A stretch of DNA of 64,000 bases from NCBI GenBank assembly GCA_020847695.1, contig JADLBP010000211.1:1-64000 (forward strand), read 5' to 3'. Within the stretch, counting starts at the first letter, position 1, and each line of letters opens with the position of its first letter. Of the stretch, positions 1 to 64,000 are shown one piece after another. Position numbers and translations under genes: made by a program. The notes under the pieces were generated by a model that was not told where the DNA came from, did not search any database, and saw only the letters and a program-made list of their open reading frames with translations. Source of the stretch: Planctomycetota bacterium (GTDB lineage Bacteria > Planctomycetota > UBA1135 > GCA-002686595).

Positions 1-123
1 ACGAGGCACGCGGTGCACGAGGCACGCGGTGCACGAGGCACGCGGTGCACGAGGCACGCGGTGCACGAGGCACGCGGTGCACGAGGCACGCGGTGCACGA
101 GGCACGCGGTGCACGAGGCACGC
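1..123. repeat. 16-bp tandem repeat array
   Basis: The unit ACGAGGCACGCGGTGC is repeated head to tail without any visible substitution: seven full copies at 1-112, then 11 bases of an eighth. The array may continue to the left of the window. Since 16 is not a multiple of three, a translated array changes frame at each unit, so the short plus-strand open frames here are not believable genes. It ends 8 bp downstream of the exbD stop codon. Confidence 0.95.
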
Positions 124-131
124 CGCGGCGG

Positions 132-593
132 TCAGAGGCTCTTCGTGCCCAGCGCGAACTCGACCTTTTGGACGCCGACGCGCTTCGAGATGTTGATCAC
201 GTTGACCACCGAGTCCCACGGCACCGCCTTGTCGGCGTCGATCGTCAGGCCGATGTCGGTCTTGCCGAGGCGCTTGTAGTCGGCGAAGGCGTCGGAGATC
301 AGCTGCTGGAGCTCCGAGTTCTCGTCGACGATGCGGCGGCCGATCTTGCGCACGACCTTCTGGTTCGCTTCGTCCCAGAACAGCGCGACGCGGACTTCCT
401 CGATCACCGAGTCGACCGGCATGCCCTCCGCGCCCTTGTTCTTCGGCAGCCACGTGTCGAACTTGCCCTCGAGCTGCTTGAAGCGGAACGAGCACATGAA
501 GAACACGCAGAGGCAGAAGATGACGTCGATCAACGGCGTGACGTTGATGGCGACGGGGTTGTCGTCCGAGTCTCCGATGCTTGCGCCGGCCAT
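132..593 (-). CDS. exbD: ExbD/TolR-family biopolymer transport protein
   Basis: The 153-residue protein has the ExbD layout: a short cytoplasmic N-terminus, one membrane segment at about residues 17-38, then a periplasmic domain. The family signature NVTPLIDV is present, with Asp23 at the position of the proton-carrying aspartate. ExbD works with an ExbB/TolQ channel to turn proton flow into mechanical work at the envelope. No exbB lies in the window, so it may be just beyond the left edge. The gene is last in a minus-strand operon after two TPR genes, with 55 bp to the preceding stop. The membrane segment is unusually rich in cysteine (C27, C29, C34). The family is secure; the substrate of this copy is unknown. 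Confidence 0.9.
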   Translation of the reverse strand: MAGASIGDSDDNPVAINVTPLIDVIFCLCVFFMCSFRFKQLEGKFDTWLPKNKGAEGMPVDSVIEEVRVALFWDEANQKVVRKIGRRIVDENSELQQLISDAFADYKRLGKTDIGLTIDADKAVPWDSVVNVINISKRVGVQKVEFALGTKSL

Positions 594-648
594 GGTTCGT
601 GTCCTGTCGTGGGTGGGATGTCGGAGAGCGACGGTCGCGCGGGCGCGA

Positions 649-1791
649 TCACAGGTCCTTCAGGTAGCGCGACTGCGGGTAATTGGAAGCTAGCTCGTCG
701 CGGCGACGGCGTGACCGATCGAGGAAGGTCTTCTTGCGCTCGGCGTCGGTTTCGAGCTCGCCCAGCGCCTTGAACGCCTTCGACGTGCCCGCCAGCGCCC
801 GCTCGTACTCGTCGGTCGCGCCCTCGCGGCCCGGGACGTAGAGCACGACGCCGCGCAGGTAGGCGAACAGCGCCTCGCGCAGGCCCAACGGATCGCGCTT
901 CTGCAGCGCGGGCTCGAACGCGAGGTCGCCGAGGCCGTTCCAGGCGCCCGCGAGCACTTCGTTCGGCGCCTCGGCGAGCACGAGTTCGCGGTAGCGGGTG
1001 TCGGCGTCCGACGTGCGGCCGGCCCGCTGCGCGCAGCGCGCAAGACCGAGCTTGGCCGCGGCGACGACCTCGGCGTCCGCCCCGGAGAGCGACGCGGTCG
1101 ACTCGAACACGCGTTGCGCGTCGGCGTGCTTGCCCTGTTCCTCGAGGATCGCGCCGCGCAGCACGCCGATGCCCGCTTGGAGCGTCGGATCGTTGCTGCC
1201 GCCTTGCGCCGCGGTCAGGCGCGTCTCGAGCGTCTTCGCGCCGGCGCCGACCGTGCCCTTCGCGCGGTAGAGCGCGATCAGGTTGGCACCGACCGTCAGC
1301 AGGTAGCGGGTCTTCGGGAACGCCTCGAGCAGCGCTTCGTACGTCGCGAGAGCCTTGTCTGCGTTGCCGACCTTCTGGTACGTGCGAGCGAGGTGGAAGA
1401 GCACGCCGTGGCGCAGCACCGGGCGCAGCTTGGAGTCGCCCGCGAGCGCCTCGAGCTGCGTCAACGCCTCGTCCGGGCTGCCGGTCGCGAACGCGTCGAG
1501 CGCGCGGTAGTACTTGTCGGCGCTCGCGTAGCGCACGGACTCGATCGTCTTCCAGCGCAGGCCGGTGGTGCCGCCGCCGTCGACCGCGAGCGTCAGACCG
1601 TCGTAGTCCTCGCTGACGACCTTGGCGATCTTCTCCTTGCCGTCCTTGGTGACGATGCGGTCCTGCTGCGCGAGCGCGGCGCCGGCGCCGAGGGCGAGCG
1701 CGCACGCGACGAGCACGAGCGGTCGCAGGGTGCGGAACGCGCGCCGGACGAGCATCGCGAGCGCGTGGGGGAGCTTGGTTTCGGTGGGCAT
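649..1791 (-). CDS. Exported TPR protein of an ExbD operon
   Basis: The protein has 380 residues. A basic start and hydrophobic stretch ending in ALAQQ near residue 40 look like a signal peptide, so it should be periplasmic or surface exposed. A segment of about 60 residues follows (VTKDGKEKIAKVV...), resembling short beta repeats seen in planctomycete TPR proteins. Helical TPR-like repeats then fill the rest, for example around LARTYQKVGNADKALATYE. The ATG at 1791 was chosen because it directly precedes the signal sequence and lies 8 bp after the stop of the upstream TPR gene; the frame stays open much further but without plausible sequence. It probably acts as a scaffold for the ExbD system. 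No enzymatic motif is visible. Confidence 0.8.
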   Translation of the reverse strand: MPTETKLPHALAMLVRRAFRTLRPLVLVACALALGAGAALAQQDRIVTKDGKEKIAKVVSEDYDGLTLAVDGGGTTGLRWKTIESVRYASADKYYRALDAFATGSPDEALTQLEALAGDSKLRPVLRHGVLFHLARTYQKVGNADKALATYEALLEAFPKTRYLLTVGANLIALYRAKGTVGAGAKTLETRLTAAQGGSNDPTLQAGIGVLRGAILEEQGKHADAQRVFESTASLSGADAEVVAAAKLGLARCAQRAGRTSDADTRYRELVLAEAPNEVLAGAWNGLGDLAFEPALQKRDPLGLREALFAYLRGVVLYVPGREGATDEYERALAGTSKAFKALGELETDAERKKTFLDRSRRRRDELASNYPQSRYLKDL

Positions 1792-1799
1792 CTGCGTGG

Positions 1800-4667
1800 C
1801 TACTTGTGTCCGAGGCGGGCGAGCTCCTCGTCGAGCGCGAGGAACTTCTCCCGCACGCCGTACTGGGACTCGTCGAATTCCGGGTAGTTGCGTCGAATGC
1901 TGCGCAGCGCGATCGCGGCGACGTCGTATTCGCCACGGTCGAGCAGCACGCGCATCTGGTAGTACTTCGCTTGCCACCACGAGCGCGACGCGGGCTTGGC
2001 GACCAGCACCAGCGCTTCGAGGATCGCCGACGCGCGGCCGAGACGGTCCGCGTCCGACTTCGGCGCGCCGGTCTGGCGCTCGCACGCCGCCCACTCGAGC
2101 GCGGCGGGCATCAGCTCGGGGCGCGAACGCAGCTTGTCCGGCGCGATCTCGCGCTTCTCGAGGTCGACGTAGGGTTCGCGCGCGAAGAGCTCGCCGTAGC
2201 GCGCCGCCGCGTCCGGCCAACGGCCGAGGAATGCGAGCGTCCGACCGATCAGGATGTCGGTGCGCACCGACGGGCGCCGTTTCGCGAGCGCCTCGAAGCC
2301 GTGCAGCGCCTGCTCGAACGCGTCGGGCGCCGGACGGCGAGCGCCGGCGTCGATGAACGTCTCCGCGTCGGCGGGCACGCCATTGAACTGCAGCGCGAGC
2401 GCGAGCAGGCGGTTCGAGATCAGCTCGACCTCCGCGTCCTCCAGGCCGTCGGGGCCAGGCGATTCGCTCTTCAGCGCGAGGTCGTAGTACTCCGCGGCGC
2501 GCCGGCGGAGGCGTTCGACCTCGGCCGAGAGCGGATCGTCGTGCTCGACCTCGGACGCGCGCGCATCGAGCGCCTGCGCGAGCGAAGCGCACGCCGCCGC
2601 CATGCCCTTGAGCGCCGGATCGGCGCGCAGGCACGCGTCGAGGATCGCGATCGCGTCGTCGACGCGCCCCGAGAGCTGCAGCGCCTTCATCCGCACGCGC
2701 CGCGACGTCGCGAGCTTGGTCGGGTCCTTCGCGAAGCGATTCTCGGCGTCCGCGAACAGCGGCAGCGCGTCCGCCGCGCGACCGACGCCGTCGAGCATGT
2801 ACAGGTTCGCGAGCCCGACACGTGCGGAGAACGCGAGCGAGAGCAGTCGCTCCTGCGTGTTGCGATCGAGCGTGCCCGCCGCGGCGGTCTCGAGCGCCGG
2901 GATCGAGTTGCGCAGCCGCTCCTCGGCCTTCGCGGCGAGCGCCGGAGCGTCCTGTTGCTTCTTCTTGGCGCTGAACGCCTCGCGCGCGGCCTTCGACCAG
3001 GCTTGACCGGCGCGGTAGAGCGCTTCCTCGCTGCCGGCGCCCTGCGTCGCGATCCGCTCGTAGAGCTCGGCGGCGGCGGCGTAGCGGCGCTCTTGCTCGA
3101 GCTCTTGGCCCTCGATGAACGCGGCCTGCGAGGCGTAAGGGTGCTCGCGGTAGCGCGCCGAGAGCTCGTTCATCCGAGCGCGCGCACGGTCGCGGTAGAA
3201 GTTGGTCTTCTCCTGGCCGCCGAGCGTCAGGTACGCGTTGATCGCGCGCCACAGGCACTCCGGCGCGTCCTTGCCCTTCGCGTAGCGCTCGGCCGCGGTG
3301 TCCCACGCGGCCGCGGCTTCGTGCATCTGGCCCTTCTGCGCGTAGAGCGCGCCGATCAGCACGCCGGCCTGCGCGCCTGCGTCCTGCTCGTTCTTCGTGC
3401 CGTTCGCGAGCAGCGCCGCTTCCTGCGCGAGCTCGATCGCGCGATCGAACTCGCCCCGGCCGGCCGCGGCCTCGGCCAGCTTGAGCGAGTCGGTCGCGAC
3501 GATCTGTGTCGCGCCGCCCTCCCGCAAGAGCAACCGGCCCCGCTCGCCGCCCGGCCCGCGCGGGTCGACTTCGATCAGGCGCTTCGCCGCTGCTTCGACC
3601 GCGGCGGCGTCGCCCTTCTCGCGATACGCCTCGGCCGCGGCGATCAGGATCGTCGCGCCGCGGTACGTGCGCAGCGCGTCCGGGATCGTCGCCAGGAAGT
3701 CCTCGGCGGTCGCGATCACCTGCGCCGGATCGGGCTTCGCCGAGAACAGCGCGATCTTCTGGTGCACCGCGTTTGAGATCAGGTCGGCGGCTTCCGGCGG
3801 CAGCGCGTAGACGCCGCTCGCCGCGCGTTCGTAGCTCTCGCGCAAGCGGATCGCGGAGTCGAACGACTCCAGCGCCGCGTCGGTCGAGCCGACCAGTTGG
3901 TGGCACAGCCCTTCGTAGATGTAGCCCTCGTAGCAGAGCAGCGAGTCCGCGAAGTCGAGCTGGAAGTCGAGCAGCACCGCGAGCGCTTGGTCGACGTTCT
4001 CGCGCTGCTCCTCGCTCTTCGCATCGAGCACCAGCGCGTGGAAGTAGTGCGTTCGCGCCAGGTTGTAGCTCGCGAGCATGTACTGCCGCTCGAGCTCGGC
4101 GTCGATCGCGTCGAGGTCCTGGTTCGAGCGCCGTTCGCTGAGCGCCGCGACGCGCTCGTGGAGGTCGAGCAGCGCGCGCTCGAACAGTCGGCGGCTGCGC
4201 TTCTTCAGCGCGTCCGCGTCCTTCGCGTCGGGCTCGTCGTGCAGGATTGACGTCGTCAGCTCGCCGACGTTGCGATAGAGGTCCGGCAGGCGGCTGATCA
4301 TGTCCTCGACCAGCGGCAGGTCGGAGTGGTCGGCGGCGAACGACTCCTTCTCCTTGACCAGCGCTTCGAGCAACTCCAACCGCTTGCGAGCTTCAGGCTC
4401 GCGGTACGCGCTCTCCTCGCGCAGATCGAGCCGCAGCGCCTCGACCGCGAGCATGTCGTCGCGGTTCGCCTTGTGCTTCTTCTCGAAGACGTCGAGGAAG
4501 TCGCCGGCGAGGTCGGGGTAGCCGTTGCGCGCGATCTCGCGCGCGAACGCGAGATCGTCCTTGGCGAGCGAACGGTCGTTCTGCGCGAGCGCCGCGCTCG
4601 TGAAGAGCGCGCCGCAGACGGCCCAAACCAACGGACGGACGAACGAGGGTCGACGGAGTGCGCGCAT
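1800..4667 (-). CDS. Large exported TPR protein
   Basis: This is a 955-residue protein with an N-terminal signal peptide (hydrophobic core about residues 12-27, ending SAALAQ). The remainder is almost entirely alpha-helical and alanine/glutamate rich, with repeated TPR-like units such as LLREGGATQIV and AAERYAKGKDAPECLW. Such solenoids bind partner proteins. It starts 6 bp after the stop of the cyclase-fold gene and its stop lies 8 bp before the next start, so the genes are surely co-transcribed. Position in an ExbD operon suggests a periplasmic adaptor. No catalytic motif was recognised. Confidence 0.85.
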   Translation of the reverse strand: MRALRRPSFVRPLVWAVCGALFTSAALAQNDRSLAKDDLAFAREIARNGYPDLAGDFLDVFEKKHKANRDDMLAVEALRLDLREESAYREPEARKRLELLEALVKEKESFAADHSDLPLVEDMISRLPDLYRNVGELTTSILHDEPDAKDADALKKRSRRLFERALLDLHERVAALSERRSNQDLDAIDAELERQYMLASYNLARTHYFHALVLDAKSEEQRENVDQALAVLLDFQLDFADSLLCYEGYIYEGLCHQLVGSTDAALESFDSAIRLRESYERAASGVYALPPEAADLISNAVHQKIALFSAKPDPAQVIATAEDFLATIPDALRTYRGATILIAAAEAYREKGDAAAVEAAAKRLIEVDPRGPGGERGRLLLREGGATQIVATDSLKLAEAAAGRGEFDRAIELAQEAALLANGTKNEQDAGAQAGVLIGALYAQKGQMHEAAAAWDTAAERYAKGKDAPECLWRAINAYLTLGGQEKTNFYRDRARARMNELSARYREHPYASQAAFIEGQELEQERRYAAAAELYERIATQGAGSEEALYRAGQAWSKAAREAFSAKKKQQDAPALAAKAEERLRNSIPALETAAAGTLDRNTQERLLSLAFSARVGLANLYMLDGVGRAADALPLFADAENRFAKDPTKLATSRRVRMKALQLSGRVDDAIAILDACLRADPALKGMAAACASLAQALDARASEVEHDDPLSAEVERLRRRAAEYYDLALKSESPGPDGLEDAEVELISNRLLALALQFNGVPADAETFIDAGARRPAPDAFEQALHGFEALAKRRPSVRTDILIGRTLAFLGRWPDAAARYGELFAREPYVDLEKREIAPDKLRSRPELMPAALEWAACERQTGAPKSDADRLGRASAILEALVLVAKPASRSWWQAKYYQMRVLLDRGEYDVAAIALRSIRRNYPEFDESQYGVREKFLALDEELARLGHK

Positions 4668-4673
4668 CGCGGA

Positions 4674-6386
4674 TCAGGCCCTGACGGCGACCGGGGCGAG
4701 CGGACTGCCCAACGCAGGCGCGGCGGCGGCGGCGAAGCGGCGCTGCGTGCGTCGGTTCGGACGCGTGCCCGACTTGCGGCGCTTCGACGTGCCGAAGACG
4801 CGCGGGTAGCGGTAGTAGACCTCCATGCACAGGCAGAGCACCGCGGTGCTGTACACGCGGCCGCCGGCGGGGGACCACGGGTCGATCGGATCCCACGAGC
4901 CGTACTCGCACTCGCCTTCCTTCATGCGCTGGTTGTCGAGGATCGCGTCCTTCATCGCCTCGTTCCAACGGTTCCAGCGATCGCCACCGACCTGGAACAT
5001 CGCGAGCGTGCCGTAGTACCAGTAGTAGAAGTCGATCTCGCCGGACTTGGTGTCCCACTTCGGCGCGCGCGCGACCATCAGCTCGCCGCCCTTGCCGATC
5101 ATCGGATCGCTCTCGAGCGTGTGTCCGCCGAAGATGCGCGAGAGCACGCCGACCGCGGTCATCGACTCCGTCAGTTCCGCCGGGAAGACCTTCATCAACT
5201 CGGTTTGACGCGACGAACGTCCGCCGGTTTCGTTGTATCCGGTGCGACCCGACTGCTGATCGGTCATCGACTCGATCCACGTCAGCGCCGTCGTCGCTTG
5301 GCCCTCGTCGATCGTCAGCCCGGACGCCTTCGCGGACTTGAGCGCCATCAGCATCCAGCCGGTGACCGACACGTCGTTGTCGCCGTCCGGCGGGAACGCG
5401 TAGCGCCACGCGGCGTACGGGTTCTGGGCCTTGAGGATGAAGTTGATCGACTTCTGCGCCGGGTCCTTGAACGCCTTGGCCTGCGTCATGCCGAAGGCCT
5501 CGGTCATCGCGAGCGCCGCGCAAGCGTGGTTGTAGATGAAGTGGTGGCCCACGCGCTGGCCGAAGCAGCCGTCCTCGTCCTGCACGGACATCAGGTACTT
5601 CAGGCCGCGCTTGACGACGTCCTTGTAGTTGCCGCTCTGGTGCGTCTCGCCGGCGCCGAGGAAGCAGAGCAGGGCGAGCCCGGTCACCCCGATGTCGTTG
5701 TTCGAGTAACCAGGACCGCTGCACGCGCCCTTCTTGCACTGACCGCCGAACCCGTCGCAGTCCCAGCGTCCCTCAGGCGACTGGTGGTTCTTCAACCATT
5801 CGAGCGCCGCGAGCGTCGCGCCTTCGGTCGTTCGTCCGCCGCCGCGGCCGCCGCCGCCGCCCTGGCCGAGCCCACCGCCGCCGCGGCCGCCGCCGCCCGC
5901 CCGGCGGCTCGCGAACGCCGACGGAGCGGTCCCGTGGTGCCCGATCTTGCCGACACCGATCGGCGTGCCGCCGGTCGCGCCGCTCGGGACGTTCGCCAGC
6001 GCGTCGGGATCGGGGTTGTAGATGCCCGCCTCGCGATCGAGCCGGGTCTCGTCGGTGATCTCGCCTTGGCGACCGGCGATCGCGTGCGGGATGTAGTTGT
6101 CGTCCGGGTTGACGATGCCCTCCTGCTCGTTCGGCAGCACCGGCACCGACTTGCGATCGATCAGCTCGGGCGGAGCCTCGACCGGCTCGACCGCGACCGG
6201 CTTGGTGCCGACCGCGATCTGGGTGATCACCTCGGCGGGCCTGGGCTCTTCACGCGTGACGTAGAAGATGCTGAGCGCCGAGAAGATGATCACGTGCACG
6301 AAGGCCGAGATCGAGATCCAGGGCGAGTTGCGGACGAACGACTTGACGTAGTCGACCGTCCCGGTTCGCGGGTTGCCGGATTCCAT
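4674..6386 (-). CDS. Membrane-anchored terpenoid-cyclase-fold (prenyltransferase/squalene oxidase repeat) protein
   Basis: The 570-residue protein has a TM helix at about residues 20-40. A proline/acid-rich periplasmic linker and a glycine/arginine-rich spacer (about residues 175-190) follow. The rest shows the repeat pattern of alpha/alpha-barrel terpenoid-cyclase-like domains: ALEWLKNHQSPEGRW, GLKYLMSVQDEDGCFG and FILKAQNPYAAWRY, each a helix followed by a QxxxGxW-like turn. The DxDD acid motif of true squalene-hopene cyclases was not seen, so a binding role is more likely than cyclisation. The N-terminal anchor plus linker recalls TonB-like transducers, which fits the ExbD gene in the same operon. 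ATG 6386 fits the TM topology; an upstream extension of 49 proline-rich residues is unlikely. Confidence 0.82.
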   Translation of the reverse strand: MESGNPRTGTVDYVKSFVRNSPWISISAFVHVIIFSALSIFYVTREEPRPAEVITQIAVGTKPVAVEPVEAPPELIDRKSVPVLPNEQEGIVNPDDNYIPHAIAGRQGEITDETRLDREAGIYNPDPDALANVPSGATGGTPIGVGKIGHHGTAPSAFASRRAGGGGRGGGGLGQGGGGGRGGGRTTEGATLAALEWLKNHQSPEGRWDCDGFGGQCKKGACSGPGYSNNDIGVTGLALLCFLGAGETHQSGNYKDVVKRGLKYLMSVQDEDGCFGQRVGHHFIYNHACAALAMTEAFGMTQAKAFKDPAQKSINFILKAQNPYAAWRYAFPPDGDNDVSVTGWMLMALKSAKASGLTIDEGQATTALTWIESMTDQQSGRTGYNETGGRSSRQTELMKVFPAELTESMTAVGVLSRIFGGHTLESDPMIGKGGELMVARAPKWDTKSGEIDFYYWYYGTLAMFQVGGDRWNRWNEAMKDAILDNQRMKEGECEYGSWDPIDPWSPAGGRVYSTAVLCLCMEVYYRYPRVFGTSKRRKSGTRPNRRTQRRFAAAAAPALGSPLAPVAVRA

Positions 6387-7019
6387 GCGTGAACCCAGGG
6401 GCGCTGGGGCGTGGTTTAGAGCTGAGGGAGGGACCCCACCACCGACCGACGGCGCGCGCGGATCGGGAGCAGGTGGAGGTGGCAGGAGGTTCCGGCGAGG
6501 TCTCCCCGAGCCTCGAGGCGGGCCGAGCGACATCCGTCGAGGCGCGCCCCGGTCGGTCGCGTCCGCGCGGGGCGCGCCGGGTGGCGGCGCGACCTGGTGG
6601 ATCGCCGGTCGGCGGGCTTCGCCTCGCTCTGGAACCCGGTCGAATCCGGCCGCGGGGGCGGCACGGTCGCACGGGCTTCCGACGCTCGATGCAGGGGGAT
6701 CGTCATGGAGCTCCGAGAGCAGAAGACTCTACCTCCCGCGTGCGGTTGCGCTACACGTTTCTCCCGCGTCGCGAGCGCCCCGGCGGAGCGCGAATCAGCG
6801 CGCTCGCGGATCCCGAGCGCGTCGGCGACGGAGCCCGGTCGGCGCAGCCGGCGCAAGCCTCGCTCGGGCGCGGCTACGCCTGCGATCGGTCGCGCTGCTC
6901 CGCAGTCGCGGGCCGGCAGCGTGAACCCCGCGGAGCAAAGACGCGGCGCGCGAACGGTCCGGGGTGGACGGCCGGCAGCGGGCGCGACGTCGGGCGCCGA
7001 ACCGCCCGTTCGGGGGCGC
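6387..7019. other. Non-coding stretch upstream of the ExbD operon
   Basis: This 633-bp gap separates the start of the minus-strand operon from the stop of accC, also on the minus strand. Every frame here encodes arginine/alanine/proline-rich sequence without domain character. The region should hold the promoter of the 6386 operon. One weak minus-strand -10-like hexamer, TAGAGT, lies at 6725-6730 without a convincing -35. Nothing else was recognised. Confidence 0.5.
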
Positions 7020-8375
7020 TCAGCGCTGCGGCGGCCAGCCCGGCACCGCGGAGGTGTCGTACTCGCCGCGGCGGAACTCCGGAGAGCGCAGGACGGCGAG
7101 CGACAGCGGGATCGTCGTCGCGACGCCCTCGATCCGCGCGCCCGCGAGCGCGCGCACCAACGTCTCGATCGCCGCGTCGCGCGTCTCGCCCCACGCGATC
7201 ACCTTCGCGATCAACGAGTCGTAATAGGGCGGGATCCGATCGCCGCTCTGCACGTGCGTGTCGACGCGCACGCGGCCGGGTCCGCCGTCGCGCGGCACCT
7301 CGAAGCGCGTCAGCGTCCCCGGGCTCGGCTTGAAGTCGGCGCTCGGGTCCTCGGCGTTGACGCGCACCTCGATCGCGTGGCCGGAGAGCTGCACGTCGCG
7401 TTGCGCGAGCGTCAGCGGCTCGTTCGCGGCGATGCGGATCATCCACTGCGCGAGGTCGACGCCGGTGACCATCTCGGTGACCGGATGCTCGACCTGCAAG
7501 CGCGTGTTCATCTCCATGAAGAAGATCTCGCCCGACGGCGCACGGAAGAACTCCATCGTGCCCGCGCTCTGGTAGCCGATCGACGCGGCGGCGCGCGCGG
7601 CCTTCGCGCCGAGCTCGTCGCGCTCGCGCTGCGTCAGCACCGGGCTCGGCGATTCCTCGACGAGCTTCTGGTGCTTGCGTTGCACCGAGCACTCGCGCTC
7701 GAACAGGTGGATCGCGTGGCCGTACGCATCGACGAGCACCTGGACCTCGATGTGTCGCCCGCGCTCGAGGTAACGCTCGAGGTAGATCGCGCCGTTGCCG
7801 AACGCCGCGCGCGCTTCCGCGGCGGCCGCGGTCCACGCCGCGATCAACTCGGCCTCGTTGGTGCACTTGCGCATGCCGCGGCCGCCGCCGCCGGCGTCCG
7901 CCTTGACGATCACCGGGAAGCCGATGTCGCGCGCGCACGAGAGCGCCGCGTCGAGGCTCTCGAGCGGCGCGTCGGAGCCCGGGATCACCGCGAGGCCCGC
8001 GGCCTTCATCGCGCGCTTCGCCGGCGTCTTGAGCCCCATCAGCGCCATCGCGGCGGGCTTCGGGCCGACGAACGTCATGCCGTGTTGCTCGACCAGCGCC
8101 GCGAAGCGCGCGTTCTCGGCGAGGAAGCCCCAGCCGGGGTGCACCGCGGAGGCGCGGGTCTGCAGCGCGGCTTGCACGACGCGCTCGGGGTCGAGGTAGC
8201 TTTCCTTCGCCGCGGCGGGGCCGAGGCAGACGACCTCGTCCATCGCGGCGAGCCAGCTCGCTCCGAGATCGCCTTCGGAAGCGACGCCGATGGGGGAGAT
8301 CGAGAGCTCGCGCGCCGCGCGCGCGATGCGCACCGCGACCTCGCCGCGGTTGGCGATCAACAGGCGATGGAACAT
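7020..8375 (-). CDS. accC: Biotin carboxylase (acetyl-CoA carboxylase subunit family)
   Basis: The 451 residues match the usual length of AccC. The enzyme carboxylates biotin on a carrier protein using ATP and bicarbonate, the first step of acetyl-CoA or related acyl-CoA carboxylases. Seen here: the N-terminal LLIANRGEVAVRIARA, the ATP-grasp glycine loop GGGGRGM, the catalytic stretch MNTRLQVEHPVTE, and the C-terminal DSLIAKVIAWGE. ATG 8375 starts exactly at the family N-terminus; the open frame continuing over 600 codons upstream is an artefact of GC content. No biotin carrier (accB) or carboxyltransferase gene lies nearby, so the partner is encoded elsewhere. A palindromic repeat sits 31 bp upstream of the start. 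Confidence 0.93.
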   Translation of the reverse strand: MFHRLLIANRGEVAVRIARAARELSISPIGVASEGDLGASWLAAMDEVVCLGPAAAKESYLDPERVVQAALQTRASAVHPGWGFLAENARFAALVEQHGMTFVGPKPAAMALMGLKTPAKRAMKAAGLAVIPGSDAPLESLDAALSCARDIGFPVIVKADAGGGGRGMRKCTNEAELIAAWTAAAAEARAAFGNGAIYLERYLERGRHIEVQVLVDAYGHAIHLFERECSVQRKHQKLVEESPSPVLTQRERDELGAKAARAAASIGYQSAGTMEFFRAPSGEIFFMEMNTRLQVEHPVTEMVTGVDLAQWMIRIAANEPLTLAQRDVQLSGHAIEVRVNAEDPSADFKPSPGTLTRFEVPRDGGPGRVRVDTHVQSGDRIPPYYDSLIAKVIAWGETRDAAIETLVRALAGARIEGVATTIPLSLAVLRSPEFRRGEYDTSAVPGWPPQR

Positions 8376-8406
8376 GGCCGCGAGAGCGTAGCGCCGCGCA
8401 CGCGCG

Positions 8407-8453
8407 GCGTCAGCGCTCGACGTCGCTCGCCGGCCGAAAGCGGCCGGTGACGC
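8407..8453. repeat. 47-bp palindromic element, copy 1
   Basis: The element begins GCGTCA and ends TGACGC, which are inverted repeats of each other. Its core is a perfect hairpin, CCGGCCG-AAAG-CGGCCGG, at 8430-8447. Closely matching copies lie at 9818-9864 and 11175-11221. It resembles REP-type elements and marks the left edge of the first unit of the tandem duplication. Confidence 0.8.
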
Positions 8454-8850
8454 GCTGGTGGACCTGTCCAGTGCGCATGGACGTCGCGGTCGAGCGGAAT
8501 CGTGAAACCAATCGCGTGCGAGCGGCCGGCTGCGCGCGTCGTCCGAGCTGCGTTCGCGTGCCAGCGCGTTGCTCGGGCTCGTTGGCGGCGCTCGGTGCGT
8601 GGAGCGGACGACGATCCGGTGCGGGGACGGCGAACGCCGGCTCGCTCCAGGGCGTTGCAGTTCGATGATCGCGGGATCGACGCCGCGATGTGCTCTGTCT
8701 CCTCGGTCAGTCGCTGGGCTCCGGCGCCCGACCTCGCGTATGCGATCTTCGAGCACGCGCGCTGGCGCCGCGTGCGCGGCGCGGTGAACGGCGAGTGTGG
8801 CGCGACGCGGCCGCGCAACTGCGGGCGACCGCGGACCTCGTCGACGGCAG

Positions 8851-8978
8851 GAATCGCGGATCGATGCAACCTGGCGCGGGTTCCGGCGGCAATCCCGAGG
8901 ACGGACTGCTTCGGGTCCGGAGGCCCGCTCGAGGCCTCGGCGAAGCGGGCCGGGTGCCCAGCAATCCAGGAGAATCCG
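8851..8978 (+). promoter_or_regulatory. Conserved leader of duplicated gene A
   Basis: Bases 8851-8953 are identical over 103 nt to 10261-10363, and only two mismatches occur up to the start codon. The leader holds a hairpin with arms GCCCGCT (8923-8929) and AGCGGGC (8944-8950) around a palindromic CGAGGCCTCG loop, and a ribosome binding site AGGAG at 8968-8972. Higher conservation than in the gene itself suggests a regulatory function or recent gene conversion. Confidence 0.5.
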
Positions 8979-9596
8979 ATGTTCAAAGCTATTTCGATCG
9001 TCCCGATCTTCGCCTCGTTCCTCGCGGCGCTCGCGTACCAGACCGAGCACGAGCAGTCGCGCACTGCTGCGACTCCCGTCCAACTCGTCGCCGCGCATGC
9101 CGCCACGGTGGTGAACCCGCTGGCGATCCGCGCGAGCTTCGACGCCGACACCCAGTGGTCCGACGTGTTCGAAGTGCTCGAGTCGGAGGTCGCCAATCCG
9201 GAGGCACGGGAACGTCTCGGGGCGCTGGTCGGGGAGCTCCAGGCCCTGGCGTACCAGGGCGAAGCCGGTGTGGACGGCTTCAACGCCGTGCTCGAACTCA
9301 CGATGGAGGAGTTTTGGATCCTGACCGAGGAGGTCGGCTCGCTGAGCCACGCCGAGCGCGATCTCGTCTTCGACGTGCTGATGGCCGCGATCGTGAACTT
9401 CCCGATGGCGGAGGGGACGACCCAATGGGTCGTGACCGAGACCCGCGTGGGAGAGAAGTGCAAGACCCCGTCGACGGCGACGTGCATGGATGCCAAACCG
9501 AAGCAAACCTGCATCAAGAAGAAGGAGCAGAAGAAGCAGAAGGACGGCACCTACGTCGACACCGGCAAGGTCAAGTGCGAGACGGGCTCCGTCTGA
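8979..9596 (+). CDS. Small exported protein with four conserved cysteines (copy A)
   Basis: The 205-residue protein begins with a short signal peptide (hydrophobic residues 4-18, likely cleavage after ALA near residue 19). An acidic helical middle part follows, with motifs such as TQWSDV, EEFWILTEE and ERDLVFDVLM. The lysine-rich tail has four cysteines and ends DGTYVDTGKVKCETGS. Copy B has all four cysteines and the same ending, so they may form disulfides or bind a ligand. Changes between the copies include synonymous ones (for example GCT/GCC and ATT/ATC near the start), which supports real coding. The start has a good AGGAG site. No known family was recognised; function unknown. Confidence 0.82.
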   Translation: MFKAISIVPIFASFLAALAYQTEHEQSRTAATPVQLVAAHAATVVNPLAIRASFDADTQWSDVFEVLESEVANPEARERLGALVGELQALAYQGEAGVDGFNAVLELTMEEFWILTEEVGSLSHAERDLVFDVLMAAIVNFPMAEGTTQWVVTETRVGEKCKTPSTATCMDAKPKQTCIKKKEQKKQKDGTYVDTGKVKCETGSV

Positions 9597-9660
9597 TGCC
9601 TCCTGCGCTGTGAGGCTCGCCCACTGGCGCGTCGTCGTCCTCTGGAGTGCGGCCGTGGTT

Positions 9661-9678
9661 CGGAGCGAAAGAGCTCCG
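9661..9678 (+). terminator. Hairpin downstream of copy A
   Basis: CGGAGC-GAAAGA-GCTCCG forms a perfect 6-bp stem with a 6-nt loop 65 bp after the stop codon. The matching place in unit B has the same stem with loop GAGAGA. No T-run follows, so it may be a processing or weak termination structure. Confidence 0.35.
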
Positions 9679-9817
9679 AGCGCGGCCGCTCCCTTTCGGC
9701 CGATGCTCCACGTCGAACCACCGGTGGCGAAGCTCGGCACGGTGCCAGCCGGAACCGCGCAGCGATAGCGGATCCGGCTCCGCGATCCCGACGCGGGCCC
9801 AAGCCCGAGCGCTCGCG

Positions 9818-9864
9818 CCGTCAGCGCTCGCTGTCGCTCGCCGGCCGAAAGCGGCCGGTGACGC
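9818..9864. repeat. 47-bp palindromic element, copy 2
   Basis: It matches the element at 8407-8453 with a few substitutions, keeps the perfect CCGGCCG/CGGCCGG hairpin, and ends TGACGC. It separates duplication units A and B. Confidence 0.8.
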
Positions 9865-10260
9865 GGTGGTGGACCTGTCCAGTGCGCGTTGACGTCGCGG
9901 TCGGACGAGATCGTGAAACCAATCGCGTGCGATCGGCCGGCTTCGCGCGTCGTCCGAGCTCCGTTCGCGTGCCAGCGCGTTGCTCGGGCTCGATGGCGGA
10001 GCTCGGTGCGCGGAGCGGACGACGATCCGGTGCCGGGACGGCGAACGCCGGCTCGCTCCACGGCGTTGCAGTTCGATGATCGCGGGATCGACGCCGCGAT
10101 GTGCTCTCTCTCCTCGGTCAGGCGCTGGCTCCGGCGCTCGACCTCGCGCACGCAGTCCGCGAGCACGCGCGCTGGCGCCGCGTGCAAGGCGCGGTGAACG
10201 GCGAGCGTCGCACGACGCGGTCGCGCAGCTGCGGGCGCCTCTGGACCTCGGCGACGCTAG

Positions 10261-10388
10261 GAATCGCGGATCGATGCAACCTGGCGCGGGTTCCGGCGGC
10301 AATCCCGAGGACGGACTGCTTCGGGTCCGGAGGCCCGCTCGAGGCCTCGGCGAAGCGGGCCGGTTGCCCAGGAATCCAGGAGAATCCG
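10261..10388 (+). promoter_or_regulatory. Conserved leader of duplicated gene B
   Basis: This is the counterpart of 8851-8978, with 126 of 128 bases identical. It carries the same hairpin arms and the same AGGAG ribosome binding site before ATG 10389. Confidence 0.5.
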
Positions 10389-11009
10389 ATGCTCAAAGCC
10401 ATCTCGATCGTCCCGATCTTCGCCTCGTTCCTCGCGGCGCTCGCTTACCAGACCGAGCACGAGCAGCCGCGCAGTGCTGCGACTCCCGTCCAACTCGTCG
10501 CCGCGCATGCCGTCGCGGTGGTGAACCCGCTGGCTATCCGCGCGAGCGCCGCCGCCGATACCCAGTGGTCCGACGTGTACGAGGTGCTGGAGTCGGAGGT
10601 CGCCGATCCGGACGCACGGGAGCGGCTCGGGGTGCTCATCGGGAAGCTCGAGACCCTGGCCTACGCGGGCGACGCCGGTGTGGCCGACTTCAACGCCTTG
10701 CTCGAAGCCACGATCGACGAGTTCTGGATCCTGACCGAGGAGGATGGGTTGCTGAGCTACGGCGAGCGCGATCTCGTCTTCGACGTGCTGATGGACGCGA
10801 TCGCGAGCTTCCCGATGGCGGACGACACGGTCATTTGGGAGAAGGACGCGGCAACCCTCTCGAAAGCCAAGTGCAAGAACAAGACGGAGTGCGACGTGGC
10901 CGACGACGACAAGCGCACCTGCACCAGGATGAGGGAGATGAAGCGGCAGCCGGACGGCACCTACAAGGAGACCGGCAAGTTCCGGTGCGAGTCGGGGTCC
11001 CTACGCTGA
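10389..11009 (+). CDS. Small exported protein with four conserved cysteines (copy B)
   Basis: The 206-residue paralogue of the protein at 8979 shares its signal peptide almost unchanged, as well as the acidic middle part (TQWSDVYEVLESEV, DEFWILTEE, ERDLVFDVLMDAI). The tail has diverged most (CKNKTECDVADDDKRTC), yet it keeps four cysteines and the ending DGTYKETGKFRCESGS. Substitutions are concentrated in the C-terminal third, as if the two exported proteins recognise different partners while export and expression stay the same. The start is fixed by the conserved AGGAG site and by alignment with copy A. No family was recognised; function unknown. Confidence 0.82.
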   Translation: MLKAISIVPIFASFLAALAYQTEHEQPRSAATPVQLVAAHAVAVVNPLAIRASAAADTQWSDVYEVLESEVADPDARERLGVLIGKLETLAYAGDAGVADFNALLEATIDEFWILTEEDGLLSYGERDLVFDVLMDAIASFPMADDTVIWEKDAATLSKAKCKNKTECDVADDDKRTCTRMREMKRQPDGTYKETGKFRCESGSLR

Positions 11010-11077
11010 TGCCTCCCGCGCCGACGCTCGTGCACTACGGCGTCTTCGACTTCTTGGGAGCGGCCACGGCCGCGGTC

Positions 11078-11095
11078 CGGAGCGAGAGAGCTCCG
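11078..11095 (+). terminator. Hairpin downstream of copy B
   Basis: CGGAGC-GAGAGA-GCTCCG is a perfect 6-bp stem at the position equivalent to 9661-9678. The stem is conserved while the loop changed by one base, which suggests selection on structure. No T-run follows. Confidence 0.35.
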
Positions 11096-11174
11096 ACCGC
11101 GGCCGCTCCGCTTCGGCGCAGGCTCCGCAGCACGGCTCGGTAGCGCTGCGGAAGGGCTCGTCCGGGCGCTCGCG

Positions 11175-11221
11175 CCGTCAGCGCTCGCTGTCGCTCGCCG
11201 GCCGAAAGCGGCCGCTGACGC
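11175..11221. repeat. 47-bp palindromic element, copy 3, overlapping a gene end
   Basis: This copy starts CCGTCA and ends TGACGC, with the core hairpin present (one arm base changed to CGGCCGC). It lies inside the 3' end of the minus-strand gene 11178-12236 and supplies its stop codon and last 13-14 residues (GRFRPASDSER). Confidence 0.75.
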
Positions 11222-12236
11222 GCTGCGTTCCGCTCCACGCGAGGTCGAGCACCATCCGCGAGCCGCTCCCGGTCGGCACGACGATGCGTTGCGTGCGATG
11301 GAGCTCGAACTCGATGTCGACTTCCGCCGGCACACCGCGCGCGAGGTCCCAGTGCACGCGCCCGGTGGCAGCGACGCCGACCGTCTCGACGACGGAATCG
11401 GGACGCGCGGGATAGAAGGCGAGCTTCGGGCGCTCGTCGGCGAGGTCGGGCGTGCGGTCGCGCTCCCATTCGACGCGTCCGCGGAGCGCGAGCTCGGCGA
11501 AGCGCCCCGCTTCCGTCTCGAGCACGTCGCGGAGTTCCACACGTAGGTCGGCGTCCTGCGCCTCGACGTCGCCGCGCGTCGACCACGGTCGCACGACTCC
11601 CCCGAGCTCGTCCTCGAACTCGAACGCAGCGCCGGGTTCGAGCAACGCGCCGAGCACGTTCGCGTCGACGTGCCACGCGCTCCCGCGCCCGACCGCGCGT
11701 CCCGGCGCGAGCTCGGCGAGTTCGTCGACGACCGTCGGTCGCAACGCGTCCGCCGCGGCCGGCGATGTCGGGTCGGGCACGACCGTACACGCATGGCTCG
11801 CGCGTTCGGAGTCCCACGCGTAGTTCGCGTCGCGGCCCACGAGCGGCGAGCGTGCGAGCAGCGGGCGCGTGCGATCGACGCGTTCCGGCGCGATGAACGA
11901 CCCCGAGGCGTCGCGTTCGAGCTCGAGTTCGACGAACCGGCACTGCCCGACGAGAGAGCGCGCGCCGTCGGTCGCCTCGACCGAATCGCTCCAACGCAGC
12001 CTCACGCGTTCGCGTGCCGTGCGGTCGAGGCCTTGCGCGAGGTCCCAGCCCGGCGCGCCGAGTTCGGCGTCGTCGAAGCGCAGCGTGAAGGTGTCGAGTC
12101 GCCACTCCGACTCCACGTCGAAGCTGACGACGGTTCGACCGGGCGCGACGATCGCATCGATGCGCACTCGGTCGTCGTCCGACGTCCACGGCGTGAGCCC
12201 ACAGAGCAGCACGAGGGCGAGAGCAAGCGTTCGCAT
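11178..12236 (-). CDS. Exported protein of unknown function
   Basis: The 352-residue protein starts with a signal peptide (MRTLALALVLLCGLTPW). The mature part is rich in beta-type, acidic sequence and looks like a pair of beta-sandwich halves; phrases such as TVVSFDVESEWRLDTF and GRVHWDLARGVPAEVDIEFEL are typical of surface or lipid-facing domains with unknown ligands. No catalytic motif was recognised. ATG 12236 was chosen because it starts the signal peptide; the frame extends upstream without plausible sequence. The last residues come from a palindromic repeat element, so the original C-terminus may have been replaced. It is divergent from the gene at 12457, with 220 bp between the starts. 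Confidence 0.7.
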   Translation of the reverse strand: MRTLALALVLLCGLTPWTSDDDRVRIDAIVAPGRTVVSFDVESEWRLDTFTLRFDDAELGAPGWDLAQGLDRTARERVRLRWSDSVEATDGARSLVGQCRFVELELERDASGSFIAPERVDRTRPLLARSPLVGRDANYAWDSERASHACTVVPDPTSPAAADALRPTVVDELAELAPGRAVGRGSAWHVDANVLGALLEPGAAFEFEDELGGVVRPWSTRGDVEAQDADLRVELRDVLETEAGRFAELALRGRVEWERDRTPDLADERPKLAFYPARPDSVVETVGVAATGRVHWDLARGVPAEVDIEFELHRTQRIVVPTGSGSRMVLDLAWSGTQRVSGRFRPASDSER

Positions 12237-12443
12237 GCCGCCGACGATCGCGCGCGGCGTGCCGGAACACGACGCAGGACTCCCGATCGCGACGAGTCGC
12301 GCGCCGAACCGAGCGCGTCCGTCGCTCGCCGAGTCCGTTCGCGCGCCGTCCGAGGGCTCGCGCGCGACGCGGACCTCGACTCGCGCCCGCCGCGCGGCAC
12401 GCGGCGCGCCGGCTCGGGCCCGATGCACACCGATCTGGCTTGG

Positions 12444-12449
12444 TAGGCT
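12444..12449 (+). promoter_or_regulatory. Candidate -10 hexamer TAGGCT
   Basis: TAGGCT lies 7 bp before the ATG at 12457, so a transcript starting at the usual distance would be nearly leaderless. No clear -35 was seen. The hexamer resembles TAGACT and TAGGAT found before other genes in the window. Confidence 0.25.
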
Positions 12450-12456
12450 GTGCCCG

Positions 12457-14547
12457 ATGTTCCCTGCCGCGCTCTTGCTGGCCCTCGCGAGCCTCGCGAC
12501 CGTTCCCGCACCGTCCGCCGCGAACGCGCGGACTCCCGACGTCGCGCAGTCCTTGGCGGCGCTCGCGGCGCCGCGCGCGGGGGAGCGCGAGGAGGCCGAG
12601 CGTTGGCTCGCGCTGCACCTCTCGTCGAGCGACTTCGCCGCGGTCGCCGAGTTCCTGCCGCGCGCCGAGTTCGAGGCGCGCGCGCGACTGGCGCAGGCGC
12701 TCGGCGCCGACGCGCGGCACTTCGACCTCGCGCGCAGGCTCGCGCTCTCGAGCGACGTCGCGGTGCGCACCTGCGGAGTGCGCGCCACTCGGACCTTGGT
12801 CGAGCGCTGGCTCGGCGCGCCCGACGGACCGCCGACCGCCGACCTCGGCGGCGAACGACTGACTCGCGACGCGGCGTTGACGTTCCGGCTCCGGCTCGAC
12901 GGACGTTCGCTCGAGGAGCTCGTCGATCTCGTCGCGCGCCGCGCCGGCCGCGCTGGCGGCGTGCTCGAGGGCGGCGAGCCGGTGCCCGTCTGGATCGACC
13001 TCGGGCTCGCGGCGGACGCCGAGCGGCCGTTCGAAGGCAGCGCCGCGTTGCTCGGCCCGTGGGACGAGCTGCTGACATCGCTCGCGAGCGCGTTCGACGC
13101 GCGCGTGACGCTCTACGGGTCCGCCGACGGCCGCGCGTTCGCGATGCTGAGCCGTCGCGCGTCGGGCGCGGTGCCGGGTTCGGTCACCGAGTGGCTCTTG
13201 GTGCGCAGCCGCGTCGCGCTCGAAGCGCCGGACGCCGGCGAGCGCGAGCGTGCGGCGCGCGCTCTCGCCGTCGCGGACTTCCCGCCGGCGCTCGCGTTGC
13301 TCGCGGAGCGTTGGCGCGAGCAAGCGGATCCCGCGATGCTCTCCGGGTTGGCGCTCGCGGCCGCGCGCGGGCGAGTCGCGTCGGAGCTCGTGTCCCAGGA
13401 CGCCGCGCGCGCGCTGGTGCGCCGTGCGGAGACCGCGCTCGCCGCCGGCGGATCGCGCGCACGCTTCCTCGCCGCCGAGTGCGCGCGCGCGCTGGCGAAC
13501 GTGCGCGATGCGCTCGACGGCTCGCGGCCGCTCGACGTGCTCGGCGAAGGCCTCGACGGTGCGTCGCTCGCGGCGCGCACGTGGCGCTTGCGGGCCGCGC
13601 GGCTCGCGGGCGCGAACGTGCCGGCGCTCGATGCGCTCGCGCGCGAGCTCGTCCTCGCGGATCCGCCGGTCGGCGCGCGCGCGCCGGACGTCGAACGCGC
13701 GCTCGCCGCCGCCGCCGCGTTCGAGTACCTCGCCGCGCGCGGACTCGCCGCCGGGCTCGCGTTCGCCGAGCCCGCTGCGTGGCTCGCCGCCGAATCCGCG
13801 CGCGGGCGCGGTCCGACGTTCGTCGCGGCGTGGGCGCGCGCCGGGCTCGCGTTGCCCGACGCGTGGCGTCGGCCCGAGCTCGGGCCCGAGCTCGCGTTCG
13901 CCGTCTTCGCCGCCGGCTGGGACGGCGCGAGCGCCGAGCCCGCGACCGTCGCTCGTTTTCGCGCGGCGTTGCGGACCGACGCGCTCTCCCTCGCGACCGC
14001 TGACGCGTGGCTCGAGGAATGGCGTCAGAGCGGACGGCGCGACGGCGTCGCGGCGTTGGTCGACGCGGCGCTCGCGAGCGCGGTCGACGCGTCGGAACGC
14101 GATGCGCTCGAGCGCTTGGAGGCTCGGCTCGGGCGCGTCCAGGGCGCTCGCGCGAAGGAGCTCGGCGAGCGCTGGCTCGCCGCGTCCGAGCCCGACTGGG
14201 TCGCGCTCGGCTCGCTCGCGGCGTCGCCGGTCGGCGTCCAGGTCCGCCAGCGCCTGACTGCGGCGCTCGCCGCGCTCGGCGAACCGGCGAACGCCGCCGC
14301 CGCCGGGCCCGCCGGGCCCGCCGGGCCGCTCGGACGGGGGATCGAGCGCGCGTTCGCGGTGCTCTACGCCGCGGGCAACGAGCTCGGCGCCTCCGATTTC
14401 GAGCGCAGGCTCGCCGCCGTGCTCCCGAAGGGCGTCCCAGGGCCCCTGGAGCGCTTCGCAGAAGCGCGGGCGGCCGGCGCTTGGCCGGTGTCGCCGTCGC
14501 GCCGGCCGATCGACCTCGCCGCGAAGGACCTCCAGGACGGGTTCTAG
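12457..14547 (+). CDS. Exported helical-repeat (HEAT-like) protein
   Basis: The 696-residue protein starts with a signal peptide (residues 1-22, ending APSAANA). A short folded part containing a beta-rich segment at about residues 145-240 precedes a long alanine/leucine/arginine-rich helical solenoid. Helix pairs such as ERERAARALAVADFPPALALLAERW suggest HEAT-like repeats. A collagen-like GPAGPAGPLG stretch appears near residue 615. No catalytic residues were recognised. The composition is extremely GC-rich, so antisense frames stay open, but only this frame has a signal peptide. It may be a scaffold in the periplasm; the function is unknown. It precedes the BY-kinase-like gene by 98 bp and could share its transcript. 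Confidence 0.75.
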   Translation: MFPAALLLALASLATVPAPSAANARTPDVAQSLAALAAPRAGEREEAERWLALHLSSSDFAAVAEFLPRAEFEARARLAQALGADARHFDLARRLALSSDVAVRTCGVRATRTLVERWLGAPDGPPTADLGGERLTRDAALTFRLRLDGRSLEELVDLVARRAGRAGGVLEGGEPVPVWIDLGLAADAERPFEGSAALLGPWDELLTSLASAFDARVTLYGSADGRAFAMLSRRASGAVPGSVTEWLLVRSRVALEAPDAGERERAARALAVADFPPALALLAERWREQADPAMLSGLALAAARGRVASELVSQDAARALVRRAETALAAGGSRARFLAAECARALANVRDALDGSRPLDVLGEGLDGASLAARTWRLRAARLAGANVPALDALARELVLADPPVGARAPDVERALAAAAAFEYLAARGLAAGLAFAEPAAWLAAESARGRGPTFVAAWARAGLALPDAWRRPELGPELAFAVFAAGWDGASAEPATVARFRAALRTDALSLATADAWLEEWRQSGRRDGVAALVDAALASAVDASERDALERLEARLGRVQGARAKELGERWLAASEPDWVALGSLAASPVGVQVRQRLTAALAALGEPANAAAAGPAGPAGPLGRGIERAFAVLYAAGNELGASDFERRLAAVLPKGVPGPLERFAEARAAGAWPVSPSRRPIDLAAKDLQDGF

Positions 14548-14645
14548 GCGCCCGGGCGCTGGGAACCCGCTCGTCCGCGCCGGAATCGGCTTGGGGGTTG
14601 GATTGTCGGCGGCCGATCAGCAAGCTTCTCCCGCCTCACACGACC

Positions 14646-15356
14646 ATGTCGACCTCCAAGACCACCGCGGACAACGCTCCCCTCCAAGTCGCCGACCCCG
14701 AGGAGGCGCGCAAGTCGCCGATCACCGCCGAGGACGTGGTGATGGTGACCGACCCGCGCTCGCAGCGCGCCGAGCAGTACCGGACGCTGCGCAATTCGAT
14801 CGTCGCGCTGAACCCGGAGAGCGCGCCGCGCACCGTGGTGCTCACCAGCGCGCTGCGCGGCGAAGGCAAGACCGTGACCTCGGTCAACCTCGCGGTCGCG
14901 CTCGCCGAGATGCCGAACACGCGCGTGCTGATCGTCGACGCGAACCTGCACCACCCCGGCGTCGAGCGCATCATCGGGATGCCGCGGCGTCAGGGGCTCT
15001 CCGAGCTCCTGTCCGGTCGACTCTCGCTCGACCAGGCGGTGCGTCCGCTCTCGATTCCCGGCGTGTCGATCCTCGGCGCCGGCGCGACGCCGAAGAATCC
15101 TTCGGAGCTGCTCGCGTCCGATCGCTTGAAGATCGTGCTGTCGCAGTTGAAGCAGCGCTTCAACTACGTGCTGCTCGACGCGCCGGAAGCGCTCGCGATC
15201 AGCGACGCGACGTTGCTCGGCGCGATCGCCGACGGCGTGTTGCTCGTCGTGCGCCTCGCGACGACGCCGCGCCAGTACGTCGAGCAGGCGCACAGCATGC
15301 TCGAGAACCTCGGCGGCAACGTGCTTGGCACGTGCGTCACCGGCGTCGGCGACTAG
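14646..15356 (+). CDS. CpsD/CapB-family (BY-kinase-like) ATPase
   Basis: The 236-residue protein has the P-loop fold of bacterial tyrosine kinases that control exopolysaccharide export. Visible motifs are Walker A SALRGEGKT (Lys75), a Walker A-prime VLIVDANLHHPG at about 94-105 (usually DxDxR), and a Walker B VLLDAP near 175-180 followed by SD at 186-187. The N-terminal AEQYRTLRNSI matches the oligomerisation helix. The C-terminus has no tyrosine cluster, and no Wzz-type membrane partner or polysaccharide genes adjoin. It may be a kinase lacking autophosphorylation sites or a MinD/ParA-like regulator. Its stop is 1 bp from that of the convergent SprT-like gene. Confidence 0.8.
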   Translation: MSTSKTTADNAPLQVADPEEARKSPITAEDVVMVTDPRSQRAEQYRTLRNSIVALNPESAPRTVVLTSALRGEGKTVTSVNLAVALAEMPNTRVLIVDANLHHPGVERIIGMPRRQGLSELLSGRLSLDQAVRPLSIPGVSILGAGATPKNPSELLASDRLKIVLSQLKQRFNYVLLDAPEALAISDATLLGAIADGVLLVVRLATTPRQYVEQAHSMLENLGGNVLGTCVTGVGD

Positions 15357-15357
15357 C

Positions 15358-16182
15358 TCACAGCGGGAACAGCCAGCCCTGCACCGCGCGCCACACTCCG
15401 GTGCGCGTGCGACGGACCGGCGACTTGCGCGGACGGCGCAGCAGGTGCTCGATGTGCTCGCGTTCCCACTCGAGCGCGCGCGCGTAGTCGGCGAAGGCTC
15501 GCTCCCTCGCGCGGAAACGCGGACCGTGGAAGATGCGCCGGCCGCCGCGGCCGCGCTCGTGCGGCAGCGCGGCGTGCAAGAGCTCGTGGAAGACGATGTA
15601 GCGCACGAACCAGCTCGGCACGAAGTCCTGGTCGAGGATCGGGTGGATGCGGACGAGGTGCGCGCGCGCGTCGTAGCTGCCGAGGCGCAGCGAGCGGCGC
15701 GCGGGGCGTCGGCCCGCGCGACCGAACGTGATCGCAGGCGGCGGCGACGCCGCGAAGTCCGCGGCGAATTCGGTGCGCACGAGCTCGTCGCGGAGCTCGA
15801 CGAGGTCGACGGTGCGCCCGAGGGTGGAGAGCTTCGCCGGATCGAGCGTCGGGCGTTCCTCGCGCGTCAGCGCCTCGTCGATCCAACGGTCGAGGTCGCG
15901 AGCCGACCGCCGCGCGCGACGGCCCGCCGAGAGCCAGCGCGCGACCGACACGCGCACGTCGTCGGGAGCGCGGCCGAAGAACTCGCTCATGTGCACGACC
16001 AGCTCGCCGCGGCCGGTGCGCACGACGCGCAGCACCGAGCTCTTGGCGCGGCCGAAGCGCACCGAAACGCGCGAGCCGAGCTCCTCGGAGAGGAACTCGG
16101 CCCAGGCGGTCTCGTCGAACTGCGGCGCGGGATCGGTCGGGCTCACGCCCGAGAGCCGAACCTCCGCGCGCGCGTTGGTCAA
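15358..16182 (-). CDS. SprT-like zinc metallopeptidase
   Basis: The 274-residue protein has the metal-binding HELLH at residues 199-203. A further histidine at about 219 (IFHGPRF) fits the third ligand of SprT-type proteases. The N-terminal half is charged and helical without a recognised domain. SprT/Spartan-like proteases cut DNA-bound or misfolded proteins; the substrate here is unknown. The start is TTG 16182, whose bases overlap the stop of the upstream gene as TTGA, so translation is probably coupled. It is an unusual partner for an exported carboxypeptidase-regulatory protein. A later start would still include the active site. Confidence 0.75.
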   Translation of the reverse strand: MTNARAEVRLSGVSPTDPAPQFDETAWAEFLSEELGSRVSVRFGRAKSSVLRVVRTGRGELVVHMSEFFGRAPDDVRVSVARWLSAGRRARRSARDLDRWIDEALTREERPTLDPAKLSTLGRTVDLVELRDELVRTEFAADFAASPPPAITFGRAGRRPARRSLRLGSYDARAHLVRIHPILDQDFVPSWFVRYIVFHELLHAALPHERGRGGRRIFHGPRFRARERAFADYARALEWEREHIEHLLRRPRKSPVRRTRTGVWRAVQGWLFPL

Positions 16183-18158
16183 TGTCCGAGCGTCAGATCC
16201 ATCGTGACCTCTTGGCCTTCGATCACGTTGAACTGCTTCGTCGAGGCTTGCTGCTCGGCGATCGCCTGGAACGGATCGGCCGCGCCCGCGTTGTTGCGGC
16301 TCGCGGAGATCTGGTAGTTGCCCGCGGGCACGTGGTCGATGAAGTAGCGCCCTTCACCGTCGGTGCGCGCATCGAACGTCACGATCGTGCCGTCGGTGAT
16401 CGCGAGGTGCACCATGCCGCGGACCACGGGTTGCCCGGCTTGGTCGAAGACCTTGCCGCTGACCTTGCCGCCGCCCTTCATCGTGATCGAGCCGGCGTTG
16501 ACGACCTGGCCTTCGATCACGCGCAGGCTCGGCACGAGCGTGCGGGTGTAGCTCGGGTGCGTGATCTCGAGCTGGTAGTCGGTCGGCGCGAGCATCTTGA
16601 GCTCGAAGTTGCCGTCGCGGTCCGTGCGCACCTTGCGGCGGGTCGCGCCGGAGCTGATCAGGTTGCCGAACAGCGGGTCGTTGATGTCGTCGAGGCCGGC
16701 GTCGAACGAGCCGACGACCGCGCCCTTGATCGGGTTGCCGGTCGGATCGACCAGTTTGCCGCGGATCGTGCCGCCCTGGTTGACGCGGATCGTCAGGTTG
16801 ATGGTCGCTTGGTTCTCGACGACGGTGAACTTCTCCGAGAGCGCGGTGGCGTAGCCCGGCGCCTCGATCGCGACGACGTACGTGCCCTTGTCGAAGTTGC
16901 AGACGGTGAACGAACCGTCGGCGCTCTCGAAGCTCTCGTCGAGCCCGAGGTTCTCGAGGAAGCTCGCGGCATCCGCGCCGTCGCCCGCGCGCTTCGGCGA
17001 GACGGTGAACGCGCGCACCGGGTTGCCGGCGCCGTCGACCACGCGACCGCTGACCGCGGTGCGCGGACGCATCTCGACCGGGATGTTCATGTCGCCGACT
17101 TGGACGCGGTTCATCCGGAGCTGGCTGTAGCAGTCGAGCTCGACCTGCAGCATGTACGAGCCCTGCTGGAGGTTCTCGACCAGGAACGAGCCGTCTTCGC
17201 CGGAGATCGCCTCTCCGCGGGAGCTCGACGTCGCGTTGAAGGTCATCGCGACGACCTTCGCGCCCTTGAGCGGTTGGTTGGTGCCCTGGACGAGCACGCG
17301 GCCGCCGAGCGGGAAGCCGGGCGACAGGCGCACTTCCTTGTCCTGCACGTCGTCGGACGAGCCCTTGAAGAGCACGTTGGACACGATCATCGTGCCGTAG
17401 CCCGGCGCGGAGACCGTCAGGTTGCGCGGGCCGCCGGCGACGTTCTTGAACTCGAAGTGGCCGGTGTTGTCCGCCTTGGTCGACATGCGATCGGGCGACT
17501 TCGGATCGCCGGTCAGCACGTACGCGGAGTCGAGGTGCAGCTCGGCGCCCGGAACCGAGTTGCCGCTGTCGTCGACGACCGTGCCGGTGAGCACCGAGCC
17601 CTGGCGCAGGATCGCGTCCGGAGCGCGCGACTCGCCTTCCTCGCGCACGCCGACGTTGGACTCCTGGGTCGGGCTGAAGTCGGGGTGCGTCGCGAGGATG
17701 TAGTAGTTGCGGCGCGGCTCGAGGTTCTTGAAGCGGTATTGTCCCGCCGCGTCGGTGGTGGTCGAGATCGCCTTGCCCTTCGGCTTGTCGATCCCCATGA
17801 AGAACTCGGATGCGAGCTCTTCTCCCATGAACGCGTTCTCGCTGATCTTGACCGTCGCGTTGGCGACCGGGCGCGCTTGATCGTCGAGCACCGAGCCGAC
17901 CAGCAGCGTCGCGCGGTCCGCGGGCGCTGCGTCGACCGGTTGGCCGTTGACCTCGGGCGCCGACGTCACCGTGCGGTTCGCTTCCTCGGCCTGGGCGGGC
18001 GTCTCGATTTTCGCGCCGGAGGGCGACTTCACGGGCTCGGCCGCGGTGTTGGTCGGCACCGCGACGCCGGTGCCTTGGTCCTTGGAACCGGAGCGGAAGG
18101 CGAAGAAGAGCGCCGCGAGGCCGGCGAGGACGAGGAGGAGGACGAGAAGCGGTTTCAT
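16179..18158 (-). CDS. Membrane-anchored carboxypeptidase-regulatory-like repeat protein
   Basis: The 659-residue protein has an N-terminal signal anchor (MKPLLVLLLVLAGLAALFF) and a low-complexity linker. At least six beta-sandwich repeats of the CarboxypepD_reg type follow. Each repeat shows the phrase G-x-V-x-D-x-x-G-x-P-V with a later D-x-x-G-x-F/Y-x-F/V, for example GSVLDDQARPVANATVKI, GRVVDGAGNPVRAFTV and GKVFDQAGQPVVRGMV. Such repeats are common in planctomycete surface proteins and bind partners or polymers; no enzyme domain is attached. ATG 18158 begins the anchor; nine residues further upstream are possible. Its stop overlaps the start of the SprT-like gene. Confidence 0.85.
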   Translation of the reverse strand: MKPLLVLLLVLAGLAALFFAFRSGSKDQGTGVAVPTNTAAEPVKSPSGAKIETPAQAEEANRTVTSAPEVNGQPVDAAPADRATLLVGSVLDDQARPVANATVKISENAFMGEELASEFFMGIDKPKGKAISTTTDAAGQYRFKNLEPRRNYYILATHPDFSPTQESNVGVREEGESRAPDAILRQGSVLTGTVVDDSGNSVPGAELHLDSAYVLTGDPKSPDRMSTKADNTGHFEFKNVAGGPRNLTVSAPGYGTMIVSNVLFKGSSDDVQDKEVRLSPGFPLGGRVLVQGTNQPLKGAKVVAMTFNATSSSRGEAISGEDGSFLVENLQQGSYMLQVELDCYSQLRMNRVQVGDMNIPVEMRPRTAVSGRVVDGAGNPVRAFTVSPKRAGDGADAASFLENLGLDESFESADGSFTVCNFDKGTYVVAIEAPGYATALSEKFTVVENQATINLTIRVNQGGTIRGKLVDPTGNPIKGAVVGSFDAGLDDINDPLFGNLISSGATRRKVRTDRDGNFELKMLAPTDYQLEITHPSYTRTLVPSLRVIEGQVVNAGSITMKGGGKVSGKVFDQAGQPVVRGMVHLAITDGTIVTFDARTDGEGRYFIDHVPAGNYQISASRNNAGAADPFQAIAEQQASTKQFNVIEGQEVTMDLTLGH

Positions 18159-18309
18159 GGTTCGATGGGGTGTCTCTAGAGGCACGCGGCGAGCCGCGTT
18201 CGTGGGAGCCCGTCCGTTGGGGACAGACTCCTGCGAGAGCGTCTGGACGATCGGAAGCGCGGCAGTATTCCCGAAGGCTTACACCTTTGCGAGCCCGCGC
18301 GGCGTCGCG

Positions 18310-18861
18310 TCAGGACGCCGAGGTCTTGCCCGCGGGGGTGGCTTGGGCTTCGGGATCGAGCTCGGGGCCGGGCCAGAGCGACTCCAGCCAGATCTGCGAC
18401 CCGAGGAAGTACGCGAAGATCAGCAGCTCGAAGTCGACCTTGCGGAAGACGTCGATCCGCGCGTGGCGGGTGAGCGGGTTGCCGTGGATCCGGGCCATCT
18501 CGCCGGTCTTGGGGGCCTGCAGGCTCCAACCGAAGCGCAGGCCGTCGAGCGGGACCAGGCGCAGCGGCTTGTTGCCGGTGTGGACGTTGATCTCGCGCTT
18601 CAGGATGCTCCAGCGCAGCGACGAGCCCAGCCACTCGCGGCCCTCGGTCCAGACCGAGAACTGGCCGCGCAGGATCCCGGGGTCGCGGCGGAAGGTCAGC
18701 ACTTCGCCCTTTTCGGGCCGGTAGGAGCCGCTCTCGACGACGCCGGTGCCGCCGCGGTGCACGGTCAGGACTCCGAGCGTCCCGGTCGCGTTCGCGACGC
18801 GGTGCCGGGTGTTCCACAGGCCGGAGGCCTGGACGGTGTAGCTGGCGATCGGTTCGGCCAT
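18310..18861 (-). CDS. Conserved-looking protein of unknown function
   Basis: The 183-residue cytoplasmic protein reads like a compact beta-rich domain: alternating hydrophobics in SYTVQASGLWNTRHRVAN, GVLTVHRGG, GQFSVWTEGREW and NKPLRLVP, then two helices near the C-terminus (RKVDFELLIFAYFLGSQIW). The pattern is reminiscent of LURP/scramblase-like beta barrels with a C-terminal helix, but this is only an impression. There is no signal peptide. It sits alone between the regulatory-repeat protein and the cysteine desulfurase, in the same direction as both. Good codon structure and sequence complexity make it a real gene; its function is unknown. Confidence 0.7.
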   Translation of the reverse strand: MAEPIASYTVQASGLWNTRHRVANATGTLGVLTVHRGGTGVVESGSYRPEKGEVLTFRRDPGILRGQFSVWTEGREWLGSSLRWSILKREINVHTGNKPLRLVPLDGLRFGWSLQAPKTGEMARIHGNPLTRHARIDVFRKVDFELLIFAYFLGSQIWLESLWPGPELDPEAQATPAGKTSAS

Positions 18862-18934
18862 GGGGGCGAGTAAATCTACTGCGCGGAGGTCGCACCCGGC
18901 GAGGGCGCGGGCGCTTTCGGGTGGAAAAGGAGGT

Positions 18935-20092
18935 TCAGCCCGGGCTCGCGCCGAGCAGGCTGCGCAGGTCTCGGACGGCCTGGGCGACGAGCTCCGCAGC
19001 CTCGTCGACCTCGGCCTCGGTGGTGTAGCGCGAGAGCGAGAGCCGCAGGCTCGACGACGCCTCCGCGGGTGTCTTGCCCAGCGCGAGCAGCACGTGCGAC
19101 GGCGCGTGGGTGCCCGACGAGCACGCGGAGCCGCTGGAGGCGCACACGCCGGCTTCGGAGAGCGCGAGCACGAGCGCCTCGCCGGAGACGTCGCCGAAGA
19201 CGAGCTGGGTGGTGTTCGGCGTGCGCGCGATCGACGCCGCGGCGATCTCGAGCGGCCCGAGTCGTTCCACGAGGCGCGTTTCGAGTCGATGGCGCAGCGC
19301 CGCGACCGCGTTCGGTCCGCCGGACGCGAGCCACGTGCGCGCGAGCTCGGCGGCCGCGCCGAGGCCGACGATGCCGAGCACGTTCTCCGTGCCCGCGCGC
19401 CGATCGCTCTCCTGGCCGCCGCCGCGGATCAGCGGCTCGAACGGGCTCTCGCGGCGCACCCAGAGCGCGCCGACGCCCTTCGGCCCGTGGAACTTGTGCG
19501 CGCTGAGCGACAGGTAGTCGATCGGGAGATCGCGCAGCGCGATCGGGAGCTTGCCGACCGCTTGGACCGCGTCGACGTGGAACCGGATGCCGAGCTCGCG
19601 ACAGCGCTTGCCGATCGCCGCGACATCGTGCACCGCGCCGGTCTCGTTGTTCGCCCACATCACGCTGACCAGCGCGCATCGCTCGTCGAGACCCGCGAGC
19701 AACCGCTCGACCTCGAGCGCGCCACTCGGCGCGACCTCCGCGCGCACGACCGTGAAGCCCTCGCGCGCGAGCGCGGCGCTCGGCTCGAGCACCGCGGCGT
19801 GCTCGACCGCGCTGGTGATCACGCGCCGGCGCTCGGGCGACGCGAAGCGTGCTTGGTGCAGGGCGAGGTGGTTCGCTTCGGTCGCGCCGGACGTGAAGAC
19901 GAGCTCGCTCGCGTGCCGCGCACCGAGCAATCGCGCGAGAGACGCACGCGCGGCGCCGACCGCTTCCAGCGCCTCGTCGCCGAAACGGTGGAGGCTCGAC
20001 GGATTGCCCCAGCGCTCGGTGAGCCACGGCTGCATCGCCTGCGCCACCTCCGGCGCGATCCGCGTCGTGGCGTTGTTGTCGAGGTAGATCAT
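18935..20092 (-). CDS. Cysteine desulfurase (NifS/IscS family)
   Basis: The 385-residue PLP enzyme removes sulfur from cysteine for iron-sulfur clusters or thio-modified tRNA. Seen: N-terminal YLDNNATT, PLP-contacting TSGATEANHLA, EHAA at 97-100, HVDAVQAVGK, the PLP lysine in SAHKFHGPKG (Lys200), and the persulfide cysteine in SGSACSSG (Cys324). Length and motif order match the NifS/IscS class; the GSACSSGT loop favours the IscS/NifS rather than SufS type. No scaffold gene (iscU/nifU) is adjacent. The MerR-type gene lies 30 bp upstream on the same strand, so the two probably form an operon and the regulator may control sulfur or cluster supply. Confidence 0.93.
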   Translation of the reverse strand: MIYLDNNATTRIAPEVAQAMQPWLTERWGNPSSLHRFGDEALEAVGAARASLARLLGARHASELVFTSGATEANHLALHQARFASPERRRVITSAVEHAAVLEPSAALAREGFTVVRAEVAPSGALEVERLLAGLDERCALVSVMWANNETGAVHDVAAIGKRCRELGIRFHVDAVQAVGKLPIALRDLPIDYLSLSAHKFHGPKGVGALWVRRESPFEPLIRGGGQESDRRAGTENVLGIVGLGAAAELARTWLASGGPNAVAALRHRLETRLVERLGPLEIAAASIARTPNTTQLVFGDVSGEALVLALSEAGVCASSGSACSSGTHAPSHVLLALGKTPAEASSSLRLSLSRYTTEAEVDEAAELVAQAVRDLRSLLGASPG

Positions 20093-20122
20093 CGCACGCT
20101 GGCGCCGGTGGCGCGCGTCGGC

Positions 20123-20620
20123 TCAGAAGAGCGCGCTGATCGTCTCCGGCAGCGGCAAGCCGGTGGTTGTGCACGGCTCGCAGAAGTTGTTGTCCGACTG
20201 CGGCGCGTGGCGGCAGCTCTCGCAGTCGTGCAGCTTCGCGAGCGCCTTGGCGATGCCCGCGCGCTGTTCCTCGAGCGCGCGCACGCGCTCGGAGAGCAAA
20301 CGATCCTGTTCGTGCAACGCCTGGCGGACGCGCGTCAGGAACTTCTCGCGATCGTCGACGACCTCGCGGGTCGCCATCAGCTCGCGGATGCGATCGAGGT
20401 TGAGCCCGAGGCTCTGCAGGTCCCGGATCATGTTGAGCCGGTTGAGCTGCGTGCGGCGGTAGTAGCGGAAGCCGCCTTGGCTGCGCGACGCGGGCTCGAG
20501 CAAGCCGAGCTCTTCGTAGTAGCGCAGAGTGCGCAGATTCGTCCCCGCGACGCGGGCGAAGTCACCGATCTTCAGGAGTTCGTGAGCGTCGTTCATCGGT
20601 GTCGTCGTCGCGTTGGACAT
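20123..20620 (-). CDS. MerR-family regulator with two CxxC pairs
   Basis: The 165-residue protein has the MerR winged helix at about residues 16-55 (IGDFARVAGTNLRTLRYYEELGLL, wing GGFRYYRR) and a dimerising coiled coil at about 85-130. The C-terminal tail carries Cys133-x-x-Cys136 and Cys147-x-x-Cys150. Four cysteines in two pairs could hold a zinc ion or an iron-sulfur cluster; their spacing differs from the SoxR cluster motif. With a cysteine desulfurase 30 bp downstream, a cluster- or metal-sensing role is an attractive inference. Two starts are possible: ATG 20620 or ATG 20596. An inverted repeat lies upstream. Confidence 0.88.
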   Translation of the reverse strand: MSNATTTPMNDAHELLKIGDFARVAGTNLRTLRYYEELGLLEPASRSQGGFRYYRRTQLNRLNMIRDLQSLGLNLDRIRELMATREVVDDREKFLTRVRQALHEQDRLLSERVRALEEQRAGIAKALAKLHDCESCRHAPQSDNNFCEPCTTTGLPLPETISALF

Positions 20621-20654
20621 CGCGGGTGGGGGGAGGGCAAGCTCCGAAGCGTTT

Positions 20655-20685
20655 GGAGGCTGACGTTTGCGCTAGCTTAGCCTCC
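20655..20685 (-). promoter_or_regulatory. Inverted repeat upstream of the MerR gene, possible operator
   Basis: GGAGGCT (20655-20661) and AGCCTCC (20679-20685) are perfect inverted repeats separated by 17 bp, 35 bp before the MerR start. MerR operators are dyads within promoters, but usual arms are closer together. An autoregulatory site or an mRNA hairpin are both possible. Confidence 0.35.
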
Positions 20686-20784
20686 GTCGGCGCCGCGTGT
20701 CGTGCACCGGCGCTCGGGTGCGCGAAGTTCCCCTGGAACCGCGCTGCAACGGCCCTGGCGGGCGCTTGCGGCCTTGGGTTTCGC

Positions 20785-20812
20785 TTGAGACTGCGTCCGA
20801 CCGAACTAAGGT
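20785..20812 (+). promoter_or_regulatory. Candidate promoter for the membrane zinc protease
   Basis: TTGAGA at 20785-20790 and TAAGGT at 20807-20812 are separated by 16 bp and lie 67 bp before ATG 20880. They match the sigma-70 pattern only partly. Confidence 0.35.
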
Positions 20813-20879
20813 GGCGCGCTCTCGGACCGGCCCGGACTCTCACGTCAAGGGCGGCCGAACCCGCGCTGAGGAGACCGAC

Positions 20880-21587
20880 ATGTTCTTCCCGTTCGACCCG
20901 CTCCAGATGATCATCACCGCGCCCGCGCTGGTCTTCAGCCTGTGGGCGCAGTGGAAGGTGCAGAGCACCTTCAAGCACTACTCGACCCAGGGCGTGCGCA
21001 CCGGCATGACCGGCGCGCAAGCCGCGGCCGCGGTGCTGCGCACCGGCGGCGTGCAAGGGGTCGCGATCGAGCGCCACCAGGGCTTCCTGTCCGACCACTA
21101 CGATCCGAAGGCGAAGGCGCTGCGGCTGTCGCCCGACGTCCACGACGGTCGCTCGGTGTCGTCGATCGCCGTCGCCGCGCACGAAGCCGGGCATGCGATC
21201 CAAGACGCGGTCGGGTACACGCCGCTCGTGCTGCGTTCGAACCTCGTGCCGCTCTGCAACATCGGCAACCAGCTCTGGTTCCTGCCGTTCGTGATCGGCC
21301 TCTTCCTCGGGAGCTCGCCGCTCGGCCCGATGTTGATGTGGGCCGGCATCCTGATGTTCGCGGCGGTCGTCGTGTTCCAGCTCGTGACGCTGCCGACCGA
21401 GTTCAACGCGTCCAACCGCGCGAAGGCGGTGCTCGCCGGCGCCGGGATCGTGACGACGCAGGAAGAAGCAGCGGGCGTCAAGAAGGTGCTCGACGCGGCG
21501 GCGATGACGTACGTGGCGGCCGCGGCGGCCGGCGTGCTGCAGCTCGTCTACCTGATCTTCCGCGCGCAGGGCCGGCGCGACGAATAG
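20880..21587 (+). CDS. YugP-type membrane zinc metallopeptidase
   Basis: The 235-residue protein matches the neutral zinc metallopeptidase family that includes Bacillus YugP. The active site HEAGH is at residues 101-105, preceded by the family phrases MTGAQAAAAVL and HYDPKAKALRLS. Three to four hydrophobic segments (about 10-24, 128-175, and 205-228) place it in the membrane. Length is as usual for the family. The ATG has a GAGGAG site just upstream. It stands alone, divergent from the MerR gene, so it is unlikely to be functionally tied to neighbours. Substrates of this family are poorly known; membrane protein quality control is a common suggestion. Confidence 0.88.
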   Translation: MFFPFDPLQMIITAPALVFSLWAQWKVQSTFKHYSTQGVRTGMTGAQAAAAVLRTGGVQGVAIERHQGFLSDHYDPKAKALRLSPDVHDGRSVSSIAVAAHEAGHAIQDAVGYTPLVLRSNLVPLCNIGNQLWFLPFVIGLFLGSSPLGPMLMWAGILMFAAVVVFQLVTLPTEFNASNRAKAVLAGAGIVTTQEEAAGVKKVLDAAAMTYVAAAAAGVLQLVYLIFRAQGRRDE

Positions 21588-21680
21588 CGAGCCCGAGCTT
21601 CGTCGCTCACGCGGCCGCGCGGTCCTGTGGACCTCGCGGCCGCTTCGATTCCGGCGGACGGATCGGGTCGGGCCGCGGCG

Positions 21681-22406
21681 TCAATTCGGCCGGCGGATGC
21701 CGCACTGGTTCTCGAGCGTGTTGACGGTCTTGATCCCGAGCATGCCGCGGGTCGCGAGGAGCTTCTGCACGTACTCCGCGTTCAGCGGCTTGACGTGCCC
21801 GACCGAGTGCGCGAGGTAGAGGATCTTCGCCGTGTGCTCGATCATGTCGAGCTTCTTGTACGCGTCCATCAAGTTCTGACCGAGCGTCACCGAGCCGTGG
21901 TTCGTCATCACGACGGTGTCGGAGCACTTGAGGATGTTGCGGATCGACGCGGCGAGCTCGGGCGTGCCCGGCGTGCCGAAATCCGCGGTCGGGATCCCGC
22001 CGATCGTCACGATGATCTCCGGGATGAACGGCGCTTGCATGTCGATGCCGGCGATCGTCATCGCGACCGCGTGCGGCGGGTGCGCGTGGACGACCGCGCG
22101 CATCTCGGGCCGTTCCTCGTAGGCGGCGATGTGGATGCCCTTCTCCGACGACGCCGCGGGGCCGCCGTCGACGACCTCGCCGCGCATGTCGATGCGCGCG
22201 ACGTGGTGGGGCTCGAGGAAGCCCTTCATCGCGCCGGTCGGCGTGATCAGGATCGTGCCGTCGGCGAGCCGCGCCGAGATGTTCCCGTCGGCGCCGACGA
22301 TGTAGAAGCGGCTGTAGCAGAGCTTGCCGATCTCGCAGATCCCCTTGCGCAGCCGCGCTTCTTCGTCGGTCCAACCGCGCGCGCGCGCCATCTCCTCGAA
22401 GCTCAT
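21681..22406 (-). CDS. Class II aldolase/adducin-family protein (fuculose-phosphate aldolase-like)
   Basis: The 241-residue protein has the class II sugar-phosphate aldolase fold. GNIS at 41-44 binds phosphate, the loop SSEKG (Glu88) is present, and zinc ligands are in HAHPPH (His107, His109) and TNHG (His170). Enzymes of this family cleave fuculose- or rhamnulose-1-phosphate into lactaldehyde and dihydroxyacetone phosphate. In planctomycete and verrucomicrobial microcompartments this aldolase supplies the aldehyde to be enclosed. The start overlaps the stop of the preceding BMC-P gene (ATGA), so expression is tightly tied to shell proteins. Exact sugar specificity cannot be read from sequence. 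Confidence 0.9.
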   Translation of the reverse strand: MSFEEMARARGWTDEEARLRKGICEIGKLCYSRFYIVGADGNISARLADGTILITPTGAMKGFLEPHHVARIDMRGEVVDGGPAASSEKGIHIAAYEERPEMRAVVHAHPPHAVAMTIAGIDMQAPFIPEIIVTIGGIPTADFGTPGTPELAASIRNILKCSDTVVMTNHGSVTLGQNLMDAYKKLDMIEHTAKILYLAHSVGHVKPLNAEYVQKLLATRGMLGIKTVNTLENQCGIRRPN

Positions 22407-22720
22407 GCCTGTCCCTCGCGTTTCGTCGTGCGGTGGTCGTAGACGCGGCCGCGTTCGAGTTCCACGTAGTCGACGACACCGAGCACGACGGTCTTCACCG
22501 CGCCTTCGGGGTCCTTGAAGATGCCGCGCGCGCCGCTGCCTTCGTCGAGGCAGAGCACGCGATCGCCGACGCCCGCCTGCGCCTTGTCGATCGCGATCCG
22601 CGTCTTGCCGGTGCGGCGACCGTCGGGCGTCAGCGTGCGCACGATGAGGAGCTTCTGCCCGTTCAGGATCGGGATCTGCACCGGGCTGACGACCGTGCCG
22701 AGGACTTCGCCGAGGAACAT
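22403..22720 (-). CDS. BMC-P vertex protein (EutN/CcmL family), third copy in the operon
   Basis: The 105-residue protein has the EutN/CcmL beta-barrel pattern: GEVLGTVVSPVQIPILNGQKLLIV at the N-terminus, then IAIDKAQAGVGDRVLCLDEGSGAR and the final VVDYVEL strand. Proteins of this family form pentamers that close the vertices of bacterial microcompartments. This copy has an extra charged tail of about 15 residues (VYDHRTTKREGQA) compared with its neighbours, which could contact cargo. It starts 3 bp after the stop of the second copy and ends in an ATGA overlap with the aldolase. Confidence 0.92.
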   Translation of the reverse strand: MFLGEVLGTVVSPVQIPILNGQKLLIVRTLTPDGRRTGKTRIAIDKAQAGVGDRVLCLDEGSGARGIFKDPEGAVKTVVLGVVDYVELERGRVYDHRTTKREGQA

Positions 22721-22723
22721 CGC

Positions 22724-23020
22724 TCAACCCTTCGGCGTGCGGCCGATGTGCACGCCCTTGGAGACCGCTTGCTCGACGAAGCCGATGATCGCCGCGTCGA
22801 CCGGCACGAACTTCACCGGGCACGCGAGCGCCGCCTCGCGTCCGTCGACGTAGTGCACGAGATCTCCGGGCCCGGTCGACACCGCGGCGCACGCGACGAG
22901 CTGTCCGCCCATCGGCTTGCCGTCCTCGTCGAGCGGCTGGATCCACTGCAGCGCGACCCCTTCGAGGCCCTTGTACTTGTGCGACGCGACGACGCGTCCG
23001 GTCACGCGAGCGAGGTACAT
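22724..23020 (-). CDS. BMC-P vertex protein (EutN/CcmL family), second copy in the operon
   Basis: This 98-residue member of the pentameric shell family shows YLARVTGRVVASHKYKGLEGVALQWIQPLD at the N-terminal half (read in parts), then AVSTGPGDLVHYVDG and the closing strand VPVDAAIIGFVEQ. It is clearly diverged from the other two copies, so the three paralogues probably fill different vertices rather than being recent duplicates. Two bases separate it from the first copy and three from the third; all are read from one transcript. Confidence 0.92.
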   Translation of the reverse strand: MYLARVTGRVVASHKYKGLEGVALQWIQPLDEDGKPMGGQLVACAAVSTGPGDLVHYVDGREAALACPVKFVPVDAAIIGFVEQAVSKGVHIGRTPKG

Positions 23021-23022
23021 GC

Positions 23023-23316
23023 TCAGGCCCACTTCTCGTAGACGTTCGCGCCGCCGAGGTCCCACGAGTCGACGATCGCCATGATCACCGCGTCGATCGG
23101 ACGGCCTTCGGTGAGCTCGGTCTGGCGCGCGCTCGAGCCGGTCGCGTAGAGCACCATGTCGCCCGGTCCGGCCTGCACCGAGTCCACCGCGACGACGTAT
23201 TGGTCGACGGGCTTGTTCTCGTGGTTGTGCACCTGCACGACCAAGAGCTTCTTCCCTTCGAGCTTCTCGTCCTTGCGCGTGGAGACCACGCTTCCGACCA
23301 CACGACCGATCAACAT
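23023..23316 (-). CDS. BMC-P vertex protein (EutN/CcmL family), first copy in the operon
   Basis: This 97-residue protein shows the canonical family start MLIGRVVGSVVSTRKDEKLE, then KLLVVQVHNHE, AVDSVQAGPGDMVLYATGSSAR and DAVIMAIVDSW. These correspond to the OB-like barrel of pentameric microcompartment vertex proteins. Three such genes with a class II aldolase match the planctomycete/verrucomicrobial (PVM) type locus. However, no hexameric shell protein gene (BMC-H) is seen beside it. Only 3 bp lie between its start and the stop of the SurA-like gene. Confidence 0.93.
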   Translation of the reverse strand: MLIGRVVGSVVSTRKDEKLEGKKLLVVQVHNHENKPVDQYVVAVDSVQAGPGDMVLYATGSSARQTELTEGRPIDAVIMAIVDSWDLGGANVYEKWA

Positions 23317-23319
23317 CGT

Positions 23320-24708
23320 TCACTCTTCGAGAAAGGTGTTCACGTCCGCGGGCACGAGCGCTTCATCCATGATGCGCTTGCGCAGCTCGCGGTGTACGTA
23401 GCTCGCCATCGTTTCCCACGGCGGCGGGGCGCGGCGGTCGCCGACCCAGATCAACAGCACGCCGCCGGAGCTGCGCACCGGGCCGACCAGGCGGCGATCG
23501 TCGGCGAGCGGCGAGCCGTCGCGGAAGATCGCGCTGCGCGCGTCGCCGGGCAGGCGCTCGTCGCCGCGGGTGATCCAGTCGAACAGGCCTTCCTTGTCGC
23601 GCGTCGGCACGTCCTCGGAGCGCGTCGCGGCGAGCCGCTTGAAGTCCGCCTCGCTCTTGATTTCCGCGCGCAGGAGCCCGAGCTCGCGCTCGGCCTCCTC
23701 GAACGAGCGCGGGTTCAGCTGGTTCTTCAGCACCGCCGCGCGCAGGAAGAGGATGCGGACGCGGTACGCCTCGCCGTAGCGGCCGTCGAAGTGCGCGCGT
23801 TCGTCCTGGTAGACGCGTTTCAGGCCGTCGGCGCCCCAGGTGGTGTCGACCCAGAGGTGCGCGAGCGCCGCGGCGCGCACCGCGGGATCGTCGCGCAGCG
23901 ACTCCGGGCGGATCCCGGTCGCGGCGGCGGCCTGCTCGTAGCTCAGCCCTTGGTTCTTCGGGTCCGCGGCGAACTCGGCGCGCCGGCGCGCGAGCTCGGT
24001 GTCGACCGCGCGCTCGACCGCGGCGTCGGTCAACGCGGGCAGGCGCGCGCGCAGACGCTTCGCGAGCAGCGCCTGGAAGCAGTCCTCGCGCAGCGTCGCG
24101 CGATCGACCTGCAGCCTGAGGTGGGCGGCGAACGCGTCGACCGTGACGCTGACGTCGCCGCAGCGCGCCGCGACCCCGTCCGGCCACGGCGGAGCGGGAT
24201 AGTCGACGCCGCGAGCGCCCATCACCTGGTCGAGCCAGAGCTCTTGGCTCTCGCCGGACACCGGCTTGCCCTCGGGGATGCCGAGCGCGCGCCTCGCGAG
24301 CGTCTCCTGGATGATCCCGAGGCGCAGGAACTCCTTGAAGGTCGCGAGCGAGATCCCGTTCGACTTCAGGTAAGCGGAGAGCCCGCCCTTCTCGCCCGAC
24401 GCGGCGATGTCCTTCTCGATCTGGTCGAGGCGCTTCTGCACGTCGTGCTCGCCGAGCACCAGTTTCGCCTCCTTCGCGAGCGCGTCGAGCACGCGGGCGT
24501 TGAGCAGGTGCTTCAGCGCCGCGCGGCCGGTCTCGCCCTCGCCGTGGCGCGCGAGCATCAGTCGGTCGAACTCGGCGAAGCCGAGCTCGCTGTCGCGGCC
24601 GCGTGCGGCGATGCCGGCGGGGAGCTCGGCGGCGACGGTGGTCTGAGCGAACGCCGGCGCGGCGGGCGCGAACGCGAGGCAGACGGTGAGCAGCACGGCG
24701 CGGCGCAT
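23320..24708 (-). CDS. Exported SurA/PrsA-like foldase with PPIC-type domain
   Basis: The 462-residue protein has a signal peptide (residues 1-22, ending PAFAQ), so it is periplasmic. An N-terminal helical SurA-N-like part (KHLLNARVLDALAKEAKL, then GGLSAYLKSNGISLATFKEFL) is followed by a second chaperone-like helical stretch. A degenerate parvulin-type domain comes near residues 330-420, for example SEADFKRLAATRSEDVPTRDKEG. Such proteins help outer-membrane or exported proteins fold. It is the first gene of the operon that encodes cytoplasmic shell proteins, an unexpected pairing. ATG 24708 begins the signal peptide; a 70-residue upstream extension is arginine-rich and unlikely. Confidence 0.8.
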   Translation of the reverse strand: MRRAVLLTVCLAFAPAAPAFAQTTVAAELPAGIAARGRDSELGFAEFDRLMLARHGEGETGRAALKHLLNARVLDALAKEAKLVLGEHDVQKRLDQIEKDIAASGEKGGLSAYLKSNGISLATFKEFLRLGIIQETLARRALGIPEGKPVSGESQELWLDQVMGARGVDYPAPPWPDGVAARCGDVSVTVDAFAAHLRLQVDRATLREDCFQALLAKRLRARLPALTDAAVERAVDTELARRRAEFAADPKNQGLSYEQAAAATGIRPESLRDDPAVRAAALAHLWVDTTWGADGLKRVYQDERAHFDGRYGEAYRVRILFLRAAVLKNQLNPRSFEEAERELGLLRAEIKSEADFKRLAATRSEDVPTRDKEGLFDWITRGDERLPGDARSAIFRDGSPLADDRRLVGPVRSSGGVLLIWVGDRRAPPPWETMASYVHRELRKRIMDEALVPADVNTFLEE

Positions 24709-24859
24709 GGCGGGCCGCGCAAGATACTCCCGCGGCTCCGCTGGAGAAAAGCCCGGAGACGCGCTCTCCGCGCGCGGGTCCGTCGTCGGCCTCGCTCCGC
24801 GCGCTCGCGGAGGCGGGCGGAACGCGCGCCGACGAGCCCCGGCGCGTCGCGCCGCGCCT

Positions 24860-26176
24860 TCAGCGCTCCAGTGCGAAGTGCGGCGCGCCCGCGCGGATCG
24901 AGACGCGCAGCAGGCCACCCGCGGGCGCGCCGGCGAGGATCCGCTCGGCGAGCGGGCCTTCGATCTCGCGCTGGACGACGCGCTTCAGCTCGCGAGCGCC
25001 GGCGGTCTGGCTGAAACCGCGCTCGGCGATCCAGCGCGCGACCGCGGGACGGAACGCGACGACGGTGCCGCGCTCGCGCGCGCGGCGCGCGAGCCCGGCG
25101 AGCAGCACGCCCGCGATCTTGACCGCGTCCGCGGGCTCGAGCTCGCGGAAGAGCACGCGCTCGCCGACGCGTCCCAGGAACTCGGGCGCGAACTCCTGCT
25201 CGAGCGCGCGCTGCACGAGCTCGTCGAGCCCGGCGTCGCCGAGCCGCTCCTCGTGCGCGAACCCGACTCGGTGCCGCGCGGCTTGGATGTCGTGCGCGCC
25301 GACGTTCGACGTCAGGATCACGATCGCGCGCGAGAAATCGACCCGCCGACCGCGGCTGTCGGTCAGATGGCCTTCGTCGAGCACCTGCAGCAACAGGTGG
25401 TGGAGCTTGGTGTGCGCCTTCTCGATCTCGTCGAAGAGCACGACGCAGTGCGGCTCCTTGCGGACGGTCTCGGTCAGTTGCCCGCCGTGCTCGTGGCCGA
25501 CGTAGCCCGGCGGAGCGCCGATCAGCTTCGAGTACTCGTGCGCGAGGCCGAACTCGGAGCAGTCGACGCGCGCGAGGTGCGTCTGCTCCGAGCCGAAGAG
25601 CTCGGCGGCGAGCGTGCGCGCGAGCTCGGTCTTGCCGGTGCCGGTGCGTCCGACGAACAGCAGGCTCGCGACCGGCTTCGCGGGTTCCGCGAGGCCCGCC
25701 GCCGCCTTCTTGACCGCGCGCACGACGCTCGCGATCGCCGCGTCCTGGCCGACGACGCGCTTCTTCAGGCGCTCTTCGAGCCCGCGCGTCCGCGCGCGCA
25801 ACGAGAGCAACCACTCGTCGTGCGACACGCGGTGCGCGCGCGTGCGCTCGCTCGGCAGCGCGGCCTCCGCGCCCTGGCCGGCGGTCGGCAGGCGGACCGT
25901 GTGGATGTCGAGGTCCGGGTTGACCTCGATGCAGAGCTGGTAGAGCAGGTCCTCGCCCGCGAGCGGATCGAGCGGGCAGAGATCGAAGATCCGCCGCGCG
26001 AGATCGCCGGTGAGCTCCGGGCAGCAGCTCTGGATCACCGCCCGGCGATAGCCGGAGCGATTGAGCGGCGCGCGCGCGTCGAGTTGGAGCGACGCCGGGT
26101 CACAGACCTGGATCCGGACGAACGTGTCGGCCGGCAGGAAGTAACGCAGGACGCTCTTGGCGCGGGCGGGATTCAC
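24860..26176 (-). CDS. Single-domain Clp-type AAA+ ATPase (ClpB D2-like)
   Basis: The 438-residue protein carries only one AAA module. Seen: Walker A GRTGTGKT at 176-183 (Lys182), pore loop GYVG at 224-227, Walker B VVLFDE at 245-250, sensor-type ILTSNVGAHD near 277-286, and the D2-small domain with arginine finger-type motif GARELKRVVQ. The first 120 residues contain no ClpB N-domain or first AAA ring; they include a cysteine-rich stretch (SCCPEL, DLCPLD, QLCIEV) of unknown fold. ClpB and ClpA normally have two rings, so this is a shortened unfoldase-like protein. It starts with GTG and is not in an obvious operon. Confidence 0.85.
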   Translation of the reverse strand: MNPARAKSVLRYFLPADTFVRIQVCDPASLQLDARAPLNRSGYRRAVIQSCCPELTGDLARRIFDLCPLDPLAGEDLLYQLCIEVNPDLDIHTVRLPTAGQGAEAALPSERTRAHRVSHDEWLLSLRARTRGLEERLKKRVVGQDAAIASVVRAVKKAAAGLAEPAKPVASLLFVGRTGTGKTELARTLAAELFGSEQTHLARVDCSEFGLAHEYSKLIGAPPGYVGHEHGGQLTETVRKEPHCVVLFDEIEKAHTKLHHLLLQVLDEGHLTDSRGRRVDFSRAIVILTSNVGAHDIQAARHRVGFAHEERLGDAGLDELVQRALEQEFAPEFLGRVGERVLFRELEPADAVKIAGVLLAGLARRARERGTVVAFRPAVARWIAERGFSQTAGARELKRVVQREIEGPLAERILAGAPAGGLLRVSIRAGAPHFALER

Positions 26177-26377
26177 GGGGGGCTGGGGGCGGCGAAACGA
26201 CGCGTGAGGGGCGCGTCCGCCGGCGGGGGGCTAGTTCGACCGCGCGCCGAGTCGGTCTTGACGCCCGCGTCCGGAATCGAGCGCTCTCGCTCGCGACTCC
26301 AGCGCGCCCCGTCGAGCGACCGATCGACGGGGCTTCGGAACGTCCGCTCTCGCCATGAAATCGCGCCGCGCCCAACC

Positions 26378-26383
26378 TAGACT
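26378..26383 (+). promoter_or_regulatory. Candidate -10 hexamer TAGACT
   Basis: TAGACT ends 7 bp before ATG 26391, so initiation there would give a transcript with almost no leader. No Shine-Dalgarno sequence is visible, which fits leaderless translation. No good -35 was recognised. Confidence 0.25.
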
Positions 26384-26390
26384 CCGCCCG

Positions 26391-27446
26391 ATGCCCACCA
26401 AGGACGACGTCGAGTTCCTCGCCTTGCTCGTGCATCGCCGGAAGCTCTCCAAGGATCTCGCCGAGGCCGTGTTCACCGAGCTGCAGCGCGGCGGCGAGCT
26501 CGATCCGCTGCTCGAAGGCGCGCTCGGCTGTTCGGCGAGCGAGGTCGCGAAGCTGCGCCGGACGCGCGCGGGCGAGATCCCGGAGATCCCGGGCTACGAA
26601 GTGATCCAGAAGATCGGTTCGGGCGGCACCGCCGACGTCTTCCGCGTCCACGAGAAGAAGAGCGGGCGGGTGATCGCGCTCAAGGTCCTGCGCGACGACC
26701 AAGCGGAGAACGCCGCGACGAAGAAGGCGTTCATCGAGGAAGCCAAGCTGCTGGAGAAGCTGCGCCACGCCGGACTGGTCGAGGGCTACGGCGCCGCGCG
26801 CTACGGCGAGCTCTACTTCTCGCGCCTCGAGTACATCGACGGTCGCACGCTGCTCGAGATGCTCGACGACGACGTGCGCTTCGACGAAACGCAGGCGTTG
26901 CGGATCGTGCTGACGGTCGCCGAGGTGCTCGCGTGGCTCGGAGCGCACGCGGTCGTGCACCGCGACATCAAGCCCGGCAACATCATGCTCGCGTCCGACG
27001 GGCGCGTGAAATTGATCGACCTCGGCTTCGCGGCGTGCGAGGGCGCGAAGGCGCGCAACGACAAGGCGGTCGGCACCGTGCAGTACCTCTCGCCCGAGCA
27101 ATGTCGCGGCGGAGCGGCGGCGGACACGCGCAGCGACATCTACAGCCTCGGCGTGACGCTCTTCCACCTCGTCGTCGGCCGGCTGCCGTTCGATTCGTCG
27201 GACGATCGCGAGGTGCTGCGGATGCAGGTGATGCAGTCGCTCTCTTCGCCCGAGCTGAAGAGCCGCGGCCTCAGCCACCACCTGCACTACTTCATCGAGA
27301 AGATGATGGCCAAGGAAGTCGAGCTCCGATACCAGACGTGGCAGGAGCTGATCGACGACGTGCAGAGCCAGCTCGCCGGCCGCGAGAGCCTCGATTTCGA
27401 GCGCGACGCGCGCGAGAAGCCGAAGCGCAACGGACGCGCGAGATGA
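26391..27446 (+). CDS. Serine/threonine protein kinase (Hanks type)
   Basis: The 351-residue protein has an N-terminal helical domain (about 1-60) and a kinase domain from about 68 to 325. Visible motifs: glycine loop GSGGTADVF, Lys98 in IALKVL, HRDIKPGNIML at 190-200, DLG in place of DFG at 210-212, and GTVQYLSPEQ as the activation/APE segment. There is no C-terminal membrane segment or sensor domain, so it is a soluble cytoplasmic kinase. It overlaps the next gene by ATGA, so kinase and metallopeptidase are made together. An upstream ATG at 26355 is possible, but ATG 26391 begins the folded part. Confidence 0.9.
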   Translation: MPTKDDVEFLALLVHRRKLSKDLAEAVFTELQRGGELDPLLEGALGCSASEVAKLRRTRAGEIPEIPGYEVIQKIGSGGTADVFRVHEKKSGRVIALKVLRDDQAENAATKKAFIEEAKLLEKLRHAGLVEGYGAARYGELYFSRLEYIDGRTLLEMLDDDVRFDETQALRIVLTVAEVLAWLGAHAVVHRDIKPGNIMLASDGRVKLIDLGFAACEGAKARNDKAVGTVQYLSPEQCRGGAAADTRSDIYSLGVTLFHLVVGRLPFDSSDDREVLRMQVMQSLSSPELKSRGLSHHLHYFIEKMMAKEVELRYQTWQELIDDVQSQLAGRESLDFERDAREKPKRNGRAR

Positions 27447-28639
27447 GCTCGCCGCGGCTGCGATCCGCGCTGCTCGCGGCGGCGCTCTGCGTCGCTTCCG
27501 GCGCGTTCGCGGCGTGGTGGTTCGTGCGGTCGCTCGACGGGGGTGGTGAACAACCGCGGCCCGCGCCGGTCGAGCGCGTGCCCGAGCCGGTCGCGTCGCC
27601 CGCGCGGCGCGCGGTCGGAGGTCCGGACCTCGCGGCGCAGGCCGCCGCGCCGGTCGCGAGCGACGATTCGCTCGCCGAGCAGAACAACGCGGCGATCGCC
27701 GCGCTCGAGGCGCGCGAGTTCGACGATGCGATCGCGTTGCTCGAAGCGTGCGTGCGCGCCGAGCCCGAGCGCGACGTGTTCCGGCGCAACCTCGCGGAAG
27801 CGCTCGCGCGCAAGGCGGTCGCGGCGCGCGAGGAGGAGCATCCGTGCGCGAGCTGTCTCGAGCTCCTGCGGCGCGCGAAAGAGCTCGCTCCCGATCGCGC
27901 GGACATCGCGGAGTTCCTCGCCCGCATCGAGCGCGAGCTCGAGGTCGAGAAGGACTTCTACCGCGAGAGCTCGCAGCACTTCGATCTCTCCTACGACGGC
28001 GATCGCGACGACATCCTGTTCGCGGGCAATCGTCTGCTGAATCGGCTCGAGGACCACTATGTCGAGCTCGAGCGCTTCTTCGGCGCCGCGCCGATCGAAG
28101 AGGGCCGGCCGCGCATCGCGGTCTCGCTCTATCGCCGCGAGGGCTTCAGCGAACTGACCGGGCTCGGCGATTGGGCCGGCGGCGCGTTCGACGGCGTCGT
28201 ACGGATCCCGATCGGCGATTTCGCGCGCGAAGAGGAGCTGCTCGACGGCGTGATGCGCCATGAGCTCGCGCACGCGTTCATCCGCTCGCTCGGCGGCGCC
28301 AACGTGCCCGGGTGGCTCAACGAAGGCCTCGCGCAGTGGCTCGAGCCCGGCCGCGCGCGCTCGCTCGCCGGCGCGCGGGCGAAGCTCTCGGGAGAGGAGT
28401 TGTTCGAGCTCGCGCGGATGGATGGCTCGCTCGCGAGCTGGCAGGATCCCGAGCTGATCTCGCGCGCCTACGCGCAGAGCTTGGTGCTGATCGACTGGAT
28501 CGCGGGCCGCTTCGGCGAGACGCTCGTGGTCGACATGGTGCGCGGTTGCGCAGCGGCGACCGCGCCGGCGGAGACGTTCGAGCGCACGACACGCGTGCCT
28601 CTCGAGTCCGCGTTCCGCGAGTTCGTCGAGCGTCGCTGA
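27443..28639 (+). CDS. Exported TPR protein with a peptidase-MA-like zinc metalloprotease domain
   Basis: The 398-residue protein has a signal anchor at about residues 8-27, a proline/alanine linker, a TPR-like stretch (NNAAIAALEAREFDDAIALLEA at about 79-100), and a zinc protease domain with HELAH at residues 273-277 followed by a conserved NEGLAQWLEPG at about 291-301 (third ligand Glu). This layout is typical of peptidase-MA family proteins. It starts within the stop codon of the Ser/Thr kinase gene (ATGA), which argues for a shared pathway: an intracellular kinase and an envelope protease. The substrate is unknown. Confidence 0.88.
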   Translation: MSSPRLRSALLAAALCVASGAFAAWWFVRSLDGGGEQPRPAPVERVPEPVASPARRAVGGPDLAAQAAAPVASDDSLAEQNNAAIAALEAREFDDAIALLEACVRAEPERDVFRRNLAEALARKAVAAREEEHPCASCLELLRRAKELAPDRADIAEFLARIERELEVEKDFYRESSQHFDLSYDGDRDDILFAGNRLLNRLEDHYVELERFFGAAPIEEGRPRIAVSLYRREGFSELTGLGDWAGGAFDGVVRIPIGDFAREEELLDGVMRHELAHAFIRSLGGANVPGWLNEGLAQWLEPGRARSLAGARAKLSGEELFELARMDGSLASWQDPELISRAYAQSLVLIDWIAGRFGETLVVDMVRGCAAATAPAETFERTTRVPLESAFREFVERR

Positions 28640-28740
28640 GTCGCGGCCGGCCGGACCGAGCCGGTCGAGACCGGTGGGCGACGCCAGGCGCCCCGAGAGC
28701 GCTCGCGTCGGGCTGCGCGGGGTCGCGCGCGCCTCGCTCC

Positions 28741-28782
28741 GAAAACAAGCGAACCGGCCGCGTCAGGAGCGCGACCGGTTCG
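28741..28782 (-). terminator. Rho-independent terminator for the minus strand
   Basis: Arms CGAACCGG (28750-28757) and CCGGTTCG (28775-28782) pair perfectly. An inner CGCG/CGCG extends the stem beyond one mismatch and leaves a 7-nt loop. Read on the minus strand, the stem is followed by CTTGTTTTC, a T-rich tract. It lies about 80 bp after the stop of the small membrane-protein gene and also separates it from the convergent metallopeptidase gene. Confidence 0.7.
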
Positions 28783-28862
28783 GACGTCCCACCCGGCGTC
28801 ATGCTATGCCGGGCGAGTCGAGCCGAGGGCGGGCCTCGCGGTCCGCCCCCGTGACAGGAGTT

Positions 28863-28994
28863 TCAGAGAAGAGGTCTCGCCGAGCGCGCGGGCTCGGCCC
28901 GCGTGCTGCTCCGGTACGTGAAGACGAACAGCACCGTTTCCACAACCCAAAAGCCCACGAGCAGCGCTCCAAGGATCGATAGGACGCTCGTCAT
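28863..28994 (-). CDS. 43-residue single-pass membrane protein
   Basis: This tiny protein is almost entirely one hydrophobic helix (SVLSILGALLVGFWVVETVL) followed by a positively charged tail (YRSSTRAEPARSARPLL), so an inside-facing C-terminus is likely. ATG 28994 is preceded by a GGAGAG ribosome binding site at suitable spacing. A strong terminator lies downstream. Together these features make it a believable gene despite its size. A longer in-frame start gives an arginine-rich extension that looks spurious. It may be the second gene after the 97-residue frame at 29033-29326. No function is recognised. Confidence 0.65.
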   Translation of the reverse strand: MTSVLSILGALLVGFWVVETVLFVFTYRSSTRAEPARSARPLL

Positions 28995-29032
28995 GGGGTT
29001 CTCTCCGTTGCGTTCGCCTTCACGACGGCGAC

Positions 29033-29326
29033 TCAGTGTTCTTCTTCGGCCCACTCGGGTCGCTTCAACACCACTTGTTGTCCGACTTCTCTGAACTGAA
29101 ACGTCGCTCGCTCGGAGCTAGCGAACCCCGCGCGGGCAGTAACCGTTCGCACGCCGCGAAGTCCAAGTCCTCCGTGATCGACGCGGATGACTTCGACGGG
29201 GCTTCCGAGCGGTTTTCCCACGCGCCGCCGAGTCCGAAGGTCCCGGGCGGAACGGGCCGGATAAGACGGTTTTCGTGCTCGCAACGCGCTGCGTTGCTCG
29301 AAGTCGAGGCTTGGTGTCGCGAGCAT
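29033..29326 (-). CDS. Possible small protein of unknown function
   Basis: This 97-residue frame begins at ATG 29326 and ends 38 bp before the small membrane gene on the same strand. Its second half (EVIRVDHGGLGLRGVRTV, then ATFQFREVGQQVVLKRPEW) has the alternating pattern of a small beta barrel and looks more protein-like than the opposite strand. It overlaps the N-terminal region of the plus-strand radC frame, so at most one of the two is correct in the overlap. If real, it shows that radC begins further downstream. Base composition here is less GC-rich than in neighbours. Confidence 0.35.
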   Translation of the reverse strand: MLATPSLDFEQRSALRARKPSYPARSARDLRTRRRVGKPLGSPVEVIRVDHGGLGLRGVRTVTARAGFASSERATFQFREVGQQVVLKRPEWAEEEH

Positions 29327-29917
29327 CTACGCGCTCCGTCGGAGGAGCTCGGCGAACGAGTGCGCAGGGGCGAGCTCTGGGAGCTCGCGCGCGCCGACGC
29401 GAGCGAGCTCTCGCACGAGCTCGGGCTCTCGCTCGCCGACGCGGGCTCGCTGGCGGGCGCCTTCCGCTTCGCGCGCGCTCTCGCGTCGGTGCAACGGACC
29501 GAACGGCCCGCGGTCCGCTCGCCTCGCGCGGTGTTCGAGCTGCTGGAGCCCGAGCTGCGCGGCTTGGATCGCGAGGCGTTCCACGCGCTCGCGCTCGACG
29601 GCAAGCACGGCTTGGTGCGCCGCTATCTGGTCAGCGTCGGCACGTTGACGACGTCGCTGGTGCATCCGCGCGAGGTCTTCCGACCCGCGCTGCGCTTCGG
29701 CGCGGCGGCGCTGGTGGTCGCGCACAACCACCCGAGCGGCGATCCCGAGCCGAGCCCGGAGGACGAGGAAGTCACCAGGCGCCTGGCGCAAGCCGGACGC
29801 TTGCTCGGCGTGCCGTTGCTCGACCACGTCGTCATCGGCGAACGACGGTACGTGTCGCTCGCCGAGCGCTTGGGGCTGGGGGACGGCCGCTACAAGGAGC
29901 GCAGCCAGCGCACCTGA
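29174..29917 (+). CDS. radC: RadC/MPN-family JAB-domain protein
   Basis: The C-terminal 110 residues are a clear RadC JAB domain: EAFHALALDGKHGLVR, ALVVAHNHPSGDPEPS with the HxHPSGD metal motif (here HNHPSGD), and DHVVIGERRYVSLAERL. The domain is related to deubiquitinase JAB folds; the cellular role of bacterial RadC is not settled. The N-terminal part is short and diverged from the usual helix-hairpin-helix region. The start is uncertain: GTG 29174 is listed, but TTG 29294 and ATG 29036 are possible, and the opposite frame 29033-29326 favours TTG 29294. Its 3' end overlaps the convergent rsmE by 28 bp. Confidence 0.75.
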   Translation: MIDADDFDGASERFSHAPPSPKVPGGTGRIRRFSCSQRAALLEVEAWCREHLRAPSEELGERVRRGELWELARADASELSHELGLSLADAGSLAGAFRFARALASVQRTERPAVRSPRAVFELLEPELRGLDREAFHALALDGKHGLVRRYLVSVGTLTTSLVHPREVFRPALRFGAAALVVAHNHPSGDPEPSPEDEEVTRRLAQAGRLLGVPLLDHVVIGERRYVSLAERLGLGDGRYKERSQRT

Positions 29918-30678
29918 GCGACGCACGCCGCCGCGGCTTCCGCCGCGGTCTCGATCCGCTGCACGTGCGGACCGAGCGCGACCTCGATCGCTCCCGCGGC
30001 GCGCGCGGCCTCGCGTTCGGCGTCGGTCCAACCGCCTTCGGGTCCGAATGCGAGCGCGAGCGGACGTTCGCGCGTGCCGCGCGGGTCGCGCGCGAGCTCG
30101 CTCGCCGCGGCGAGCAACGTCGCGCCCGCTCGCGGGTCGGCGCACCAGAGCACGCGCCGCTCGCGCTCGGCGAGCCAACGCTCGAACGACGCCTCGGGCG
30201 CGAGCTCGAGCTGCCACGCGCGCCGGCTCTGCTTGCACGCCGCGCGCACCAGCCGCTCGAGGCGCGCGCGCCGGCCCTCGCCGAGCTCGCCGCGCCCGCC
30301 CTGCGAGCGCTCGGCTTCCAAGGGCACCAGCGACGCGACGCCGAGTTGCACCAGTCGATCGACCAGTTGCTCGGCGCGCTCGCCGCGCGGCAGCGGCGCC
30401 GCGACCTCGATCCAATCGAGCGCCGCGCCGGCGGTGCCGGGCTCGGGCTCGCGGGTCGGCGCGGCGACGGGCTCGAGCGCGAGCTCGCGGCGCTCGACGC
30501 GCGCGACGACGAGCTCGATCGAAAGTCCGCGACCGTCCAGGCCGGTGATGCGGTCGCCGACCGCGGCGCGCAGCACGCGGCGCAGATGCTCCTCGTCCTC
30601 CGCGCACAACCGCGGCGCGTCCGGCGTGGAGCTCGGATCGAGGAAGAAGCAACGCTCGGAACGCTCGCGTGCGGGCAT
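29890..30678 (-). CDS. rsmE: 16S rRNA m3U1498 methyltransferase (RsmE)
   Basis: The 262-residue protein matches the RsmE family, SPOUT-type enzymes that methylate U1498 of 16S rRNA using SAM. Seen: an N-terminal PUA-like part starting CFFLDPSS, the middle RLVQLGVASLVPLEAERS and ACKQSRRAW, and the SAM-binding knot with FGPEGGWTDAERE and RIETAAEAA (commonly LRTETA). Length is normal. ATG 30678 gives the family N-terminus. It is convergent with radC, and the two genes overlap at their ends. Confidence 0.92.
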   Translation of the reverse strand: MPARERSERCFFLDPSSTPDAPRLCAEDEEHLRRVLRAAVGDRITGLDGRGLSIELVVARVERRELALEPVAAPTREPEPGTAGAALDWIEVAAPLPRGERAEQLVDRLVQLGVASLVPLEAERSQGGRGELGEGRRARLERLVRAACKQSRRAWQLELAPEASFERWLAERERRVLWCADPRAGATLLAAASELARDPRGTRERPLALAFGPEGGWTDAEREAARAAGAIEVALGPHVQRIETAAEAAAACVAQVRWLRSL

Positions 30679-30738
30679 CGCGGGATTGTGCGTCGCACCC
30701 CCGGCGCGAAGGAAGCGCGGACCGCCGCGAGCGCGCGT

Positions 30739-30767
30739 TTGCCGGGCTCCCGAAGGCTGGCTAGGAT
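30739..30767 (+). promoter_or_regulatory. Candidate promoter of the pseudopilin operon
   Basis: TTGCCG at 30739-30744 and TAGGAT at 30762-30767 are 17 bp apart, 165 bp upstream of the first gene. Spacing and hexamers fit a sigma-70-type promoter and resemble the one proposed at 50424-50453. Confidence 0.4.
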
Positions 30768-30771
30768 CTCG

Positions 30772-30818
30772 ACCCCTGCGCCGCGCGGAAGGGGTTACCC
30801 GCGTGCGGCTTACGGGTA
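30772..30818 (+). promoter_or_regulatory. Two hairpins in the leader of the pseudopilin operon
   Basis: ACCCCT/AGGGGT (30772-30777 and 30790-30795) and TACCCG/CGGGTA (30796-30801 and 30813-30818) are perfect inverted repeats placed end to end just after the proposed promoter. The remaining leader up to ATG 30933 is C-rich and shows no Shine-Dalgarno site. Confidence 0.35.
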
Positions 30819-30932
30819 CTCCCGCGCGCCCCGTTCGGCCCGCGGCCGTCGCCTCCCGCGGTCGTCGCCCCGTCCGGCCAGTCCGGAGCACCGGGCGGCG
30901 CCGAACCAACCTCCTGCCCCCTCCCGCCTTTT

Positions 30933-32900
30933 ATGCAAGAACGCTTCGCGCTGCGCTTCGAGAGCGGAGACCGGCGCGGTGAGACGATCGGGATCCCGGC
31001 CGCCGGCCTGAGCCTCGGCCGCCGGCCCGGCAACTCGGTGCAAGTCCTCGACGCGTCGGTGTCCGGCAAGCACGCCGAGCTCTCGGTCGACGCGCGAGGC
31101 GTGACGCTGCGGGACCTCGGTTCGACCAACGGCACGTTCGTCGGCCAGGAGCGCGTCACCGGCGAACGCCGGCTCGCGCACAAGGACGTGGTCGTGCTCG
31201 GCAAGGTCCGGTTGGTCTTCATCGACGGCGATCTCGACCCCAATCCCGAGCCGAGCGACGCCGCGGGCGGCCTCGAGCTCGAAGGAGACGTCCCCGGCGC
31301 GAACGCCGCCGCGGCGGGCGAAGGCCTTCAGACGATCAGCGCCGACAAGCTCGCGCGCTCGGGCAAGCGCTCGATCCTGGTCGGCGTCGGCCTGGTGGTC
31401 GTCGTCGCGGCGGGCGCGGGCGGCTGGTGGTTCTTCGGCCGCGGCGGCAGCGCGAGCACCGGCCCGCGCCGGCCGGTCGCCGACCTTCCCGGCAACCTGA
31501 TCCCGACCGGCTTCTCGTTCGAGCGCGAGCTCGTCGGCTGGGACTCGCCCGAGGACGCGACCGCGCGCTTCTTGGTCGACGGCACCGCGGCCGCGACCGG
31601 CGAGTCCGGCGCGCGCGCGACGCTCGCGACCGGCGAATGGGCGTCGCTGCGCTCGACCGACGTGCGCGCGACCGCCGGCAAGGCGCTGCGCGCGGTCGGC
31701 GAGCTCGACGCCGACGGCGGCGTGCGCGCGTGGCTCGGCATCGAATTCTCGGACTCGACCGGCGAGCGCAAGCCGTTGGTCGCATGGTCGGAGCCGGCGG
31801 CCGGCGACGGAGGGCTCGCGCATCGCGAGGTCGTCGCGCCGGTGCCCCCGGGGCACGACCGAGCGCGCGCGGTGGTGCTCGCGCTCGCGACCGGTGATTC
31901 GGGCAATGCCTCCGCCGACGACGTCGGGCTGGTGACCGCGAGCGACGTCGCCGCGGCGCCGAAGGTCGGGGAGTTCGTCTGGCTGGGCTTCGGCGATCCG
32001 GTGCGCGCGGGCGTGCTCGGCAAGATCGATCGCCCGTTGCTCTCGAACATCCGCGTGGTCGCCGACGGCGGCGAGCTCGCGTCGCTCGACGCCGCGCCGC
32101 TCTCCGCGAAGCCCGTCGACGACGGCTTCGCGCTGGAGCTCGGTCGCGGCGCGGCGCGCACGCTCGCGCTGCGTGTCGAGCCCGCGGTCGTCGCCGAAGG
32201 CATCGCGACGCTCGGCGACGGCGGCCTGCGCACGCACCAAGTCGAGTTCGCGCGCGAGGGCGTCGAGAGCCTGTTGGTCGGCGCCGGGCTCGACCTCGTC
32301 CGCGTGCGCTTCTCGACGCCGGTCAAGCTGACGGGCACGCCCGACGGCGCCGCGTTCCGCATCGAAGCCGCGCTCGGAGCCGACGCGAGCGCGCTCGCGC
32401 TCCAGGTCGTGTTCCAGAAGGAGCGCGCGTTCGCCGACGACGCCGCGCGCCGCGCGCGCGAGGCGGAGAAGCAAGGCCGGCTCGGCGAGTGCCTCGCCGC
32501 GTGGCGCGAGCTGCTCGACCGCGCGCCGTTCGACGCGCAGTTGGTCAAGGAGGCCGAGGGCGCGCGCTCGCGGCTGATCCAACAAGGCCTGGTCGAGGTG
32601 CAGGACGCGAAGCAATCCGCCGAGCGCGCGCGCTTCTTCCGCTTGGTCGACCTCTTCCGCCAGTGCCGCGAGGGCGCGCGAGCGATCGCCGCCAAGTACA
32701 CCGGCAGCGAGGTCGAGACCGCCGCGGTCGCGCTGGTCGGCGAGATCGATCGCGACCTCGCCGGCCTCGAGCAAGACCTCAACACCGCCGAGCGCGCGCG
32801 CCTGGAGTCGATCCTCGCCGCGCTCGAGGCACGAAAGAGCCCCGCGCTCGCCGCTCGCGTGCGCGAAGTGCTCACGCAGCTCCCCGGAGGAACGAAGTAG
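30933..32900 (+). CDS. FHA-domain transmembrane protein at the head of the pseudopilin operon
   Basis: The 655-residue protein has an FHA domain at about residues 25-95 (SLGRRPGNSVQV, SVSGKHAELSV, LRDLGSTNGTFV), which binds phosphothreonine. A linker and one TM helix at about 145-168 follow, then a large extracytoplasmic region with a jelly-roll-like part (about 185-310) and a helical C-terminal third rich in AREAEKQ/ARLE. The topology puts the FHA in the cytoplasm, so a Ser/Thr kinase could signal to the assembly. Its stop codon is followed directly by the start of the PilM-PilN gene. No ribosome binding site is visible before its ATG. Confidence 0.85.
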   Translation: MQERFALRFESGDRRGETIGIPAAGLSLGRRPGNSVQVLDASVSGKHAELSVDARGVTLRDLGSTNGTFVGQERVTGERRLAHKDVVVLGKVRLVFIDGDLDPNPEPSDAAGGLELEGDVPGANAAAAGEGLQTISADKLARSGKRSILVGVGLVVVVAAGAGGWWFFGRGGSASTGPRRPVADLPGNLIPTGFSFERELVGWDSPEDATARFLVDGTAAATGESGARATLATGEWASLRSTDVRATAGKALRAVGELDADGGVRAWLGIEFSDSTGERKPLVAWSEPAAGDGGLAHREVVAPVPPGHDRARAVVLALATGDSGNASADDVGLVTASDVAAAPKVGEFVWLGFGDPVRAGVLGKIDRPLLSNIRVVADGGELASLDAAPLSAKPVDDGFALELGRGAARTLALRVEPAVVAEGIATLGDGGLRTHQVEFAREGVESLLVGAGLDLVRVRFSTPVKLTGTPDGAAFRIEAALGADASALALQVVFQKERAFADDAARRAREAEKQGRLGECLAAWRELLDRAPFDAQLVKEAEGARSRLIQQGLVEVQDAKQSAERARFFRLVDLFRQCREGARAIAAKYTGSEVETAAVALVGEIDRDLAGLEQDLNTAERARLESILAALEARKSPALAARVREVLTQLPGGTK

Positions 32901-34541
32901 ATGGCCCGCACGGTCACCGGCGTCGACATCGGCAAGCGCACGGCCAAGTTCCTGCGCGGCTTCTGGAAGGACAACACCTTCCACGCCACCGCGTTCGCCG
33001 TCTCCCACCACGCCGAAGGTTCGGTCGCGGCGGCTTGGAAAGCGAGCGAGCTCTCGTTCAAGCCGACCGACGCGCGCATCGGACTCACCGGCCGCGACGT
33101 CAACATCCGCTACACGCGCGTGCCGCGCGTGCCCGACTGGCAGCTGCGCAAGCTGATGCGCTTCGAGGTCGAGGAGATCGGCGGTCAATCGGGCTCGGAG
33201 GTCGCGAGCGACTTCAACGTGCTCCCGAACCTGCCCGAGGTCGAGGGCGAGGACGTCGTGCTGCTCGCGATGGCGCGCGAGTCGCTGCTCGAGGAGCACC
33301 TGCAAGGTCTCGCGGCGGTCGGCGGCAAGGTCGACGCGTTCACGCCGCTCGCGATCGCGCTCTACAACGCGTGGCTGCGCTTCGGCGCGATCGAGGACCA
33401 GACGGTCCTGATCGCGAACATCGGCCACGAGAACCTCGACGTGATCCTGGTGCGCGGCCCGGACTTGCTGTTCGCGCGCAACCTGTCCGGCGGTTCGTCG
33501 CTCTTCGACGCCGCGATCGCGGAGCGCTTCGGCGTCTCCGCGCGCAAGGCCGAGGAGCTGAAGAAGGAATTCGCGACGCTCGAGCCCGGTGGCACGTTCA
33601 AGGACGGCAACCAGGAGAAGGCGAGCCGCGCGGCACAAGCCGCGGCGGGGCAACTGCTCTCGCTGCTGCAGTCGACCGTGATGTTCTGCAAGAGCCAGGT
33701 CAACCTGACCGGTCTGCGCGTCGACAAGGTCTTGCTCTGCGGCGGCGGCGCGGCGCTCAAGGGATTGCCGCGCTACCTGCAGAACGCGATGAACGTGCCG
33801 GTCGAGCTCTTCGACCCGTTCACCGTCGTCGACACGACGTCGCTCTCGCCCGAGGAGGGCGAGCTGCTCGATCAACACGCGCTCGAATCGGTCGCGGTGC
33901 TCGGGCTCGCCACGCTCGCGTCCGATCCCGACGGCTATTCGATCGAGATCCTGCCGCGCAAGGTCGCGCGCGCCCGCGATTTCGCGCAGGGCACGGTGTT
34001 CCTGATCGCCGCCGCGGTGTTGGTGGTCGGATTCCTCGGTTACGAGGCGTGGCGCACGCACTCGTCGCTGCAGAAGGTCCGCCAGCAAGCGTCCGCGGCC
34101 GACGCGCAGTTGAAGCGCGCCGACGCGATCGATCGCAAGACCCGCGATCTCTCCGAGGAGAGCGCGAAGCTCGCCGAGCGCGCGCGCGATCTCGCCGAGC
34201 TCGCGGGCTCGGGCGAGCAGGTCGCGCGCGTGCTGCACACGCTCGCCACCGAGCTGCCGCGCGACTTCTGGATCACGCAGCTCACCAGCGAGACGCGCTT
34301 CGACGACGCCCTCGGCGTGCCGCGCGGTTCCGAGTGTCCGATCGTGCACGTCGAAGGTCGCGCGCAGGAAGGCACCGAATCGACGTCGGTGCTCTTCGAG
34401 AACCTGGTGCGCGGGTTGAACGAGAAGCTCGGCGCGCCCGCGATCTCGCAGAAGCTCTCCAACACCGGCGACAAGTTCACGCTCGACCTGACCACCCTGG
34501 CGCTGCGCGAGACCGCGGCCCCGAAAGAGGAGCGCCCGTGA
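32901..34541 (+). CDS. pilM: PilM-PilN fusion (type IV pilus/type II secretion assembly platform)
   Basis: Residues 1 to about 350 form an actin-like PilM/GspL-cyt domain: GVDIGKRTAKFL phosphate-binding start, LIANIGHENLDVILV middle, and LCGGGAALKGL adenosine motif. A TM helix at about 363-383 follows, then a coiled coil and a PilN-like periplasmic domain (VARVLHTLATELPRDFWITQL, VHVEGRAQ). In most bacteria PilM and PilN are separate proteins; fused forms correspond to GspL of type II secretion. It overlaps the next gene by GTGA. It should couple a cytoplasmic motor to the pseudopilus, but no motor gene is in the window. Confidence 0.88.
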   Translation: MARTVTGVDIGKRTAKFLRGFWKDNTFHATAFAVSHHAEGSVAAAWKASELSFKPTDARIGLTGRDVNIRYTRVPRVPDWQLRKLMRFEVEEIGGQSGSEVASDFNVLPNLPEVEGEDVVLLAMARESLLEEHLQGLAAVGGKVDAFTPLAIALYNAWLRFGAIEDQTVLIANIGHENLDVILVRGPDLLFARNLSGGSSLFDAAIAERFGVSARKAEELKKEFATLEPGGTFKDGNQEKASRAAQAAAGQLLSLLQSTVMFCKSQVNLTGLRVDKVLLCGGGAALKGLPRYLQNAMNVPVELFDPFTVVDTTSLSPEEGELLDQHALESVAVLGLATLASDPDGYSIEILPRKVARARDFAQGTVFLIAAAVLVVGFLGYEAWRTHSSLQKVRQQASAADAQLKRADAIDRKTRDLSEESAKLAERARDLAELAGSGEQVARVLHTLATELPRDFWITQLTSETRFDDALGVPRGSECPIVHVEGRAQEGTESTSVLFENLVRGLNEKLGAPAISQKLSNTGDKFTLDLTTLALRETAAPKEERP

Positions 34542-35317
34542 CCAAGGTCGAGGACTTCTGGCAGGAGAACAAGCGCTTCGTGCTCGGCGTCGCCGCCGGC
34601 GCGGCGGTGTTCGGCATCGGCTGGCTCGCGACCGAGAAGACGCTCGGCGCCGACCTGCGCACGCAGCGCGCGCGCTTGTCGACGATCGAGAAGCAGCTCG
34701 CGCAACCGCGCTACGTCGCCGCCGACCAGGCGCGCGCCGAGGCCGAGCGCGAGCGCTTGAGCCAAGCGGTCGCGACGTTGACCGATGCCGTGGCGTTCCA
34801 TCCGCGGCCCGAGTTCGCGCTCGACGGCACGTCGCCCGCCAACCGCTACTTCGCCGTGCAGTCGCGCGTGCGCGAGGAACTCTTGACGCTCGCCGGCCGC
34901 GCGGGCCTGGTCGTGCCCGAGGGGCTCGGCTTGCCCGCGCTCTCGCCGACGAAGGAACAGGAGATCGTGCGGTATCTGGAGGCGCTCGACGTCGTCGAGC
35001 GCGTCGTCAAGCTCGCGATCGAGGCCGGTTGCGAGCGCATCGACGAGATCCGGATCGCGCTCGACCCGCGGCTGGTGTCGGGCAAGAGCATCCCGGACAT
35101 CGAGAAGACTTCGATCGAGCTCGATCTGATCGGCGCGTCGGCGCCGCTCGCGCGCTGGATCGCGCTGACGCAGCAAGAGCGGTTCGGCGACGTGCTCTTG
35201 ATCGACAAGCTCAACTTGCTCGCGTCGCGCACCAAGGCCGACGAATCCAGGCTCGAAGTCGTCTTCCGCGTCGCGCACCTCTACGGCGACCTCGAAGCCG
35301 GGAAGGAAAAACCGTGA
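34538..35317 (+). CDS. pilO: PilO/GspM-like assembly protein
   Basis: The 259-residue protein has a short cytoplasmic start, one TM helix at about residues 14-30 (FVLGVAAGAAVFGIGWL), a coiled coil at about 40-75 and a periplasmic ferredoxin-like domain (RYLEALDVVERVVKLA, IELDLIGASAPLARWI). This is the order seen in PilO and GspM, which pair with PilN/GspL in the inner membrane. GTG 34538 is the start and overlaps the stop of the PilM-PilN gene. It also overlaps the next gene by GTGA. The family assignment rests on topology and context, since sequence conservation in PilO is low. Confidence 0.78.
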   Translation: MTKVEDFWQENKRFVLGVAAGAAVFGIGWLATEKTLGADLRTQRARLSTIEKQLAQPRYVAADQARAEAERERLSQAVATLTDAVAFHPRPEFALDGTSPANRYFAVQSRVREELLTLAGRAGLVVPEGLGLPALSPTKEQEIVRYLEALDVVERVVKLAIEAGCERIDEIRIALDPRLVSGKSIPDIEKTSIELDLIGASAPLARWIALTQQERFGDVLLIDKLNLLASRTKADESRLEVVFRVAHLYGDLEAGKEKP

Positions 35318-38022
35318 ACGTCCGCAAGGAACAGGTGGTCTTCGCGGTGACCGTCGTCGCCGTCGGAGGGCTGGTCGCGACGACCGCGACCGATTCCGGG
35401 CCGCGCCGCGCGTCGGCTTCGGCCGGTCAGGCGGTCGAGCTCGTCGAACGCCCCGCGCCGGACGTCGCGCGCTCTCTGCCCGCGAAGCGCGAACTCTCCG
35501 CGTTCGAGCGCGATCTGCTCTCGCAGCCGCGCGACACGCGACCGCTGCCGCCGCTCGACATCGAGGAGCCGCCGCTCGCGTCGCTGCCCGGCCTGTTCCC
35601 GCCGACGGTGCCCGGGCCCGCGCCCGCGTTCTTCGGCAAGCTCCTGCGCACCTCCGCGGCGCCGACGCGCGTCGAGGGGCTGTTCGCCGAGGCCGGTGAG
35701 CTCGGCGGCGAGGACCTCGCCGAGGATGCGGGCGGCGCGCTCGCGGAGCTCGCCGCCGCCGCGAAGGACCAACGCAAGCCGACGCCGGAGGAGCTCGCGG
35801 CGCAGCTCGAGAGCTGGAAACGCCTCTACGACTGGATCCGGATCAACGAAGGCCGTCCGTTGTTCGGCTACATCCGCAACGAGGATCGCTTCGGCCTGCA
35901 CCTCGCGGCGAACGAGCCGGTGCTGTTCGTCGAGGTCGACCCGGAGAGCGGCAAGGAGAAGTTCCCCGGTCAGCAGCCGACGCGCTTCGAGCGCGCGCGC
36001 GTGCTCGAGTTCGCGCTCGCCGCGAGCTTCGAGAACCAACTGCAGATCCGGCGCCGCGAGTTCGGCAAGACGATCAGCGCGGGCCAGTACCTCGCGGTGC
36101 TCGGCTTCGCCGACGAGTGCGTGCGTCGCCGCTCCGAGGCGCGCCGCGCGCTCGAAGTCGCGGAGGAGATGTACAAGCTCGCCGCGTCGCAGTCCGCCGA
36201 CGATCCCGCGCCGCGGCTCGGGCTCGCGCGCTGCTACGAAGCCGGCTTCGACTTCGATCGCGCGTACCAGGTCTACCAGGAGCTCCTCTCCGGCGGCTTC
36301 GCGCACCGGCCCGAGGTGCACGCGCGTCTCGCGGAGCTCGAAGCGCGTTTCCGCCTGTTCGACAGCGCCGAAGCGCGTCTGCGCGAGGCCGAGCGGCTCG
36401 GTCGCGGCGACTGGTCGGTCGCGTGGACGTTCGGTCGCTTCCTGCTCGACCGCGCGCGGCCGGCGGAAGCGCTCGAGCGCCTGAAGACCGCATACAAGTT
36501 CGAGCCTGCGGGCGAGGACAAATCGGTGCGCGCGGCGATCCGCTACGACCTCGGACGCGCGCACTGCGCGGTCGGTGAGCTCTCGCAGGCTCGCGAGCTC
36601 TTCGAGAAAGCGCTGCAAGCGGACGTGACGTACGCGCGCGCACGTGCCGGACTCTCGGCGGTCGACACGCTGCTGAAGAAGCCGGCGGGCGCGATCGTGG
36701 TCGAGCGCGACCGCGCGACGTTCGAGGAGCTCTACGACCACGCGCTCGCGGACCTCGCGGCGAAGCAGTGGATCGAGGCGCGCGACGGGCTGACGCTCGC
36801 CGCCAACGCCGATCCGTTGCGCGCGCACCTCGCGTGGCGCGCGCTTTCGTGGCTCGCGGAGGTCACCGGCTATCCCGACGAGTCGCTGCGTTGGATCGAA
36901 GAGGCGTACACCGCCGACCCGACCGATGCGTGGACGTGCTACCAACGCGGTCGCGTGCTCTCGCAGCGCGACGACCTCGACGGCGCGCGCGAGATGTTCG
37001 CGAAGGCGCTCGACCTCGATCTCGATTTCGCCGACGCGCTGGTCGCCCTGGGCGAGCTCTCCGCTCGACGCGGCGAACGCGACGCGGCGGAGCGTTACTA
37101 CGAGCGCGCGCTGACGCTGGAACCGGCGCGCGCCGAGGTGCACGCGCTGCGCGGCTGGAACCTGCTCTTCTCGGGCGACGTGCGCGCGGCGCAGGACGCC
37201 TTCAAGAAGGGCGCGGAGCGCGATCGCAACGACGCGTCGTGCGGTCTCGGCCTCGCGTGGTGCACGTACCGCGGCGGCCAGGTCGAGCCGACGCTGCAGC
37301 AGTTCGCCGACGTCGAGGACGCGCGCCGCGCGTTCGGCGACGAGGACGCGCTGAAGCTCTACGCGCGCCGCCAGGTCGCGCGGATCAGCGATCACGCCAG
37401 CAAGGTGATCTGGACCGATCGCTTCGAGCGCCGCGTCTTGCGCAACGAGTGGGTGAGCGAGGAGGCCGCCGGCCCGACGATCGCGATCGTCGACGGCGAG
37501 CTCGTCCTGCGCGGCAACTTCACCGAGAACGGCGCGACGCGCGCGTGGCGCGAGTGGCCGCCGGCGGTGTTCTACGCGCTCGATCTCGACGTGACGATCA
37601 CCAACGAGTCCAAGGCTCGCGTCGGCGTGTTCCTCGCGAAGGAACGGCCGATCCGAGCCGGCGGCGTGCAGACGCTCGGCAAGGTCGCGGTCGCGCGCCA
37701 CATGGAGGGCGGACTGCAGGTGCTCACGCAGGACCGTTCGGACAACCAGGAGAGCTGGACCGACGTGCCGCCGGTCGACGGCGTCGCGTGGTGGCCGACC
37801 GACAAGACGGTGCACATCCACCTCGAGCGCGTCGGCGAAGGCTCCGACGCGACCGGGCGCATCGCGGTCGACGGCATCACGGTCGCCGAGGGCTTCCGGA
37901 TGACCGCGCTCGCGGCGACCAACCAGAACCTGCGCGTCGGCGTCTTCGCCGAGGGCGCGACGGGCCGGCCGTTGAAGGTCGAGATCGACAACGTCGAAGT
38001 CGTCTACCGGGCGACCAAGTAG
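35314..38022 (+). CDS. Large TPR protein with a C-terminal LamG-like domain
   Basis: The 902-residue protein begins with a TM/signal anchor at about residues 7-25 and a proline-rich linker to about 115. A helical domain, then many TPR repeats from about 260 to 690 follow (for example RLGLARCYEAGFDFDRAYQVYQ read in parts, and GELSARRGERDAAERYYERAL). The C-terminal 200 residues form a concanavalin/LamG-like beta sandwich (WTDRFERRVLRNEW, VDGELVLRGNFTE, IAVDGITVAEGFRM). It sits between PilO and the pseudopilins. In this position some systems encode PilP/GspC, so it may be a substitute connector to the outer membrane; that is inference. The start GTG 35314 overlaps the previous stop. Confidence 0.82.
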   Translation: MNVRKEQVVFAVTVVAVGGLVATTATDSGPRRASASAGQAVELVERPAPDVARSLPAKRELSAFERDLLSQPRDTRPLPPLDIEEPPLASLPGLFPPTVPGPAPAFFGKLLRTSAAPTRVEGLFAEAGELGGEDLAEDAGGALAELAAAAKDQRKPTPEELAAQLESWKRLYDWIRINEGRPLFGYIRNEDRFGLHLAANEPVLFVEVDPESGKEKFPGQQPTRFERARVLEFALAASFENQLQIRRREFGKTISAGQYLAVLGFADECVRRRSEARRALEVAEEMYKLAASQSADDPAPRLGLARCYEAGFDFDRAYQVYQELLSGGFAHRPEVHARLAELEARFRLFDSAEARLREAERLGRGDWSVAWTFGRFLLDRARPAEALERLKTAYKFEPAGEDKSVRAAIRYDLGRAHCAVGELSQARELFEKALQADVTYARARAGLSAVDTLLKKPAGAIVVERDRATFEELYDHALADLAAKQWIEARDGLTLAANADPLRAHLAWRALSWLAEVTGYPDESLRWIEEAYTADPTDAWTCYQRGRVLSQRDDLDGAREMFAKALDLDLDFADALVALGELSARRGERDAAERYYERALTLEPARAEVHALRGWNLLFSGDVRAAQDAFKKGAERDRNDASCGLGLAWCTYRGGQVEPTLQQFADVEDARRAFGDEDALKLYARRQVARISDHASKVIWTDRFERRVLRNEWVSEEAAGPTIAIVDGELVLRGNFTENGATRAWREWPPAVFYALDLDVTITNESKARVGVFLAKERPIRAGGVQTLGKVAVARHMEGGLQVLTQDRSDNQESWTDVPPVDGVAWWPTDKTVHIHLERVGEGSDATGRIAVDGITVAEGFRMTALAATNQNLRVGVFAEGATGRPLKVEIDNVEVVYRATK

Positions 38023-38035
38023 GAGCGCGACGAAC

Positions 38036-38674
38036 ATGCGCGGGATGCGGACCTCGGACGCGCGCGGCGGCTTCACGCTGATCGAGCTGCTCGGCGTGAT
38101 CGTGATCGTCTCGATCTTGATGTACTTCCTGATCACGCGGCTCTCCGGCGTCGACGAGACGGTCAAGGTCCGCGTCGCGCGCCAGAAGATCGAGCAGATC
38201 GCGGCAGAGCTCGCCGACTACGAAGTCGACAAGGGCGACTACCCGCGCTCGACGTTCCGCACCGAGTGGGGACAGCCACCGAACAACCTCAACGTCGGTT
38301 GCGAAGCGCTCTACCTGGCGCTGTGGCAGAAGGGGATCGACGGCGCGGGTCTCGGCGAGGACTTGCTCGGCAACCACGACGGCGACGCGACGACCAAGCG
38401 CCTGACGGTCAACCCGTCGCTCGACCTGTTCGAGCTCCAGGATCCGTGGGAGAACCCGCTCGCGTACTTCCACCACTCCGATTACGGCCGCAAGGATCGC
38501 TACTCGTCGTCGCAGCCGGACACCGGCGAGGCGTTGGAGTCCGAGCTCACCGCGCGAAAGAGCACGAAGACCGGCAATTGGTTCAATCCGCAGACGTTCC
38601 AGCTGATCTCCGCCGGACCCGACGCGTTGTTCGGGACCGAGGACGACATCGGTAACTTCGACAGCGGATCGTGA
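38036..38674 (+). CDS. gspG: GspG-like major pseudopilin
   Basis: The 212-residue protein has a class III prepilin leader RGGFTLIELLGVIVIV with Gly before Phe at the cleavage site and Glu at +5. A hydrophobic helix to about residue 32 follows. Downstream features match GspG: a conserved LADYEVDKGDYPRS segment, a WENP loop with PWENPLAYFHHS, and the acidic C-terminal GPDALFGTEDDIGNF typical of the calcium-binding end of GspG. The start ATG has a GGAG site. A prepilin peptidase, not present here, must process it. Confidence 0.93.
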   Translation: MRGMRTSDARGGFTLIELLGVIVIVSILMYFLITRLSGVDETVKVRVARQKIEQIAAELADYEVDKGDYPRSTFRTEWGQPPNNLNVGCEALYLALWQKGIDGAGLGEDLLGNHDGDATTKRLTVNPSLDLFELQDPWENPLAYFHHSDYGRKDRYSSSQPDTGEALESELTARKSTKTGNWFNPQTFQLISAGPDALFGTEDDIGNFDSGS

Positions 38675-38681
38675 CGCAGCC

Positions 38682-39794
38682 TTGAAGACGGCATCCGAGC
38701 CCGTGCACGCGACGCGTGCGCTCCGCGGGAGCGCGCGTGGAGCGCGCGTCGACGCGGGGCCGCGACGTGCGGCGAACGCGCGCCGTCGGTCCCCGCAGCG
38801 AGCCGGCAGCCGCGAGGGCTTCACGATCATGGAGCTCCTGATGGTGATGCTGATCCTCGGCGTCCTGTTCGGGCTCGGCGTCGGCACGCTCGCGTCGCTC
38901 GACCTCGGCAAGCGCGCGGCGCGCGGCGCGCTGCTCAACGTGATCCGCTCGGCGCGCACGTCGGCGGTCGCGCGCGGCGCGGGAGCTCGCGTGCGCTTCG
39001 ACGCCGCCGCCTCGCGCGTCAGCGCCGAGGGCGTCGCGGTGCTCGGCACGTGGCACTTCGAGCGCGATGCGAAGGGCGCGGCGCTCTTCGAAGGCGACAA
39101 CAAGGGCGGCAAGCTGATCGACGAGGGCTTCATCGGCCACGCGCTCTCGTTCGCCGGCGCGCCCGCGGGCTCGACGATGGTCGTCGCGGTGCACCAGGAC
39201 GCGGCGTTCGAGTTCTCCCGCGGGTTCACGGTCGAGTGCGCGCTGCGGTGGACCGGCACCGGCTCGGGCCGGCCGCTCAACCTCGGCAACGTCGTCGGGC
39301 TCGAGATCACCAACGTCGGCTCGGTCCGCGGCTGGTTCATCCCGACCGCGCAGAACAAGACCGGCGGCGACATCGCGGGCGGACGCACCGCCGTCGAGTC
39401 CGAGCCCGGGGTGCTCCCGCGCGACGCGTGGGCGCGGATCAAGCTCGACTACGACCGCCGCGTGCTGCGGCTGTTCGTCGACGACGTCGAGGTCGCGCGC
39501 ACCGAGGAGACCGGGCGCGTCTGGCGGCTCGAGGGCCCGCTGCGGATCTGCGACCCGAAGGCCGGCTTCCCGGGCGCGATCGATCGGCTGGTGATCTCCG
39601 CGGTGACCTCCGCCTCGGAGTACGTGCTGCCGGAGACGTTGAAGTTCGACGACGACGTGCCCGACGAGATCCGTTTCGCGCCCGGCGGCTACCTCGACCG
39701 CGAGCTGCACGCTCAACCGGTCGTCTTCCACTTGATCGACGAAGCCGGCGAGCGCCAAGAGCTCCGCATCGGCCTCTACGGGACGGTCGAATGA
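38682..39794 (+). CDS. Pseudopilin (GspH-like) fused to a LamG-like domain
   Basis: The 370-residue protein has a prepilin site SREGFTIMELLMVMLIL (Glu at +5) preceded by an unusually long basic leader of about 46 residues. After the helix, a LamG/concanavalin-like domain occupies about 110-330 (GTWHFERDAKGAALFEGD in parts, HQDAAFEFSRGFTVECALRW, WARIKLDYDRRVLRLFVDDVEV). Ordinary GspH has no such domain, so the pseudopilus tip or shaft displays a potential glycan or protein-binding module. TTG 38682 is the listed start; GTG 38703 would shorten the leader by 7 residues. It overlaps the next gene by ATGA. Confidence 0.8.
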   Translation: MKTASEPVHATRALRGSARGARVDAGPRRAANARRRSPQRAGSREGFTIMELLMVMLILGVLFGLGVGTLASLDLGKRAARGALLNVIRSARTSAVARGAGARVRFDAAASRVSAEGVAVLGTWHFERDAKGAALFEGDNKGGKLIDEGFIGHALSFAGAPAGSTMVVAVHQDAAFEFSRGFTVECALRWTGTGSGRPLNLGNVVGLEITNVGSVRGWFIPTAQNKTGGDIAGGRTAVESEPGVLPRDAWARIKLDYDRRVLRLFVDDVEVARTEETGRVWRLEGPLRICDPKAGFPGAIDRLVISAVTSASEYVLPETLKFDDDVPDEIRFAPGGYLDRELHAQPVVFHLIDEAGERQELRIGLYGTVE

Positions 39795-42700
39795 AGCCCG
39801 CACCGCTCACGCTGCGTCGATCGCGCTCGCTCCGTCCCTGCGGAGGCGCTTCGACGTCGAACGATCGACGCGGCTTGGCGCTGATCCTGGTGCTGCTCGC
39901 GTTGCTCGCGGTGTTCTTCTTGTGCGCGCCGTTCCTGATGAGCGCGCGCAACGCGACGCGGGCATCGGGTTCGCTCGCCGATCGCGCGCAAGCGCGGCTC
40001 TCGCTCGACGCGGGCTCGCGACACGCGGAGGCGCTGCTCTCTCGCTCGCACCCGGCGATCGACGGCACGCCGTACTACGACGACGAGGAAGAGCTTGCCG
40101 TCGACTCGAGCTTCGACCCGAAGTTCTGGAACGCGCGCGATCCGCAGGGCTCGATGTGGGACCTCGAGTCGCGCGACGTCGCGGGCCTGATCGATTGGAA
40201 CAGCGCGCCGCCGGGCGTCTTCGCGAACGCACTCGGCGCCGTCACGCGCAGCACCGACAAGCTCTCGGGCTCCGACACCGAGCTGACGGTCTCCAGCACC
40301 GCCGGTTTCGAGCCGCAAGGCTTTCTCTGGATGGGGCGCGAGCTGATCGGCTACGGCGAGCTCGACGCGACGACGTTCAAGAAGCTCGTGCGCGGGCTCG
40401 GCGCGACGTTCGACGCCGACGGCAACGCGGCGCAGTGTGGTCCGCAGCCCGCGTACCCGCACGACCCCGGCGAGCTCGTGATCGACCAACGCGCGTTCGC
40501 ACATGTCCTGTGGCGCATCCACGCCGGCGACGGCGTGTTGCGGCGTTTCGAGGGCGTCGATCAGCTCGCGGAGGCCGCGGCGGACTCGTTGGCGGGCAAG
40601 TTCTCGGCGGACGCGCTCGCGGTGCTCGCGCGCCACGGCTCGACGTTCGCCGGCGTGCGCGCGGGCCACGAATGGCAGCGCGCCGCGCGGCTGACCACCG
40701 CGGTGACCGGCGGCGAGACGTGCGTGCTCGGCGTCGACGACGCGCACTGGTTCAACCCGGGCGCGACGGTTCGGATCGACGACGGCAAGACCGCCGAGTT
40801 CGCGCTGGTCGAGGACGTGCTCGGCAACGGCCGCGTCCGCATGCGCCAACCGCTGCAGCAGGACTACGCCGCGTTCACCGCGGAGGTGCGCGTGCTCGCG
40901 CGCCGGCCGGTCAACGTCAACACCGCGACGGCCGAGGTGCTCCAGCTCCTGTTCGAGAACCTGCAGCTGCGCGGCGTCAACGATCGCATCACCAAGAGCG
41001 AAGCCCAGGCGCTCGCGGCGCTGGTGATCGACTCGCGACCGTTCGTCGGCGAAGAGGACTTCCTGCGCCGCGTCGTGCTGCCCGCCGCCGGGCTCGAGCG
41101 GCTGCCCGCGGATGCGACGGTCGTCCCTCCCGCGTTGGAGGACGGCTCGACGTCGATCAGCGCCTACGACGCGATCGCGCTCTACGCGAACGCGCACAAC
41201 GCGAACGATGTCGCGCTCGCGTACTCGACGATGCCGCTCTCGTTCGTCTCGCGCGACGTCTACGCGGTCGAGGTGCGCGCGTCGATCAACGCGGAGAGCG
41301 GGCTCGAGCGCGTCGCGATGGTGCGCGACGAAGTCGACGTGATCGCGCCGCAGCGCGAGCTGATGCAGCTCTGGACGCGCCAGGAGGACTTCGACACCGC
41401 GCTGCGGCTCGACCGCGAAGCTCCGTTCTGGATGACCGGTCCGCGCGCGACCTCACCGTACGATTCGGGCTCCGAGCCGCCGTCGCGCTTTGTGGCGCAC
41501 ATCGGCACGAGCCAAGGCCGCGTGTACGTGCCGGGCGTGACCACGCTGCCGGCCGGGACCGACCCGAGCTCGATCCCGACGCCCGAGCACATCTTCGCGT
41601 CGCGCGAAGACGACGGCTGGGCGCAGCTCTGGCCGTCGCGCCTCACGGAGACGCAGACCAACAACGGCCACGTCCTGCACTTCGACCACGAGACGCGCGA
41701 TCCCGAGGGCCGCTACCTGCCCGACGAGGTCTTCCAGGACGCGACGACGTCGAACTTGGTCGCCTGGAGCGATCCGGCGAGCGGCTTCGCGTTCCCGCTG
41801 TCCTTCTCGTTCTGGATGAAGCCGCAGAACCTGACCGACGGGCTCTTCCTGGACCTCGGCAAGAGCTCGATCGAGTCCGATCGGATCACGCTCGGCATCG
41901 AAGGCGCCGATCTCGTGCTCCGCGTCTACGACGGCGCCGGCGACCATCCGGATACGCCGGGCATCGATGTCGGCGAAGCGCGCTTCGCGGTCGCGCCGGG
42001 CACCGATCCGGGCCTCTTGAAGGACACGTGGTCGCACGTGTCGATCGACGTGCGCGGCACGCGGCCCGACCAGATCTCGATGCTGGTCGACGGCCGCGAC
42101 TTCGGCGTGCGCCAGAGCGGCTTGACGCGCTTGACCAGCGCGCTCGTGCAGACGACGAGCTCGTTCACGGTCGAGAGCGACGAGGGCTTCCCCGATCAGT
42201 GCGTCGTGCGCGTCGGCGACGAGCTGCTCGAGGTCGTCAAGCAGGGCAAGAACTCGTTCCGCGTCGCGCGCAACGAGACCGGGCCGCTCGCGGGCTTCGG
42301 CGGCAGGCTCGCGCGCGAGTACTTCGACCTCGGGTTGACGGCGGGCGAGGAGCCCGGCGTCAACGCGGCGCTCGGGAAGGACACGACGCACGCGCCGGGC
42401 ACGAGCGTGATGCTCTACGGCTACTCGATCCCGATCGCGTCGAACGTGCCGGCGGCGGCGTCGCAGCTGCAGGGCAGCCTCGGCATGTTCGCGGTCGGCG
42501 TCGCGGTGGGGGTGGTCGGCGGTTCGCAGTCGAACGGCGATCCGATCTCCGTCTTCCACATCGACCACCCGCACGACCTTGGCTTCGGCATGGACGGGGC
42601 GGGGAGCAACGTCAACGGCCTCGTCCTCACGAACGCCGACCCCACGATGACGCCGCAGCAGGTGCTGCAGGCGTTCTCTCCGAGCGGCGGCTACGCGCTC

Positions 42701-44956
42701 GTGCTCCAGCGCCAAGTCGACTACCTCAACCTCGGCGCGGAGGGAGTCCTCAACAAGCCGATCAGCGGGTTGAACTCGCAAGTCGGCGGCGCGGAGATCA
42801 TCCGCTACTCGGGCTATGACCTCGGGTCGCGCACGCTCTTCATCTCCAAGCGCGCCGCGCTGCAAACGGGGAACACGCCGCCGGCCCAGCGTGCGTTCGT
42901 CACGACCTGGCAGAATTTCAGACCCGGCGGAGTCGACGCGCAGACGCTGCTCGAGTGGCACGCCTTCGTCATCCCGATCTCCGTCGCGGTGCCGGGCGCG
43001 ACCGGCGCGGCGGGTTTCCTGATCCCGAACGGCGGCTCGGAGTTCGCGCAGATCACGCACGTCGACCAGGCCGAGCTCACCGAGTGGGTGCGCTACGACA
43101 CGATTCTCGGTCAGGATCTCGTCCGCAACGACCAGAACGCGATCACGGCGCTTTCGCTCGCGGTGCTGCACGTCCTGTCCGGTGGGGGCGACGTGGCTCC
43201 CAATCCCCCGAGCGGCGGCGGAGGCCCGGGCGGCGGCGGCGGGCCGTCGAGCAAGCCCGACCCCGACGGCGGCTTCGCGTTCGCGACCGCGGCGACCGCG
43301 CCCGCGAGCGCGGGTGCGAGCTCGGGAGCGAGCTCCGCGCCTCAGTCGTTCGCGAGCTCCGATTGGTTGCCGCACCTCGGCGAGCCCGAGGACACCGACT
43401 ACCCGCTGACGCGCGCCGCGCGCGAGGCCTTCCAGTTCCGCGGCGTGCTCGGCACGTACTCGCACAAGCACGATGCCGGTACGCCGGTGCTCCCGGTTTG
43501 GCGCGTGCAGCGCAGCGACGTGCACGGTGGCCGACCGGGACGGCTCGACTCCGCGTTCCTGATCGACTCCGATCCGACGAGCCCGGGCTGGCCGGTGCGA
43601 TTGCAGCACGTCCACATCCCGTTCCAGCACACCGCGCACGGCTGGACGACCGCCGGCGATCCGATGGTTCCGGTCGCGGCGCAAGGCGCGGCGGCGGTGG
43701 TGCAAGCGGGTTTCGACACGCAGGCGACGTACGTCGCGCTCCAGCGGGCCGCGCCGGTGCCGGTCGCGGCGGGCACGATGGCGCAGAATCCGCCGGGCTT
43801 CGAGACGCGGCTGTGGTCGCGCTTGGTGATGCATCCGAGCGGCGAGCGGCCGCGCGAAGTCGACCGCGTCGTGGTCGGCGGCTCGATCCGCGGCGGGCTG
43901 GTGCCGTCGGCGACGGTCGACGAGCTCGTGTTCGGCACGACGAAGTTCGGGCAGGGCACCACCCAAGGCGATGCGCTCTACGGCGCGAACCTGGTGTTGA
44001 CGCGCGCGTTCAGCGAGGCGCAGCTCGACTTCCAACTCGCGCCGCGCGCCGTGCGCACCGCGCGCGGAGTGTGGGGCGACCCGGCGGTGTACTTCCTCGA
44101 TCAACTGCCGAAGGATTGCGGGCTGCTCAAGCTCGGCAGCGAGATCCTCGCGTACGACGCGTACGACCAAGTCTCCGGCGAGGTGCAGGTCGCGCCGAAC
44201 GGTCGCGGCTTGCTCGGCACGCGGCCGCAACCGCACGAGCTCGGCGAGACCGCGATGTTCCTCGATGCGTGGGCGGTGTCGCAGCTCGGCGGCCAGATCG
44301 GCGCAGCGGATGCGAGCCTGCGGCTCGAGGACCTCGCGGACTTCCAACCGGAAGGCACCGTGCTGGTCGGCGACGAGCTCGTCCACTACACGCGCTTCGA
44401 AGGCATCGGCCTCGGGATGCCGCGCGCGTCGCGCGATCCCGGCGAGCAGGATCAGAAGGGCGCACCGCTGTTCCGCGGCCGCTTCGGCACCGTCGCGGCG
44501 AGCCACGCGTTCGGCGAGCCGGTGATCGCGTATCCCTTCCGCTACTGGGATCGCTGGGCCGAGCGCGCGGACGCGCCCGAGCTCTCGTACTTCGGCTTCT
44601 CGGTCGATCAGCCGGCCGCTTTCTGGCGGAGCGTCTTCTGGCGCGTCGAGAACGCGGGCTCGGGCTCGGTCGAGTTCGGCGTGCTCCAGCGCACACTCCC
44701 TTCGACGCCGTGGGACGCCGATCCCGAGGGCGCGCCGGGCCTCGCGCTCTTGTGGAAGGGCTCCGACGAGGAGAAGCCGGTCGCGATCGGTGAGCTGTCC
44801 GACCGCGCGGAATGGCGTGCGTTCGTGAAGTACTCGCCGGGCGCGTACGATCCGCTCTCCGGGCTCGCGCACGGTTGGAAGCAGACGCCCCGTTTGCGGG
44901 TGTTCGGCGCCAACTACCTCGCGCCGAACTTGGTGCTGCGCAAGGTGGATCGATGA
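39791..44956 (+). CDS. gspK: Giant GspK-like minor pseudopilin (1,721 residues)
   Basis: The N-terminus has RRGLALILVLLALLAVFFLC: a prepilin-like helix without Glu at +5, as is characteristic of GspK. The GspK alpha domain is recognisable near residues 370-440 by NVNTATAEVLQLLFENL and RPFVGEEDFLRRVV. GspK usually has about 330 residues; here more than 1,200 extra residues follow. These include a LamG-like module (about 640-790: GFAFPLSFSFWMKPQN, KDTWSHVSIDVRG, QISMLVDGRDFGV), an STxGF-type repeat pattern (VSSTAGFEPQGFL; VESDEGFPDQCVV), a glycine linker at about 1140-1155 and further beta-rich domains. GspK caps the tip, so this protein could be an adhesin-like tip. ATGA and TGA overlaps tie it to both neighbours. 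Confidence 0.85.
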   Translation: MKPAPLTLRRSRSLRPCGGASTSNDRRGLALILVLLALLAVFFLCAPFLMSARNATRASGSLADRAQARLSLDAGSRHAEALLSRSHPAIDGTPYYDDEEELAVDSSFDPKFWNARDPQGSMWDLESRDVAGLIDWNSAPPGVFANALGAVTRSTDKLSGSDTELTVSSTAGFEPQGFLWMGRELIGYGELDATTFKKLVRGLGATFDADGNAAQCGPQPAYPHDPGELVIDQRAFAHVLWRIHAGDGVLRRFEGVDQLAEAAADSLAGKFSADALAVLARHGSTFAGVRAGHEWQRAARLTTAVTGGETCVLGVDDAHWFNPGATVRIDDGKTAEFALVEDVLGNGRVRMRQPLQQDYAAFTAEVRVLARRPVNVNTATAEVLQLLFENLQLRGVNDRITKSEAQALAALVIDSRPFVGEEDFLRRVVLPAAGLERLPADATVVPPALEDGSTSISAYDAIALYANAHNANDVALAYSTMPLSFVSRDVYAVEVRASINAESGLERVAMVRDEVDVIAPQRELMQLWTRQEDFDTALRLDREAPFWMTGPRATSPYDSGSEPPSRFVAHIGTSQGRVYVPGVTTLPAGTDPSSIPTPEHIFASREDDGWAQLWPSRLTETQTNNGHVLHFDHETRDPEGRYLPDEVFQDATTSNLVAWSDPASGFAFPLSFSFWMKPQNLTDGLFLDLGKSSIESDRITLGIEGADLVLRVYDGAGDHPDTPGIDVGEARFAVAPGTDPGLLKDTWSHVSIDVRGTRPDQISMLVDGRDFGVRQSGLTRLTSALVQTTSSFTVESDEGFPDQCVVRVGDELLEVVKQGKNSFRVARNETGPLAGFGGRLAREYFDLGLTAGEEPGVNAALGKDTTHAPGTSVMLYGYSIPIASNVPAAASQLQGSLGMFAVGVAVGVVGGSQSNGDPISVFHIDHPHDLGFGMDGAGSNVNGLVLTNADPTMTPQQVLQAFSPSGGYALVLQRQVDYLNLGAEGVLNKPISGLNSQVGGAEIIRYSGYDLGSRTLFISKRAALQTGNTPPAQRAFVTTWQNFRPGGVDAQTLLEWHAFVIPISVAVPGATGAAGFLIPNGGSEFAQITHVDQAELTEWVRYDTILGQDLVRNDQNAITALSLAVLHVLSGGGDVAPNPPSGGGGPGGGGGPSSKPDPDGGFAFATAATAPASAGASSGASSAPQSFASSDWLPHLGEPEDTDYPLTRAAREAFQFRGVLGTYSHKHDAGTPVLPVWRVQRSDVHGGRPGRLDSAFLIDSDPTSPGWPVRLQHVHIPFQHTAHGWTTAGDPMVPVAAQGAAAVVQAGFDTQATYVALQRAAPVPVAAGTMAQNPPGFETRLWSRLVMHPSGERPREVDRVVVGGSIRGGLVPSATVDELVFGTTKFGQGTTQGDALYGANLVLTRAFSEAQLDFQLAPRAVRTARGVWGDPAVYFLDQLPKDCGLLKLGSEILAYDAYDQVSGEVQVAPNGRGLLGTRPQPHELGETAMFLDAWAVSQLGGQIGAADASLRLEDLADFQPEGTVLVGDELVHYTRFEGIGLGMPRASRDPGEQDQKGAPLFRGRFGTVAASHAFGEPVIAYPFRYWDRWAERADAPELSYFGFSVDQPAAFWRSVFWRVENAGSGSVEFGVLQRTLPSTPWDADPEGAPGLALLWKGSDEEKPVAIGELSDRAEWRAFVKYSPGAYDPLSGLAHGWKQTPRLRVFGANYLAPNLVLRKVDR

Positions 44957-46074
44957 GAGCGACGAGAGCCGAACGAGCGCGCCGAGGCGCCGAGCGCGTG
45001 ACGACGACCGAGCGTCGCTCGGGCTTCACGTTGGTCGAGCTGATGGTCGCGTCCGGCCTGCTCGTCATCCTCTCGCTCGCGGTGTTCCAGTTCCTGCGGC
45101 GCTTCACGACGCTCTGGCAGAAGAGCGAGGAGCGGCGCGAGCTCGTCGAGGAAGCGAGCGGCGTCACCGAGCTCTTCGCCGAGGACCTCGCGTCGTTGGT
45201 CAACGGCCCGCGCGGAGACCTGGTCGCCGAGTGGGTGTTCTTCGACACCGACGGCGACGACGTGCCCGAGACGATGTGGCCGCGCGTGCGGATGCTGCGC
45301 TTCGCGACCGAGAGCGAGCTCGCGCGCCTGCAAGCCGGGCTCGATGCCGCGAAGAAGAAGCACGCCGGCGAGGGCGTGCTCGAAGTCGCGTGGCTCGTGA
45401 TGCCCGCGTACGTCGGCAAGAACGAGCCCGATCGTCGCTCCGAGGGCATCGTGATGCGCGGAGAGCGCTTGCAGGGCGGCGAAGGGCTCTCGTTCTTCGA
45501 GCCAGGCTTCTTCGACGCCGCCAACCGCCCGCGTCAGACGCCGAACGAGGTCAGCGGAGGCGTCCTGTGGTTCGGGCTCGAGTTCGCGACGCAGACTTCG
45601 CTCGTTTTCGACGGCTGGAAGGTCGGCGAGGAACTCTCGGACGTCGCGACGTCGTGGGACGCGTGGAATCGCGGCCGCCCGAGCGCCGACCGGCACTTCT
45701 GGAACGAACCCGGCAAGGGCATGCCGAAGGCCGGCGAGCGCGCGCTGCTGCCTCGGCGCGTCCGGCTGACGCTCGAGATCGAGCGCGCCGACGACCGCAA
45801 GCGTCGCACGCGTCTCTCCGCACCGATGGCGTCCACCGACACGACGATCGAGGTCGAGGACGGCTCGCGCGTGCCCGATTCGCGCGGCGCGTTCGTGCGC
45901 ATCGACGCGGAATGGCTCGAGGTCGTCCAAGTCGACGATCGCACGGTCACCGTCCGCCGCGGAGCGCGCGGCTCGAATCCGGTGGGGCACGCGAACGGCG
46001 CGCTCGTGCACTACGGCCGCCAGGTGGTCCGCGAGGTCCCCGTGCGCATGCACCAGGAGGACTGGAACCTGTGA
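44953..46074 (+). CDS. GspJ-like minor pseudopilin
   Basis: The 373-residue protein carries the prepilin motif RRSGFTLVELMVASGLLVIL (Glu at +5) after a basic leader of about 24 residues, then a helix to about 50. Its length exceeds the usual 200 residues of GspJ. The beta domain has GspJ-like features (VRLTLEIERAD near the C-terminus) and an added segment around TTIEVEDGSRVPDSRGAFVRI that repeats the module found in the giant GspK (SSTAGF-type). GspI-J-K form the tip complex of the type II secretion pseudopilus, and all three candidates are adjacent here. The start overlaps the previous stop by ATGA and its own stop overlaps the next start by GTGA. Confidence 0.83.
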   Translation: MRATRAERARRGAERVTTTERRSGFTLVELMVASGLLVILSLAVFQFLRRFTTLWQKSEERRELVEEASGVTELFAEDLASLVNGPRGDLVAEWVFFDTDGDDVPETMWPRVRMLRFATESELARLQAGLDAAKKKHAGEGVLEVAWLVMPAYVGKNEPDRRSEGIVMRGERLQGGEGLSFFEPGFFDAANRPRQTPNEVSGGVLWFGLEFATQTSLVFDGWKVGEELSDVATSWDAWNRGRPSADRHFWNEPGKGMPKAGERALLPRRVRLTLEIERADDRKRRTRLSAPMASTDTTIEVEDGSRVPDSRGAFVRIDAEWLEVVQVDDRTVTVRRGARGSNPVGHANGALVHYGRQVVREVPVRMHQEDWNL

Positions 46075-46625
46075 AGCTCCGCGCGCACACGCCCAGCCGC
46101 CGCGGCGGCCTCACGTTGCCCCGCCGCCGTGGCGGCTTCACCCTCATCGAAATCCTGCTCGCTCTCGGCGTCCTGTTGATCGGGATGACCAGCGTGCTCG
46201 GCCTGCTCGCGTTCGGCGCGGCGATGTCGCGCGCGGCGGCGCTGCGCGGCGAGTCCGCGGCCGCGGCCGAGGCGGTGTTCGCCGACCTCGAGGAGCGCAT
46301 GTTCCCGCTGATCGTCGAGGAGGGCGTCGAGCGCGTCGGCGAGCCGATCGAGGTCGAGTCGAGCCCGGTCCCGGGCTACGAAGGCCTGACGTACAGCGCG
46401 CGCGCCGAGCCCGACGCGCAACTCGCCGCCGAGCTCGGGTATCCCCTGGAGTACAAGGTCGAGGTCGAGCTCTCCTGGACCTCCGGCGGCCGCCGTCGCT
46501 CGCGGACGTACACCACGTTGATGGTGCGCGAAGTCCCCTACGGCGAGCGCCTGCGACGACAATTCATCGAACGCGATCAGCCCAAGCCACCCGCGAAGGC
46601 CGCCGCGCCGAAAACCGAGAAGTAG
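46071..46625 (+). CDS. GspI-like minor pseudopilin
   Basis: The 184-residue protein has RRGGFTLIEILLALGVLLIGM with Glu at +5 after a basic leader of about 22 residues. The ALGVLLIGM stretch and short length are typical of GspI. The mature part (GLTYSARAEPDAQL, YKVEVELSWTSGGRRRSRTYTTLM) fits a small beta domain, and a lysine/proline-rich tail follows. GTG 46071 is the start, overlapping the GspJ-like stop. Two bases separate its stop from the next gene. Assignment to GspI rather than GspH rests on order and the helix sequence. Confidence 0.85.
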   Translation: MKLRAHTPSRRGGLTLPRRRGGFTLIEILLALGVLLIGMTSVLGLLAFGAAMSRAAALRGESAAAAEAVFADLEERMFPLIVEEGVERVGEPIEVESSPVPGYEGLTYSARAEPDAQLAAELGYPLEYKVEVELSWTSGGRRRSRTYTTLMVREVPYGERLRRQFIERDQPKPPAKAAAPKTEK

Positions 46626-46627
46626 CC

Positions 46628-48178
46628 ATGCGCAACCTCCTGCTCTCGCTCAGCCTCGCTCTGCTCGCCTCGCCGGCGGTCGCCGTCTCGTCAGGCGTCG
46701 CGGAGGACTCGCCCGCGTTGACCCTGCTGCACCTCACCGACGGAGGGACGCTGTGGGGCGAGATCGTCGCGCACGATCCGTCGGCGCTGTCGTTCCGGCG
46801 CCTGGACAACGGCGGCGTGGTCAAGCTGCCGTGGAGCGTGCTCGACGTCGCGCAATCGGAGACGCTGCGCGAGACGTACGGCTACGTCGACCACACGCAG
46901 GAAGAGCTGATGCTCGAAGCCGACCGCTTGGTGCTCGACGACGGCACCGAGGTGATCGGCAAGATCGTCGCGCGCACCGACGCCGCGCTGCTGGTCAAGA
47001 CGGCGACCGCGGTCGTGCCGGTGCCGAAGGCGCGCTTGCGCGGCTCGGCGGGGACGCTGCAGGTGCCGGCGCTCGAGATCTACACGCGCGAGGAGCTCTA
47101 CCAGCAAGAGCGCGCGAACCTGGTGCAGGACAGCGCGAGCTCGAACTACGAGCTCGGTCGCTACTGCGAGCGCATCCTCGACTTCGCGCACGCGGCCGAG
47201 CACTACGAGCAAGCCCGCGATCTCGACAAGAAGTTCAAGCCCGACGAGCTGCCGGGGCTGGTCGCGCGCGCGAAGCTGCGCGCCGAGAACCAGGCCCAGC
47301 TTGACTACCTCTACCAAGTCGACCTGCTGCGCGCGCGCAAGCGCTTCGACGAGGCGCAAAAGCTCGCGGACGCGTTCGCGGGGCTCTACCCCGACAGCTC
47401 TCTGCTCGCCGACGTCGAGAAGAAGAAGAAGCAGATCGCCAAGGCGCGCGAGCAGGCGCTGCGCGACGACGTCGTGTCGCTCTACCACTTCCACTTCGGC
47501 CGCGTCGTCGAGTCGAAGGTGCGCGACCCGCAGTTCGGGCTCGAGGCGGCGCTCGAGTACGCGACCGACAAGCTCGCGGAGGATCTCGAGAACGCGGTGC
47601 TCGCCGACCTGCAGCGGCGCGTCTCGAAGGGCGTGCAGATCGAGGAAGTGCGCAAGCACTGGGCGGAGCGCAAGAATCCGCCCGCGCAGAAGGCGAGCTA
47701 CGGGATGGGCACCTGGTTGCTCGGCGAGGACGACGCGCGCAAGGGGCTCGCCGCCGAGGTGCCGAAGGCCGCGCAGACGGAGAAGGACGCCGAGCGCGCG
47801 AAGCTCGAGGAGAAGATCAAGCGCTACCTCGCCAACCAGGCGATGGTGAAGAAGGCGAAGGTCGACGCCGACAAGGAAGGCGAGCCCGCGCAGTTCTGGT
47901 CGACGTGGAACGTCGCCGGCAAGAAGCAGTGGCTGATGGCGTACTTCGTCGAGCACACCAAGGTGTTCCAAGCGACGCGCGCGCTCTTCACCAACTGCCC
48001 CGACTGCGGAGGCACCGGCGTGCGCGAGATCCTGAACACCGGCAGCGCGCGGACCAACGCATCGCCGCAAGGCCGCGGCGGCCAGTCCGCCGGCGGCGCG
48101 AACAGCGCGAGCATCAGCCTGATCGATTGCCCGAGCTGCCACCGGATCGGTGTGCGGCGACGGGTGTCGTATCGCTGA
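46628..48178 (+). CDS. Exported TPR protein with a C-terminal DnaJ-like zinc ribbon
   Basis: The 516-residue protein has a signal peptide (MRNLLLSLSLALLASPAVA), and a beta-rich part at about 30-150 with two similar units (LTDGGTLWGEIVAHD and LDDGTEVIGKIVART). A helical TPR-like middle (YELGRYCERILDFAHAAEHY) and a long charged coiled coil follow. The end holds CPDCGGTGVRE and, after a glycine/serine loop, CPSCHRIGVRR: two CxxC pairs as in the DnaJ zinc ribbon, probably binding one zinc in the periplasm. The same GxxxG beta units occur at the start of the TPR protein at 649-1791. It ends the pseudopilin operon, so a role in assembly or substrate handling is likely. Confidence 0.82.
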   Translation: MRNLLLSLSLALLASPAVAVSSGVAEDSPALTLLHLTDGGTLWGEIVAHDPSALSFRRLDNGGVVKLPWSVLDVAQSETLRETYGYVDHTQEELMLEADRLVLDDGTEVIGKIVARTDAALLVKTATAVVPVPKARLRGSAGTLQVPALEIYTREELYQQERANLVQDSASSNYELGRYCERILDFAHAAEHYEQARDLDKKFKPDELPGLVARAKLRAENQAQLDYLYQVDLLRARKRFDEAQKLADAFAGLYPDSSLLADVEKKKKQIAKAREQALRDDVVSLYHFHFGRVVESKVRDPQFGLEAALEYATDKLAEDLENAVLADLQRRVSKGVQIEEVRKHWAERKNPPAQKASYGMGTWLLGEDDARKGLAAEVPKAAQTEKDAERAKLEEKIKRYLANQAMVKKAKVDADKEGEPAQFWSTWNVAGKKQWLMAYFVEHTKVFQATRALFTNCPDCGGTGVREILNTGSARTNASPQGRGGQSAGGANSASISLIDCPSCHRIGVRRRVSYR

Positions 48179-48233
48179 CGTCACGCGCGCCGCGCGCTCG
48201 GCTGCGCGCGCCCCGGCGCGCGCAGCGCCGCCG

Positions 48234-48312
48234 CGTCAACCCGGCTGCGCGTAGCGCGGCCACGTCGGCCCGGCTGCGCGCAGCGCGGCCGCGTCAACCG
48301 GGCTGCCGCGCA
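48234..48312. repeat. 29-bp imperfect tandem repeat
   Basis: Two full units, at 48234-48262 and 48263-48291, begin CGTC and share CCCGGCTGCGCG-AGCGCGGCC; a degraded third starts at 48292. They occupy the gap after the pseudopilin operon. The sequence is strongly self-complementary (GCTGCGCGCAGC), so it may form hairpins. No coding potential was seen. Confidence 0.6.
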
Positions 48313-48355
48313 CGCAACGCTGGCTCCGCGCGCGCGTCACCGTCATAGTGAAGCC

Positions 48356-49585
48356 ATGAAGCCCGCCGTCCGTTCCGTCGCGCTGCTCTCGCTCTGGTTC
48401 GTCGCCTGCGCAGGGCCCGCGCACAACCCCGATCGCGATTCGCTCGCGCCGGTCGAGGCGCGCGCCGGATCCGAGCCGCGTTCGACGCCGGCAGAGCCCG
48501 TGGCGTCGACGCCCGCGCCGAATGCGCCGGGCGCGAAGTCCGCCGGGTCCGAGGCGACTCCCTTGGGCGCCGACGCGCAGCCCGCAGGCGACGCGGCGAA
48601 GCCGGTCGCGAGCGAGCCCGCCGTGAACGCTCCCGCGACGCAGGCCTCCGCGCCGGCTTCGAAGGCGCCCGAGTCGGCGGCCGCGCAGGTCGACGCGAAC
48701 TCGACCGGGGTTCCGAAGACCGAGCCCGCCGAGTCGCCTCGAGCAGATCCCTCGGGCGCGCCGCGGCGACTCGAGCCGCCGCAGCTCGCGGTCGCGTACG
48801 TCGAAGGCCGCGCGCTCGACGTGCGCCGCTTCCTCGGCCGCGTGTGGCTGCGCGACTCGACGTTCGCGCGCGAGGTGCTCGACGAGCTCGTCGTCGCGGA
48901 GCTCGCGATCCGCGAAGCCGATCGCCTCGGCATCAGGATCGAGCCCGCGCGCGTCGACGCGGGCGTGCAACGCGCGCTGGACGCGCTCGCGCGGCGGCTC
49001 GAGGACAAGGGCTCGAAGCTGACGGTCGAGCAACACGTCCGACAGAACCTCGGGCTCGACTTCACGCTCTACAAGAGCGAGCTCGAACGCGACGCACTGA
49101 TGCAGTTGCTCGCCGAGCGCTGCGTGCGCGCGTACGCGCTCGCCAGCGAGCGCGCCGTCGTCCGCCTCGCCGAGTTGCCCGATCGCGCCGCGTACGACAC
49201 GTTCCAAGCGGAGCTCGCGAAGGGCGCCGACTTCCGCGAGCTCGTCGCCAAGCTCGGCACGCCCGAGATCAAGAAGAGCGGCGACGCGACGATGACGCTC
49301 TTCCAGAACGACAACTCCAAGCTCTCGCGCCTGGTGTTCGCGACGCCGACCGGCTCGATCGGCGGTCCGCTCGAGGAAGGCGGCCGGTACCTGTTGGTGC
49401 GCGTCGAGGAGCGTCTGGCGCCCAAGGTCGGCCCGTGGGCCGAGATCGGGCCGTTGGTCGAGGGCTCGCTCGCCTCCGACCCGGTCGACGACCTGGAGTA
49501 CGCCCAGTGGAAGACCCACGTCGGCAAGGTCTACGACGTCGATCTCCAGCCGTTCCTCGAGCTGGTGGGCGAGAAGCGGCCCTGA
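48356..49585 (+). CDS. Exported, probably lipid-anchored PPIC-type peptidyl-prolyl isomerase-like protein
   Basis: The 409-residue protein starts with a short hydrophobic stretch ending WFVACAG, a plausible lipoprotein signal (Cys near residue 18). About 110 residues of alanine/proline/serine-rich linker follow. A folded part from about residue 140 has SurA-N-like helices (REVLDELVVAELAIREADRLGI) and, at about 260-350, a parvulin-like domain (AYDTFQAELAKGADFRELVAKLG, TGSIGGPLEEGGRYLLVRVEER). It should be tethered by a long flexible spacer in the periplasm. A palindromic repeat precedes it. The transcript may continue to scpB after 53 bp. Confidence 0.82.
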   Translation: MKPAVRSVALLSLWFVACAGPAHNPDRDSLAPVEARAGSEPRSTPAEPVASTPAPNAPGAKSAGSEATPLGADAQPAGDAAKPVASEPAVNAPATQASAPASKAPESAAAQVDANSTGVPKTEPAESPRADPSGAPRRLEPPQLAVAYVEGRALDVRRFLGRVWLRDSTFAREVLDELVVAELAIREADRLGIRIEPARVDAGVQRALDALARRLEDKGSKLTVEQHVRQNLGLDFTLYKSELERDALMQLLAERCVRAYALASERAVVRLAELPDRAAYDTFQAELAKGADFRELVAKLGTPEIKKSGDATMTLFQNDNSKLSRLVFATPTGSIGGPLEEGGRYLLVRVEERLAPKVGPWAEIGPLVEGSLASDPVDDLEYAQWKTHVGKVYDVDLQPFLELVGEKRP

Positions 49586-49638
49586 GAACCGGGCCTCGCG
49601 GCTTGACCGCCCGCGCGCTCTCCGCGATCCTGCGCGCC

Positions 49639-50358
49639 ATGGTCGAGAAGTCGCAATCGCCCGCCGGGGGCAATGGGTCCGCGGGCTCGAACGGGCACGC
49701 CGCCGAGAACGAAGCCAACGACGAGGCCCTGCGCGCTGAGCTCGGCGCGAGCGAGGACGCCGAGGGCGTCGTCGACGTGCCGTCGGGTGCGGACGAGCTC
49801 GCCGACGTCGAGCTCTCGCCCGCGTCACCCGCGCTGGACGACGCGACCGTCGAGCGCGCGGTCGCCGCGCTGCTGTTCGCCGCGAACGAGCCGCTGTCCG
49901 CCGGCCGCCTGGCGTCGTTGATCGGCGGTGTCGACGCGACGCGCGTCGAGGCGGCGTTGGTCGGCTGCGGCGAGCGCCTGCGCGCGTCCGGGCTGCCGTT
50001 CGACCTGCGCGCGATCGCCGGTGGGTGGCAGCTCTTCACCTCGACCGACCAGGACGCGGTCGTCACGCGCCTCGCACGGGTCAAGAAGGACGAGAAGGTC
50101 AGCCCGGCGTCGCTGGAGACGCTCTCGATCATCGCGTACCGCCAGCCGGTGACCAAAGCCGAGATCGAGGCGATCCGCGGCGTCCAGGTCGGGCCGATCC
50201 TGCGGGCGCTGGTCGACCGCGCGTTCGTCCGGGTCGCCGGCCGAGCGGAAGTGCCCGGTCACCCGTTGCTCTACGGGACGACGAAGAAGTTCCTCGACAC
50301 GTTCGGTCTCGCGAGCCTGGAAGAGCTCCCGCGCGACGCCGAGCTCGTGCGCGACTGA
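49639..50358 (+). CDS. scpB: Segregation and condensation protein B (ScpB)
   Basis: The 239-residue protein has an acidic, low-complexity N-terminal extension of about 65 residues and then the ScpB double winged-helix core: VERAVAALLFAANEPLS, GGWQLFTS, LETLSIIAYRQPVTKAEIEAIRGV and LLYGTTKKFLDTFGL. ScpB joins ScpA and SMC to compact chromosomes. ScpA is not adjacent, which is less usual but seen in other planctomycetes. ATG 49639 was taken because it precedes the extension; a later start is not needed for the fold. Confidence 0.93.
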   Translation: MVEKSQSPAGGNGSAGSNGHAAENEANDEALRAELGASEDAEGVVDVPSGADELADVELSPASPALDDATVERAVAALLFAANEPLSAGRLASLIGGVDATRVEAALVGCGERLRASGLPFDLRAIAGGWQLFTSTDQDAVVTRLARVKKDEKVSPASLETLSIIAYRQPVTKAEIEAIRGVQVGPILRALVDRAFVRVAGRAEVPGHPLLYGTTKKFLDTFGLASLEELPRDAELVRD

Positions 50359-50423
50359 GCGCGCCCGAACCGGCCCTGAAGGCCGTCCGAACGGCGTCGG
50401 ACGTCGGCCTTTCTCCGCCGCCC

Positions 50424-50453
50424 TTGCGGGGCCGAGCGGCCGCCTCCTAGACT
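50424..50453 (+). promoter_or_regulatory. Candidate promoter for the PpiD-like gene
   Basis: TTGCGG at 50424-50429 and TAGACT at 50448-50453, spaced by 18 bp, precede ATG 50529 by about 75 bp. The -10 matches TAGACT found before the kinase gene. Confidence 0.4.
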
Positions 50454-50528
50454 CTCGCCCTTTCCCTCCACGCGTCGGACTCCCGGGCCCACCGTCCGGA
50501 CCGCCGTCGCGTCGTTCGCGAGCCCTAC

Positions 50529-52409
50529 ATGCAAGAGAAAGAAATCGATCCGAAGTCGACCGAAGCCCACGCCGAGCCGCATCCGGCGGAGTTCGACGAC
50601 GTCGTGCATGTGCCGAAGGGCCAGAGCAAGCTGCGGTTCTTCATCCTGCTCAGCCTGACGATCCTGATCTTGCTGATCTTCACGGTCGGCTCGGAGATCA
50701 TGCAGTCGGTCGAGACGCGCGGGAAAGACGCCGACGACTTCGTGACCTGGAACGATCCGTCGACCGGTCCTGTGCGGATCGCGTGGCGCGAGTTCCAGCC
50801 CGAGATGATCGCGCTCGAGGACTTCTACCGCGTCCAAGGCGTGCGCGCGCGCACCCTGACCGACGCGGACGCGACCGCGGCGATGCTGTTGAACGACCGC
50901 CTCGCCCAGGACGCGGGCATCGAGGTCTCCAACGAAGAGCTCGGCAAGGCGATCCTCGAAGGCGATCCGCGCGTGATGCCGCGCGGCTTCTTCTCCGCGG
51001 AGATCTACAAGGCGTCGTGCCAGCAAGCAGGCGTCGCTCCCGCGACGTTCGAGAACGTGCTGCGGCGCATGCTGCGGATCGCGCGCTACCACCAGATGGT
51101 GATGACGATCGCCGCCGTGGCGACCCCCGAGGACCTGGAGAAGGCCTGGAAGGAGCGCCACCAGGAGTACGCGTTCGACTACGTCGAGCTCCCGACCGCG
51201 TCGCTCGATGCCGAAGTCGAAGCCGCGCTGCCGGACGACGCGGCGCTCGACGCGTGGTACGTCTCGCTGCCGAACCGGATGCAGCTCTTCTCGGCGCTCG
51301 AAGTGCCGGCGAAGTTCTCCGCGGAGATCGTCGGCTTCCCGATCAGCGGAGAGCTGAAGGCCGAAGGCCTGCTCGCGAAATTCCCGCGCGCCGCCGACCG
51401 CGACGTCGAGGCCGAGGCGAAGGTCTACTACGAATCGGTGCGCGATCGCCGCTTCCGCCGCGCGACGCCGCTCGAAGGCGAGGGGCTCGACGAGCTCACG
51501 CGCCTCTACCAACCGTACGAAGAGGTCGCCGAGCTCGCGAAGCGCGAGGCGCCGATCTACAACGCGCTGCGCGATTGGCTCGTCGACGTCTCGAAGCGCC
51601 TCGAAGGCGGCGCGACCGTCGATCTGCAGCAGGAAGCGGCCGATTTCGGCGTCTCCTACTCGTCCGACGACGTGCTGCGCACGAACGCCGAGTGGTCGGC
51701 GCTCGGCGGCGTGCACGGGCCATTCCTGACCGCGGCGCTCGCGGGCGCGAATCCGCTGAACAAGCTGACCGCGTCGGTCGAGTGCGAGGCCGGTGGCTTC
51801 GCGTTCGGGCGCATCAAGGTCCAGCAGCCGCCGTCGCTGCCGCCGCTCGTCGAGGTCAAGGACACCGTGCTCGCGGAGTGGAAGAAGTCGAAGCGCAGCG
51901 AACTCGCGAAGGCGAAGCTCGAAGCGATCCGCGCGACGTTCCCGGTGCCGGCGCCCGAACCGTCGGACGATCCCAAGCAACCGCCGAAGCCGCGCCAGCC
52001 GAGCGCCGACCAAGCGACGTTCCAGGCCGCGGTCCAAGCCGCCGGCCTGACGGTCTCGCGCCGCGACTTCGCCGAGCGCACGCCGTCGAAGTTCGCGCCG
52101 CGTCCGACCAAGACCGCCGCCGACGAGTACTTCGAGACCGCGTTCACCGTCTACACGCTCGCGGAGAACGAGGTCACGATCCCGGAGCTCGACCGCACCG
52201 GCACGCACGCGTATCTGGTGCGCTTCGACAAGAAGCGCGACCCCGAGACCGTCAAGATCACGCCCGGCGAGTACGAGTCGCTGAAGATGTTCGCCGAGTT
52301 CCAGGCGTTCCAGCGCTACATGACCAGCGCCTCGAGCGTCGAGACCCTGTCGAAGCGCTACGGCCTGACGGTGCGCGGCTCGCAGAAGGCGCCGCCGCCG
52401 ACGCCCTGA
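50529..52409 (+). CDS. Membrane-anchored PpiD/SurA-like foldase
   Basis: The 626-residue protein has a cytoplasmic acidic N-terminus, one TM helix at about residues 38-58 (FFILLSLTILILLIFTVG), and a large periplasmic region. A SurA-N-like helical segment at about 115-205 (LLNDRLAQDAGIEVSNEEL) precedes two modules separated by linkers; a proline-rich spacer lies at about 475-495. This is the topology of PpiD, which captures newly exported proteins near the translocon. Parvulin active-site residues are not evident, so it may be a chaperone. Its stop is adjacent to that of the convergent methyltransferase with no gap. Confidence 0.78.
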   Translation: MQEKEIDPKSTEAHAEPHPAEFDDVVHVPKGQSKLRFFILLSLTILILLIFTVGSEIMQSVETRGKDADDFVTWNDPSTGPVRIAWREFQPEMIALEDFYRVQGVRARTLTDADATAAMLLNDRLAQDAGIEVSNEELGKAILEGDPRVMPRGFFSAEIYKASCQQAGVAPATFENVLRRMLRIARYHQMVMTIAAVATPEDLEKAWKERHQEYAFDYVELPTASLDAEVEAALPDDAALDAWYVSLPNRMQLFSALEVPAKFSAEIVGFPISGELKAEGLLAKFPRAADRDVEAEAKVYYESVRDRRFRRATPLEGEGLDELTRLYQPYEEVAELAKREAPIYNALRDWLVDVSKRLEGGATVDLQQEAADFGVSYSSDDVLRTNAEWSALGGVHGPFLTAALAGANPLNKLTASVECEAGGFAFGRIKVQQPPSLPPLVEVKDTVLAEWKKSKRSELAKAKLEAIRATFPVPAPEPSDDPKQPPKPRQPSADQATFQAAVQAAGLTVSRRDFAERTPSKFAPRPTKTAADEYFETAFTVYTLAENEVTIPELDRTGTHAYLVRFDKKRDPETVKITPGEYESLKMFAEFQAFQRYMTSASSVETLSKRYGLTVRGSQKAPPPTP

Positions 52410-53165
52410 TCAGCGCTTCCTCGCGATCACCAAGAGCGAGTGCCCGAGCGGCAGGTCGAACCGCCGCGAGAGCACGAGCTCGGCAGCGAAGCACCGATAG
52501 AAGAACCCGTCGAACGCGCGCGGCACGCCCCACGTCAAGTTGGTGTGCCGCGCGTCGCGTTTGCGCGGAACGACGCGCTCCCACGCCTTGAGCGCGAGCA
52601 CCGCGCACACGATCGGCGCGAACAGCAGCACGTTGGTGTACGTCGCGCGCTCGATCTCGAAGCCGGCGGCTCGGAAGCGTTCGACCAATTCGCCGCGCGT
52701 GTAGCGGCGACGGTGCTCGGCGACGCGGTCGTTGTTCGCGTAGAGGAACTGGAACGCGGGGACGCTCGCGACGCAGCGGCCGCCGGGCGCGAGCACGCGC
52801 TCGGCCTCGCGCAACGCCGCGAGGTCGTCGTCGAGGTGCTCGAGCACGTCGAACAGGCACACCAGGTCGAAGCTCCGATCGCGCGCCGGGATGCGTTCGG
52901 CGCTGGAGCGCGCGATGCGCGCGAAGCCGCGATCGCGGCAGTGCGCGGCCGCTTCGCGATCGTGCTCGAAGCCGACCACGCGCTCGGACAGCGCCGAAAG
53001 GCCCTCGAGGAAGCCGCCGACGCCGCAGCCCTGGTCGAGCGTGCGCGCCGGGCGCGCGTCGCCGAGCGCGCGCGCGACGAGCTCCAAATAGACGCGCCGC
53101 CGCCCTCGGAACCACCAATGGTCGCGCTCGAGCTCGACGAACTGTTGGAAGGCTTCGCGCTGCAT
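52410..53165 (-). CDS. Class I SAM-dependent methyltransferase
   Basis: The 251-residue protein has motif I TLDQGCGVGGFLEGL, an acidic post-I (VVGFEHDRE), and motif II-III LVCLFDVLEHLDDD with APGGRCVASVPAF. These fit Methyltransf_11-like enzymes. The C-terminal third contains a hydrophobic stretch (NVLLFAPIVCAVLALKAW) that could associate with the membrane. It is last in an operon with a zinc-ribbon methyltransferase and an FAD oxidoreductase, so modification of a glycan or lipid carrier is likely. The start ATG 53165 lies 5 bp from the preceding stop. Confidence 0.88.
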   Translation of the reverse strand: MQREAFQQFVELERDHWWFRGRRRVYLELVARALGDARPARTLDQGCGVGGFLEGLSALSERVVGFEHDREAAAHCRDRGFARIARSSAERIPARDRSFDLVCLFDVLEHLDDDLAALREAERVLAPGGRCVASVPAFQFLYANNDRVAEHRRRYTRGELVERFRAAGFEIERATYTNVLLFAPIVCAVLALKAWERVVPRKRDARHTNLTWGVPRAFDGFFYRCFAAELVLSRRFDLPLGHSLLVIARKR

Positions 53166-53170
53166 CGCGT

Positions 53171-54076
53171 TCAGCGCGCGCGTTCGGCGACGACGATCAG
53201 CTCGTCGAACGGATTGACGTAGAGCCCGCGCCGGCCGAGCAGCTCGACCGGCGACACCAACGTCGACAGGATCGGGTGCACGCGTTTCGCGCGCTCGACG
53301 ATGAAGTGCGGCGAGACCAGCTTGCCGCCGAAGCGCTTGGTCGACGCGACGAGCCGCCAGCCGGTGAGCTCGAGCGCGCGCGTCAGCGTCCCGAGGTGGA
53401 AGTGGTGGAGGTGCTCGGCGTGCTTGTAGTGCTGCCAGCGCTTGCCGAGCACGCGCGCGGCGACGCTGCGGACGTTCTGCGTCTCGACGACCAGCTTCGC
53501 GGTCGGCTTGGCGAGCTCCGCGGCCGCGCGCAGCGTCGCGAGCGGATCGGGCGTGTGCTCGATCACGTCCCAGAGCGTGACGAGGTCGAAGCTCGCGCGC
53601 TCGAACCCGGCGTCGAGCAGCCTGCCGCCGCGCACGCGCTCCTCGCCGAGCGCCGCCGCCGCGGTCTTGCGAATCGCGTCCGACGGCTCGAAGCCGAACA
53701 CGTCCCAACCCTTCGCGCGCGCGACCTCGAGGAAGTAGCCCGCGGCGCAGCCGATGTCGAGCACGCGGCCCGGCGCTCCGACGTGCGGCTCGAGCACCGC
53801 CCAACGCCGGCGGTAGGTCTCGCGATAGAGCTCGGCGTCGGCGCGGTAGTCGGTGTAGCCGCGTTCACGCGCGGCTTGCGAGCGCCAGTAGCTCTCGTCG
53901 TACACCTCGTCGAGCAACGCGCCGTCGCCGCGTCGCGGCGTGACGTACGTCAGATCGCAGTTCGTGCACGTGACCACCGAGTACGGCCCGTCGCGGAAGC
54001 GCAGGGTCCGGTCGCGGCCTCCGCACAGCGCGCAGGCGACGTCGACGAGCTCGCTCGCCGGACGTGCGTCGCTCAC
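53171..54076 (-). CDS. Methyltransferase with an N-terminal zinc ribbon
   Basis: The 301-residue protein begins with two CxxC knuckles (CALCGG at about 15-20 and CTNCDL at about 37-42) followed by TYVTPRRGD, then a Methyltransf_23-type Rossmann domain: RVLDIGCAAGYFLEVA, FGFEPSD, DLVTLWDVIEHTPDP, and the later HLHHFHLGTLTRALELTGW. This domain order occurs in sugar methyltransferases of polysaccharide clusters. It starts with GTG 54076 that overlaps the stop of the FAD oxidoreductase gene as GTGA. A large open frame upstream in the same frame is a composition artefact. Confidence 0.88.
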   Translation of the reverse strand: MSDARPASELVDVACALCGGRDRTLRFRDGPYSVVTCTNCDLTYVTPRRGDGALLDEVYDESYWRSQAARERGYTDYRADAELYRETYRRRWAVLEPHVGAPGRVLDIGCAAGYFLEVARAKGWDVFGFEPSDAIRKTAAAALGEERVRGGRLLDAGFERASFDLVTLWDVIEHTPDPLATLRAAAELAKPTAKLVVETQNVRSVAARVLGKRWQHYKHAEHLHHFHLGTLTRALELTGWRLVASTKRFGGKLVSPHFIVERAKRVHPILSTLVSPVELLGRRGLYVNPFDELIVVAERAR

Positions 54077-55473
54077 CCGAAGTACTCCTTGCCGCCCGCG
54101 ACCTCGGCGGCGCCGTGATCGACGCCCTTCGCGACCGTGCGGGCGACCTTGCGGCCCATCGCGATCGAGTGGTCCATGTTGTTGTAGCGGTAGAGCCCCT
54201 GGCGGCCGGTGGTGTGGAAGTTGGTGAGCGGCTTGTACGCCGGCCGCAGCGCATCGAGGTTCTGCTTGTAGGTCAGGTCGTAGACCGGATACGCGAACGG
54301 CAGCTTCGCGAGGTCGAGCCCGCGCGATTCGCCGGGCTGCAGGAGACCGATCGAGACCAGGTCGCGCTCCGCGATGCGCGCGGCTTCGGCGAGCGTCAGG
54401 TTCCAGCGCTCGTCGCCAGGCCTGCACGTGATCTCGCAGCAGATCACTGTGCTGTCGCCGGGCGCGGCGGAGTCGGAGAAGTTCTTGAACTCGCTGATGC
54501 GGTGGATCGTCAGCTCGTTCGACGGCAAGTAGACCCAGTGGTCGGGCACTACGCTCGGCTTCTGCACCTCGAGGTACACGAAGACGATGCCGATGTACTT
54601 CAACGCGTCGAGCGCTTGGCGGACCTCCGGCGCGACCGCGGGCGTGAAGAGCTCGAGGATCCGCGGCAGCGGCGCCGTGTTGATCACGTGGTCGGGCGCG
54701 AGCGTGTGCGTGCGACCGTCGCGCTCGTACACGACGCGCGCGACGCGTGTGCCTTCGAGCTCGAGCCGCTGGACGTTCACCCCGAGCTCGAGCTCGCCGC
54801 CCTGTTGCACGAGCTTCTTCGCGTAGCCCTCGCTGAGCGCGCCGATCCCGCCGAACGCCGGATACCAGAACTGCGTCACCAGGCTGCGCACCTCGCCCTC
54901 GCGCGGCGGATTGAGCGTCTTCTTGATCGTGTCCCACAGGTTCGCTTGCGCGATCCGCTGCGCCGCCCAGTCCGCGCTGATCTCGTTGCACGGCATGCGC
55001 CACGCCTTCGACGTGTACGTGCCGAAGAACAAGCGGTAGAGCGTGCGACCGAAGCGCTTGATCACCCAGTTCTCGAAGTGCGTGTCCGGGATCGGCCGGA
55101 ACCACTGCACCATACGGATCCAGGTGTAGTCGGCGAGCGCGCGAGCGAGCAGGAAGACGTCGAGCCCCTTGAGCACGTTCAACGCCTTGAGCGGGTAGTC
55201 GAAGTACTTCCCCTCGAGGTAGATGCGCGAGCGTCGCTCGCGGATCACCACCTGGTTGTCGAGGATCTCGTAGACGTGGCGCAGCAGCTCCTCGTCGCGC
55301 GTGTGGAAGCGGTGCGGCCCGTGATCGAGCGTGTAGGGCCCGACCTTCCAGCTCGACGCCATGCCGCCGACGTGGTCCTCTTTCTCGAGCACCGTGACGC
55401 GGTGCCCCTCCTTCGCGAGGGTCCACGCCGCGCTGAGCCCGGCGAGACCCGCTCCGAGGACGACGACGTGCAT
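54073..55473 (-). CDS. FAD-dependent amine-oxidase-type oxidoreductase
   Basis: The 466-residue protein opens with the FAD-binding VVVLGAGLAGLSAAWTLAKEG and VTVLEKEDHVGGMASS, then DHGPHRFHT. The pattern FGTYTSKAWRMPCNEISADWA resembles UDP-galactopyranose mutase and related NAD(P)-binding amine oxidases used in glycan synthesis. The substrate cannot be read with confidence. The start ATG 55473 directly precedes the dinucleotide fold; another ATG six codons upstream is possible. It is first in the operon with two methyltransferases, both overlapping or tightly spaced. Confidence 0.88.
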   Translation of the reverse strand: MHVVVLGAGLAGLSAAWTLAKEGHRVTVLEKEDHVGGMASSWKVGPYTLDHGPHRFHTRDEELLRHVYEILDNQVVIRERRSRIYLEGKYFDYPLKALNVLKGLDVFLLARALADYTWIRMVQWFRPIPDTHFENWVIKRFGRTLYRLFFGTYTSKAWRMPCNEISADWAAQRIAQANLWDTIKKTLNPPREGEVRSLVTQFWYPAFGGIGALSEGYAKKLVQQGGELELGVNVQRLELEGTRVARVVYERDGRTHTLAPDHVINTAPLPRILELFTPAVAPEVRQALDALKYIGIVFVYLEVQKPSVVPDHWVYLPSNELTIHRISEFKNFSDSAAPGDSTVICCEITCRPGDERWNLTLAEAARIAERDLVSIGLLQPGESRGLDLAKLPFAYPVYDLTYKQNLDALRPAYKPLTNFHTTGRQGLYRYNNMDHSIAMGRKVARTVAKGVDHGAAEVAGGKEYFG

Positions 55474-55829
55474 GCGCGCATGTCCTAACACCGCGAGGTG
55501 GGGATGCCAACGCGCACGCCGTGGTCCGTGCGCGCAGAGTTCCCGGAGCAGGAGGACCTCGGGTCAGGCCCGAGCCACCGCGGGGGATGCGGATCGGCCG
55601 CAGGGGTGCGGCTGTGTGGATGTGGTCAGCTCGCCGGTTTCGGTGGGACGAACTCGGGAATTGACCCGCGACGCGTCTCGCAGTATGGCGTGACTGAACG
55701 CCCTGGGCTCCAATGTCGGCAAGCCAAGGAGGTCTGGGCGGCCCCGCTTCTCGCCGCGCCGGTCTCCGAATCCGTCCTGATCGTCTCGCCGCACCCCCGT
55801 CCAGCGCATTCCGTTCCCGTGAGCTAGCA
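55474..55829. other. Intergenic region between divergent genes, with a candidate promoter
   Basis: The region separates the FAD oxidoreductase gene (minus) from the small anchored protein (plus). TTGACC at 55661-55666 and TATGGC at 55684-55689, 17 bp apart, form the best sigma-70-like promoter in the window and point to the plus-strand gene. The area is somewhat less GC-rich than its surroundings. No convincing gene was seen. Confidence 0.5.
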
Positions 55830-56459
55830 ATGAGAACTCGATACGTAGCAGGCGCGGCGTTTTCTGCGGCGGGCATTGCAGTCCTGGTGTTGATCTTCAC
55901 GCGTGATCCCAGCGGTCTCGCCCCCGCGATTCCGACCGAGGGCACGCAGCAGACGTCCGATACGGCGCGCCCGCCAACTTCGCTGGCGCCGGTGGTCGCA
56001 CCCTCCGACACTGAGCTAGCGCATTCGACGATTCAGTTGGTCCGCGACGCGGCGGCAGGCCCCATCGTCGAGCCGCAACGTCAGCCGGTGTCTGCGGGGA
56101 CGAGCGGGTCACCGGAATCCTGGACGATCCAGTACGAGCGTGCCGAGGTCCAACAGCTCGTCGAGGAGAGCAAGGCGCTGGACACGTACATCGTTGAGCA
56201 GACCAAGGAGGAATTCGACCGGTGGTTCGCAGCGGGCGCCAGCGAACGCGTCAGCGACGGCAACAAGTACGACGCCGCCGACTGGGATCGCACTCAGCTC
56301 ATGCAAGTCCGCATCGCGTCCGACGGTGGCGTGACCAAAGTGGTTCTCCCGCCGGATCAGTTTCCTGATCTCTACATGCTGCGGCAGAAACAGACCTGGC
56401 TGGCTGACGAGGCCGCCCGGCGGTCGAATTTGATCGCGCTCGGGACCCAGAAGAAGTAG
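55830..56459 (+). CDS. Small membrane-anchored protein of unknown function
   Basis: The 209-residue protein has a signal anchor at about residues 5-24 (YVAGAAFSAAGIAVLVLIF), a threonine/proline linker to about 95, and a helical C-terminal half with charged heptads (VQQLVEESKALDTYIVEQTKEEF, MLRQKQTWLADEAARRSNL). Codon use is less GC-rich than neighbouring genes, and the upstream promoter resembles the usual consensus, so it might be a recent arrival or differently expressed. ATG 55830 begins the anchor. No family was recognised. Confidence 0.7.
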   Translation: MRTRYVAGAAFSAAGIAVLVLIFTRDPSGLAPAIPTEGTQQTSDTARPPTSLAPVVAPSDTELAHSTIQLVRDAAAGPIVEPQRQPVSAGTSGSPESWTIQYERAEVQQLVEESKALDTYIVEQTKEEFDRWFAAGASERVSDGNKYDAADWDRTQLMQVRIASDGGVTKVVLPPDQFPDLYMLRQKQTWLADEAARRSNLIALGTQKK

Positions 56460-56652
56460 CGAACTCGCCGTGGCAAGCGTCGTCGCGACGAACGTCGACG
56501 GGGCTGGCGGGAGGTCGGACTCCCCGCGTACGCCGCACGCGCTCGCGAAGTCTGAGCGCATCGCGCATTTGGGCGCGCGCTCCACAGCTGCGGCGTGAGA
56601 CCTGCCAGTCACATCATCGGCCGCCCTTGCGGACGGTCCGAGCCGCCGCCGT

Positions 56653-58485
56653 TCAGCTTGCCGGACCGTTGTCGCTAGCCATCGGCACGCGCAAGCGGAA
56701 GATCGAGCCGCCGCCGTCGCGCGGGAAGACGCCGATCTCGCCGCCCATCGAGCGCGCGTGCAGCGCGACCAGGTGCAGGCCGAGCCCGGTGCCGCGCGTC
56801 TTGCGGGTCTTCTCGTCGCCGACGCGATAGAAGGCCTCGAAGATGCGCTCGCGCTCCGCCTCGGGCACGCCGGGTCCGCGATCGTGCACCTCGAGCACGA
56901 CGTGGTCGCCGTCGCGGCGGGTGACGACGCGGTAGGGCTCGGCTCCCGGCGCCGTCCAGTCGATCGGCGCGTACTTGCGCGCGTTCTCGACCAGGTTGAC
57001 GACGATCGAGAGCACGCCTTCGTGGGAGAGCTCGACCTCGGGCAGGTCGTCGGCGAGCTCGAACGCGAGGTCGGAGCGCTCGCCGTCGCGCGTGTTCGCG
57101 AGCGGGACCTCCGCGGCGCGCACCGCGCGGTTCAAGTCGCCGGGCGCGACCTTGATCGTGCCCGCGGCGAGCTTCGACTTCTCGAGCACGCGCTCGACCA
57201 GCGTCGAGAGCCGCTCGGTCTCGCGCACGATCCGCCGGTAGTACTCGCGTTGCTTCGCTTCGTCCTTCGCCCACCCGTCGAGCAACATCTCGCCGTGCAA
57301 TCGGATCGCGGAGAGCGGCGTACGCAGCTCGTGGGTCACCGCAGCGACGAAGTTCTCGGTGCGCGCGGCTTGCTCGAGCTCGCGGTTGACGCTGCGCAGG
57401 AGCAGCGCCATGCCGGTCGCGAGCGAGATCGCGAGCATCGCGGCGAGCAGCAGGAAGCGCAGTTGTTGCGACTCGAAGCGCGCGTGCGTCTCCGCGGTGT
57501 CGACCGCGATGTGCACGGCGCCCCAGTCCTGGTCGCTGGAGACGTCGACCTCGAGATCGAGGTCGGCGACCGGCCGCACCGCGGCGTGGTACGCGTCCTC
57601 GCCGCCGCAGCACGCGACGCCCGACGCGACGAACTGCTGCGAGCGGCCGAGCACGCTCTGCGCGATCGAATGCGGGAGCTCGTCGAGCAACCACGCCGGG
57701 TCGATGAAGAAGCCCTGCACGAGCCCGAACCCGTTCGACAGCGGCGCGATGCACACGTCGATCCGCGAGAGGTTCGCGTTCGGCTCCATCAGCACGCGCC
57801 GCGTCGCGACGATCCGCGGCACGCCGTCCTCGAGGTAGAACTGGACGTGGAACGGGCTGACGGTCAGCGGCACGGTCAGGTCGCCGAGGCGCTCCTGCGC
57901 TTGCTCGAGGCACTGCGGGTCCGCGTTCTCGAGCCGGTGCGCCGCGACCAGCCCGAGCGGCACGGACACCTCGTAGAACGAGTCCATCCGCGTCGCGCGC
58001 CGCAGGCCGCCTTCGTCCGCCGTGCGCGCGGTGAAGCGGCCGAGCGCGTCGTCGATGTCGGTCGCGAGCTTGCCGTCCTCCTCCGAGCGCTCGACGCCGC
58101 CGAAGAAGAGCTCGTGCGGCGCCTCGGAACCGTGCGCGATGTCGAACACGAACCAACCGAGCACGCCGCGCGGCCGCGCATCGCGCACCAGCGGCGACGG
58201 CACCATCAGGACCTGCGTCGTGCAGGATTCGTCGGGGCAATAGCGCGAGCCGTATTGGTGGAACGCGCGCGCGTCCTCGTCGCGCAGCAGCCGCTCGAGC
58301 CGATCGCGCAACGCCTCGCGCAGGCGCCGCGCGGCGTCGTCGGCTTCGTCGGGCAGGCTCGCGAGCTCCTTCGCGTAGTCGTTCTGGAGCTGACGCCACT
58401 GCAGCCAGCCGAGCACGACCGTCGGCAGGATCAGGAGCAGCGCGTAGAGCGCCGGGGCGGTCCGGGCTTTCTTCAGCTGAACCAA
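56653..58485 (-). CDS. Sensor histidine kinase with a cysteine-containing periplasmic domain
   Basis: The 610-residue protein has TM1 at about residues 10-28 (PALYALLLILPTVVLGWL) and TM2 near residue 350 (RFLLLAAMLAISLATGMALLL), enclosing a large sensor of about 310 residues. Cytoplasmic motifs are H-box VTHELRTPLS, N-box NLVENARKYAP, G1 DRGPGVPEAERERIFEAFYR and G2 GTGLGLHLV. No HAMP domain is visible. The sensor contains cysteines in YCPDESCTT and VACCGGE, suggesting redox or metal input. The start is not certain: TTG 58485 overlaps the response regulator end; a CTG at 58476 would form a CTGA overlap. Confidence 0.88.
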   Translation of the reverse strand: MVQLKKARTAPALYALLLILPTVVLGWLQWRQLQNDYAKELASLPDEADDAARRLREALRDRLERLLRDEDARAFHQYGSRYCPDESCTTQVLMVPSPLVRDARPRGVLGWFVFDIAHGSEAPHELFFGGVERSEEDGKLATDIDDALGRFTARTADEGGLRRATRMDSFYEVSVPLGLVAAHRLENADPQCLEQAQERLGDLTVPLTVSPFHVQFYLEDGVPRIVATRRVLMEPNANLSRIDVCIAPLSNGFGLVQGFFIDPAWLLDELPHSIAQSVLGRSQQFVASGVACCGGEDAYHAAVRPVADLDLEVDVSSDQDWGAVHIAVDTAETHARFESQQLRFLLLAAMLAISLATGMALLLRSVNRELEQAARTENFVAAVTHELRTPLSAIRLHGEMLLDGWAKDEAKQREYYRRIVRETERLSTLVERVLEKSKLAAGTIKVAPGDLNRAVRAAEVPLANTRDGERSDLAFELADDLPEVELSHEGVLSIVVNLVENARKYAPIDWTAPGAEPYRVVTRRDGDHVVLEVHDRGPGVPEAERERIFEAFYRVGDEKTRKTRGTGLGLHLVALHARSMGGEIGVFPRDGGGSIFRLRVPMASDNGPAS

Positions 58486-59162
58486 CGGTAGCCCTTGCCT
58501 CGCACGGTCTGGATCAGACGCGGCTTGGCGGGATCGGGCTCGACCTTGCGACGCAGGCCGACGATGTGGATGTCGACCGTGCGCGTCTCGACGTTGGCGC
58601 TCTTGTAGTGCCAGACGTCGAGCAGGAGGTCGTCGCGAGTCACCACGCGGTCGCGGTGGCGGATCAGGTAGGAGAGGATGTCGCCCTCGCGCGGCGTCAA
58701 CGGCACGGTCTGGCCGTCGCGGTGCACCTCGAGGCGTTGGAGGTCGACGTGGATGCCTTCGGGCAGCTCGAGCTTGGTCGGCGCGGCCGCGTCGGTCGCT
58801 TGGCGGCGGAACTGCGCCTCGACGCGGGCGACGAGCTCGCGCGGCGAGAACGGCTTGGTCAGGTAGTCGTCCGCGCCCGCTTGGAAGCCCTTGAGCAGGT
58901 CCTCCTCGCTCGACAGCGCGGTCAGGATCAGCACGCGCGTGTCCTGACGGTCGCGGCGCAGCTCGCGCAGCACGTCGAGGCCGTTCATGCCCGGGAGCAT
59001 CAGGTCGAGCACGACCAGGTCGAACGAGCCGTTCTTCAACCGCTCGAGACCCTTCTTGCCGTCGTGCACGCACTCGGCGGCGAAGCCGGAGTGTTGCAGC
59101 GCGTCGCGCACGCCGAAAGCCAGGTCCTGTTCGTCTTCGATGATGAGGATTTGTTGCGCCAT
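58473..59162 (-). CDS. OmpR/PhoB-family response regulator
   Basis: The 229-residue protein has a receiver domain (IIEDEQDLAF acidic pocket, phosphorylated Asp53 in VVLDLMLPG, LILTA, and KPFS with the switch lysine) and a winged-helix output domain at about 135-229 (PLTPREGDILSYLIRH, ETRTVDIHIVGLRRKVE, LIQTVRGKGYRW). It is co-transcribed with the histidine kinase downstream, whose start overlaps its stop region. ATG 59162 was chosen as the family start. Target genes are unknown; the pair probably regulates envelope genes. Confidence 0.94.
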   Translation of the reverse strand: MAQQILIIEDEQDLAFGVRDALQHSGFAAECVHDGKKGLERLKNGSFDLVVLDLMLPGMNGLDVLRELRRDRQDTRVLILTALSSEEDLLKGFQAGADDYLTKPFSPRELVARVEAQFRRQATDAAAPTKLELPEGIHVDLQRLEVHRDGQTVPLTPREGDILSYLIRHRDRVVTRDDLLLDVWHYKSANVETRTVDIHIVGLRRKVEPDPAKPRLIQTVRGKGYRWFS

Positions 59163-59465
59163 GTGGGGAGTCGCTTCGTGTTCGCGAGGGAGGAGCGGCG
59201 AAGCAGCGGTCAGCTTACAAACTAGAGTCCGCGCGGCGTCGAGGTCGGGTCGGGAGGGGTTCGAAGTGTGTAGGCGCGCTACGGAGCGAGCGCGCGACCC
59301 GCGAGCGTCGCATCGGAACGCTGTCGGGCGCCCGTAGCGAGCCGTTCGCGCGCGTCGAAGGCGTGCGCGCCGGCTCGCGAGCCGGTCTGCGCCCGACGGC
59401 TTGCCCGGTGGCTCGCGGGTCGCGCGCCGGCGCCTCTCCGGGTTTGCGGGCCGAGTCTCGCGAAG
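59163..59465. other. Intergenic region upstream of the two-component genes
   Basis: This 303-bp gap lies between the response regulator start and the stop of the DNA glycosylase gene, both on the minus strand. It must contain the promoter of the two-component operon. A minus-strand hexamer resembling TAGTTT lies at about 59222-59227, with no clear -35. Frames here are arginine-rich without domain character; nothing else was seen. Confidence 0.4.
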
Positions 59466-60233
59466 TCACCGCTCGCGGCGGCGGGCGGCGAGCACCGTCG
59501 GCGTCGCCGCGGGGCAGGATTCGCACGCTGGGCTCGGTTTGCAGTGGCCGTAGCCGACCCGGACGACCAGCGCGTGGAACTCCTCGTACACGAACTGGTC
59601 GTCGACCAGGCGCTCTTCGAGCCACTTGCGGACCGCTTCGTACCCGACGTCCGCGGCGACGAAGCCGTGCCGCGCGAGCAAACGGCGCGTGTACGCGTCG
59701 ACCACGCAGGTGCGCCGGCCGGCGGCATAGCACAGGATCGAGTCCGCGGTCTCCGGCCCGACGCCGTGGACCTCGAGCAGCTCCTCGCGCAGGGGCCGGA
59801 GCTCGCGCTCGCGCAACGCCGCGAGCCCGCCGACCGCCAGGTACCACTCGGAGATCGCGCGCAACTTCTTCGTCTTCGCGTTGAAGTAGCCCGACGGCAC
59901 CAGCGCCCGGCGCAACACGTCCTGGTCGGTCGCGAGGATCCGACCCGGCGTCAGCTCTCCGAGCTCGCCGAGTCGCGCCAGCGCCTTCTCGACGTTCGTC
60001 CACGCGGTGTTCTGCGTCAGGATCGCGCCGACGATCACCTCGAACGGCGTCCGCGCGGGCCACCAGCGCTGGAAGCCGAACGCGTTCGAGAGGTCGCGGA
60101 CGACGCGGTCGAGCCGCGCGTGCTCCGCCCAGCGCTCGGGCGCCTCGCGCGGCGGCTCGGCGCCGACGAACGGACCGCGCGGCGAGACTCGGCGCGTCGG
60201 TTCCAGTCCGGGATCGTTGGGGAGGTCGCGCAC
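59466..60233 (-). CDS. Endonuclease III-like DNA glycosylase, resembling MagIII
   Basis: The 255-residue HhH-GPD protein has FEVIVGAILTQNTAW, then EVHGVGPETADSILCYA and CVVDAYTRRLLARHG. In EndoIII the hairpin has a catalytic lysine; here Glu occupies that region, and ADSILCYA plus VVDAYTRRL recall Helicobacter MagIII (3-methyladenine glycosylase). The C-terminal cluster loop has only three cysteines (CKPSPACESC), so an Fe-S cluster may be absent or altered. It probably removes alkylated bases. GTG 60233 was chosen; the N-terminus before FEVI is variable. It is divergent from the YfhO-like gene with a 49-bp gap. Confidence 0.85.
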   Translation of the reverse strand: MRDLPNDPGLEPTRRVSPRGPFVGAEPPREAPERWAEHARLDRVVRDLSNAFGFQRWWPARTPFEVIVGAILTQNTAWTNVEKALARLGELGELTPGRILATDQDVLRRALVPSGYFNAKTKKLRAISEWYLAVGGLAALRERELRPLREELLEVHGVGPETADSILCYAAGRRTCVVDAYTRRLLARHGFVAADVGYEAVRKWLEERLVDDQFVYEEFHALVVRVGYGHCKPSPACESCPAATPTVLAARRRER

Positions 60234-60282
60234 GGCGCTCGGCGCTTCAAGTCGCGCCGCGGAAGTGCTCTGCTGTAGCCGC

Positions 60283-63198
60283 TTGGCGTCCGAATCGCAA
60301 TCCGCGCCCACGGCCGCGCTCGGTCGGCGTGAGCTCGTGCTCGCTCTCGTGCTCTCGCTCGCGGCGGCGCTCTTCCTCTTGCGCGATGCGCTGACGACGC
60401 GCGACGCGATCGTCTTCGGCGTCGACACCGCGACCGTGCAACTGCCGTGGTCGAAGGCCCTCGGACGTGACGCCGGCGGCGCGCCCGCCGCCGCGCGCAA
60501 TCCGGCGCTCGCCGACCAGGGCGTCGTGTTCTATCCCGCGTACCGTTTCGCGATCGACGGGTGGCGCGCGGGCGAGCCGCCGCTCTGGAACCCTTGGATC
60601 TGTGCCGGCGCGCCCGCGGTCGGCAACCCGCAGCTCGGCGTGCTCGATCCGCAGGTCGGCGTGCTGGCGCTCGCGGAGACGCTCGGCGGCGCGGCGTGGC
60701 GCGACCACGCGCTGACGCTGCTCGCCGGGCTGAGGCTCGCGGCGGCGTTGCTCGGCGCGTACCTGCTCGCGCGCGAGCTCGGGCTCTCGATCGGCGCCGC
60801 GGCGGTCGCGGGCGCGACGTTCGCGGGCTCCGGCTTCGTCGCGCTGTGGCTCAATTTCAGCCTCGGACACGTCGCGTTCCTGTTGCCGTGGTTGCTGCTC
60901 GCGCTCGAGCGCACGCGCGGACCGCGCCCCGGGCTCGCGGCGGCGGCGAGCGGGCTGGTGCTCGCGCTCGCGATCTACGGCGGCCATCCGGAGACCGCGT
61001 TCTACGTCGGCGCGACCGCGGGACTCTGGGCGCTCGCGCTGTTCGCCGAGTCGCCGCGCGCCGGCCGGTTCGCGTTGCTCGGCCTCGCGCTCGGACCGCT
61101 GCTCGCCGCGCCGTCGTTGGTGCCGTTCGTCGAGTACCTGCGGCTCTCCGGCGCCAAGGTCGCGCGCGCGGCGCTGTCCGCCGGCTCGTTCGACGCGGTC
61201 GCGCTCGCGTTGCTGGTCGCCGCGGTGTGGGTGGTGACGAGGTTCCGTCGCTCGCGCGCGATCGAGAACGAGAGCGAGCACGCGTCGTCGTGCGGCGTGT
61301 TCGCGTGGGAGGCGCCGGTGCGCTGGGGGAGCGTCGCCGCGCTCGTGATGTTCCTCACGGCGCTCGCGATCCTGCTCGCGCGCCACGAGCTCGAGCCCTC
61401 GACGCGACTCTTGTGGTGGCCCGACGCGTTCGGCGCGCCCGGCCGCGGAGGTTGGCGCGGCGACGGGCACTACATCGAGCAGGCGAGCGCGTGGGTCCCG
61501 CTCGCGGCGCTCGCGCTGGCGCTCGCCGCGGTGTTCTCGCCGCGCGCGGCGCTCGCGGGCGGCGCGCGCCGGCTCGGGCTCGCCGCGGTGATCGGGTTCG
61601 TCGCGCTCGGTCTCGCGCTCCGGTTGCCGGGGCTCGCCGACGCGTATCGCTACCTGCCGGTGGTCGGCATGGGCGCGACCGTTCGGCTCGCGAGCATCAG
61701 CGCGCTGTTCCTCGGGTTGCTCGCGGCGCACGCGCTCGAACGCTCGAGCCGCGCGGCGCGCATCGCCGCGGCCGGGGTCGTCGCGTGTTTCGCGGTCCTC
61801 GGGCTCTGGTCGACGCCGTTCGAGCGGCCGCGGATCGCGATCGATCCCGACGACGAGCTCGTCCACTTCGACGCGCGGCCGCCGGAGCTCGCGCGCGGCG
61901 GCAAGCTCGAGCTCGAAGGCTGGATCGATCCGTCGCTCTCGCCGACCGGCGCGCGCGTGCGGGTCGAGAGCCTCGCGCCCGACGGCACGCCGCTCGCCGG
62001 CTCGCGCATCGACGCGCCGGTCGATCTCGGCACGCAACCGTGGACGCTGGGGCGAGGCGCGAGCGCGCCGAGCGGCGCCCGCTTCTTCCGAGCGCCGTTC
62101 CTCGACGTCCAGTACGTCGAGCAAGGCGCGTGGCGGTTCACGCTCGAGCTGCTCGACGCGCAGGGCGCGGTGCTCGGCTCGCGCGTCGCCGCGCTGACCG
62201 CGATCGTGCGCGCGCCGAAGGCCGATCCGTTGTCGATCACGTTCCTGGTCGGCGCGCTGGTGCTGCTGGTCGTGTGGCCGCCGGGTCGCGGCCGCTTCGC
62301 GTTCGCGCTCGCGTTGGTCGCGCTCCAGGGCGCCGACTTCCATCGCGGCCAGAATCCGGCGGTGCCGCGCGCCGAGTGCTTCCCGCCGACGCGGACGGTC
62401 GCGATCCTCGCTCGCGAGCTCGGCTCCGCGCGCTACCTCGCCGATCCCGGCGTGCTGCCGGCGAACACGGGGATGATCGATCGGCTGCGAGCGCTCGACG
62501 GGTACGACTCGATGGACGTCGCGAGCTTCGACCTGATGCGTCCGCTCTTGGTCCGGCCCGGCGTGCATCCGCTGCTCGGCTTCCACGCGCGCGGCATCGA
62601 TCTCGACGCGCCGTTGTTCCGGTTGTTCGGCGTCGGGATGCTCGCGCTCGCCGCGCCGCTCGACCATCCGGATTGGGAGTACGTCGCGGGGCCGACGCCC
62701 GGCGATCGCGAGTACGCGGAAGCGTTCGTCTACCGCGCGAAGGACCCGCTGCCGCGCGCGTTCTGCGTCGCGCGCAGCGTGCCGTTCGAGCGCGTGCTCG
62801 CCGAACCGAAACGGTTCGCGCCGCGCGACGAGGCGTTCTTCACCGACGGGCGCACGTACGCGCCGCCGAATCCGTTCCGCTCGGCGAACGTCCGCGAGCG
62901 TGAGTGGAAGAACGACAGCGTGCGCGTGCTCGCCGAGCTCGACGGCGCGGGACTGCTGGTGTTGACCGAGCAGCACTACCCCGGCTGGACGGTCGAGGTC
63001 GACGGCACTCCGCGCGAGCTGTTGCTGGTCGACGGCATCTTTCGCGGAGTCGAGCTCGAGCCCGGCGAGCACGAGGTCGTCTTCCGCTACGAGCCGACGC
63101 ACTGGCGCTACGCGCTCGGCCTCGCCGCGGTCGCGGCGATCGTCGCGGCGGCGCTCGCCGCGCGCGCGCTGGTCTCGCCGCGCCACGTCGCGAGCTAG
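60283..63198 (+). CDS. YfhO-like multi-pass membrane protein
   Basis: The 971-residue protein has about 12 hydrophobic helices, mainly in residues 15-520, with the family phrases LPWSKALG, QGVVFYPAYRFA, GEPPLWNPWICAGAP and a large C-terminal soluble region ending EVDGTPRELLLVDGIFRGVELEPGEHEVVFRYEP and two final helices (read as separate parts). This is typical of the YfhO family of glycosyltransferase-like membrane proteins, which act on lipid-linked sugars. TTG 60283 is an unusual start; GTG 60333 is possible. The stop overlaps the convergent cytochrome gene by 4 bp. Confidence 0.85.
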   Translation: MASESQSAPTAALGRRELVLALVLSLAAALFLLRDALTTRDAIVFGVDTATVQLPWSKALGRDAGGAPAAARNPALADQGVVFYPAYRFAIDGWRAGEPPLWNPWICAGAPAVGNPQLGVLDPQVGVLALAETLGGAAWRDHALTLLAGLRLAAALLGAYLLARELGLSIGAAAVAGATFAGSGFVALWLNFSLGHVAFLLPWLLLALERTRGPRPGLAAAASGLVLALAIYGGHPETAFYVGATAGLWALALFAESPRAGRFALLGLALGPLLAAPSLVPFVEYLRLSGAKVARAALSAGSFDAVALALLVAAVWVVTRFRRSRAIENESEHASSCGVFAWEAPVRWGSVAALVMFLTALAILLARHELEPSTRLLWWPDAFGAPGRGGWRGDGHYIEQASAWVPLAALALALAAVFSPRAALAGGARRLGLAAVIGFVALGLALRLPGLADAYRYLPVVGMGATVRLASISALFLGLLAAHALERSSRAARIAAAGVVACFAVLGLWSTPFERPRIAIDPDDELVHFDARPPELARGGKLELEGWIDPSLSPTGARVRVESLAPDGTPLAGSRIDAPVDLGTQPWTLGRGASAPSGARFFRAPFLDVQYVEQGAWRFTLELLDAQGAVLGSRVAALTAIVRAPKADPLSITFLVGALVLLVVWPPGRGRFAFALALVALQGADFHRGQNPAVPRAECFPPTRTVAILARELGSARYLADPGVLPANTGMIDRLRALDGYDSMDVASFDLMRPLLVRPGVHPLLGFHARGIDLDAPLFRLFGVGMLALAAPLDHPDWEYVAGPTPGDREYAEAFVYRAKDPLPRAFCVARSVPFERVLAEPKRFAPRDEAFFTDGRTYAPPNPFRSANVREREWKNDSVRVLAELDGAGLLVLTEQHYPGWTVEVDGTPRELLLVDGIFRGVELEPGEHEVVFRYEPTHWRYALGLAAVAAIVAAALAARALVSPRHVAS

Positions 63199-64000
63199 CG
63201 CAACGTCGCGAGGAACGCGAACAAGTCGGCGACCTCCGCGTCCGAGAGACCGTCGAGCAAGCCGTCGGGCATCACCGAGAGCTTGTCGAACGCGAGCGAC
63301 GCGATCTCGGCGCGCGCGAGCCGCAGATCGTCGCGACCCTGGCGCCGCAGCACGATCTCGCGCTCGTCCTGGCTCGCGAGGAAGCCGTCGAGCCGCTCGC
63401 CCGCCGTCGTCTCGACCAGCAACAGGCGATAGCCGCTCTCGACCGCCGCGCTCGGCGTCACCACCGCGCGCAAGAGCCCCTCGATGCCGCGGTGCGCGGA
63501 ACCGTCCAGCGGCGGGCCGAGCTTCGCGCCCTCGAGCTCGCCGACGGTCGTCACCGAGTGGCAGACCATGCAGGTGCGCTCGAACACCGCGCGGCCCTGC
63601 GCCGCGTCGCCGCCGCGCGCGGCGAGCGAGCGCGCGCGAGAGAACCGTGCGTCGAGCTCTTGCGCGGCGGCCGCGTCGAGCACCGGCGGCGCGTCGAGCG
63701 AGGCCTCGACCTTCGCTCCTCCCGCGAGCGGCGCGAAGTCCGCGGCGGTCGAGAACGCGCGCACCAGGCCCGCGCGGTTCGCGAGCGCGTCGGCGCGGCG
63801 ACGGAAGTCCTCGCCGAGCTCGCGGGCGCTCTTCGCGCGCGACCAGAGGCGGAACTCGGCGAGGCGACCGTGCATGCCCTCGGCCGGGGTCGTGCGCGCG
63901 ACGTCGAGCGCGTGGAAGCGCGCATCGAGCGGCAGCGTGCCTTGCGCTTCCGCTTCGGCGTTCTGGTAGAGCACGACCGCGCCGTCCGAGTCGCAGGTGA
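63195..64000 (-). CDS. Partial LamG-cytochrome c protein (C-terminal end)
   Basis: The frame continues to the window edge, so at least 268 residues of a longer protein are seen. The first part resembles the end of a LamG/concanavalin module (VVLYQNAEAEAQGTL, GRLAEFRLWSRAKS). A c-type cytochrome domain follows with the heme site CMVCHS at about residue 145 of this fragment, then GPPLDGSAHRGIEGLL and a beta domain ending LDGLSDAEVADLFAFLATLR. This architecture is common in planctomycete surface proteins, often with DUF1549/1553 or dehydrogenase modules at the N-terminus. The 5' end is outside the window. Confidence 0.85.
   Translation of the reverse strand, partial: TCDSDGAVVLYQNAEAEAQGTLPLDARFHALDVARTTPAEGMHGRLAEFRLWSRAKSARELGEDFRRRADALANRAGLVRAFSTAADFAPLAGGAKVEASLDAPPVLDAAAAQELDARFSRARSLAARGGDAAQGRAVFERTCMVCHSVTTVGELEGAKLGPPLDGSAHRGIEGLLRAVVTPSAAVESGYRLLLVETTAGERLDGFLASQDEREIVLRRQGRDDLRLARAEIASLAFDKLSVMPDGLLDGLSDAEVADLFAFLATLR

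Follow-up and report, generated by a model that had tools for sequence, protein, structure and literature searches.

The window analysed here is a stretch of 64,000 nucleotides from a Planctomycetota bacterium (contig JADLBP010000211.1, positions 1 to 64,000). Between positions 30933 and 48178 it carries ten open reading frames, all on the plus strand and mostly overlapping, in the order FHA protein, PilM-PilN fusion, PilO, TPR protein, pseudopilins G, H (with LamG), giant K, J and I, and a TPR/zinc-ribbon protein. The original prediction had described ten co-directional genes running from FHA to TPR-zinc ribbon, forming a pseudopilus gene set with binding-type domains and no linked motor. Every reading frame was found at the position first reported and domain searches largely agree with this description. 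The genes, the LamG module of the H protein and the downstream neighbour are as follows.

30933..32900, plus strand: FHA protein with a cytoplasmic FHA domain (Pfam FHA 3e-16), one transmembrane segment near residue 147 and a periplasmic part; kept in most loci
32901..34541, plus strand: PilM-PilN fusion (GspL-type platform protein); PilM_2 8.6e-17, NF045709 (Amuc_1101 PilM-like) 1.5e-41
34538..35317, plus strand: PilO-like (GspM-type) protein with one N-terminal transmembrane segment; conserved family A8
35314..38022, plus strand: TPR protein with an N-terminal transmembrane segment, TPR repeats (TPR_2 5e-16) and a C-terminal part
38036..38674, plus strand: GspG-like pseudopilin; T2SSG 1.4e-5, gspG 4.7e-13; in a clade apart from type II secretion GspG
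38703..39794, plus strand: GspH-like pseudopilin fused to a LamG domain
39183..39596, plus strand: LamG (ConA-like) module of the GspH-like protein, residues 161-298; PF13385 1.2e-4, below cut-off in this genome
39791..44956, plus strand: giant GspK-like pseudopilin, 1721 aa; NF037980 GspK 3e-9
44953..46074, plus strand: GspJ-like pseudopilin, 373 aa; N_methyl 8e-6, gspJ 0.0024
46071..46625, plus strand: GspI-like pseudopilin, 184 aa; N_methyl 2.6e-5
46628..48178, plus strand: exported TPR/zinc-ribbon protein with a hydrophobic N-terminus and weak TPR_14 and zinc-ribbon matches; ends the operon in most loci
48356..49585, plus strand: PpiC/SurA-type chaperone; Rotamase_2 4.9e-8

Successive gaps along the operon are 0, −4, −4, 13, 28, −4, −4, −4 and 2 bp, so that start and stop codons overlap by 4 bp at five of the junctions. 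An alternative start for the GspH-like gene is possible at TTG 38682. A promoter scan of the operon gave zero matches and a terminator scan gave fewer than shuffled sequences, both being uninformative at 71% GC. In the PilM-PilN fusion the PilM_2 region is followed by a transmembrane segment and then a PilN-like part. The next protein has no match in Pfam or NCBIfam and is named PilO because of its position, its single N-terminal transmembrane segment and its conservation; a type IVa-style PilM/PilN/PilO platform is present on this basis. The operon holds a GspG/H/I/J/K set, with N_methyl prepilin motifs on G, H, J and I (Pfam/NCBIfam) and the core of K identified by fold. No PilA major pilin or PilY1 domain was found in the ten proteins with the same libraries.

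The LamG modules proposed in the original prediction fared unevenly. In this genome the H module falls below the Pfam cut-off (22.7 versus 27.6 bits), but among 23 orthologues Laminin_G_3 is matched by 18 (best 5.5e-16) and N_methyl by all, which upholds a chain that combines an N-terminal pilin segment with a LamG/ConA module; by fold, K has the same combination. The LamG domain assigned to the C-terminal part of the TPR protein was not confirmed by Pfam, and the one inside K had not been predicted.

To gain more insight into K, which had been put at about five times normal length and is 5.6 times the 307-position GspK model, we modelled it with AlphaFold2 in two segments on 32-row alignments (mean pLDDT 80.1 for residues 20-1125 and 78.6 for residues 1190-1721). 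On structural re-alignment the top match was Pseudomonas XcpX (GspK), 6utu_C, with Z 13.6 and rmsd 2.7 over 211 of 261 residues; this match was absent from the Foldseek top 50 and was revealed solely by the VIA re-alignment. The modules of K, and a related one inside J that the original prediction had missed, are listed below.

39983..41353, plus strand: GspK core of K, residues 65-521 with two inserts; model compared with XcpX 6utu_C
40202..40501, plus strand: phage-tail-type beta-barrel module 1 of K, residues 138-237; profile matches to other copies, Chi tail tip 8vjh Z 8.6
40667..40900, plus strand: beta-barrel module 2 of K, residues 293-370; 9n71 Z 12.0, 4ru4 tailspike Z 11.9, JBD30 baseplate Z 10.4
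41717..42436, plus strand: LamG-like domain of K, residues 643-882; agrin G2 3pve Z 8.7, neurexin Z 7.5, laminin LG Z 7.0
43991..44272, plus strand: beta-barrel module of K, residues 1401-1494; JBD30 baseplate 8rk3_b Z 11.2, profile match
44276..44560, plus strand: beta-barrel module of K, residues 1496-1590; Chi tail tip 8vjh Z 8.3, profile match
44546..44935, plus strand: C-terminal beta-sandwich of K, approximately residues 1586-1715; pLDDT mostly above 85
45805..46014, plus strand: K-type beta-barrel module inside J, residues 285-354; match to K module profile d1, 6.4e-8

The model gives K a real GspK core, as the original prediction had anticipated, a LamG-like domain and several phage-tail-type beta-barrels. 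Two barrels interrupt the GspK core, and the LamG-like domain is itself split by a further copy at approximately residues 778-830 (profile match). Profiles built on a single barrel copy detect the majority of the remaining K copies as well as the J copy, and profile d1 also matches J of other genomes. The barrel at residues 1496-1590 is among the most conserved stretches of the protein. Of 24 giant Ks, nine match Laminin_G_3 (PF13385) and five match Pfam Rcc01698_C, which we take to be the family of a gene-transfer-agent tail protein. Giant K is built by insertion of phage-tail-type modules into a GspK fold. In structure the barrels are similar to portions of the tail tips, baseplates and tailspikes of phages, but a phage origin is not established, because a similar barrel also occurs in F1-type ATPases. 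For the C-terminal beta-sandwich no structural match rose above background (best GOLD domain Z 6.5, CBM61 Z 5.2). To our knowledge, giant Ks are the largest GspK-type tips.

Giant K was found in 59 of 61 related genomes, this one included, and with a single-sequence query in at least 131 of 244 Planctomycetota genomes; a K profile search recovered it in further families that this query missed. Complete copies range from approximately 1250 to 2310 aa across the phylum, and large size is the usual form of K in Planctomycetota rather than a quirk of one genome. The gene order, which the original prediction had proposed to look for in other planctomycetes, recurs fully or largely at nearly all of the 40 loci examined. 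Most of the first 20, which span eight families within the taxonomic order, have all ten genes in sequence; a few have no detectable FHA or PilO or are cut by contig ends. Phylum-level loci retain the order, with FHA or the zinc-ribbon protein absent in some (L122-L125), and L116 and L121 show little of the operon beyond K. No gspD, gspE or gspF lies within about 20 kb of the operon at the 40 loci, and no protein in families f10, f30, f48 and f23 matches the full K profile. PilMN alone, used as a query, retrieved six Planctomycetota MAGs. Since the order is kept in other families it is more than chance, and a large part of the phylum carries the operon as a standard feature.

In searches of the genome, a fragmented MAG of 390 contigs, the window's contig yielded no GspE, GspF or A24 peptidase, and its sole secretin lies at 130 kb, outside the window, in agreement with the predicted lack of GspE/F, secretin and prepilin peptidase from the window. 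Unlinked counterparts are found on other contigs. C132 carries a type II secretion system (T2SS), gspD-E-F-G-H-I-J; C83 carries a type IV pilus (PilT-B-C-A, PilM-N-O-Q) and the sole A24 prepilin peptidase found in the genome; C93 has secretin-E-F with a GspG-like sequence, C48 has two large secretins, and C40 has PilB2-PilT-PilB1-PilC with no other pilus gene nearby. At C212:130 kb a short, lone secretin stands beside an ordinary-size GspK, a mini-locus that is conserved in f1, f5 and f41 and adjoins purA, uppS and cdsA where readable (flanking names taken from the sequences, not from a search). A complete T2SS with its own GspK elsewhere had been named as an argument against the original prediction; this was found in part, in that the gspD-to-J genes are on one contig and the ordinary GspK is on another. 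The genome holds two pseudopilin sets, and the T2SS and ordinary GspK neither remove giant K nor explain the operon.

The operon and the C40 cluster are most likely two halves of one machine, as judged by comparison between genomes. In the operon-bearing genomes inspected, C40-type clusters comprise a motor without pilins, PilMNO or secretin, and the window operon is the reverse. Both C40-type PilBs lie close together in all 16 further operon-bearing genomes searched, with PilT between them except in G073. G051 and G048, which have the smallest inventories, contain just two GspF/PilC loci, the T2SS and the C40 type, and no C83-type motor. In G102 (f28) and G068 (f16), PilB1, PilB2 and PilT of C40 type are present but scattered, as judged by profile scores, which overruled an earlier reading of motor absence from the missing cluster. 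The f28 PilC beside the operon is not assignable to the C40 clade on its scores (326.6 bits with the T2SS profile versus 309.8).

The strongest arguments for the pairing are the linkage of motor and pseudopilins in other families and one gene block in f45. In f10, f30, f36, f42 and f48 the genes that come after the orthologous motor encode pseudopilins together with a K-like protein (922 to 1645 aa), and in f45 they encode small pseudopilins H-I-J; another f45 block brings together PilMN, PilO, a GspK-core protein of 1852 aa, I, J, PilC and both PilBs. In trees, the ATPases and PilC of f36 and f45 fall inside the C40-type clades, and the f10, f30 and f42 motors were assigned to the C40 type by profile score. 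The motor-linked K of f42 (922 aa) has a GspK core and then LamG, as in the window K (hhalign probability 97.0; Pfam 6.4e-5). Because C40 has no pilins and its orthologues share a gene block with pseudopilins, it is probably a dedicated motor, unlinked here; the original prediction of a motor borrowed from elsewhere holds as to location, but ‘borrowed’ is probably too strong. Against the pairing, f42 has a giant-K operon plus a separate motor-linked pseudopilin set, which its motor may serve instead of the operon; the presence of both sets shows that duplication and exchange are possible. Moreover, the motor-linked Ks of f10, f30, f36 and f48 show poor similarity to the window K or align with it at the pilin helix alone, and none of the secretins could be assigned to the operon. 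The GspG tree places the f36 G with the operon, though only on a long branch (93/90), and its placement of f30 contradicts profile scores. Mirror-tree analysis of nine genomes gave mean partial r values of −0.09 and −0.08 for operon genes against T2SS and C40-type motor genes, respectively, which favours neither.

We also considered whether the operon could be the second half of the T2SS, supplying PilMN-PilO and an alternative giant-tip pseudopilus to C132 and being driven by GspE/GspF, with a role in protein secretion or substrate selection and the tip in the periplasm or secretin. The C132 locus has no GspL/M-type proteins, C132-type loci never carry PilMN/PilO or K, and in G051 and G048, where there is no C83-type motor, the operon PilMN may be the sole platform; in the mirror-tree the residual correlation of PilMN is also slightly higher with T2SS genes. 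However, the T2SS owns a full G-H-I-J set, with an ordinary-size GspK at the conserved mini-locus, and the operon and T2SS GspG form separate clades. The T2SS-linked PilMs of f30 and f48 score just 19-29 bits with the operon PilMN, against 110 bits for the f45 PilMN, which is linked to a C40-type motor. The C40-type motor would also be left without pilins. We regard this explanation as rather unlikely. It is less probable still that the operon is a minor-pilin priming or adhesin set for the C83 type IV pilus, similar to fimU-pilVWXY1E, with K acting as PilX plus PilY1. Such a pilus is present on C83, and type IVa pili commonly have an unlinked minor-pilin operon that includes a large tip adhesin, but the operon has its own PilMN and PilO, needless for a minor-pilin cluster, and G051 and G048 lack a third, C83-type PilC locus although they carry the operon. 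Finally, although the MAG is fragmented, an ordinary T2SS pseudopilin operon with K inflated by mis-assembly or false ORF fusion is refuted by conservation, as uninterrupted giant reading frames of approximately 1250-2310 aa, with conserved residues throughout, recur in independent genomes, one of them single-contig.

Overall, we think it fairly probable that the locus specifies a retractable T4P/T2SS-like pseudopilus with a large adhesive tip, its platform and subunits encoded in one operon and its motor unlinked. The operon would supply the inner-membrane platform (PilM-PilN, PilO, the membrane-anchored TPR protein and the FHA protein) and a complete pseudopilin set, with G as major and H, I, J and giant K as minor subunits. 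From established knowledge of GspK-type tip assembly, K is predicted at the filament cap with H, I and J, where it would expose its LamG and phage-tail-type barrel modules. The motor would most likely be the C40 PilB2-PilT-PilB1-PilC; since this comprises two assembly-type ATPases and the retraction ATPase PilT, the filament probably extends and retracts. Pilins would be processed by the C83 peptidase and the filament would exit through an unlinked secretin. Given LamG on two pilins, the extra beta modules and a PilT, the filament probably serves to bind polymers or surfaces and may draw polysaccharide towards the cell.

The literature searched contained no description of the operon's function, nor any paper on GspK in Planctomycetota or on the Verru_Chthon cassette. 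As in the T2SS pseudopilus (for example Pseudomonas XcpTUVWX), the G, H, I, J and K classes share an operon and K has a GspK core fold, PilM-PilN and PilO being counterparts of GspL and GspM. Unlike the T2SS, the operon has no linked D/E/F, its K is oversized, LamG is present on H and K, and its likely motor contains PilT, a separate T2SS with its own pseudopilins being encoded in the same genome. The PilM/N/O platform, the likely PilB-PilT-PilC motor and an unlinked minor-pilin cluster with a large tip protein recall type IVa pili, but the pseudopilins are Gsp-type, PilA and PilY1 are missing, and a tip adhesin would be fused into K. Cyanobacterial Hps loci (HpsA-D) likewise have pseudopilins with a large partner and a motor from elsewhere; the matches to HpsB/C models are weak and show no homology. 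The Verru_Chthon cassette A-D (TIGR02596/98/99/600) is comparable in having pilin-like B, C and D and a large A (1296 positions). H, J and I weakly match its D, C and B, respectively, all far below cut-offs, and Verru_Chthon_A (TIGR02600) matches one of 24 giant Ks (E 0.0014, below cut-off). The nearest named PilM is that of Akkermansia MUL2 (Amuc_1099-1102, PilM = MUL2B), although the operon PilMN scores 143 bits with NF045709 (Amuc_1101/MUL2 PilM) against a cut-off of 650. The MUL2 locus has four genes, and the passages of PMC13174399 consulted describe no giant K there; they propose glycan attachment for a PilM-containing T4P-like locus of Akkermansia relatives, in a phylum related to Planctomycetota. 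Modular type IV pilins such as Streptococcus sanguinis PilB/PilC also carry a grafted ConA-like lectin module, the extreme case listed having 860 residues against 1721 for K (PMC8179133), but in the present case GspH and GspK bear the grafts, and conservation extends to the complete set as one operon.

Conserved in most of the phylum and bearing a giant lectin-like tip, this pseudopilus offers a concrete candidate for a polysaccharide binding or uptake structure, and one in which parts of a machine are inherited together though encoded apart. In planctomycetes that actively take up dextran, pili-like fibres bind this polymer, the uptake system being uncharacterized (PMC5394234), and the mechanism of selfish polysaccharide import is described as unknown (PMC11131199). 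It is conceivable, though improbable on present evidence, that the operon represents a phylum-level glycan-capture machine. Its pseudopilus, with a lectin-like tip 1.3 to 2.3 thousand residues long, would then retract, hauling polysaccharide to the outer membrane or across it, and would account for the pili-like fibres and macromolecule uptake of Planctomycetota (PMC5394234).

The PpiC/SurA-type chaperone gene, which follows the operon after a 177-bp gap, is its downstream neighbour in most loci examined and possibly forms part of the same unit.

A conserved mini-locus in the operon's own genome, G000 (locus L040, G000:C212:122000-140000, ORFs ~6983-10348), encodes a small exported protein, a short secretin and an ordinary GspK, and is flanked by pnp on one side and by purA-uppS-cdsA on the other. 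In loci of this type the secretin spans 420-529 aa and the GspK 425-561 aa; this GspK is likely to be the K that the unlinked T2SS lacks. Large secretins (frames of ~870-1300 aa) were found as pairs, ~6-10 kb apart, in most genomes searched, as at G000:C48:24514-31052 (L045) and at G051:C23:245-256 kb (L197). A compact locus (L039, G000:C93) comprises secretin-GspE-GspF followed by a GspG-like pseudopilin sequence, whose reading frame contains a further pilin-like segment.

Pseudopilins and motor genes are joined in a self-contained block of a genome from a low-GC family (L148:2572-19814, G104:C74), in the order PilMN-PilO-PilP (a queried assignment)-ABC permease-1852-aa GspK-core protein-I-J-PilB-PilB-PilC. 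The f42 genome G097 carries the giant-K operon as well as a set of pseudopilins linked to a motor (loci L203/L219 on C82; L155 on C46); the K of this latter set has 922 aa and likewise carries LamG. Two giant K loci (L156 and L157; K of 2310 and 1794 aa) were observed in one f16 genome, G068.

The operon is flanked in the window by the following genes.

26355-28639, upstream: Ser/Thr protein kinase, then a single protein with TPR and peptidase-MA parts
48356-49585, just downstream: SurA/PpiC-type periplasmic chaperone 1, a conserved operon neighbour
50529-52409, just downstream: SurA/PpiC-type periplasmic chaperone 2

The kinase, lying near the operon's FHA protein, could be a regulator. In G073, a 619-aa FHA protein is encoded immediately 5' of the T2SS gspD (L179:3871, G073:C25), and no FHA gene was detected in the operon of this family; the likeness of the 619-aa protein may be confined to its FHA domain.
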